33,084 bases of DNA from Saprospiraceae bacterium (GTDB taxonomy: Bacteria > Bacteroidota > Bacteroidia > Chitinophagales > Saprospiraceae), in NCBI GenBank assembly GCA_020847425.1, contig JADLCC010000312.1:1-33084 (forward strand), given 5' to 3'. Position 1 is the first letter of the stretch, and each line of letters opens with the position of its first letter. The notes under the pieces were generated by a model. That model did no database searches. It saw only the letters and a list, made by a program, of their open reading frames with translations, and was not told where the DNA came from. The position numbers and the translations under genes were made by a program. This document shows positions 1 to 33,084 of the stretch, piece after piece.

Positions 1-1
1 A

Positions 2-133
2 TTCGGTATGGGACACGGAAAAATCTGGTACGAAGATCAGCATCCTTTTATGTTCGTAATGTTCGGCGTGCTGTTCCTGTTCGGCGGCGGCGGGAAGTGG
101 AGTTTGGATGGGGTGTTGTTCGACCGGCGATAA
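2..133 (+). CDS. DoxX-like membrane protein, C-terminal fragment
   Basis: Only the last 43 residues are present; the gene runs off the window start. The fragment reads through an aromatic, glycine-rich segment (GHGKIWYEDQHPF), one hydrophobic stretch (MFVMFGVLFLFGGGG) and the ending KWSLDGVLFDRR. A final membrane helix followed by a G-x-G/S-L-D type ending is characteristic of the DoxX family, small four-helix inner-membrane proteins sometimes linked to quinone or thiosulfate redox chemistry. The family call rests on this short tail, so the precise role is unknown. The stop is TAA at 131-133. A hairpin repeat begins six bases later and could serve as its terminator. Confidence 0.55.
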   Translation, partial: FGMGHGKIWYEDQHPFMFVMFGVLFLFGGGGKWSLDGVLFDRR

Positions 134-138
134 TTATT

Positions 139-210
139 AAACACATAGGCACATAGAAAACATAGTTCTTAGAGTACTCTACGCTATGTGTTCTATGTGC
201 CTATGTGTTT
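139..210. repeat. Imperfect inverted repeat, 27-base arms (CACATAGGCACATAG family)
   Basis: Arms at 139-165 and 184-210 pair over 27 bases with one mismatch, separated by an 18-base loop. The element fills the gap between the DoxX-like stop and the GH43-like gene. It contains ATG triplets in frame with the GH43-like gene (188 and 203), which make a longer reading frame look possible, but the signal peptide shows that translation starts downstream at 245 or 248. It may act as a transcription terminator for the upstream gene. I see it only once per arm here. Confidence 0.85.
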
Positions 211-244
211 AAAAAATAAATATGTGGTTAAAGCAATAAATACC

Positions 245-1978
245 ATGATGAACAGAATCCTATTCCTTCTGCTTTTCCTTTCCGCAGTTTCCTCCGGCGC
301 CGCACAACAAACATATTGCAACCCCGTCAACCTCGACTACGGCTTCACCCCCATTCCCAATTTCAGCGAATGGGGCCGCCACCGCGCTACGGCCGACCCC
401 GTCATCGTGACCTACAAAGGCGACTATTACCTTTTTTCCACCAATCAATGGGGATACTGGTGGAGCAGCGACCTGCTGAACTGGCACTTTGTGTCGCGGA
501 GTTTCCTGAAATCCTACCACAAGGTGTACGACGACCTCTGCGCGCCCGCCGTCGGTATCATCGGCGACACGATGCTGCTGTTCGGCTCCACCTACGGTCG
601 CGATTTCCCGATCTGGATGAGCACCAACCCTAAAGCCAATGAGTGGTCCGAGGCCGTAGCCGCTTTCGACATCGGCGGCTGGGACCCGGCGTTTTTTACC
701 GACAACGACGGGCGGCTCTACATGTACAACGGCAGCAGCAACCGCTACCCGATGTACGGCGTCGAACTGAACCGCAAAACCCTGCAACCCATGGGTTACC
801 GCAAGGAAATGTACCTGCTCGAACCGGACCGCTACGGCTGGCAGCGTTTCGGCGAATACATGGACAATACGTTTCTCGACCCCTTCATCGAAGGCGCCTG
901 GATGACCCGGCACAACAATAAATACTACCTGCAATACGGCGCGCCGGGTACCGAATTCAGCGGCTATGCCGACGGCGTGGTGGTGGGCGATAGTCCGCTG
1001 GGGCCTTTTACGCCGCAGTCGGACCCTTTTTCTTTTAAACCCGGCGGTTTTGCGCGCGGAGCCGGGCACGGCGCTACTTTTCAGGACAAATGGAACAACT
1101 GGTGGCACGTGTCGACCGTCATCCTTTCCGTCAAAAACAACTTCGAACGCCGGCTCGGCATCTGGCCTGCCGGATTTGACGGAGATCTGATGTATTGCAA
1201 CACCGTATTCGGCGATTACCCACACTACCTGCCCAACGGCCCCGCCGACCACCTGAAAAGCCGTTTCACCGGCTGGATGCTGCTGAATTACAAAAAACCG
1301 GTGCAGGTGTCCTCCACTTTCGGGGCTTACAATGCCAACAATGCCGTGGATGAAAGCATGAAAACGTACTGGTCGGCTGCCGGCTCCAATGCCGGCGAAT
1401 GGCTGCAAAGCGACCTCGGGGCGCTGTCCACCGTTCGGGCCATTCAGATCAACTACGCCGACCAGGACGCCGGTCTGCTGGGCAAACAAACCGATATTTA
1501 CCACCAGTACCGGATTTTTCACTCCGCCGACGGCCGCAAATGGGAATTGCTCGTGGATAAAAGTAAAAACACGACGGATGTGCCGCACGATTACGTCGAA
1601 CTGGCCCAACCTGTACGTACACGTTTTATCAAACTGGAAAACGTACACATGGCTGCGGGCAAATTCGCCATTTCAGGGCTGCGGGTCTTCGGCAACGGGG
1701 AAGGCACAAAGCCCGACAGCGTCCGCTCGCTCATCGTGTTGCGCACTGAAAAAGACAAACGTTCCGCCTGGCTCAAATGGGGACCTGTGGACAATGCCTA
1801 TGCCTATAATATCTACTTCGGCACCGAGCCTGACAAACTGCACAACTGCATCATGGTGCACGATGCCAATGAATACTACTACAAGGGCATGGACAATCAG
1901 AAAACGTATTATTATTCTATCGAGGCGGTGAATGAGAATGGGGTTTCGGGTCGCTCGGAGGTAAAAAAGGTAGAATGA
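245..1978 (+). CDS. Secreted GH43-like glycosidase with F5/8 type C and FN3 domains
   Basis: Probable exported glycoside hydrolase acting on arabinose- or xylose-containing glycans; the substrate cannot be read from sequence. The chosen start gives MMNRILFLLLFLSAVSSGAAQ, a clear signal peptide; 248 is equally possible, while the upstream in-frame ATGs lie in a hairpin repeat. The five-bladed propeller catalytic domain covers about residues 22-345. It has the family 43 triad pattern: Asp51 in ATADPVIV (base), Asp147 in GGWDPAFF (pKa modulator) and Glu216 in DPFIEGAWM (acid), plus a GHG motif near residue 275. An F5/8 type C (discoidin-like) domain follows at about 351-484, and a fibronectin III-like domain at about 489-573. 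It overlaps the next gene by ATGA, suggesting translational coupling. No SusC/SusD genes are nearby. Family assignment is strong; activity is inferred. Confidence 0.87.
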   Translation: MMNRILFLLLFLSAVSSGAAQQTYCNPVNLDYGFTPIPNFSEWGRHRATADPVIVTYKGDYYLFSTNQWGYWWSSDLLNWHFVSRSFLKSYHKVYDDLCAPAVGIIGDTMLLFGSTYGRDFPIWMSTNPKANEWSEAVAAFDIGGWDPAFFTDNDGRLYMYNGSSNRYPMYGVELNRKTLQPMGYRKEMYLLEPDRYGWQRFGEYMDNTFLDPFIEGAWMTRHNNKYYLQYGAPGTEFSGYADGVVVGDSPLGPFTPQSDPFSFKPGGFARGAGHGATFQDKWNNWWHVSTVILSVKNNFERRLGIWPAGFDGDLMYCNTVFGDYPHYLPNGPADHLKSRFTGWMLLNYKKPVQVSSTFGAYNANNAVDESMKTYWSAAGSNAGEWLQSDLGALSTVRAIQINYADQDAGLLGKQTDIYHQYRIFHSADGRKWELLVDKSKNTTDVPHDYVELAQPVRTRFIKLENVHMAAGKFAISGLRVFGNGEGTKPDSVRSLIVLRTEKDKRSAWLKWGPVDNAYAYNIYFGTEPDKLHNCIMVHDANEYYYKGMDNQKTYYYSIEAVNENGVSGRSEVKKVE

Positions 1979-2415
1979 AAAAAGTTGTTCTGACATATCG
2001 GGATGTCAGCGGCAATGTTGCCGTAGAATCAATTTGGGCAGAACCAATTGGAATGCACTACAAAGTAGATAACATCCCTTTTTTTGCTCCGAATATTGCG
2101 CTGAATGATATCATCAGTGTGGAAAAGGAGGAGGGTGTTTTGCATTTTGAGGAGTTGATTTCCCCTTCGGGTCACTCAACAATCCAAATTGTAATGCTCA
2201 ATAGAAAGGAGAAAAACAGAATAATCGAGGAAATTGAAAGCCTGAATTGTTCCTGGGAAGGTTTTAAGGATTCCATTATTGCCTTGGATATTCCGGCTAC
2301 ATTCGATTATCGAAAAATAAAGGAATTTTTACAAAGAGAATTGAACAACCAGGTACTTGATTATAAAGAAGCATGTTTATCGAATCAACACAGGTCGGAG
2401 AAACTGTTCGATTAA
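1975..2415 (+). CDS. DUF4265 domain-containing protein
   Basis: A 146-residue cytoplasmic protein with no signal peptide or membrane helix. The N-terminal half (VESIWAEPIGMHYKVDNIPFF, then ALNDIISVE and SGHSTIQIVML) has the pattern I associate with DUF4265: a VE-S-WAEP start, a Y-x-(V/L)-DN-I-PF segment, a 'D-(I/V)-(I/V)-x-(V/A)-E' turn and a SGHST motif. No enzymatic role is established for this family, and none is proposed here. The start ATG at 1975 overlaps the stop codon of the glycosidase by four bases, so the two are probably co-transcribed. Base composition drops to a more AT-rich level than the upstream gene, which may indicate separate histories. A large hairpin follows 29 bases after the stop. 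Confidence 0.75.
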   Translation: MKKVVLTYRDVSGNVAVESIWAEPIGMHYKVDNIPFFAPNIALNDIISVEKEEGVLHFEELISPSGHSTIQIVMLNRKEKNRIIEEIESLNCSWEGFKDSIIALDIPATFDYRKIKEFLQRELNNQVLDYKEACLSNQHRSEKLFD

Positions 2416-2444
2416 TAATAGCACTAACCAATTTAACTCAAGAA

Positions 2445-2554
2445 GCCAAGAGTGGGTGTCATTCAGAGCCGTAGGCGAAGAATCTGAGGCCGAAGGCCAA
2501 TATTTATTATATCAGATTCTTCGCCTACGGCTCTGAATGACACCCACTCTTGGC
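2445..2554. repeat. Perfect inverted repeat, 43-base arms, between convergent genes
   Basis: Arms at 2445-2487 and 2512-2554 are exact reverse complements over 43 bases, with a 24-base loop that itself contains a GGCC-GAA-GGCC mini-hairpin. The element lies between the stops of the DUF4265 gene and the GlxA-type regulator, which converge on it, so bidirectional termination is a reasonable guess. The arm includes GTCATTCAGAGCCGTAGGCG, a type I recall as a dispersed intergenic repeat in Bacteroidota; that recollection was not checked. Confidence 0.92.
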
Positions 2555-2633
2555 ATTTATATTTAAAAATTAGCCCCCATAAGTATCTGAAAAACATTAC
2601 ATCTGTGTACTGAAAGATTACTTTTTGTGACGT

Positions 2634-3611
2634 TTACTGTTCACTCTTCCCACCCCGCCGAAACTCCCCCGGCGCACAGCCTTTCACCCTTCCCCAGAAC
2701 CTCGAAAACTGCCTGGGGTTCCCAAACCCGCATTCAATGGCAATTTCTTTTACCGACATTTCCGTGTGCAGCAGCAGGCGTTCGCCGTGTTCGATGCGTA
2801 ATTTTTCGCGGTAAGCCTGCACGGTTTCTCCGGTGTGGTCTTTGAACAAGCGCGACAGGTGGCGACTGCTCCTGTTCATTATCCGGGCCAGGTCGGTGAT
2901 GGTAAAACTGGCGTCGAGGCGGTTGGCCAGTATTTCCTGTGCTTTGTACACATCCGCGTTGAAGTGGTTTTTAAAATCCAGGAAAATATTTTGTTGTCCG
3001 GCAGTTTCGTTGCGCCGCACATTGATGACCATTTCCTGCGCCACCTTCGCTGCCAGCAAGGGGTTGCGCCAGCGCTCCACCAGCGCCAGCGCCATGTCGA
3101 TGCCCGAGGTCATGCCCGCGCTGGTAAAAATGCCTTTATCAAACACATACAGCCTGTTTTCGAGCACATGGGCCTTGGGGAAATGTGCTTTCATGTATGA
3201 GAGGCATTTCCAGTGGCTGGTGCAGTCCACGTGGTCGAGCAAACCCATTCGACCAAGCGCGAGCGCGCCTGAACAGATGGATGCGATATAAACACCTTTT
3301 TCCCGCTGTTCCCACAACCAGTTTTTGGAGCGCTCGATCACAGCATCCAGTTCGCCGGCCTGAAAACTGGCAAAATCGAAACCCGGCACACAAACCATAT
3401 CTCCTTTTTTCAGCGACAGGTCCTGCACATTGGTAAGTGTCGAAAACGCAAGACCCTGCGCGCAGGTCACGTTTTTATCGGCTGCTGCAAAATGGATTTT
3501 AAAATTCCGGTTGCCCAGTTCCGAGGCTTCGTAAAACACCTGGGCCGCGCCGGCAAGGTCCTGGAGGTGCATTTTGGGCAGCAGTAAGAAGACAATTTTT
3601 GTGGTTTCCAT
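2634..3611 (-). CDS. GlxA-type AraC family transcriptional regulator (DJ-1/PfpI + HTH)
   Basis: Cytoplasmic DNA-binding regulator of 325 residues if started at METTKIVFLLL; an in-frame ATG ten codons upstream (3641) is possible but adds a poorly conserved leader. The DJ-1/PfpI-like domain occupies about 1-190, with the nucleophile-elbow motif IASICSGALALG (Cys113, Ser114) and Asp18 in HLQDLAGAAQVF. The AraC-type double helix-turn-helix lies at about 225-320: FTITDLARIMNRSSRHLSRL, then MSVKEIAIECGFGNPRQFSR. In isonitrile hydratase-like members the residue after Cys is Thr; here it is Ser, so a sensory rather than catalytic role is more likely. It is transcribed divergently from the exported DJ-1/PfpI gene, which is a candidate target. 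The ligand is unknown. Confidence 0.9.
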   Translation of the reverse strand: METTKIVFLLLPKMHLQDLAGAAQVFYEASELGNRNFKIHFAAADKNVTCAQGLAFSTLTNVQDLSLKKGDMVCVPGFDFASFQAGELDAVIERSKNWLWEQREKGVYIASICSGALALGRMGLLDHVDCTSHWKCLSYMKAHFPKAHVLENRLYVFDKGIFTSAGMTSGIDMALALVERWRNPLLAAKVAQEMVINVRRNETAGQQNIFLDFKNHFNADVYKAQEILANRLDASFTITDLARIMNRSSRHLSRLFKDHTGETVQAYREKLRIEHGERLLLHTEMSVKEIAIECGFGNPRQFSRFWGRVKGCAPGEFRRGGKSEQ

Positions 3612-3705
3612 GTATAAAAGAGGAAAAGGCGAAGCAGGCAACCGATTTATCCGGACACACTCTGGTCAAAAGAAGACATTTTCATAACGGCTTGGTTGCA
3701 GGTCC

Positions 3706-3713
3706 TAACTTTG
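3706..3713 (+). promoter_or_regulatory. Candidate Bacteroidota -7 box TAACTTTG upstream of the exported DJ-1/PfpI gene
   Basis: An exact match to the TAnnTTTG consensus in the 225-base divergent gap, 123 bases before the preferred start at 3837. I see no convincing TTTG element at the expected upstream spacing, so this is a motif match only. A binding site for the divergent GlxA-type regulator would be expected in the same gap, but no obvious operator stands out. Confidence 0.35.
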
Positions 3714-3836
3714 AAAAAAAATTTAATAACCAACCCAACGTCGTGTTGAACGAGAAGTGGTATGCCTTTATTGATTACCAATGCCTTCTCAACTTTCAAC
3801 ATGCTCAACCGCTCAACTTTAATAAAAAGGATTGCT

Positions 3837-5138
3837 ATGAAACAATTTCTGAAAATCACCCTCTTGCTTTTGCTTGTTACGAATGTTCGTATACTGTATG
3901 CTCAGGTCAGCGACAAACCGCTTTCCGTGGGCATTGTTGTTTACCCCGGCGTTGAAATACTGGATTTCAGCGGCCCTTCGGAAGTGTTCGGTTCCACGGA
4001 AGGTTTCAAGGCTTTTATAGTGGCTTACAAAAAAGAGCCGCTTTTGAGCCAGGGATTTATCACTGTTACGCCGCAATACGCCATAGATGATTGCCCGCCT
4101 ACGGATATCCTCGTTTTCCCCGGCGGCGGTACGGGTTCGGTGATCGGCGAACAGAAGATGATCGACTGGATCAGGGAACGTTCAAAAACCACCCAGTTCA
4201 TGATGTCGGTTTGTACCGGTGCGGCACTGCTCTCCAAAGCCGGTTTGCTCGACGGCAAAGAGGTGACCACCTGGTACGGGTTTATTCCCGGCCTGAAAGA
4301 GATGAATCCCTCGGCCACCGTACTTTCCAACACGCGTTTTGTCGATAACGGTCATGTCGTGACCACTGCCGGCGTTTCAGCAGGCATAGATGGCGCCTTG
4401 CACGTAGTTTCAAGGATTAAAGGAGAAACCGCTGCCAAGGCGACGGCCCGCTACATGGAATACGACAAATGGCAGCCTCGGGATGGCAAAGTGAATGAAA
4501 CCCCTTTTGTGAAAACTGCCCGCGAGCAAGGTATCGAAGCGGCTACAAAAAGTATCCAACCCGTACCGGGTAGTCTCCAACCTTTGTACTATCCCGGTGA
4601 AATGATCAACCTGGCTATGGAATTGATGGATACCAAACCCACGGAAAGCGAGGCTATTTTGCGCTGGCTGATACAATCCACTGCGCCTACGCCTGCACTG
4701 TACGACGTATTGGGAATGGTTTACTCAAAAATGGGTAAAACAGTGCCGCCCGACAGTCGCACTTTCCGTGATCACCTCGCCGATGGAGACATTGCATGGG
4801 CTAAACAAACCTATACGGAAACGATAAAAATGTACCCGGATTGGCGGCTTTTCACCGAAGATCAAATCAACGGTGTGGGTTATCAATTGCAGAGCATCAA
4901 AAAAATAAAGGAAGCCATCGAACTGTTCCAATGGAACACCGAATTGTACCCTGCTTCGGCCAATGCCTGGGACAGCCTTTCAGAAATGTATGAATCTGCG
5001 GGAAAACGGGAACTGGCTATCGCTGCCAGCGAACAATGTCTGGCAAAATTACCAGCCTGCGGTTATGATGAACAAACGAAACAGGCCCTTACAAAAGCGT
5101 CTAAAGAACGGATTGTTCGGCTGAAGGAGAAAGGGTAG
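3837..5138 (+). CDS. Exported DJ-1/PfpI family protein with C-terminal TPR-like region
   Basis: A 433-residue protein. The start at 3837 yields MKQFLKITLLLLLVTNVRIL followed by YAQ, a clean signal peptide; ATGs at 3762 and 3801 would bury it, so they were rejected. Residues about 25-205 form a DJ-1/PfpI domain with Asp43 in VEILDFSGPSEVF and the nucleophile elbow MSVCTGAALLSKAGLL (Cys126, Thr127). This Asp/Cys/Thr set resembles that of isonitrile hydratase. Residues about 355-411 contain TPR-like helices (KEAIELFQWNTELYPASANA then WDSLSEMYESAGKRELAIAA). An exported location is unusual for this superfamily. The gene faces a GlxA-type regulator across a 225-base gap and overlaps the next gene's 3' end by 38 bases. 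Enzymatic activity is inferred only from motif similarity. Confidence 0.85.
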   Translation: MKQFLKITLLLLLVTNVRILYAQVSDKPLSVGIVVYPGVEILDFSGPSEVFGSTEGFKAFIVAYKKEPLLSQGFITVTPQYAIDDCPPTDILVFPGGGTGSVIGEQKMIDWIRERSKTTQFMMSVCTGAALLSKAGLLDGKEVTTWYGFIPGLKEMNPSATVLSNTRFVDNGHVVTTAGVSAGIDGALHVVSRIKGETAAKATARYMEYDKWQPRDGKVNETPFVKTAREQGIEAATKSIQPVPGSLQPLYYPGEMINLAMELMDTKPTESEAILRWLIQSTAPTPALYDVLGMVYSKMGKTVPPDSRTFRDHLADGDIAWAKQTYTETIKMYPDWRLFTEDQINGVGYQLQSIKKIKEAIELFQWNTELYPASANAWDSLSEMYESAGKRELAIAASEQCLAKLPACGYDEQTKQALTKASKERIVRLKEKG

Positions 5139-5742
5139 ATTTTCCGATCCGCGCAAAAAGCATATCCACCATAAATTTCAGGACCACCAAAGCGATGGCC
5201 ACCCACATGGCCTGGTTGAGTTGCGGGTACTTGGGAATCAGGTGCATAGTGAGCGCCTGCAAAAAAGCGAGCAACACCAGCATGTGCACAAAGGGCCTCG
5301 CCAACTCACCCATAGGGCTGGCTGTTTTATAATTGCCGTTGCCAAAATAATGGATAGCCAGCCCTAAAATATACCCGGCGGTCATGATCCGGGTTTGTAT
5401 TGCAATGTTGGCCAGACTGGTATAATCACCGCCGTCCTGAAACGCATTAATTGTAAATACCACCGCGAACATAATGAATGTGCCACCCATCACGGCGCCG
5501 CCGATAAGCAGCCCGATTTTCAAACCGATCTGGTCCAGAAAGGGCCGGTTTTCCAGGGCGAACAACATGCGCAGCAATGCGCTCGCTACGATTAATATCA
5601 CTTCCCACCAAAACAGGAACACGATGGGTTTCAAATCCCATTGCAAAAACAAAATGCCGTACAGGGTAATGCCCAGGTTCATAATGGGCAACCACCAGGG
5701 TTTCGAATGTTGAAAGAGTGGCGATTCCAGGATTCTGTTCAT
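5101..5742 (-). CDS. Polytopic inner-membrane protein, possibly DUF6498 family
   Basis: A 213-residue hydrophobic protein with about five to six membrane segments: near residues 17-34, 40-60, 74-100, 115-132, 148-165 and 178-196. The early pattern, a short helix, then a W-D-L-K-P loop and a helix containing FLFWWEVILIV, resembles DUF6498 membrane proteins, but I hold this family name with limited confidence. No catalytic motif is visible, and function is unknown. Its 3' end overlaps the 3' end of the exported DJ-1/PfpI gene by 38 bases in convergent orientation. It lies downstream of the M16 protease on the same strand, separated by 148 bases containing a strong hairpin, so it probably has its own transcript. 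Confidence 0.7.
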   Translation of the reverse strand: MNRILESPLFQHSKPWWLPIMNLGITLYGILFLQWDLKPIVFLFWWEVILIVASALLRMLFALENRPFLDQIGLKIGLLIGGAVMGGTFIMFAVVFTINAFQDGGDYTSLANIAIQTRIMTAGYILGLAIHYFGNGNYKTASPMGELARPFVHMLVLLAFLQALTMHLIPKYPQLNQAMWVAIALVVLKFMVDMLFARIGKSTLSPSAEQSVL

Positions 5743-5788
5743 TGCCTTGGATGTATTTTTACCACATTATTTTTAGTGTGTATTTAGT

Positions 5789-5877
5789 GTGTAGTGTTTG
5801 GTGTTTAGGACGGTAACGCCTGGCCCAGGTTATTAACTTGGACAAAGCGTTACCGCCCCAAACACCAAACACCACAC
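5789..5877. repeat. Imperfect inverted repeat, 44-base arms, after the M16 protease gene
   Basis: Arms at 5789-5832 and 5834-5877 pair over 44 bases with seven mismatches, six of them transitions, and a one-base loop. The outer half consists of GTGTTTGGTGTTT plus a GGTAACGC block. It sits 13 bases beyond the M16 stop and 46 bases upstream of the membrane-protein start. A long stem immediately after a stop codon is consistent with a terminator, or with protection of the mRNA 3' end. Transition-only decay of arms suggests an old element. Confidence 0.85.
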
Positions 5878-5890
5878 CCGAAACACTACA

Positions 5891-8647
5891 CTACGGTTTC
5901 ACCGGTTTCTTAAATTCCCCAGCCTTCACCACAATCATTTTCGAATAATCGAGGTGTTTTTTGATGGCGGCATTCACTTTATCCGTGGTAAGCGCTGCCA
6001 CGGCCTTTTCCTTATTGGCATTCCAGGAAAAATCGCGGCCCAGTTCCAGGTAATAATTCAACGTACCGGCCAGGTAACTGTCGCCCGAGCGGTTTACTTT
6101 TTGTGAACTCAGCCAGCCCGATTTGGCGGCTTCCAGTTCGGTTGTGGTAAAACCATCTTTGGATGCGCGTTCGATCTCTTCCTTGTACGCCGCTTCCAGT
6201 TTACTGAGGTTTTCCGGGTTGTAAATCATAAAGGAAGAAAATGCAGCATTTTGATCCTCATCGCTGGCAGAAAAACTACCCCGGACTGTGTAACTCAAAC
6301 CCTCTTTCTGGCGAATGCGGGTAGCCAGCCGGGAATTCAGAAATCCGCCGCCCAGCATGTATCCGCCCAGTTCAACGGCGGGGTATTCCGGGTCGTCGGA
6401 GCGCATGGCAAAACCGTAACCCGCTACATAAGCCGCATTGGCTTTGTCGGGCGTATTGATTTCTTCTGATCTGGGTGCAACGGGCTGATAATCCATACTA
6501 TAGCGTTTGTAACGCACCGGACTTTTCCAGTCGCCAAATACTTCTTTGAGCGCAGCTTCGGTTTCTTTCGCGTCAAAATCGCCGACAACAGCAGCGGTAG
6601 CATCCGAGGCGCCGTAAAAATCCTTGTAAAAACTTTTCACCTGGTCCAGCGTGACAGCCTTGACGGATTCCAGTTGTTCTTCAAACGTCTCCGTATACCG
6701 CGGATCGTCTTTCGAATAGTTTGGTCTGGAAATACGGCCGAACGTATTATAAGCCAAAGCAGTAGGGTCCGTTTTGGTTTCCTCGATACCTGCCAGTTGT
6801 TCCTGTTTCATTTTGTCAAATTCATTCTGCGGGAAGGCCGGTTTGCGCAGCACTTCTCCAACGAGGCGGATAACTGCGGGCAGGTGTTCGCGGTCTGTTT
6901 CGATGGTTATATCTGTTCCCATTGGTCCGCCGAAAAAGTTGGCGCGCGCTTTCAGTTTGTCGAATGCCTCCTTGAGTTCTTCGCGGTTTTTAGTTGCCGT
7001 GCCTTTATCGAGCATGGAAGCCGTGAAGTCGCCGATCGTCGATTTGCCTTTTGCTGTTTCCAGGGTACCGAAATTGAGGGAAATGCGCATGGTTACCACG
7101 TCGCCGCGGGTTTCCTTGGGCAGCATCGCGTATTTCATGCCATTGGGCAATGTTTTGCGGGTGGTGCGTTTTTCCAGGTTTTCGGGCGAGGGGTCAAAAT
7201 CTTCGCCTTGCGCCATCGGCGCTTTGCCTTTATAGTCTTTCAACAGCGCATTGAGATCTGGTGCGGCGGGAATATCCGAGCGGTCCGGGTTTTTATCCGG
7301 AATAAAAGTGCCGAGGGTGCGGTTGGCTGATTTGAAATATTTGGCTACCACCAGCATAATATCCTCGCGGGTAATGGTTTCCAGGCGGTCGCGGTACAGG
7401 AATGCCAACCGCCAGTCGCCCGTGCCGACAAAGTTGCTGAGGCTAAGGCCTACGCGGCTGCTTTCTTTAAAAAACATTTCCTGGTTTTTCAGCAGGCGCG
7501 TTTTGGCTTTGTCTACTTCTTCCTGGGTAGGTCCGTTTATTTTCAGGTCTTCCAACACGGCGAGCATGATCTGCCTGGCCGAGTCGAGGTTGCCGTCGGC
7601 GCGCACTTCCGTCACAAAACGGGTGATGCCGGCTTCTGCAAAACCGGAAGCACCGCCATAGACACCTACTGCTTTCTTGCTCTCTACCAGGGCTTTATAT
7701 AAACGGCCGGTAGGCTCGTCAGTCAGTAAGTTGCTCAGTACGGAAAGTGCAGGATAGTCCGGGTGCGAGCCCGGGCAGCTGCGGTACATGGCTGAAAAGA
7801 CCTGTACGTCGCCGGTGCGGCGCAGGGTTATGGAACGTTCGCCATCCTGTGTCGGCTCTTCCGTATAGGTTGCTACAAGTTTGCGTTCGGGGCGCGGAAT
7901 GGGCGAGAAGTACTCATGTACCATATCCAGCGTTTTTTGCTCGTCTATTTTACCGGCAATCAGCAGCAGTGCATTGTCGGGCTGGTAATATTTGTGGTAA
8001 AAAGCCTGTAAACGTTCGATGGGCGCTTTTTCAATGTCCGATTTTTCGCCGATGGTCGAGTGGCCGTAGTTGTGGAAATTAAAAGCGGATGCCATCATGC
8101 GCTTGTACAATACACCGCCGGGGTTGTTTTCGCCCGATTCGTATTCGTTGCGCACCACGCTGAATTCACTTTCCAGGTCTTTGCGGGCAATAAAGGAATT
8201 GACCATCCGGTCGCTTTCCAAATCGAGTGCCCAGCGCAGGTTGACGTCGGTAGCGTCAAAGGTTTCAAAATAGTTGGTGCGGTCGAAGGACGTAGTGCCG
8301 TTGGGCCGGGCGCCGTGTTCGGTGAGCTCCTGCGGGATGTTGGTATGCTTGGGCGTTCCTTTAAAAACGAGGTGCTCCAGCAGGTGCGCCATGCCTGTTT
8401 CGCCGTAATCTTCGTGCCGGGAACCCACTTTATACGTGATATTGACCGTTATAATGGGTTTCGACATATCGGGAAACAACAAAACCTGAAGGCCGTTGGC
8501 AAGCCGGTATTCCGTAATGCCTTCTACAGTCGTGACGTATTGTACGCCTTCCGGCAGTTTTAGTTTGTTTTGTGCGGATACTACATTGCTGATAAACAAA
8601 GCGACCAGAAAGAGTGGTAGTCGCCTGAAAAATTGGGCTGTCGTCAT
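5891..8647 (-). CDS. Secreted M16 family zinc metalloprotease (pitrilysin-like, duplicated)
   Basis: A 918-residue peptidase predicted to act in the periplasm or at the outer membrane. Residues 1-26 are a signal peptide ending VVSAQ. The N-terminal M16 domain carries the inverted zinc motif HLLEH (His88, Glu91, His92) in GMAHLLEHLVFKGT. The third ligand, Glu168 in VVRNEYE, lies 76 residues later, the usual spacing. The second half (from about residue 490) repeats the fold, but its equivalent segment (GDFTASMLDKGT) lacks HxxEH, so it should be inactive. It retains the C-terminal R...Y pair in RIRQKEGLSYTVRG near 777-790, used for substrate binding in the family. This two-domain, one-active-site layout is typical. 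A heptamer repeat array reaches to within about eight bases of the start codon. Substrate unknown. Confidence 0.95.
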   Translation of the reverse strand: MTTAQFFRRLPLFLVALFISNVVSAQNKLKLPEGVQYVTTVEGITEYRLANGLQVLLFPDMSKPIITVNITYKVGSRHEDYGETGMAHLLEHLVFKGTPKHTNIPQELTEHGARPNGTTSFDRTNYFETFDATDVNLRWALDLESDRMVNSFIARKDLESEFSVVRNEYESGENNPGGVLYKRMMASAFNFHNYGHSTIGEKSDIEKAPIERLQAFYHKYYQPDNALLLIAGKIDEQKTLDMVHEYFSPIPRPERKLVATYTEEPTQDGERSITLRRTGDVQVFSAMYRSCPGSHPDYPALSVLSNLLTDEPTGRLYKALVESKKAVGVYGGASGFAEAGITRFVTEVRADGNLDSARQIMLAVLEDLKINGPTQEEVDKAKTRLLKNQEMFFKESSRVGLSLSNFVGTGDWRLAFLYRDRLETITREDIMLVVAKYFKSANRTLGTFIPDKNPDRSDIPAAPDLNALLKDYKGKAPMAQGEDFDPSPENLEKRTTRKTLPNGMKYAMLPKETRGDVVTMRISLNFGTLETAKGKSTIGDFTASMLDKGTATKNREELKEAFDKLKARANFFGGPMGTDITIETDREHLPAVIRLVGEVLRKPAFPQNEFDKMKQEQLAGIEETKTDPTALAYNTFGRISRPNYSKDDPRYTETFEEQLESVKAVTLDQVKSFYKDFYGASDATAAVVGDFDAKETEAALKEVFGDWKSPVRYKRYSMDYQPVAPRSEEINTPDKANAAYVAGYGFAMRSDDPEYPAVELGGYMLGGGFLNSRLATRIRQKEGLSYTVRGSFSASDEDQNAAFSSFMIYNPENLSKLEAAYKEEIERASKDGFTTTELEAAKSGWLSSQKVNRSGDSYLAGTLNYYLELGRDFSWNANKEKAVAALTTDKVNAAIKKHLDYSKMIVVKAGEFKKPVKP

Positions 8648-8654
8648 AATAAAA

Positions 8655-8687
8655 GAAGTGAGAAGTGAGAGGTGAGAAGTGAGAGGG
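8655..8687. repeat. GTGAGAR heptamer array in the leader of the M16 gene
   Basis: About four consecutive seven-base units alternating GTGAGAA and GTGAGAG. Read on the minus strand this is a pyrimidine-rich CTTCTCAC-type tract lying in the expected 5' leader of the M16 protease, ending about eight bases from its ATG. The same unit recurs at 8864-8933, 9012-9048 and 11651-11688. Units are too short, and spacers absent, for CRISPR. Confidence 0.85.
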
Positions 8688-8791
8688 TGCTTCGCCTGGA
8701 GATTGTGTGTTGGCGAAACGGGAGTGTTATAAAAAACGCTGCGTCAACATATTACCTTCATCTGAGACGCTTTCACTCTTTTTAACGGGGC

Positions 8792-8799
8792 CAAAGGTA
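8792..8799 (-). promoter_or_regulatory. Candidate -7 box TACCTTTG for the M16 protease gene
   Basis: On the minus strand the sequence TACCTTTG fits the Bacteroidota TAnnTTTG consensus. A GTTTTG motif lies 25 bases upstream of it, somewhat farther than the usual spacing to the -33 TTTG box. Transcription from here would give a leader of roughly 140 bases that includes the heptamer array. Motif evidence only. Confidence 0.4.
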
Positions 8800-8863
8800 A
8801 ACAAGGTCTTTTTTCATTTGCTCACAAAACGGTGAGTGTGCGTTTGGCGAGCATAATCAACCA

Positions 8864-8933
8864 GAAGTGAGAGGTGAGAAGTGAGAAGTGAGAGGCGAGA
8901 AGTGAGAGGGTAAGAGAAGTGAGAGGGTGAGAG
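8864..8933. repeat. Longest GTGAGAR heptamer array
   Basis: About nine to ten units of GTGAGAA/GTGAGAG with occasional variants (GCGAGAA, a TAAGAGAA interruption). It lies between fabH and the M16 gene and merges with the left arm of the 20-base inverted repeat. Variable unit copy number would be expected from slippage, so this array is a candidate strain-typing locus. Confidence 0.85.
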
Positions 8934-9024
8934 CCGACTTTGATTCAACCTCGAGTCTCTTGACATTCCTAATTATGAATGCCCGGGGTAATCAGGTGTA
9001 ATCCAAGTCGGCTCTCACCCTCTC
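8921..9024. repeat. Inverted repeat, 20-base perfect arms, built partly from heptamer units
   Basis: Arms at 8921-8940 and 9005-9024 are exact reverse complements (GAGAGGGTGAGAGCCGACTT). Pairing continues inward with three mismatches over the next ten bases. The arm core GCCGACTT is not part of the heptamer. Lying just after the FabH stop, it could terminate fabH transcription. Confidence 0.85.
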
Positions 9025-9048
9025 ACCCTCTCACCCTCTCATCTCTCA
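9012..9048. repeat. GTGAGAR heptamer array on the minus strand, overlapping the FabH stop
   Basis: On the minus strand, units of GTGAGAG/GTGAGAGGG begin at the TGA stop of the FabH-type gene, so the stop codon itself is part of the first GGTGAGAG unit. This placement suggests that the repeat spread up to, but not into, the coding sequence. Confidence 0.8.
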
Positions 9049-10116
9049 CCATCTAATCAAGGCGCTTGCCCACGTAAACCCGCTACCAAAAGCCGCCAGG
9101 CACACCAGGTCGCCCTCCTTGATTTTCCCGGCTTCCCAGGCTTCACAAAGTGCGATCGGAACGGAGGCAGCCGTGGTATTACCGTATTTCTGGATGTTGT
9201 TCCATACCTGGTCGTCGCGCAGCCGCAGTGTTTTTTGTACAAACTGGCTGATGCGCAGGTTGGCCTGGTGTGGAATGAGCATGTCGATATCGGAGGCCTG
9301 GAGCCCCAGTTCGTTCAGCGCTTCATGAATAACTTCCGGGAATTTGCTGACGGCCATTTTAAACACAAACTGGCCTTCCATATTCGGGTAGTAATTGCCG
9401 TCGGCGATCATTTTCGGGGTGATAAAAATTTCGCCGTAGGTATCCGGGGACGGGTAACCGTAGTCGACCTCTTCCTCCATGTGTTTTTTGTGGTATCCGC
9501 CGTGTGCGCCGGGGTTGATAAAGGACAGTTTTTCGGCGTAGGTGCCGTTGGAATGCAGTTTGGTGGTCAGGATACCGCGATTCGGGTCATCGCTGGGTTG
9601 CAGGATAACGGCGCCGGCGCCATCGCCGAATATCACCGTCACATTCCGGCCGCGGGTGCTGAAATCGAGCCCCATGGAGTGCATTTCGGAGCCGACAACC
9701 AGCACATTTTTATAGGTGCCCGTTTTTACAAACTGGTCGGCAATACTGAGTGCGTAGACAAACCCGCTGCACTGGTTGCGGATATCGACCGCGCCCACCT
9801 CCTGTTTGGTGATGCCCAGTTCGCGTTGCAGCAATACGCCGCAGCCCGGGAAATAATAGTCGGGGCTCAGGGTGGCAAAAACGATAAAGTCGATCTCTTC
9901 CGGCTGGATTCCGGCGCGTTCGCAGGCGATGCGCGCAGCCGCAGCCGCCATAGTAGTCGTGGTTTCTTCGTGCTTTACCCCGTACCGGCGCTCGCGGATG
10001 CCCGTTCGCTCCTGAATCCACTCGTCGGTGGTATCCATAACTTTGATCAGGTCATTGTTTGTGACAACACGTTCGGGGACGTAGTAGCCGATGCCGGCAA
10101 TTTTGCTGCGATTCAT
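9046..10116 (-). CDS. 3-oxoacyl-ACP synthase III family protein (FabH-like)
   Basis: A 356-residue thiolase-fold condensing enzyme. It would join an acyl-CoA to malonyl-ACP in fatty acid initiation or a related pathway. The catalytic triad is intact: Cys116 in IRNQCSGFVYAL, His283 in LIPHQANLRIS and Asn313 in YGNTTAASVP. The conserved TTDEWIQERTGIRERR segment (residues 29-44) is typical of FabH. It is about 40 residues longer than the well-known FabH proteins (around 317). The extra length is mainly an Asn/Tyr/Gly-rich insertion at about 200-250 (PGAHGGYHKKHMEEEVDYG onward). This longer form is common in Bacteroidota in my recollection, and such proteins may serve specialised lipid synthesis rather than housekeeping initiation. 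No acyl carrier protein or other fatty acid gene is adjacent. Confidence 0.93.
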   Translation of the reverse strand: MNRSKIAGIGYYVPERVVTNNDLIKVMDTTDEWIQERTGIRERRYGVKHEETTTTMAAAAARIACERAGIQPEEIDFIVFATLSPDYYFPGCGVLLQRELGITKQEVGAVDIRNQCSGFVYALSIADQFVKTGTYKNVLVVGSEMHSMGLDFSTRGRNVTVIFGDGAGAVILQPSDDPNRGILTTKLHSNGTYAEKLSFINPGAHGGYHKKHMEEEVDYGYPSPDTYGEIFITPKMIADGNYYPNMEGQFVFKMAVSKFPEVIHEALNELGLQASDIDMLIPHQANLRISQFVQKTLRLRDDQVWNNIQKYGNTTAASVPIALCEAWEAGKIKEGDLVCLAAFGSGFTWASALIRW

Positions 10117-10348
10117 GTGAGAGCGTCGTAAAAATGATGAGAAAATGAATTTCAGAATTTATGCAAAACAAGGCTTGTAAAAACCAATAAAGGCAAGGCA
10201 AAGTTGACAAAAATTTAGCAAAAAGATTGTTTCCCCAGGCAATTGCTGCCTCCGCACAGAGCAGGAACTTCGGAAAAGTGCGCGAAAACTGCGTTCCCAC
10301 CGATTTTTTTCCGTTTTTTGCAGAAAATTTCGTGTTTGAAACTGATTT
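10117..10348. other. Divergent intergenic region between fabH-like and CNNM-like genes
   Basis: 232 bases between two diverging starts, AT-rich near both genes, so it must contain both promoters. No exact TAnnTTTG box was found on either strand at a sensible distance, and no hairpin or repeat is evident. Nothing else to report. Confidence 0.6.
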
Positions 10349-11650
10349 ATGATTTCTGAAATACTACTTACTTTTTTCCTGGTTGCATTAAATGGTTTTT
10401 TTGTCGCGGCTGAATTTGCCATTGTTAAAGTGCGGTATTCGCAAATTGAGCTGCGGGCGCAGAAAGGCAACAAACTGGCAGGCATCGCAAAAGGCATCCT
10501 GAATCACCTGGATGCATACCTCTCTGCCACTCAACTGGGCATCACCCTGGCGAGCCTCGGACTGGGCTGGATCGGCGAACCGGTCGTGTCAAAAATACTC
10601 ATCGCTTCTTTCCACGGCCTGGGCTGGGAGGTTTCGGACGAACTGGCGCATAAAATTGCCCTGCCGGTGGCGTTTGCCCTGATCACCGTGCTGCACATTG
10701 TTTTCGGCGAACTGGCGCCCAAATCCATCGCCATTCGCAAACCGGAAGAGACGACCCTGGCCGTATCGGTGCCGATGCGGGTGTTTTTTCTGCTTTTCCG
10801 CCCGTTTATCTGGATTCTCAACGGCTTGTCCAACTTCATTTTGCGCCTGGTCGGTATCGAACCCGCCGACGAACAGGAAGCGCACAGCTCCGATGAATTG
10901 CGCCTGCTCGTAAAACAAAGCCAGAAAAGCGGCGCCATCAAGGAAGACAACTACCAGATCATCCAGAATGCGTTCGACTTTTCGGAACTGACCGCCCAAC
11001 AGGTGATGGTGCCGCGCAAAAATATTTTTGCACTGGATGTCGAAACCCCGAAAGCGGAAATCCTGAAGGAAGTGATCGAAAATGGCTACTCGCGTATTCC
11101 GGTGTACGAAGACGACATCGACAATGTGCTCGGATTCGTGTTCGCCAAGGATATTTTTCAGGCCAATATCGAGCACTCCGACTGGCAACTCAAGGACCTC
11201 CTGCGCCCGGTGCAATACGTGTACAACTCCGCTAAACTCAACCGTGTGCTCAAGGATTTCCAAACCAAACATATTCACATCGGTCTGGTCATCGACGAAT
11301 ACGGCGGCACGGAAGGCATGATTTCCATGGAAGATATCCTGGAAGAACTCGTCGGCGAAATACAGGACGAGCACGACGATGAAACAGCGCCCGTCACCAA
11401 AAGCGAAGACGGTTCTTTCCTTATTTCAGGTATCGCGCCGCTGCACGATGTGAACAATTTTCTTCCAGTTCCTTTCCCGGAAAACCGCCAGTACAATACT
11501 TTTAACGGATTGGTACTCAATCGTTTGGGTCGTATCCCGCCAGGCAACGAAACTTTTATTTTTGAAAAGTACGAAGTGACGGTGGTGGCGCGGAAACAGA
11601 ATATCCTGACGCAGTTGAAAGTGCGGTTGATTGAAGAGGAAGAAGAATAG
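10349..11650 (+). CDS. CNNM/CorC-HlyC family membrane transporter or efflux protein
   Basis: A 433-residue inner-membrane protein with three domains in the standard order. An N-terminal CNNM (DUF21) domain occupies about residues 1-190, with membrane helices near 1-22, 60-85, 100-122 and 132-155; it shows NGFFVAAEFAIVK and the ATQLGITLASLGLGWIGEP signature. A CBS pair follows at about 205-335 (QQVMVPRKNIFALDV, then SRIPVYEDDIDNVLGFVFAK, later IGLVIDEYGGTEGMISMEDI). A CorC/HlyC transporter-associated domain is at about 345-430. Family members export Mg2+ or other divalent cations; the older name 'hemolysin' is misleading. The related gliding protein GldE has the same layout, but nothing here specifically indicates GldE. 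The protein ends in a run of glutamates, and a heptamer repeat starts at the base after the TAG stop. Confidence 0.93.
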   Translation: MISEILLTFFLVALNGFFVAAEFAIVKVRYSQIELRAQKGNKLAGIAKGILNHLDAYLSATQLGITLASLGLGWIGEPVVSKILIASFHGLGWEVSDELAHKIALPVAFALITVLHIVFGELAPKSIAIRKPEETTLAVSVPMRVFFLLFRPFIWILNGLSNFILRLVGIEPADEQEAHSSDELRLLVKQSQKSGAIKEDNYQIIQNAFDFSELTAQQVMVPRKNIFALDVETPKAEILKEVIENGYSRIPVYEDDIDNVLGFVFAKDIFQANIEHSDWQLKDLLRPVQYVYNSAKLNRVLKDFQTKHIHIGLVIDEYGGTEGMISMEDILEELVGEIQDEHDDETAPVTKSEDGSFLISGIAPLHDVNNFLPVPFPENRQYNTFNGLVLNRLGRIPPGNETFIFEKYEVTVVARKQNILTQLKVRLIEEEEE

Positions 11651-11688
11651 AGAGAGAAGTGAGAAGTGAGAGGGTGAGAAGTGAGAGG
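11651..11688. repeat. GTGAGAR heptamer array after the CNNM-like gene
   Basis: About five units of GTGAGAA/GTGAGAG beginning directly after the TAG stop. It is the same unit as at 8655-8687, 8864-8933 and 9012-9048, so the family occurs at two loci in this 16.5 kb segment, each time abutting a stop codon or close to a start codon. Confidence 0.85.
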
Positions 11689-11972
11689 CACATTCACTCG
11701 ATAAGGGTGGCCATCTTGAAGTTTATTTCTACATGAGACATCCCTAATTTTGAAGATTGGCAAAAATGACTTCGGAGAAGTCAAATGTTTGTAGATCAAT
11801 TGATTTCACGAATGAAACGACCTCGGAGAGGTCGAACGTTCGCTGTCATTTTGGAATCTTTGTGAACATGTTCGACCTCTCCGAGGTCGGCAAACACCTA
11901 TACGATGTGATTTCTACAAACATTTGACCTCTCCGAGGTCATTTCCAGGCATAAATTCGAGATGATTCATGT
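11689..11972. other. Non-coding region between convergent genes, mostly hairpin repeats
   Basis: No convincing gene on either strand. Apart from about 75 bases of unassigned sequence (11689-11767), it is occupied by four copies of a 15-base hairpin and their flanks. The CNNM-like and DUF1801 genes converge on it, so it must contain their terminators. Confidence 0.75.
11768..11940. repeat. Nested inverted repeats of the GACCTCGGAGAGGTC hairpin
   Basis: Four 15-base units lie at 11768-11782, 11819-11833, 11874-11888 and 11926-11940. Each folds as a six-base-pair stem with a GGA (or TCC) loop. The first and last pair as 28-base arms (11768-11795 with 11913-11940), because both continue into AAATGTTTGTAGA. 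The inner pair shares the flank GTCGAAC. The first unit reads GACTTCGGAGAAGTC: stem positions 4 and 12 are both changed (C to T and G to A), which keeps the pairing. Two levels of folding are therefore possible: four small hairpins or one long stem. Confidence 0.92.
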
Positions 11973-12350
11973 TTATTTCTTTTGCTTCAACGCCGCCTTT
12001 TCCGTGTTCTGCCTGACCCTGTACAAAACGATTTTTTTGACCAGTTCAAGCGGCAAGGGCTCGTCTATTGGAAACTGGATAGATCCTTTACCCATTTTAT
12101 ACGGCGCAAGGTCTTTTGCGAATGCCTCATTCGCGGTGGGCGTGGCATAAAAACCGATATGGTGCGTAAAAGCGGCGAAATGAACCAGGTTGCCGTGCAG
12201 CACGAAAGTGGGTATCGCATATTTCATAGCCTCTATGGCCTCCGGCGCCGCCTGCTGGATGGTGGTCCGCATCTGCTCCAGTTTTTCCTGGATGTCTTTC
12301 GGGTATTCCGCGATGTATGCGTCTATGGTGGTGGGAGCATTTTGCATCAT
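11973..12350 (-). CDS. DUF1801 (YdhG-like) family protein
   Basis: A 125-residue soluble protein when started at MMQNAPTTIDAYIAEYP (12350, or 12347). The reading frame extends 31 codons further upstream, but that leader is not family-like and would run into the neighbouring sensor gene's promoter. Family features are clear: TIDAYIAEYPKDIQEKLEQM, the APEAIEAMKYAIPTF segment, HFAAFTHHIGFYATP, and KGSIQFPIDEPLPLELVKKI near the end. The fold is an iron-chaperone/YdhG-like domain of uncertain biochemical role. It is divergent from the hybrid two-component gene, with 98 bases between starts. It ends in a lysine-rich tail. Confidence 0.9.
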   Translation of the reverse strand: MMQNAPTTIDAYIAEYPKDIQEKLEQMRTTIQQAAPEAIEAMKYAIPTFVLHGNLVHFAAFTHHIGFYATPTANEAFAKDLAPYKMGKGSIQFPIDEPLPLELVKKIVLYRVRQNTEKAALKQKK

Positions 12351-12416
12351 AGCGTGGGAGTGTTGTTTAAATTGCGCCAAACCTAATGATTTTTCTGAAA
12401 ACAGGATAGCTTGGGA

Positions 12417-12424
12417 TATATTTG
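12417..12424 (+). promoter_or_regulatory. Candidate -7 box TATATTTG for the hybrid sensor gene
   Basis: Exact TAnnTTTG match 24 bases before the TTG start of the hybrid two-component gene. The expected -33 region, about 19-21 bases upstream, reads TTTTTCTG, a partial match to the TTTG box. Initiation a few bases downstream would leave a very short leader of roughly 15-20 bases, consistent with no Shine-Dalgarno sequence being visible. Confidence 0.5.
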
Positions 12425-12448
12425 CGGGAAATCTAACCTTCAACCGGT

Positions 12449-15400
12449 TTGAATAATATCAAGTTAATTGCCCTGTTCCTCCTGCTATGCAATGCTCCAT
12501 TGCACAGTCAGGTTAAGTTGAATTATCAACACCTCACCACCGCAGACGGGCTCTCACAGGGCTTGGTGTTCGATATCATGCAAAGCCGGGACGGTTTTAT
12601 CTGGGTTTGCACCAAAGATGGGCTGAACCGCTACGATGGCTCTCGCTTCAAGGTGTTCTCGCCTGATCCATTTGATCCATTTTCAATTGTCGAAGGGTAC
12701 GCCAATGGCCTATACGAAGACAGTCGCGGCTGGATATGGATTCATTTCCTGACTGGTACAGACGTGCTTGATCCGCAAAGTGGGCGCTTTTTCCATTTAA
12801 TGAAAGAAGGGAAACCTGTTATCTCGCCTTTATTTGAAGATCGTACCGACGGTACGATTTGGTGTCTGCAGGACGATAACCGACTCCTGAAATTCAGTAT
12901 TCAAAAAGATATGTTGGAAAAGGCGTTTCAGCAAGGGAATGCCAATATTGAACCGCCTTGTAAAACGTTTTTTTTACCTGCGATCAAAGACGAGTCTGGC
13001 AACCCCATACGGGCTGTCTCCCTTCTTTTTACTAAAAATTATAAACCCCTGGTTGCGACGAGTCATGGTTTGTGGCGGCTGAATCAGGGTAGCGAAAAGA
13101 TGGATTTGATGGGATATACTACATTATCAATAAACCGCTTAATGCAGGATACAGAGGGCAAAATCTGGATGGATGTCTTTAATAAAAATCCTGCTAATAG
13201 AAATGGCTCGCAAATCATTATCTGGGACGAGCAGGCGGGGATGCAACAAGGGCAAATTATGCCAGGAGCTTATTTTGCGTGGTGGCCCTTTGACGGGGCA
13301 CTGTGGATCATTCAGGATAATACCTTAAAAAGGTACCAGCCACAAAGGTACCTGAATAAAGAGCCTGCTGATATTCAATGGCCTTTTGAAACCTTTTTTC
13401 CGCAGTATAAACAAGGCCGTATTAATAAATTATTCTTAGATAAGAGCGGCATGATTTGGATAGGCACCGATGGCTTTGGCATGGTCAAGATCAACCCTCA
13501 AAATCCCACTTTCCGAAGTTATCTTCCCAATATCTCCCAACGCAAGATATTCGAAACCCCGGAGGGAAAACTCCTCACTTCAGCCGAACTTGGTACACTA
13601 TACCATTCCATCTATTTTGACCAAAACACCCCCGATCAGTCCCTATCATCGCTTCATCATGGATATACACCACCCTTAACCGTACTTTATGACAGGGATG
13701 GCAATTGCTGGTCGTACGCTTTCGACTCGTTACTGTACCGCAGGGATGCCCGTACCAGAACGCTTCAAGCATTTCCCTTGAAAGGGCGTGGATTGTGCCT
13801 GGACGCAAAAAACAAGATACTCAGTGTCAGTAGTGAAGGTTTGCACATGCTCGATCCAGCCACAGGGCAAACCCGTTTATTTGCCTTCAAAACACCCCAG
13901 CAACAGCGCTCTGAATTTTCTCATTTCTTTTGGAAAGATGCCGAATCTACGATTTGGATATTTGGGTTTGAAGGATTGGTTAAAGCAATCCCTTCCGATG
14001 CCGACGGGTATCAATTTGAATACTTCGTCAATAACCCGAAAGACCGCGCTTCCTTATCCTCTAATACGGTACTCAGTGCCGCCGACGATCCCCTCGAACC
14101 CAATCGCTACCTGTGGCTGGGCACTAAGGCCGGGCTGAACCGCTTGGACAAAAAAACTGGGGAATTCAAACAATACAGTATCGCGCAGGGGCTTCCCGAC
14201 AATGTGGTATATGGCGTTTTGGCCGAAAACATGCCAAAAGGAAGCAACAGACCCGGATTTATCTGGCTGAGCACCAACAAAGGGCTGTGCCGCTTCGATG
14301 TTCGCGCCGAAACCACCAAGAACTTTACAGTTGCCGATGGCTTACAGGATAATGAATTCAATAGTTCAAGTTATCTGAAAACCAGCAATGGCACCCTGAT
14401 TTTCGGAGGGATAAAAGGTCTGACCGTATTTCATCCCGATAGCCTGCGTTTTAATCCATTTGTTCCTCAAACCCGCATCGTTGGCTTGCATGTCAATAAC
14501 CAGCCATACGACATCAGCGGACAATCGTCTATCACGCTCACACACAATCAAAACCTGCTGACCTTTGATTTTGCAGCACTTGAATTTACCAATCCGGCAC
14601 AGAATCTATACCGTTATCAACTCGTGGGCGTGGATGAAGACTGGGTATCATTAGGGTTGAAAAATAACATCCAATTTGCCAATCTTGCTCCCGGAACCTA
14701 TACCTTCAAGGTGCTGGGCAGCAACAATGCAGGTATATGGAGTGATCAGCCCGCCGAACTGCGTTTTACCATCCGGCCGCCGTGGTGGGCTTCCTGGTGG
14801 GCATGGCTACTGTATCTTGGTATATTGGCAGCAGGGGCCTGGAGGTATTACCAATACTTGCTCAATCGGCGCTTATCAGCGCAGGAAAAACTGCGGCTGA
14901 CAGAACTTGACGACTTCAAAACCCGATTTTTTACCAACATCACCCACGAATTCAGAACGCCGCTCACGGTGATGCTGGGCATGAGTGAACAGTTGGCAAA
15001 AGACGAAACCGACGATCCGAAACGCAATAAACTCGGCCTGATCAAACGCAGCGGAGAAAACCTGCTCCGACTCATCAATCAGATTCTTGACCTGGCTAAG
15101 CTGGAGTCGAACACCTTGAAAATGAATTACATTCAGGGTGATATTTTGACGTTCATCCAGTATGTTACCGAAAGCCTGCACTCGCTGGCTAACGCGCAGA
15201 ATCTGATGCTCCGCGTCGAAAGTGAACAATCGAAGATTGTGATAGACTACGATCCTGAGCGTTTTTTGCAAATCATCCACAATCTATTGTCGAATGCCAT
15301 CAAATTTACGCCCTCAGGAGGTAAAGTTGTCATCCGGGCCGATGTAAAAGACCGTTGGCTTCACATTTCGGTGGCCGATTCAGGCGCGGGCATCCCTCCA

Positions 15401-16456
15401 GAGGAACTGCCGCATTTGTTTGAACGATTTTTTCAGGCCAGAAATCAGGAACACGCGAAGGCTGGCGGAACGGGCATTGGGCTGTCACTGACCCGCGAAT
15501 TGGTCAAAGCCATGGGGGGCGAGATTTCGGTGGAAAGCACCGTGGGCGTGGGCAGTACTTTTTTGGTGCGCTTGCCGATCACAAACCATAGTGCATTGGT
15601 CGCATTTGGGTCAAACGTCAAGATGGAAGCCTGGAAGCCATCCCTTGCAAAACCGCAAATAACGCGCCCTGAGGAGTCGGTTCAAAGTCATCCCCTCACT
15701 GCACCAACCGTTCTTTTGGTGGAAGACAACCCGGATGTAGTGGAATACCTCAGTGCCTGCCTTAAAGAACATTATTACCTCGATTTTGCCTACAACGGCA
15801 AGGCTGGTATAGACATGGCGCTGGAGAACGTGCCCGATCTCATCGTCAGCGACGTGATGATGCCATATAAAGATGGCTTTGAAGTGTTGGAAAACCTGAA
15901 AAACGACGAGCGCACGAGCCATATTCCGATTGTTTTGCTGACGGCGAAGGCCGATACACAGAGTCGTCTGGCCGGACTGCGCAAAGGCGCCGATGCTTAT
16001 TTGTCCAAGCCTTTTCATCAGGAAGAATTGCTGGTAATATTGGAGAATCTGCTCGAATCGCGGCGAAAATTACAGGCTAAGTACCAGCAAAATGTGCTTT
16101 CAACCACAGCGCCCTCTGTTGAGGAACCCGACCCGGAGGACAGTTTCCTGCTAAAAGTTCGGGCTGTTGTGGAAAAAAACCTTTCCGACGCTGATTTTGA
16201 AATGCCGCACTTGGAACGCGCCCTGGCCATGAGTCGCAGCCAGATATTCCGCAAGATCAAGGCTTTGACGGGCAAATCGCCCAGCCTCTTCATTCGTTCC
16301 ATCCGCCTGCATCATGGCAAACAAATGCTGCAGAACACCGCGCTCACGGTTTCTGAAATTGCGTACGAGGTGGGCTTTTCTTCGCTCAATTACTTCTCCG
16401 ATGCATTTTTTGAAGAATTTGGAGAACGCCCCTTGAAGGTACGGGGCGGAGGATGA
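12449..16456 (+). CDS. Hybrid two-component system sensor kinase/AraC regulator (HTCS)
   Basis: A 1335-residue single-protein signalling system. Start TTG: an in-frame TAA at 12434-12436 blocks extension, and the next in-frame ATG is codon 44, which would delete the signal peptide (NNIKLIALFLLLCNAPLHSQ). The periplasmic sensor region, about 22-700, has repeated two-component propeller strands (DGLSQGLVFDIMQSRDGFIW, GLPDNVVYGVL). A Y_Y_Y domain (about 705-775) and one membrane helix (about 778-803) follow. Then come a HisKA domain with phospho-acceptor His833 (THEFRTPLT), an ATPase with an HNLLSNAIKF N-box and GTGIGLSL G-box (to about 1050), a receiver with Asp1135 (IVSDVMMP) at about 1086-1195, and an AraC-type HTH at about 1235-1332. 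All phosphotransfer residues are intact. Such proteins usually sense oligosaccharides and control polysaccharide loci; no SusC/SusD pair is visible here, so the ligand and target are open. Confidence 0.95.
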   Translation: MNNIKLIALFLLLCNAPLHSQVKLNYQHLTTADGLSQGLVFDIMQSRDGFIWVCTKDGLNRYDGSRFKVFSPDPFDPFSIVEGYANGLYEDSRGWIWIHFLTGTDVLDPQSGRFFHLMKEGKPVISPLFEDRTDGTIWCLQDDNRLLKFSIQKDMLEKAFQQGNANIEPPCKTFFLPAIKDESGNPIRAVSLLFTKNYKPLVATSHGLWRLNQGSEKMDLMGYTTLSINRLMQDTEGKIWMDVFNKNPANRNGSQIIIWDEQAGMQQGQIMPGAYFAWWPFDGALWIIQDNTLKRYQPQRYLNKEPADIQWPFETFFPQYKQGRINKLFLDKSGMIWIGTDGFGMVKINPQNPTFRSYLPNISQRKIFETPEGKLLTSAELGTLYHSIYFDQNTPDQSLSSLHHGYTPPLTVLYDRDGNCWSYAFDSLLYRRDARTRTLQAFPLKGRGLCLDAKNKILSVSSEGLHMLDPATGQTRLFAFKTPQQQRSEFSHFFWKDAESTIWIFGFEGLVKAIPSDADGYQFEYFVNNPKDRASLSSNTVLSAADDPLEPNRYLWLGTKAGLNRLDKKTGEFKQYSIAQGLPDNVVYGVLAENMPKGSNRPGFIWLSTNKGLCRFDVRAETTKNFTVADGLQDNEFNSSSYLKTSNGTLIFGGIKGLTVFHPDSLRFNPFVPQTRIVGLHVNNQPYDISGQSSITLTHNQNLLTFDFAALEFTNPAQNLYRYQLVGVDEDWVSLGLKNNIQFANLAPGTYTFKVLGSNNAGIWSDQPAELRFTIRPPWWASWWAWLLYLGILAAGAWRYYQYLLNRRLSAQEKLRLTELDDFKTRFFTNITHEFRTPLTVMLGMSEQLAKDETDDPKRNKLGLIKRSGENLLRLINQILDLAKLESNTLKMNYIQGDILTFIQYVTESLHSLANAQNLMLRVESEQSKIVIDYDPERFLQIIHNLLSNAIKFTPSGGKVVIRADVKDRWLHISVADSGAGIPPEELPHLFERFFQARNQEHAKAGGTGIGLSLTRELVKAMGGEISVESTVGVGSTFLVRLPITNHSALVAFGSNVKMEAWKPSLAKPQITRPEESVQSHPLTAPTVLLVEDNPDVVEYLSACLKEHYYLDFAYNGKAGIDMALENVPDLIVSDVMMPYKDGFEVLENLKNDERTSHIPIVLLTAKADTQSRLAGLRKGADAYLSKPFHQEELLVILENLLESRRKLQAKYQQNVLSTTAPSVEEPDPEDSFLLKVRAVVEKNLSDADFEMPHLERALAMSRSQIFRKIKALTGKSPSLFIRSIRLHHGKQMLQNTALTVSEIAYEVGFSSLNYFSDAFFEEFGERPLKVRGGG

Positions 16457-16527
16457 TTGGCCAAATCCGATTAAAGGATACATGATTCTCTTATTATTCA
16501 GTATTAAAATCCCTACAAATTTCCTCC

Positions 16528-16557
16528 TGTAGAGACGCACAGCTGTGCGTCTCTACA
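16528..16557. repeat. Symmetry axis: GTAGAGACGCACAG palindrome with zero loop
   Basis: The axis lies between bases 16542 and 16543, inside TGTAGAGACGCACAG and its complement. Sequences of the GTAGAGACGC...GCGTCTCTAC type are, from memory, common intergenic palindromes in Bacteroidota and cyanobacteria. If the natural element is palindromic, a path entering it can leave along its own reverse complement, which would generate this window. Only 86 bases separate the sensor-gene stop from the axis, so the true downstream flank of that gene is not visible. Confidence 0.8.
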
Positions 16558-16628
16558 GGAGGAAATTTGTAGGGATTTTAATACTGAATAATAAGAGAAT
16601 CATGTATCCTTTAATCGGATTTGGCCAA

Positions 16629-19600
16629 TCATCCTCCGCCCCGTACCTTCAAGGGGCGTTCTCCAAATTCTTCAAAAAATGCATCGGAGAAGTAATTGAG
16701 CGAAGAAAAGCCCACCTCGTACGCAATTTCAGAAACCGTGAGCGCGGTGTTCTGCAGCATTTGTTTGCCATGATGCAGGCGGATGGAACGAATGAAGAGG
16801 CTGGGCGATTTGCCCGTCAAAGCCTTGATCTTGCGGAATATCTGGCTGCGACTCATGGCCAGGGCGCGTTCCAAGTGCGGCATTTCAAAATCAGCGTCGG
16901 AAAGGTTTTTTTCCACAACAGCCCGAACTTTTAGCAGGAAACTGTCCTCCGGGTCGGGTTCCTCAACAGAGGGCGCTGTGGTTGAAAGCACATTTTGCTG
17001 GTACTTAGCCTGTAATTTTCGCCGCGATTCGAGCAGATTCTCCAATATTACCAGCAATTCTTCCTGATGAAAAGGCTTGGACAAATAAGCATCGGCGCCT
17101 TTGCGCAGTCCGGCCAGACGACTCTGTGTATCGGCCTTCGCCGTCAGCAAAACAATCGGAATATGGCTCGTGCGCTCGTCGTTTTTCAGGTTTTCCAACA
17201 CTTCAAAGCCATCTTTATATGGCATCATCACGTCGCTGACGATGAGATCGGGCACGTTCTCCAGCGCCATGTCTATACCAGCCTTGCCGTTGTAGGCAAA
17301 ATCGAGGTAATAATGTTCTTTAAGGCAGGCACTGAGGTATTCCACTACATCCGGGTTGTCTTCCACCAAAAGAACGGTTGGTGCAGTGAGGGGATGACTT
17401 TGAACCGACTCCTCAGGGCGCGTTATTTGCGGTTTTGCAAGGGATGGCTTCCAGGCTTCCATCTTGACGTTTGACCCAAATGCGACCAATGCACTATGGT
17501 TTGTGATCGGCAAGCGCACCAAAAAAGTACTGCCCACGCCCACGGTGCTTTCCACCGAAATCTCGCCCCCCATGGCTTTGACCAATTCGCGGGTCAGTGA
17601 CAGCCCAATGCCCGTTCCGCCAGCCTTCGCGTGTTCCTGATTTCTGGCCTGAAAAAATCGTTCAAACAAATGCGGCAGTTCCTCTGGAGGGATGCCCGCG
17701 CCTGAATCGGCCACCGAAATGTGAAGCCAACGGTCTTTTACATCGGCCCGGATGACAACTTTACCTCCTGAGGGCGTAAATTTGATGGCATTCGACAATA
17801 GATTGTGGATGATTTGCAAAAAACGCTCAGGATCGTAGTCTATCACAATCTTCGATTGTTCACTTTCGACGCGGAGCATCAGATTCTGCGCGTTAGCCAG
17901 CGAGTGCAGGCTTTCGGTAACATACTGGATGAACGTCAAAATATCACCCTGAATGTAATTCATTTTCAAGGTGTTCGACTCCAGCTTAGCCAGGTCAAGA
18001 ATCTGATTGATGAGTCGGAGCAGGTTTTCTCCGCTGCGTTTGATCAGGCCGAGTTTATTGCGTTTCGGATCGTCGGTTTCGTCTTTTGCCAACTGTTCAC
18101 TCATGCCCAGCATCACCGTGAGCGGCGTTCTGAATTCGTGGGTGATGTTGGTAAAAAATCGGGTTTTGAAGTCGTCAAGTTCTGTCAGCCGCAGTTTTTC
18201 CTGCGCTGATAAGCGCCGATTGAGCAAGTATTGGTAATACCTCCAGGCCCCTGCTGCCAATATACCAAGATACAGTAGCCATGCCCACCAGGAAGCCCAC
18301 CACGGCGGCCGGATGGTAAAACGCAGTTCGGCGGGCTGATCACTCCATATACCTGCATTGTTGCTGCCCAGCACCTTGAAGGTATAGGTTCCGGGAGCAA
18401 GATTGGCAAATTGGATGTTATTTTTCAACCCTAATGATACCCAGTCTTCATCCACGCCCACGAGTTGATAACGGTATAGATTCTGTGCCGGATTGGTAAA
18501 TTCAAGTGCTGCAAAATCAAAGGTCAGCAGGTTTTGATTGTGTGTGAGCGTGATAGACGATTGTCCGCTGATGTCGTATGGCTGGTTATTGACATGCAAG
18601 CCAACGATGCGGGTTTGAGGAACAAATGGATTAAAACGCAGGCTATCGGGATGAAATACGGTCAGACCTTTTATCCCTCCGAAAATCAGGGTGCCATTGC
18701 TGGTTTTCAGATAACTTGAACTATTGAATTCATTATCCTGTAAGCCATCGGCAACTGTAAAGTTCTTGGTGGTTTCGGCGCGAACATCGAAGCGGCACAG
18801 CCCTTTGTTGGTGCTCAGCCAGATAAATCCGGGTCTGTTGCTTCCTTTTGGCATGTTTTCGGCCAAAACGCCATATACCACATTGTCGGGAAGCCCCTGC
18901 GCGATACTGTATTGTTTGAATTCCCCAGTTTTTTTGTCCAAGCGGTTCAGCCCGGCCTTAGTGCCCAGCCACAGGTAGCGATTGGGTTCGAGGGGATCGT
19001 CGGCGGCACTGAGTACCGTATTAGAGGATAAGGAAGCGCGGTCTTTCGGGTTATTGACGAAGTATTCAAATTGATACCCGTCGGCATCGGAAGGGATTGC
19101 TTTAACCAATCCTTCAAACCCAAATATCCAAATCGTAGATTCGGCATCTTTCCAAAAGAAATGAGAAAATTCAGAGCGCTGTTGCTGGGGTGTTTTGAAG
19201 GCAAATAAACGGGTTTGCCCTGTGGCTGGATCGAGCATGTGCAAACCTTCACTACTGACACTGAGTATCTTGTTTTTTGCGTCCAGGCACAATCCACGCC
19301 CTTTCAAGGGAAATGCTTGAAGCGTTCTGGTACGGGCATCCCTGCGGTACAGTAACGAGTCGAAAGCGTACGACCAGCAATTGCCATCCCTGTCATAAAG
19401 TACGGTTAAGGGTGGTGTATATCCATGATGAAGCGATGATAGGGACTGATCGGGGGTGTTTTGGTCAAAATAGATGGAATGGTATAGTGTACCAAGTTCG
19501 GCTGAAGTGAGGAGTTTTCCCTCCGGGGTTTCGAATATCTTGCGTTGGGAGATATTGGGAAGATAACTTCGGAAAGTGGGATTTTGAGGGTTGATCTTGA

Positions 19601-20636
19601 CCATGCCAAAGCCATCGGTGCCTATCCAAATCATGCCGCTCTTATCTAAGAATAATTTATTAATACGGCCTTGTTTATACTGCGGAAAAAAGGTTTCAAA
19701 AGGCCATTGAATATCAGCAGGCTCTTTATTCAGGTACCTTTGTGGCTGGTACCTTTTTAAGGTATTATCCTGAATGATCCACAGTGCCCCGTCAAAGGGC
19801 CACCACGCAAAATAAGCTCCTGGCATAATTTGCCCTTGTTGCATCCCCGCCTGCTCGTCCCAGATAATGATTTGCGAGCCATTTCTATTAGCAGGATTTT
19901 TATTAAAGACATCCATCCAGATTTTGCCCTCTGTATCCTGCATTAAGCGGTTTATTGATAATGTAGTATATCCCATCAAATCCATCTTTTCGCTACCCTG
20001 ATTCAGCCGCCACAAACCATGACTCGTCGCAACCAGGGGTTTATAATTTTTAGTAAAAAGAAGGGAGACAGCCCGTATGGGGTTGCCAGACTCGTCTTTG
20101 ATCGCAGGTAAAAAAAACGTTTTACAAGGCGGTTCAATATTGGCATTCCCTTGCTGAAACGCCTTTTCCAACATATCTTTTTGAATACTGAATTTCAGGA
20201 GTCGGTTATCGTCCTGCAGACACCAAATCGTACCGTCGGTACGATCTTCAAATAAAGGCGAGATAACAGGTTTCCCTTCTTTCATTAAATGGAAAAAGCG
20301 CCCACTTTGCGGATCAAGCACGTCTGTACCAGTCAGGAAATGAATCCATATCCAGCCGCGACTGTCTTCGTATAGGCCATTGGCGTACCCTTCGACAATT
20401 GAAAATGGATCAAATGGATCAGGCGAGAACACCTTGAAGCGAGAGCCATCGTAGCGGTTCAGCCCATCTTTGGTGCAAACCCAGATAAAACCGTCCCGGC
20501 TTTGCATGATATCGAACACCAAGCCCTGTGAGAGCCCGTCTGCGGTGGTGAGGTGTTGATAATTCAACTTAACCTGACTGTGCAATGGAGCATTGCATAG
20601 CAGGAGGAACAGGGCAATTAACTTGATATTATTCAA
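16629..20636 (-). CDS. Mirror copy: hybrid two-component sensor kinase/AraC regulator
   Basis: Identical in every residue to the 1335-residue protein at 12449-16456: TTG start, signal peptide, periplasmic propeller sensor, Y_Y_Y domain, one membrane helix, HisKA with His833, ATPase, receiver with Asp1135 and AraC-type HTH. The two copies would converge tail to tail across the axis with 172 bases between stops. The absence of a single difference over 4 kb argues for a duplicated assembly path rather than an old gene duplication. Confidence 0.93.
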   Translation of the reverse strand: MNNIKLIALFLLLCNAPLHSQVKLNYQHLTTADGLSQGLVFDIMQSRDGFIWVCTKDGLNRYDGSRFKVFSPDPFDPFSIVEGYANGLYEDSRGWIWIHFLTGTDVLDPQSGRFFHLMKEGKPVISPLFEDRTDGTIWCLQDDNRLLKFSIQKDMLEKAFQQGNANIEPPCKTFFLPAIKDESGNPIRAVSLLFTKNYKPLVATSHGLWRLNQGSEKMDLMGYTTLSINRLMQDTEGKIWMDVFNKNPANRNGSQIIIWDEQAGMQQGQIMPGAYFAWWPFDGALWIIQDNTLKRYQPQRYLNKEPADIQWPFETFFPQYKQGRINKLFLDKSGMIWIGTDGFGMVKINPQNPTFRSYLPNISQRKIFETPEGKLLTSAELGTLYHSIYFDQNTPDQSLSSLHHGYTPPLTVLYDRDGNCWSYAFDSLLYRRDARTRTLQAFPLKGRGLCLDAKNKILSVSSEGLHMLDPATGQTRLFAFKTPQQQRSEFSHFFWKDAESTIWIFGFEGLVKAIPSDADGYQFEYFVNNPKDRASLSSNTVLSAADDPLEPNRYLWLGTKAGLNRLDKKTGEFKQYSIAQGLPDNVVYGVLAENMPKGSNRPGFIWLSTNKGLCRFDVRAETTKNFTVADGLQDNEFNSSSYLKTSNGTLIFGGIKGLTVFHPDSLRFNPFVPQTRIVGLHVNNQPYDISGQSSITLTHNQNLLTFDFAALEFTNPAQNLYRYQLVGVDEDWVSLGLKNNIQFANLAPGTYTFKVLGSNNAGIWSDQPAELRFTIRPPWWASWWAWLLYLGILAAGAWRYYQYLLNRRLSAQEKLRLTELDDFKTRFFTNITHEFRTPLTVMLGMSEQLAKDETDDPKRNKLGLIKRSGENLLRLINQILDLAKLESNTLKMNYIQGDILTFIQYVTESLHSLANAQNLMLRVESEQSKIVIDYDPERFLQIIHNLLSNAIKFTPSGGKVVIRADVKDRWLHISVADSGAGIPPEELPHLFERFFQARNQEHAKAGGTGIGLSLTRELVKAMGGEISVESTVGVGSTFLVRLPITNHSALVAFGSNVKMEAWKPSLAKPQITRPEESVQSHPLTAPTVLLVEDNPDVVEYLSACLKEHYYLDFAYNGKAGIDMALENVPDLIVSDVMMPYKDGFEVLENLKNDERTSHIPIVLLTAKADTQSRLAGLRKGADAYLSKPFHQEELLVILENLLESRRKLQAKYQQNVLSTTAPSVEEPDPEDSFLLKVRAVVEKNLSDADFEMPHLERALAMSRSQIFRKIKALTGKSPSLFIRSIRLHHGKQMLQNTALTVSEIAYEVGFSSLNYFSDAFFEEFGERPLKVRGGG

Positions 20637-20660
20637 ACCGGTTGAAGGTTAGATTTCCCG

Positions 20661-20668
20661 CAAATATA
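20661..20668 (-). promoter_or_regulatory. Mirror copy: candidate -7 box TATATTTG of the hybrid sensor gene
   Basis: Same motif as 12417-12424, 24 bases upstream of the TTG start on the minus strand. Confidence 0.48.
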
Positions 20669-20734
20669 TCCCAAGCTATCCTGTTTTCAGAAAAATCATT
20701 AGGTTTGGCGCAATTTAAACAACACTCCCACGCT

Positions 20735-21112
20735 ATGATGCAAAATGCTCCCACCACCATAGACGCATACATCGCGGAATACCCGAAAGACATCCAGGAA
20801 AAACTGGAGCAGATGCGGACCACCATCCAGCAGGCGGCGCCGGAGGCCATAGAGGCTATGAAATATGCGATACCCACTTTCGTGCTGCACGGCAACCTGG
20901 TTCATTTCGCCGCTTTTACGCACCATATCGGTTTTTATGCCACGCCCACCGCGAATGAGGCATTCGCAAAAGACCTTGCGCCGTATAAAATGGGTAAAGG
21001 ATCTATCCAGTTTCCAATAGACGAGCCCTTGCCGCTTGAACTGGTCAAAAAAATCGTTTTGTACAGGGTCAGGCAGAACACGGAAAAGGCGGCGTTGAAG
21101 CAAAAGAAATAA
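20735..21112 (+). CDS. Mirror copy: DUF1801 (YdhG-like) family protein
   Basis: Identical to the 125-residue protein at 11973-12350, with the same start choice (MMQNAPTTIDAYIAEYP) and the same IQFPIDEPLPLELVKKI ending. It is divergent from the mirrored hybrid sensor gene and faces the hairpin cluster at 21145-21317. Confidence 0.88.
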   Translation: MMQNAPTTIDAYIAEYPKDIQEKLEQMRTTIQQAAPEAIEAMKYAIPTFVLHGNLVHFAAFTHHIGFYATPTANEAFAKDLAPYKMGKGSIQFPIDEPLPLELVKKIVLYRVRQNTEKAALKQKK

Positions 21113-21396
21113 ACATGAATCATCTCGAATTTATGCCTGGAAATGACCTCGGAGAGGTCAAATGTTTGTAGAAATCACATCGTATAGGTGTTTGCCGACC
21201 TCGGAGAGGTCGAACATGTTCACAAAGATTCCAAAATGACAGCGAACGTTCGACCTCTCCGAGGTCGTTTCATTCGTGAAATCAATTGATCTACAAACAT
21301 TTGACTTCTCCGAAGTCATTTTTGCCAATCTTCAAAATTAGGGATGTCTCATGTAGAAATAAACTTCAAGATGGCCACCCTTATCGAGTGAATGTG
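21113..21396. other. Mirror copy: non-coding hairpin-rich region
   Basis: Same content as 11689-11972; no gene seen. Confidence 0.72.
21145..21317. repeat. Mirror copy: nested GACCTCGGAGAGGTC hairpins
   Basis: Four 15-base units at 21145-21159, 21197-21211, 21252-21266 and 21303-21317, the mirror of 11768-11940. The variant unit with the compensatory C-to-T/G-to-A pair is the one at 21303-21317. Confidence 0.92.
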
Positions 21397-21434
21397 CCTC
21401 TCACTTCTCACCCTCTCACTTCTCACTTCTCTCT
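21397..21434. repeat. Mirror copy: GTGAGAR heptamer array next to the CNNM-like stop
   Basis: Reverse complement of 11651-11688, read here as CTCACTTCTCAC-type units directly beside the stop codon. Confidence 0.85.
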
Positions 21435-22736
21435 CTATTCTTCTTCCTCTTCAATCAACCGCACTTTCAACTGCGTCAGGATATTCTGTTTCCGCGCCAC
21501 CACCGTCACTTCGTACTTTTCAAAAATAAAAGTTTCGTTGCCTGGCGGGATACGACCCAAACGATTGAGTACCAATCCGTTAAAAGTATTGTACTGGCGG
21601 TTTTCCGGGAAAGGAACTGGAAGAAAATTGTTCACATCGTGCAGCGGCGCGATACCTGAAATAAGGAAAGAACCGTCTTCGCTTTTGGTGACGGGCGCTG
21701 TTTCATCGTCGTGCTCGTCCTGTATTTCGCCGACGAGTTCTTCCAGGATATCTTCCATGGAAATCATGCCTTCCGTGCCGCCGTATTCGTCGATGACCAG
21801 ACCGATGTGAATATGTTTGGTTTGGAAATCCTTGAGCACACGGTTGAGTTTAGCGGAGTTGTACACGTATTGCACCGGGCGCAGGAGGTCCTTGAGTTGC
21901 CAGTCGGAGTGCTCGATATTGGCCTGAAAAATATCCTTGGCGAACACGAATCCGAGCACATTGTCGATGTCGTCTTCGTACACCGGAATACGCGAGTAGC
22001 CATTTTCGATCACTTCCTTCAGGATTTCCGCTTTCGGGGTTTCGACATCCAGTGCAAAAATATTTTTGCGCGGCACCATCACCTGTTGGGCGGTCAGTTC
22101 CGAAAAGTCGAACGCATTCTGGATGATCTGGTAGTTGTCTTCCTTGATGGCGCCGCTTTTCTGGCTTTGTTTTACGAGCAGGCGCAATTCATCGGAGCTG
22201 TGCGCTTCCTGTTCGTCGGCGGGTTCGATACCGACCAGGCGCAAAATGAAGTTGGACAAGCCGTTGAGAATCCAGATAAACGGGCGGAAAAGCAGAAAAA
22301 ACACCCGCATCGGCACCGATACGGCCAGGGTCGTCTCTTCCGGTTTGCGAATGGCGATGGATTTGGGCGCCAGTTCGCCGAAAACAATGTGCAGCACGGT
22401 GATCAGGGCAAACGCCACCGGCAGGGCAATTTTATGCGCCAGTTCGTCCGAAACCTCCCAGCCCAGGCCGTGGAAAGAAGCGATGAGTATTTTTGACACG
22501 ACCGGTTCGCCGATCCAGCCCAGTCCGAGGCTCGCCAGGGTGATGCCCAGTTGAGTGGCAGAGAGGTATGCATCCAGGTGATTCAGGATGCCTTTTGCGA
22601 TGCCTGCCAGTTTGTTGCCTTTCTGCGCCCGCAGCTCAATTTGCGAATACCGCACTTTAACAATGGCAAATTCAGCCGCGACAAAAAAACCATTTAATGC
22701 AACCAGGAAAAAAGTAAGTAGTATTTCAGAAATCAT
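21435..22736 (-). CDS. Mirror copy: CNNM/CorC-HlyC family membrane transporter
   Basis: Identical to the 433-residue protein at 10349-11650: CNNM membrane domain, CBS pair and CorC/HlyC C-terminal domain, probably divalent-cation export. It is divergent from the mirrored fabH-like gene. Confidence 0.92.
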   Translation of the reverse strand: MISEILLTFFLVALNGFFVAAEFAIVKVRYSQIELRAQKGNKLAGIAKGILNHLDAYLSATQLGITLASLGLGWIGEPVVSKILIASFHGLGWEVSDELAHKIALPVAFALITVLHIVFGELAPKSIAIRKPEETTLAVSVPMRVFFLLFRPFIWILNGLSNFILRLVGIEPADEQEAHSSDELRLLVKQSQKSGAIKEDNYQIIQNAFDFSELTAQQVMVPRKNIFALDVETPKAEILKEVIENGYSRIPVYEDDIDNVLGFVFAKDIFQANIEHSDWQLKDLLRPVQYVYNSAKLNRVLKDFQTKHIHIGLVIDEYGGTEGMISMEDILEELVGEIQDEHDDETAPVTKSEDGSFLISGIAPLHDVNNFLPVPFPENRQYNTFNGLVLNRLGRIPPGNETFIFEKYEVTVVARKQNILTQLKVRLIEEEEE

Positions 22737-22968
22737 AAATCAGTTTCAAACACGAAATTTTCTGCAAAAAACGGAAAAAAATCGGTGGGAACGCAGTTTT
22801 CGCGCACTTTTCCGAAGTTCCTGCTCTGTGCGGAGGCAGCAATTGCCTGGGGAAACAATCTTTTTGCTAAATTTTTGTCAACTTTGCCTTGCCTTTATTG
22901 GTTTTTACAAGCCTTGTTTTGCATAAATTCTGAAATTCATTTTCTCATCATTTTTACGACGCTCTCAC
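22737..22968. other. Mirror copy: divergent intergenic region
   Basis: Same as 10117-10348; promoters for both neighbours are expected here, but no clear motif was found. Confidence 0.58.
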
Positions 22969-24039
22969 ATGAATCGCAGCAAAATTGCCGGCATCGGCTA
23001 CTACGTCCCCGAACGTGTTGTCACAAACAATGACCTGATCAAAGTTATGGATACCACCGACGAGTGGATTCAGGAGCGAACGGGCATCCGCGAGCGCCGG
23101 TACGGGGTAAAGCACGAAGAAACCACGACTACTATGGCGGCTGCGGCTGCGCGCATCGCCTGCGAACGCGCCGGAATCCAGCCGGAAGAGATCGACTTTA
23201 TCGTTTTTGCCACCCTGAGCCCCGACTATTATTTCCCGGGCTGCGGCGTATTGCTGCAACGCGAACTGGGCATCACCAAACAGGAGGTGGGCGCGGTCGA
23301 TATCCGCAACCAGTGCAGCGGGTTTGTCTACGCACTCAGTATTGCCGACCAGTTTGTAAAAACGGGCACCTATAAAAATGTGCTGGTTGTCGGCTCCGAA
23401 ATGCACTCCATGGGGCTCGATTTCAGCACCCGCGGCCGGAATGTGACGGTGATATTCGGCGATGGCGCCGGCGCCGTTATCCTGCAACCCAGCGATGACC
23501 CGAATCGCGGTATCCTGACCACCAAACTGCATTCCAACGGCACCTACGCCGAAAAACTGTCCTTTATCAACCCCGGCGCACACGGCGGATACCACAAAAA
23601 ACACATGGAGGAAGAGGTCGACTACGGTTACCCGTCCCCGGATACCTACGGCGAAATTTTTATCACCCCGAAAATGATCGCCGACGGCAATTACTACCCG
23701 AATATGGAAGGCCAGTTTGTGTTTAAAATGGCCGTCAGCAAATTCCCGGAAGTTATTCATGAAGCGCTGAACGAACTGGGGCTCCAGGCCTCCGATATCG
23801 ACATGCTCATTCCACACCAGGCCAACCTGCGCATCAGCCAGTTTGTACAAAAAACACTGCGGCTGCGCGACGACCAGGTATGGAACAACATCCAGAAATA
23901 CGGTAATACCACGGCTGCCTCCGTTCCGATCGCACTTTGTGAAGCCTGGGAAGCCGGGAAAATCAAGGAGGGCGACCTGGTGTGCCTGGCGGCTTTTGGT
24001 AGCGGGTTTACGTGGGCAAGCGCCTTGATTAGATGGTGA
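22969..24039 (+). CDS. Mirror copy: 3-oxoacyl-ACP synthase III family protein (FabH-like)
   Basis: Identical to the 356-residue protein at 9046-10116, with Cys116, His283 and Asn313 and the insertion at about 200-250. Its TGA stop lies in the first heptamer unit of the following array. Confidence 0.92.
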   Translation: MNRSKIAGIGYYVPERVVTNNDLIKVMDTTDEWIQERTGIRERRYGVKHEETTTTMAAAAARIACERAGIQPEEIDFIVFATLSPDYYFPGCGVLLQRELGITKQEVGAVDIRNQCSGFVYALSIADQFVKTGTYKNVLVVGSEMHSMGLDFSTRGRNVTVIFGDGAGAVILQPSDDPNRGILTTKLHSNGTYAEKLSFINPGAHGGYHKKHMEEEVDYGYPSPDTYGEIFITPKMIADGNYYPNMEGQFVFKMAVSKFPEVIHEALNELGLQASDIDMLIPHQANLRISQFVQKTLRLRDDQVWNNIQKYGNTTAASVPIALCEAWEAGKIKEGDLVCLAAFGSGFTWASALIRW

Positions 24040-24073
24040 GAGATGAGAGGGTGAGAGGGTGAGAGGGTGAGAG
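24037..24073. repeat. Mirror copy: GTGAGAR heptamer array overlapping the FabH-like stop
   Basis: Mirror of 9012-9048, on the plus strand here as GGTGAGAG units starting at the stop codon. Confidence 0.8.
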
Positions 24074-24164
24074 CCGACTTGGATTACACCTGATTACCCC
24101 GGGCATTCATAATTAGGAATGTCAAGAGACTCGAGGTTGAATCAAAGTCGGCTCTCACCCTCTC
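24061..24164. repeat. Mirror copy: inverted repeat with 20-base perfect arms
   Basis: Arms at 24061-24080 and 24145-24164, mirror of 8921-9024; a possible fabH-like terminator. Confidence 0.85.
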
Positions 24165-24221
24165 ACTTCTCTTACCCTCTCACTTCTCGCCTCTCACTTC
24201 TCACTTCTCACCTCTCACTTC
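24152..24221. repeat. Mirror copy: longest GTGAGAR heptamer array
   Basis: Mirror of 8864-8933, read here as CTCACTTCT-type units. Confidence 0.85.
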
Positions 24222-24285
24222 TGGTTGATTATGCTCGCCAAACGCACACTCACCGTTTTGTGAGCAAATGAAAAAAGACCTTGTT

Positions 24286-24293
24286 TACCTTTG
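24286..24293 (+). promoter_or_regulatory. Mirror copy: candidate -7 box TACCTTTG of the M16 gene
   Basis: Mirror of 8792-8799, preceded by GTTTTG at a spacing of 25 bases. Confidence 0.38.
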
Positions 24294-24397
24294 GCCCCGT
24301 TAAAAAGAGTGAAAGCGTCTCAGATGAAGGTAATATGTTGACGCAGCGTTTTTTATAACACTCCCGTTTCGCCAACACACAATCTCCAGGCGAAGCA

Positions 24398-24430
24398 CCC
24401 TCTCACTTCTCACCTCTCACTTCTCACTTC
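24398..24430. repeat. Mirror copy: heptamer array in the M16 leader
   Basis: Mirror of 8655-8687. On this strand the tract is CTCACTTCTCACCTCTCAC-like and ends about eight bases before the ATG at 24438. Confidence 0.85.
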
Positions 24431-24437
24431 TTTTATT

Positions 24438-27194
24438 ATGACGACAGCCCAATTTTTCAGGCGACTACCACTCTTTCTGGTCGCTTTGTTTATCAGCAAT
24501 GTAGTATCCGCACAAAACAAACTAAAACTGCCGGAAGGCGTACAATACGTCACGACTGTAGAAGGCATTACGGAATACCGGCTTGCCAACGGCCTTCAGG
24601 TTTTGTTGTTTCCCGATATGTCGAAACCCATTATAACGGTCAATATCACGTATAAAGTGGGTTCCCGGCACGAAGATTACGGCGAAACAGGCATGGCGCA
24701 CCTGCTGGAGCACCTCGTTTTTAAAGGAACGCCCAAGCATACCAACATCCCGCAGGAGCTCACCGAACACGGCGCCCGGCCCAACGGCACTACGTCCTTC
24801 GACCGCACCAACTATTTTGAAACCTTTGACGCTACCGACGTCAACCTGCGCTGGGCACTCGATTTGGAAAGCGACCGGATGGTCAATTCCTTTATTGCCC
24901 GCAAAGACCTGGAAAGTGAATTCAGCGTGGTGCGCAACGAATACGAATCGGGCGAAAACAACCCCGGCGGTGTATTGTACAAGCGCATGATGGCATCCGC
25001 TTTTAATTTCCACAACTACGGCCACTCGACCATCGGCGAAAAATCGGACATTGAAAAAGCGCCCATCGAACGTTTACAGGCTTTTTACCACAAATATTAC
25101 CAGCCCGACAATGCACTGCTGCTGATTGCCGGTAAAATAGACGAGCAAAAAACGCTGGATATGGTACATGAGTACTTCTCGCCCATTCCGCGCCCCGAAC
25201 GCAAACTTGTAGCAACCTATACGGAAGAGCCGACACAGGATGGCGAACGTTCCATAACCCTGCGCCGCACCGGCGACGTACAGGTCTTTTCAGCCATGTA
25301 CCGCAGCTGCCCGGGCTCGCACCCGGACTATCCTGCACTTTCCGTACTGAGCAACTTACTGACTGACGAGCCTACCGGCCGTTTATATAAAGCCCTGGTA
25401 GAGAGCAAGAAAGCAGTAGGTGTCTATGGCGGTGCTTCCGGTTTTGCAGAAGCCGGCATCACCCGTTTTGTGACGGAAGTGCGCGCCGACGGCAACCTCG
25501 ACTCGGCCAGGCAGATCATGCTCGCCGTGTTGGAAGACCTGAAAATAAACGGACCTACCCAGGAAGAAGTAGACAAAGCCAAAACGCGCCTGCTGAAAAA
25601 CCAGGAAATGTTTTTTAAAGAAAGCAGCCGCGTAGGCCTTAGCCTCAGCAACTTTGTCGGCACGGGCGACTGGCGGTTGGCATTCCTGTACCGCGACCGC
25701 CTGGAAACCATTACCCGCGAGGATATTATGCTGGTGGTAGCCAAATATTTCAAATCAGCCAACCGCACCCTCGGCACTTTTATTCCGGATAAAAACCCGG
25801 ACCGCTCGGATATTCCCGCCGCACCAGATCTCAATGCGCTGTTGAAAGACTATAAAGGCAAAGCGCCGATGGCGCAAGGCGAAGATTTTGACCCCTCGCC
25901 CGAAAACCTGGAAAAACGCACCACCCGCAAAACATTGCCCAATGGCATGAAATACGCGATGCTGCCCAAGGAAACCCGCGGCGACGTGGTAACCATGCGC
26001 ATTTCCCTCAATTTCGGTACCCTGGAAACAGCAAAAGGCAAATCGACGATCGGCGACTTCACGGCTTCCATGCTCGATAAAGGCACGGCAACTAAAAACC
26101 GCGAAGAACTCAAGGAGGCATTCGACAAACTGAAAGCGCGCGCCAACTTTTTCGGCGGACCAATGGGAACAGATATAACCATCGAAACAGACCGCGAACA
26201 CCTGCCCGCAGTTATCCGCCTCGTTGGAGAAGTGCTGCGCAAACCGGCCTTCCCGCAGAATGAATTTGACAAAATGAAACAGGAACAACTGGCAGGTATC
26301 GAGGAAACCAAAACGGACCCTACTGCTTTGGCTTATAATACGTTCGGCCGTATTTCCAGACCAAACTATTCGAAAGACGATCCGCGGTATACGGAGACGT
26401 TTGAAGAACAACTGGAATCCGTCAAGGCTGTCACGCTGGACCAGGTGAAAAGTTTTTACAAGGATTTTTACGGCGCCTCGGATGCTACCGCTGCTGTTGT
26501 CGGCGATTTTGACGCGAAAGAAACCGAAGCTGCGCTCAAAGAAGTATTTGGCGACTGGAAAAGTCCGGTGCGTTACAAACGCTATAGTATGGATTATCAG
26601 CCCGTTGCACCCAGATCAGAAGAAATCAATACGCCCGACAAAGCCAATGCGGCTTATGTAGCGGGTTACGGTTTTGCCATGCGCTCCGACGACCCGGAAT
26701 ACCCCGCCGTTGAACTGGGCGGATACATGCTGGGCGGCGGATTTCTGAATTCCCGGCTGGCTACCCGCATTCGCCAGAAAGAGGGTTTGAGTTACACAGT
26801 CCGGGGTAGTTTTTCTGCCAGCGATGAGGATCAAAATGCTGCATTTTCTTCCTTTATGATTTACAACCCGGAAAACCTCAGTAAACTGGAAGCGGCGTAC
26901 AAGGAAGAGATCGAACGCGCATCCAAAGATGGTTTTACCACAACCGAACTGGAAGCCGCCAAATCGGGCTGGCTGAGTTCACAAAAAGTAAACCGCTCGG
27001 GCGACAGTTACCTGGCCGGTACGTTGAATTATTACCTGGAACTGGGCCGCGATTTTTCCTGGAATGCCAATAAGGAAAAGGCCGTGGCAGCGCTTACCAC
27101 GGATAAAGTGAATGCCGCCATCAAAAAACACCTCGATTATTCGAAAATGATTGTGGTGAAGGCTGGGGAATTTAAGAAACCGGTGAAACCGTAG
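24438..27194 (+). CDS. Mirror copy: secreted M16 family zinc metalloprotease
   Basis: Identical to the 918-residue protein at 5891-8647: signal peptide, HLLEH zinc motif at 88-92 with Glu168, an inactive second M16 half and the R...Y pair in RIRQKEGLSYTVRG. Confidence 0.94.
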   Translation: MTTAQFFRRLPLFLVALFISNVVSAQNKLKLPEGVQYVTTVEGITEYRLANGLQVLLFPDMSKPIITVNITYKVGSRHEDYGETGMAHLLEHLVFKGTPKHTNIPQELTEHGARPNGTTSFDRTNYFETFDATDVNLRWALDLESDRMVNSFIARKDLESEFSVVRNEYESGENNPGGVLYKRMMASAFNFHNYGHSTIGEKSDIEKAPIERLQAFYHKYYQPDNALLLIAGKIDEQKTLDMVHEYFSPIPRPERKLVATYTEEPTQDGERSITLRRTGDVQVFSAMYRSCPGSHPDYPALSVLSNLLTDEPTGRLYKALVESKKAVGVYGGASGFAEAGITRFVTEVRADGNLDSARQIMLAVLEDLKINGPTQEEVDKAKTRLLKNQEMFFKESSRVGLSLSNFVGTGDWRLAFLYRDRLETITREDIMLVVAKYFKSANRTLGTFIPDKNPDRSDIPAAPDLNALLKDYKGKAPMAQGEDFDPSPENLEKRTTRKTLPNGMKYAMLPKETRGDVVTMRISLNFGTLETAKGKSTIGDFTASMLDKGTATKNREELKEAFDKLKARANFFGGPMGTDITIETDREHLPAVIRLVGEVLRKPAFPQNEFDKMKQEQLAGIEETKTDPTALAYNTFGRISRPNYSKDDPRYTETFEEQLESVKAVTLDQVKSFYKDFYGASDATAAVVGDFDAKETEAALKEVFGDWKSPVRYKRYSMDYQPVAPRSEEINTPDKANAAYVAGYGFAMRSDDPEYPAVELGGYMLGGGFLNSRLATRIRQKEGLSYTVRGSFSASDEDQNAAFSSFMIYNPENLSKLEAAYKEEIERASKDGFTTTELEAAKSGWLSSQKVNRSGDSYLAGTLNYYLELGRDFSWNANKEKAVAALTTDKVNAAIKKHLDYSKMIVVKAGEFKKPVKP

Positions 27195-27207
27195 TGTAGT
27201 GTTTCGG

Positions 27208-27296
27208 GTGTGGTGTTTGGTGTTTGGGGCGGTAACGCTTTGTCCAAGTTAATAACCTGGGCCAGGCGTTACCGTCCTAAACACCAAACACTACAC
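27208..27296. repeat. Mirror copy: imperfect inverted repeat with 44-base arms
   Basis: Mirror of 5789-5877, 13 bases beyond the M16 stop; a possible terminator. Confidence 0.85.
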
Positions 27297-27342
27297 ACTA
27301 AATACACACTAAAAATAATGTGGTAAAAATACATCCAAGGCA

Positions 27343-27984
27343 ATGAACAGAATCCTGGAATCGCCACTCTTTCAACATTCGAAACCCTGGTGGTTGCCCA
27401 TTATGAACCTGGGCATTACCCTGTACGGCATTTTGTTTTTGCAATGGGATTTGAAACCCATCGTGTTCCTGTTTTGGTGGGAAGTGATATTAATCGTAGC
27501 GAGCGCATTGCTGCGCATGTTGTTCGCCCTGGAAAACCGGCCCTTTCTGGACCAGATCGGTTTGAAAATCGGGCTGCTTATCGGCGGCGCCGTGATGGGT
27601 GGCACATTCATTATGTTCGCGGTGGTATTTACAATTAATGCGTTTCAGGACGGCGGTGATTATACCAGTCTGGCCAACATTGCAATACAAACCCGGATCA
27701 TGACCGCCGGGTATATTTTAGGGCTGGCTATCCATTATTTTGGCAACGGCAATTATAAAACAGCCAGCCCTATGGGTGAGTTGGCGAGGCCCTTTGTGCA
27801 CATGCTGGTGTTGCTCGCTTTTTTGCAGGCGCTCACTATGCACCTGATTCCCAAGTACCCGCAACTCAACCAGGCCATGTGGGTGGCCATCGCTTTGGTG
27901 GTCCTGAAATTTATGGTGGATATGCTTTTTGCGCGGATCGGAAAATCTACCCTTTCTCCTTCAGCCGAACAATCCGTTCTTTAG
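27343..27984 (+). CDS. Mirror copy: polytopic membrane protein, possibly DUF6498
   Basis: Identical to the 213-residue protein at 5101-5742, with the same 38-base tail-to-tail overlap with the exported DJ-1/PfpI gene. Confidence 0.68.
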   Translation: MNRILESPLFQHSKPWWLPIMNLGITLYGILFLQWDLKPIVFLFWWEVILIVASALLRMLFALENRPFLDQIGLKIGLLIGGAVMGGTFIMFAVVFTINAFQDGGDYTSLANIAIQTRIMTAGYILGLAIHYFGNGNYKTASPMGELARPFVHMLVLLAFLQALTMHLIPKYPQLNQAMWVAIALVVLKFMVDMLFARIGKSTLSPSAEQSVL

Positions 27985-29248
27985 ACGCTTTTGTAAGGGC
28001 CTGTTTCGTTTGTTCATCATAACCGCAGGCTGGTAATTTTGCCAGACATTGTTCGCTGGCAGCGATAGCCAGTTCCCGTTTTCCCGCAGATTCATACATT
28101 TCTGAAAGGCTGTCCCAGGCATTGGCCGAAGCAGGGTACAATTCGGTGTTCCATTGGAACAGTTCGATGGCTTCCTTTATTTTTTTGATGCTCTGCAATT
28201 GATAACCCACACCGTTGATTTGATCTTCGGTGAAAAGCCGCCAATCCGGGTACATTTTTATCGTTTCCGTATAGGTTTGTTTAGCCCATGCAATGTCTCC
28301 ATCGGCGAGGTGATCACGGAAAGTGCGACTGTCGGGCGGCACTGTTTTACCCATTTTTGAGTAAACCATTCCCAATACGTCGTACAGTGCAGGCGTAGGC
28401 GCAGTGGATTGTATCAGCCAGCGCAAAATAGCCTCGCTTTCCGTGGGTTTGGTATCCATCAATTCCATAGCCAGGTTGATCATTTCACCGGGATAGTACA
28501 AAGGTTGGAGACTACCCGGTACGGGTTGGATACTTTTTGTAGCCGCTTCGATACCTTGCTCGCGGGCAGTTTTCACAAAAGGGGTTTCATTCACTTTGCC
28601 ATCCCGAGGCTGCCATTTGTCGTATTCCATGTAGCGGGCCGTCGCCTTGGCAGCGGTTTCTCCTTTAATCCTTGAAACTACGTGCAAGGCGCCATCTATG
28701 CCTGCTGAAACGCCGGCAGTGGTCACGACATGACCGTTATCGACAAAACGCGTGTTGGAAAGTACGGTGGCCGAGGGATTCATCTCTTTCAGGCCGGGAA
28801 TAAACCCGTACCAGGTGGTCACCTCTTTGCCGTCGAGCAAACCGGCTTTGGAGAGCAGTGCCGCACCGGTACAAACCGACATCATGAACTGGGTGGTTTT
28901 TGAACGTTCCCTGATCCAGTCGATCATCTTCTGTTCGCCGATCACCGAACCCGTACCGCCGCCGGGGAAAACGAGGATATCCGTAGGCGGGCAATCATCT
29001 ATGGCGTATTGCGGCGTAACAGTGATAAATCCCTGGCTCAAAAGCGGCTCTTTTTTGTAAGCCACTATAAAAGCCTTGAAACCTTCCGTGGAACCGAACA
29101 CTTCCGAAGGGCCGCTGAAATCCAGTATTTCAACGCCGGGGTAAACAACAATGCCCACGGAAAGCGGTTTGTCGCTGACCTGAGCATACAGTATACGAAC
29201 ATTCGTAACAAGCAAAAGCAAGAGGGTGATTTTCAGAAATTGTTTCAT
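27947..29248 (-). CDS. Mirror copy: exported DJ-1/PfpI protein with TPR-like C-terminus
   Basis: Identical to the 433-residue protein at 3837-5138: signal peptide, Asp43, Cys126 and Thr127 in the DJ-1/PfpI domain, and C-terminal TPR-like helices. Confidence 0.84.
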   Translation of the reverse strand: MKQFLKITLLLLLVTNVRILYAQVSDKPLSVGIVVYPGVEILDFSGPSEVFGSTEGFKAFIVAYKKEPLLSQGFITVTPQYAIDDCPPTDILVFPGGGTGSVIGEQKMIDWIRERSKTTQFMMSVCTGAALLSKAGLLDGKEVTTWYGFIPGLKEMNPSATVLSNTRFVDNGHVVTTAGVSAGIDGALHVVSRIKGETAAKATARYMEYDKWQPRDGKVNETPFVKTAREQGIEAATKSIQPVPGSLQPLYYPGEMINLAMELMDTKPTESEAILRWLIQSTAPTPALYDVLGMVYSKMGKTVPPDSRTFRDHLADGDIAWAKQTYTETIKMYPDWRLFTEDQINGVGYQLQSIKKIKEAIELFQWNTELYPASANAWDSLSEMYESAGKRELAIAASEQCLAKLPACGYDEQTKQALTKASKERIVRLKEKG

Positions 29249-29371
29249 AGCAATCCTTTTTATTAAAGTTGAGCGGTTGAGCATGTTGAAAGTTGAGAAG
29301 GCATTGGTAATCAATAAAGGCATACCACTTCTCGTTCAACACGACGTTGGGTTGGTTATTAAATTTTTTTT

Positions 29372-29379
29372 CAAAGTTA
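29372..29379 (-). promoter_or_regulatory. Mirror copy: candidate -7 box TAACTTTG
   Basis: Mirror of 3706-3713 in the divergent gap between the two DJ-1 superfamily genes. Confidence 0.33.
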
Positions 29380-29473
29380 GGACCTGCAACCAAGCCGTTA
29401 TGAAAATGTCTTCTTTTGACCAGAGTGTGTCCGGATAAATCGGTTGCCTGCTTCGCCTTTTCCTCTTTTATAC

Positions 29474-30451
29474 ATGGAAACCACAAAAATTGTCTTCTTA
29501 CTGCTGCCCAAAATGCACCTCCAGGACCTTGCCGGCGCGGCCCAGGTGTTTTACGAAGCCTCGGAACTGGGCAACCGGAATTTTAAAATCCATTTTGCAG
29601 CAGCCGATAAAAACGTGACCTGCGCGCAGGGTCTTGCGTTTTCGACACTTACCAATGTGCAGGACCTGTCGCTGAAAAAAGGAGATATGGTTTGTGTGCC
29701 GGGTTTCGATTTTGCCAGTTTTCAGGCCGGCGAACTGGATGCTGTGATCGAGCGCTCCAAAAACTGGTTGTGGGAACAGCGGGAAAAAGGTGTTTATATC
29801 GCATCCATCTGTTCAGGCGCGCTCGCGCTTGGTCGAATGGGTTTGCTCGACCACGTGGACTGCACCAGCCACTGGAAATGCCTCTCATACATGAAAGCAC
29901 ATTTCCCCAAGGCCCATGTGCTCGAAAACAGGCTGTATGTGTTTGATAAAGGCATTTTTACCAGCGCGGGCATGACCTCGGGCATCGACATGGCGCTGGC
30001 GCTGGTGGAGCGCTGGCGCAACCCCTTGCTGGCAGCGAAGGTGGCGCAGGAAATGGTCATCAATGTGCGGCGCAACGAAACTGCCGGACAACAAAATATT
30101 TTCCTGGATTTTAAAAACCACTTCAACGCGGATGTGTACAAAGCACAGGAAATACTGGCCAACCGCCTCGACGCCAGTTTTACCATCACCGACCTGGCCC
30201 GGATAATGAACAGGAGCAGTCGCCACCTGTCGCGCTTGTTCAAAGACCACACCGGAGAAACCGTGCAGGCTTACCGCGAAAAATTACGCATCGAACACGG
30301 CGAACGCCTGCTGCTGCACACGGAAATGTCGGTAAAAGAAATTGCCATTGAATGCGGGTTTGGGAACCCCAGGCAGTTTTCGAGGTTCTGGGGAAGGGTG
30401 AAAGGCTGTGCGCCGGGGGAGTTTCGGCGGGGTGGGAAGAGTGAACAGTAA
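29474..30451 (+). CDS. Mirror copy: GlxA-type AraC family transcriptional regulator
   Basis: Identical to the 325-residue protein at 2634-3611, with Cys113 in SICSGA and the AraC double helix-turn-helix. The alternative start is ten codons upstream at 29444. Confidence 0.89.
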   Translation: METTKIVFLLLPKMHLQDLAGAAQVFYEASELGNRNFKIHFAAADKNVTCAQGLAFSTLTNVQDLSLKKGDMVCVPGFDFASFQAGELDAVIERSKNWLWEQREKGVYIASICSGALALGRMGLLDHVDCTSHWKCLSYMKAHFPKAHVLENRLYVFDKGIFTSAGMTSGIDMALALVERWRNPLLAAKVAQEMVINVRRNETAGQQNIFLDFKNHFNADVYKAQEILANRLDASFTITDLARIMNRSSRHLSRLFKDHTGETVQAYREKLRIEHGERLLLHTEMSVKEIAIECGFGNPRQFSRFWGRVKGCAPGEFRRGGKSEQ

Positions 30452-30530
30452 ACGTCACAAAAAGTAATCTTTCAGTACACAGATGTAATGTTTTTCAGAT
30501 ACTTATGGGGGCTAATTTTTAAATATAAAT

Positions 30531-30640
30531 GCCAAGAGTGGGTGTCATTCAGAGCCGTAGGCGAAGAATCTGATATAATAAATATTGGCCTTCGGCCTCA
30601 GATTCTTCGCCTACGGCTCTGAATGACACCCACTCTTGGC
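30531..30640. repeat. Mirror copy: perfect inverted repeat with 43-base arms
   Basis: Arms at 30531-30573 and 30598-30640, mirror of 2445-2554, between convergent genes. Confidence 0.92.
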
Positions 30641-30669
30641 TTCTTGAGTTAAATTGGTTAGTGCTATTA

Positions 30670-31110
30670 TTAATCGAACAGTTTCTCCGACCTGTGTTGA
30701 TTCGATAAACATGCTTCTTTATAATCAAGTACCTGGTTGTTCAATTCTCTTTGTAAAAATTCCTTTATTTTTCGATAATCGAATGTAGCCGGAATATCCA
30801 AGGCAATAATGGAATCCTTAAAACCTTCCCAGGAACAATTCAGGCTTTCAATTTCCTCGATTATTCTGTTTTTCTCCTTTCTATTGAGCATTACAATTTG
30901 GATTGTTGAGTGACCCGAAGGGGAAATCAACTCCTCAAAATGCAAAACACCCTCCTCCTTTTCCACACTGATGATATCATTCAGCGCAATATTCGGAGCA
31001 AAAAAAGGGATGTTATCTACTTTGTAGTGCATTCCAATTGGTTCTGCCCAAATTGATTCTACGGCAACATTGCCGCTGACATCCCGATATGTCAGAACAA
31101 CTTTTTTCAT
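30670..31110 (-). CDS. Mirror copy: DUF4265 domain-containing protein
   Basis: Identical to the 146-residue protein at 1975-2415, with the same four-base ATGA overlap with the glycosidase stop. Confidence 0.74.
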   Translation of the reverse strand: MKKVVLTYRDVSGNVAVESIWAEPIGMHYKVDNIPFFAPNIALNDIISVEKEEGVLHFEELISPSGHSTIQIVMLNRKEKNRIIEEIESLNCSWEGFKDSIIALDIPATFDYRKIKEFLQRELNNQVLDYKEACLSNQHRSEKLFD

Positions 31111-32840
31111 TCTACCTTTTTTACCTCCGAGCGACCCGAAACCCCATTCTCATTCACCGCCTCGATAGAATAATAATACGTTTTCTGATTGTCCATGCCC
31201 TTGTAGTAGTATTCATTGGCATCGTGCACCATGATGCAGTTGTGCAGTTTGTCAGGCTCGGTGCCGAAGTAGATATTATAGGCATAGGCATTGTCCACAG
31301 GTCCCCATTTGAGCCAGGCGGAACGTTTGTCTTTTTCAGTGCGCAACACGATGAGCGAGCGGACGCTGTCGGGCTTTGTGCCTTCCCCGTTGCCGAAGAC
31401 CCGCAGCCCTGAAATGGCGAATTTGCCCGCAGCCATGTGTACGTTTTCCAGTTTGATAAAACGTGTACGTACAGGTTGGGCCAGTTCGACGTAATCGTGC
31501 GGCACATCCGTCGTGTTTTTACTTTTATCCACGAGCAATTCCCATTTGCGGCCGTCGGCGGAGTGAAAAATCCGGTACTGGTGGTAAATATCGGTTTGTT
31601 TGCCCAGCAGACCGGCGTCCTGGTCGGCGTAGTTGATCTGAATGGCCCGAACGGTGGACAGCGCCCCGAGGTCGCTTTGCAGCCATTCGCCGGCATTGGA
31701 GCCGGCAGCCGACCAGTACGTTTTCATGCTTTCATCCACGGCATTGTTGGCATTGTAAGCCCCGAAAGTGGAGGACACCTGCACCGGTTTTTTGTAATTC
31801 AGCAGCATCCAGCCGGTGAAACGGCTTTTCAGGTGGTCGGCGGGGCCGTTGGGCAGGTAGTGTGGGTAATCGCCGAATACGGTGTTGCAATACATCAGAT
31901 CTCCGTCAAATCCGGCAGGCCAGATGCCGAGCCGGCGTTCGAAGTTGTTTTTGACGGAAAGGATGACGGTCGACACGTGCCACCAGTTGTTCCATTTGTC
32001 CTGAAAAGTAGCGCCGTGCCCGGCTCCGCGCGCAAAACCGCCGGGTTTAAAAGAAAAAGGGTCCGACTGCGGCGTAAAAGGCCCCAGCGGACTATCGCCC
32101 ACCACCACGCCGTCGGCATAGCCGCTGAATTCGGTACCCGGCGCGCCGTATTGCAGGTAGTATTTATTGTTGTGCCGGGTCATCCAGGCGCCTTCGATGA
32201 AGGGGTCGAGAAACGTATTGTCCATGTATTCGCCGAAACGCTGCCAGCCGTAGCGGTCCGGTTCGAGCAGGTACATTTCCTTGCGGTAACCCATGGGTTG
32301 CAGGGTTTTGCGGTTCAGTTCGACGCCGTACATCGGGTAGCGGTTGCTGCTGCCGTTGTACATGTAGAGCCGCCCGTCGTTGTCGGTAAAAAACGCCGGG
32401 TCCCAGCCGCCGATGTCGAAAGCGGCTACGGCCTCGGACCACTCATTGGCTTTAGGGTTGGTGCTCATCCAGATCGGGAAATCGCGACCGTAGGTGGAGC
32501 CGAACAGCAGCATCGTGTCGCCGATGATACCGACGGCGGGCGCGCAGAGGTCGTCGTACACCTTGTGGTAGGATTTCAGGAAACTCCGCGACACAAAGTG
32601 CCAGTTCAGCAGGTCGCTGCTCCACCAGTATCCCCATTGATTGGTGGAAAAAAGGTAATAGTCGCCTTTGTAGGTCACGATGACGGGGTCGGCCGTAGCG
32701 CGGTGGCGGCCCCATTCGCTGAAATTGGGAATGGGGGTGAAGCCGTAGTCGAGGTTGACGGGGTTGCAATATGTTTGTTGTGCGGCGCCGGAGGAAACTG
32801 CGGAAAGGAAAAGCAGAAGGAATAGGATTCTGTTCATCAT
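31107..32840 (-). CDS. Mirror copy: secreted GH43-like glycosidase
   Basis: Identical to the 577-residue protein at 245-1978: signal peptide, Asp51/Asp147/Glu216 triad pattern, F5/8 type C and FN3-like domains. Confidence 0.86.
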   Translation of the reverse strand: MMNRILFLLLFLSAVSSGAAQQTYCNPVNLDYGFTPIPNFSEWGRHRATADPVIVTYKGDYYLFSTNQWGYWWSSDLLNWHFVSRSFLKSYHKVYDDLCAPAVGIIGDTMLLFGSTYGRDFPIWMSTNPKANEWSEAVAAFDIGGWDPAFFTDNDGRLYMYNGSSNRYPMYGVELNRKTLQPMGYRKEMYLLEPDRYGWQRFGEYMDNTFLDPFIEGAWMTRHNNKYYLQYGAPGTEFSGYADGVVVGDSPLGPFTPQSDPFSFKPGGFARGAGHGATFQDKWNNWWHVSTVILSVKNNFERRLGIWPAGFDGDLMYCNTVFGDYPHYLPNGPADHLKSRFTGWMLLNYKKPVQVSSTFGAYNANNAVDESMKTYWSAAGSNAGEWLQSDLGALSTVRAIQINYADQDAGLLGKQTDIYHQYRIFHSADGRKWELLVDKSKNTTDVPHDYVELAQPVRTRFIKLENVHMAAGKFAISGLRVFGNGEGTKPDSVRSLIVLRTEKDKRSAWLKWGPVDNAYAYNIYFGTEPDKLHNCIMVHDANEYYYKGMDNQKTYYYSIEAVNENGVSGRSEVKKVE

Positions 32841-32874
32841 GGTATTTATTGCTTTAACCACATATTTATTTTTT

Positions 32875-32946
32875 AAACACATAGGCACATAGAACACATA
32901 GCGTAGAGTACTCTAAGAACTATGTTTTCTATGTGCCTATGTGTTT
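32875..32946. repeat. Mirror copy: imperfect inverted repeat with 27-base arms
   Basis: Mirror of 139-210, between the glycosidase and the DoxX-like fragment. Confidence 0.85.
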
Positions 32947-32951
32947 AATAA

Positions 32952-33083
32952 TTATCGCCGGTCGAACAACACCCCATCCAAACTCCACTTCCCGCCGCCG
33001 CCGAACAGGAACAGCACGCCGAACATTACGAACATAAAAGGATGCTGATCTTCGTACCAGATTTTTCCGTGTCCCATACCGAA
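32952..33083 (-). CDS. Mirror copy: DoxX-like membrane protein, C-terminal fragment
   Basis: Identical 43-residue tail to that at 2-133, cut by the window end at the same codon. Confidence 0.53.
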   Translation of the reverse strand, partial: FGMGHGKIWYEDQHPFMFVMFGVLFLFGGGGKWSLDGVLFDRR

Positions 33084-33084
33084 T

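Follow-up and report, generated by a model that had tools for sequence, protein, structure and literature searches.

The stretch of DNA analysed here, hereafter the window, comprises 33,084 bases and is the entire contig C312, from first to last base, of a draft genome (5.9 Mb in 628 contigs, 89.5% complete), and it raises the question of whether a contig that mirrors itself from end to end reflects the DNA of the organism or the way in which that DNA was assembled. We conclude that the contig is an assembly artefact of one kind or another, in which a single arm of 16,542 bases has been written twice, and we assign this reading a probability of about 0.96.

Symmetry of the contig and genes of the arm

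In a scripted comparison, the window was identical to its own reverse complement, with 0 mismatches across 33,084 positions, no spacer between the arms and only the letters A, C, G and T, and being its own reverse complement it qualifies as a palindromic (hairpin) assembly contig. This bears out the first-pass annotation, which had described a perfect, spacer-free palindrome of 2 x 16,542 bases. The longest perfect palindrome elsewhere measured 56 bp in the 102 other contigs of this genome that could be read (927,698 bases) and 58 bp in 138 other loci (1,902,588 bases, excluding loci with window DNA), and the palindrome of C312 is thus not due to chance. The contig scan was based on 108 of the 627 other contigs, six of which consisted entirely of N and were dropped, and ten of the 102 scanned contigs were covered over their first 20,000 bases only, including C41 (40,008 bases), where a fold at mid-contig would escape the scan. 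No whole-contig palindrome was found among these 102 contigs.

Besides the end of a DoxX gene, the arm holds ten genes, the last of which encodes a hybrid two-component sensor of 1,335 amino acids, and the axis of symmetry lies 86 bp beyond the stop codon of this sensor gene. The two arms and the genes are listed below, with mirrored positions and strands in brackets.

1-16542, + strand: the real arm in our reading, beginning in the 3' end of the DoxX gene and ending 86 bp beyond the hybrid sensor gene (from the symmetry and the C467 junction)
16543-33084, - strand: second copy, almost certainly artefactual, exact reverse complement of 1-16542 (0 mismatches)
188-1978, + strand: glycosyl hydrolase family 43 protein with F5/8 type C domain (31107-32897, -)
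1975-2415, + strand: DUF4265 protein (30670-31110, -)
2634-3641, - strand: DJ-1/PfpI plus AraC-type helix-turn-helix regulator (29444-30451, +)
3762-5138, + strand: DJ-1/PfpI family protein (27947-29323, -)
5101-5742, - strand: DUF6498 protein (27343-27984, +)
5891-8647, - strand: M16 (insulinase-family) peptidase (24438-27194, +)
9046-10116, - strand: 3-oxoacyl-ACP synthase III family protein (22969-24039, +)
10349-11650, + strand: CNNM/CBS/CorC_HlyC-domain protein (21435-22736, -)
11973-12443, - strand: DUF1801 protein (20642-21112, +)
12449-16456, + strand: hybrid two-component sensor with propeller, Y_Y_Y, HisKA, HATPase, receiver and AraC-type HTH domains (16629-20636, -)

Short GAGAAGTGAGAGGGTGAGA-type repeats occur in runs between genes (window 8654-8932 and 11641-11689), and several short inverted repeats around CGACCTCGGAGAGGTCG are present at 11764-11945, between the CNNM-domain and DUF1801 genes.

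Contig ends and related genomes

When the contigs of the genome bin were searched with the two ends of C312, both ends met one end of one contig, C467, by exactly 127 bases, rather than leading to two flanks. The features at the ends are as follows.

1-127, + strand: 127 bases in common with C467:1-127 as reverse complement (contig comparison)
32958-33084, - strand: mirror of 1-127, joining the same end of C467 (contig comparison)
131-218, no strand: imperfect inverted repeat beside the contig end, resembling the hairpin at the C110/C508 join (mirror 32867-32954)

An open DoxX reading frame extends from C467 through the overlap to window base 133, and the left junction therefore looks like ordinary genome sequence. 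Among the sampled contigs, an overlap of exactly 127 bases was also found at six other junctions, while two junctions deviated, with 123 and 112 bases, and overlaps of 127 bases are expected from a de Bruijn assembly that ends at k=127. The 112-base overlap lies between the end of C110 and the start of C508, which were considered as truncated folds and rejected as such, the two contigs joining in one natural hairpin that includes a 56-bp perfect palindrome. The similar repeat at 131-218 is a possible cause of the contig break there, and the two may belong to a dispersed repeat family that breaks the assembly.

For comparison with related genomes, we used the five nearest homologues of the sensor. 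Four genomes of the window's genus (G008, G024, G023 and G028) carry a full-length or nearly full-length ortholog at 81-90% identity, and a fifth relative, L085, matches sensor residues 252-1335 at 88%; the loci L084 and L086 were taken as contigs of G023 and G028 and counted once. Upstream of the sensor, four relatives gave no blastn-level match to the window arm beyond approximately 50 bases, which leaves only the sensor gene and its downstream side for comparison. Past the sensor stop codon, all five relatives continue in unfolded DNA, with a co-directional gene starting MRNLF 205-301 bp further on, and neither a perfect palindrome of fold length nor the 28-bp form described below was found downstream of the sensor in any of the five. 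The MRNLF gene is present in one to three copies in the inspected stretch of G008, G024, G023, G028 and L085.

These results support the earlier proposal of the first-pass annotation that a path had been joined to its own reverse complement by an assembler or a chimeric read. Of the checks that it had named, the search beyond positions 1 and 33084 returned the same end of C467 twice instead of two different flanks, and the comparison downstream of the hybrid sensor returned five relatives (5/5) that run on without folding. Searched with G024 DNA, the window's genome did not yield the gene that follows the sensor in the relatives (best E value 0.05, in short pieces), and the 143 bases on the axis side of the arm (16400-16542) had no second copy in its other contigs beyond short chance matches. 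The DNA that continues past the sensor in this genome may be unbinned or absent.

A real, perfect inverted duplication of 16.5 kb in the chromosome would have the sequence as assembled, but the arms would have to be free of any difference, the relatives are unfolded at this place, and long spacer-free palindromes are unstable in bacteria. As both ends of C312, searched against the contigs of the genome bin, meet the same end of C467, and not two flanks, this explanation was rejected, and we consider it highly improbable.

The 28-bp palindrome at the fold point

The axis bisects a short palindrome, which the first-pass annotation had not reported.

16529-16556, no strand: perfect 28-bp palindrome of the shape 12+4+12, the fold point

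The form consists of GTAGAGACGCAC, four free bases and GTGCGTCTCTAC. Its pattern is present in a single copy in the window's genome, even with up to three mismatches allowed, and the half-site GTAGAGACGCAC occurs elsewhere in that genome only in C127 and C274, within one 127-base overlap common to both. A text search of the literature for this 12-mer returned matches in work on human cells. With the central four bases left free, and with the window's own genome counted, the form was found in three of 42 genomes of the genus and in seven of 396 genomes of the order, the other 389 being without it; the carriers include G003 and G012, among others in the order. The distribution is patchy, and two genomes of the order account for 13 and 10 copies, respectively.

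Outside the window's genome, 30 copies were counted (29 from the order search and one more in G003), and 15 of these, taken from the first places listed per genome (L195-L198 and L259-L269), were fetched and all measured. All 28 bp are self-complementary in 11 of the 15 fetched copies, while the central four bases are not in the remaining four. Exact mirroring stops 0-15 bp outside the element in all 15, and in 14 of them it extends 0 to 6 bp. The exception, L198, has 15 bp of additional exact mirroring, followed by 30 matches among the next 60 positions; in the other fetched copies, 11 to 22 of 60 flank positions match, where 15 would be expected at equal base frequencies. All 15 copies sit in normally assembled contigs. 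With flanks that are mostly unmirrored, the form is thus real and dispersed, and normally lacks long mirrored flanks, although the extra mirroring at L198 means that part of the mirror near the axis of the window could itself be natural.

A palindrome at the axis would also be seen if C312 faithfully read through a hairpin telomere, closed covalently, of a linear chromosome or other large linear replicon in this member of the Bacteroidota, with the DNA turning at the 28-bp palindrome and the end processed by an enzyme that differs from the protelomerases known so far. The contig would then look the same and meet no competing branch, and indeed no continuation from the axis was found among the other contigs of the genome. 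However, no PF16684 protelomerase was detected at an E value of 0.001 in this 89.5%-complete genome, in a search that would miss an enzyme of an unlike kind and that, in a control, matched one of 14 named genomes (Synechococcus elongatus), so that it works while its reach is unproven. Nor was there a second similar end, as no second palindrome was found within three mismatches, although one could lie in the tenth of the genome that is missing. Additionally, the form is dispersed and internal to contigs elsewhere, and five of five relatives continue past the sensor gene. With a single copy of the pattern, no PF16684 match and a form dispersed inside contigs, the telomere was rejected as the main reading, and we regard both a hairpin end in general and one made by such an unlike enzyme as very remote prospects.

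Probable assembly route to the fold and its consequences

Within the artefact reading, we consider it fairly probable that the fold arose through the use of several k values in succession. At a small k (k+1 no larger than 28, e.g. k=21), a path entering the perfect palindrome could exit along its own opposite strand, since at such a k the palindrome is its own reverse complement. If coverage of the right flank were thin, or if that flank were trimmed off as a short dead end, the fold would be the sole way on, and the folded sequence would then be passed to larger k values and persist to k=127, with both ends halting at one and the same graph vertex, i.e. the end in common with C467. A smallest k of 21 is usual in assembly, and with this value assumed, the 28 bp at the axis are at least k+1 long, in a form that is found elsewhere without long mirrored flanks. 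From these observations we infer the assembler (SPAdes or the like), its k series, the lost coverage on the right flank and the dispensability of chimeric reads. Coordinate and k arithmetic gives the stretch on which a fold at the final k would depend.

16430-16655, no strand: stretch that a k=127 graph would have to span for the fold, from the 127-mer ending at the right edge of the palindrome to its mirror

Passages of PMC6736328 describe how SPAdes uses the sequences obtained at one k as input for the following one, and multi-k iteration is presented in similar terms in a portion of PMC7299287.

This route was modelled in a self-written toy assembly, which is far simpler than real assemblers and used error-free 150-base reads at 30-fold coverage in one random draw, k values of 21, 33, 55, 77, 99 and 127, and a 7,014-base model with a relative's flank as stand-in. 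The model contains one self-complementary 22-mer and no self-complementary 128-mer. When both flanks were fully covered, a single non-palindromic contig of 7,007 bases was obtained from k=33 on. When the reads went no further than the right edge of the palindrome (one extra read being placed to end exactly there), a single, fully palindromic contig resulted at every k, and reads reaching 60 bases past the palindrome, combined with clipping of short dead ends, gave a full palindrome too. No fold was obtained when the reads stopped 30 bases before the palindrome, nor, with k=127 alone, among the six longest contigs. A palindrome by itself rarely gives a fold, as all 15 copies of the form fetched from elsewhere are unfolded, 0 of the 102 other contigs are palindromic and the 56-bp natural palindrome at the C110/C508 join has not led to a whole-contig fold.

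An alternative route to the same artefact starts in library preparation, where a strand broken in the palindrome would pair with itself or with a sister molecule and end repair would copy the arm back, giving chimeric fold-back molecules whose reads the assembler follows. The strong palindrome at the axis is the structure that this would need, and passages of PMC10908179 report chimeric reads where inverted repeats or palindromes occur naturally, and propose a pairing model of this kind. However, chimeric reads are expected to be rarer than true reads, so that the graph should retain the true branch, whereas bases 16400-16542 have only short chance matches in the other contigs of the genome (an unbinned contig may carry them); moreover, since the toy assembly folds without chimeric reads, such a read is not needed. 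We regard this route, the main rival cause within the artefact reading, as possible but rather unlikely.

By either route, the fold of C312 is a known kind of error. A portion of PMC9455707 reports 81 palindromic contigs in SPAdes assemblies of Mycobacterium bovis, judged a likely assembly error, and these resemble C312 in that the entire contig is one palindrome with its genes duplicated as reverse complement; they differ in organism and data set, and in the available part of that text no palindrome is named at the fold. According to passages of PMC6736328 on rnaSPAdes, erroneous hairpin connections may yield chimeric palindromic sequence, in which, as here, an edge is joined to its own reverse complement, but those cases concern transcriptomes and are blamed on chimeric reads, whereas for C312 the natural 28-bp palindrome may suffice. 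The PDSM model, as set out in part of PMC10908179, likewise places the fold point at natural palindromes, but describes an artefact at the level of reads in human sequencing libraries, while C312 is a contig. No treatment of whole-contig palindromes was found in the portions available of PMC7111523, PMC8116208 and PMC6350398. The present case may add a small point, namely that a dispersed natural palindrome exceeding the smallest k may act as the trigger; no statement of this was found among the literature matches listed, in the parts of them available, and it may still be in print.

C312 almost certainly results from an assembly error; each of its genes should therefore enter a gene count only once, and the contig does not represent a biological discovery. 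The sensor at 12449-16456 and its mirror are one gene and not two converging genes, and the warning of the first-pass annotation concerning operons that span the axis, gene counts and claims of duplication follows directly from the artefact reading. In the draft genome, the contig doubles 16.5 kb, comprising one gene end and ten genes, and the fold thereby creates a false converging pair of sensor genes and inflates copy counts. A simple safeguard is to compare every contig with its own reverse complement. C312 further points to the possibility that a contig can be folded by a natural palindrome exceeding the assembler's smallest k, without any chimeric read.
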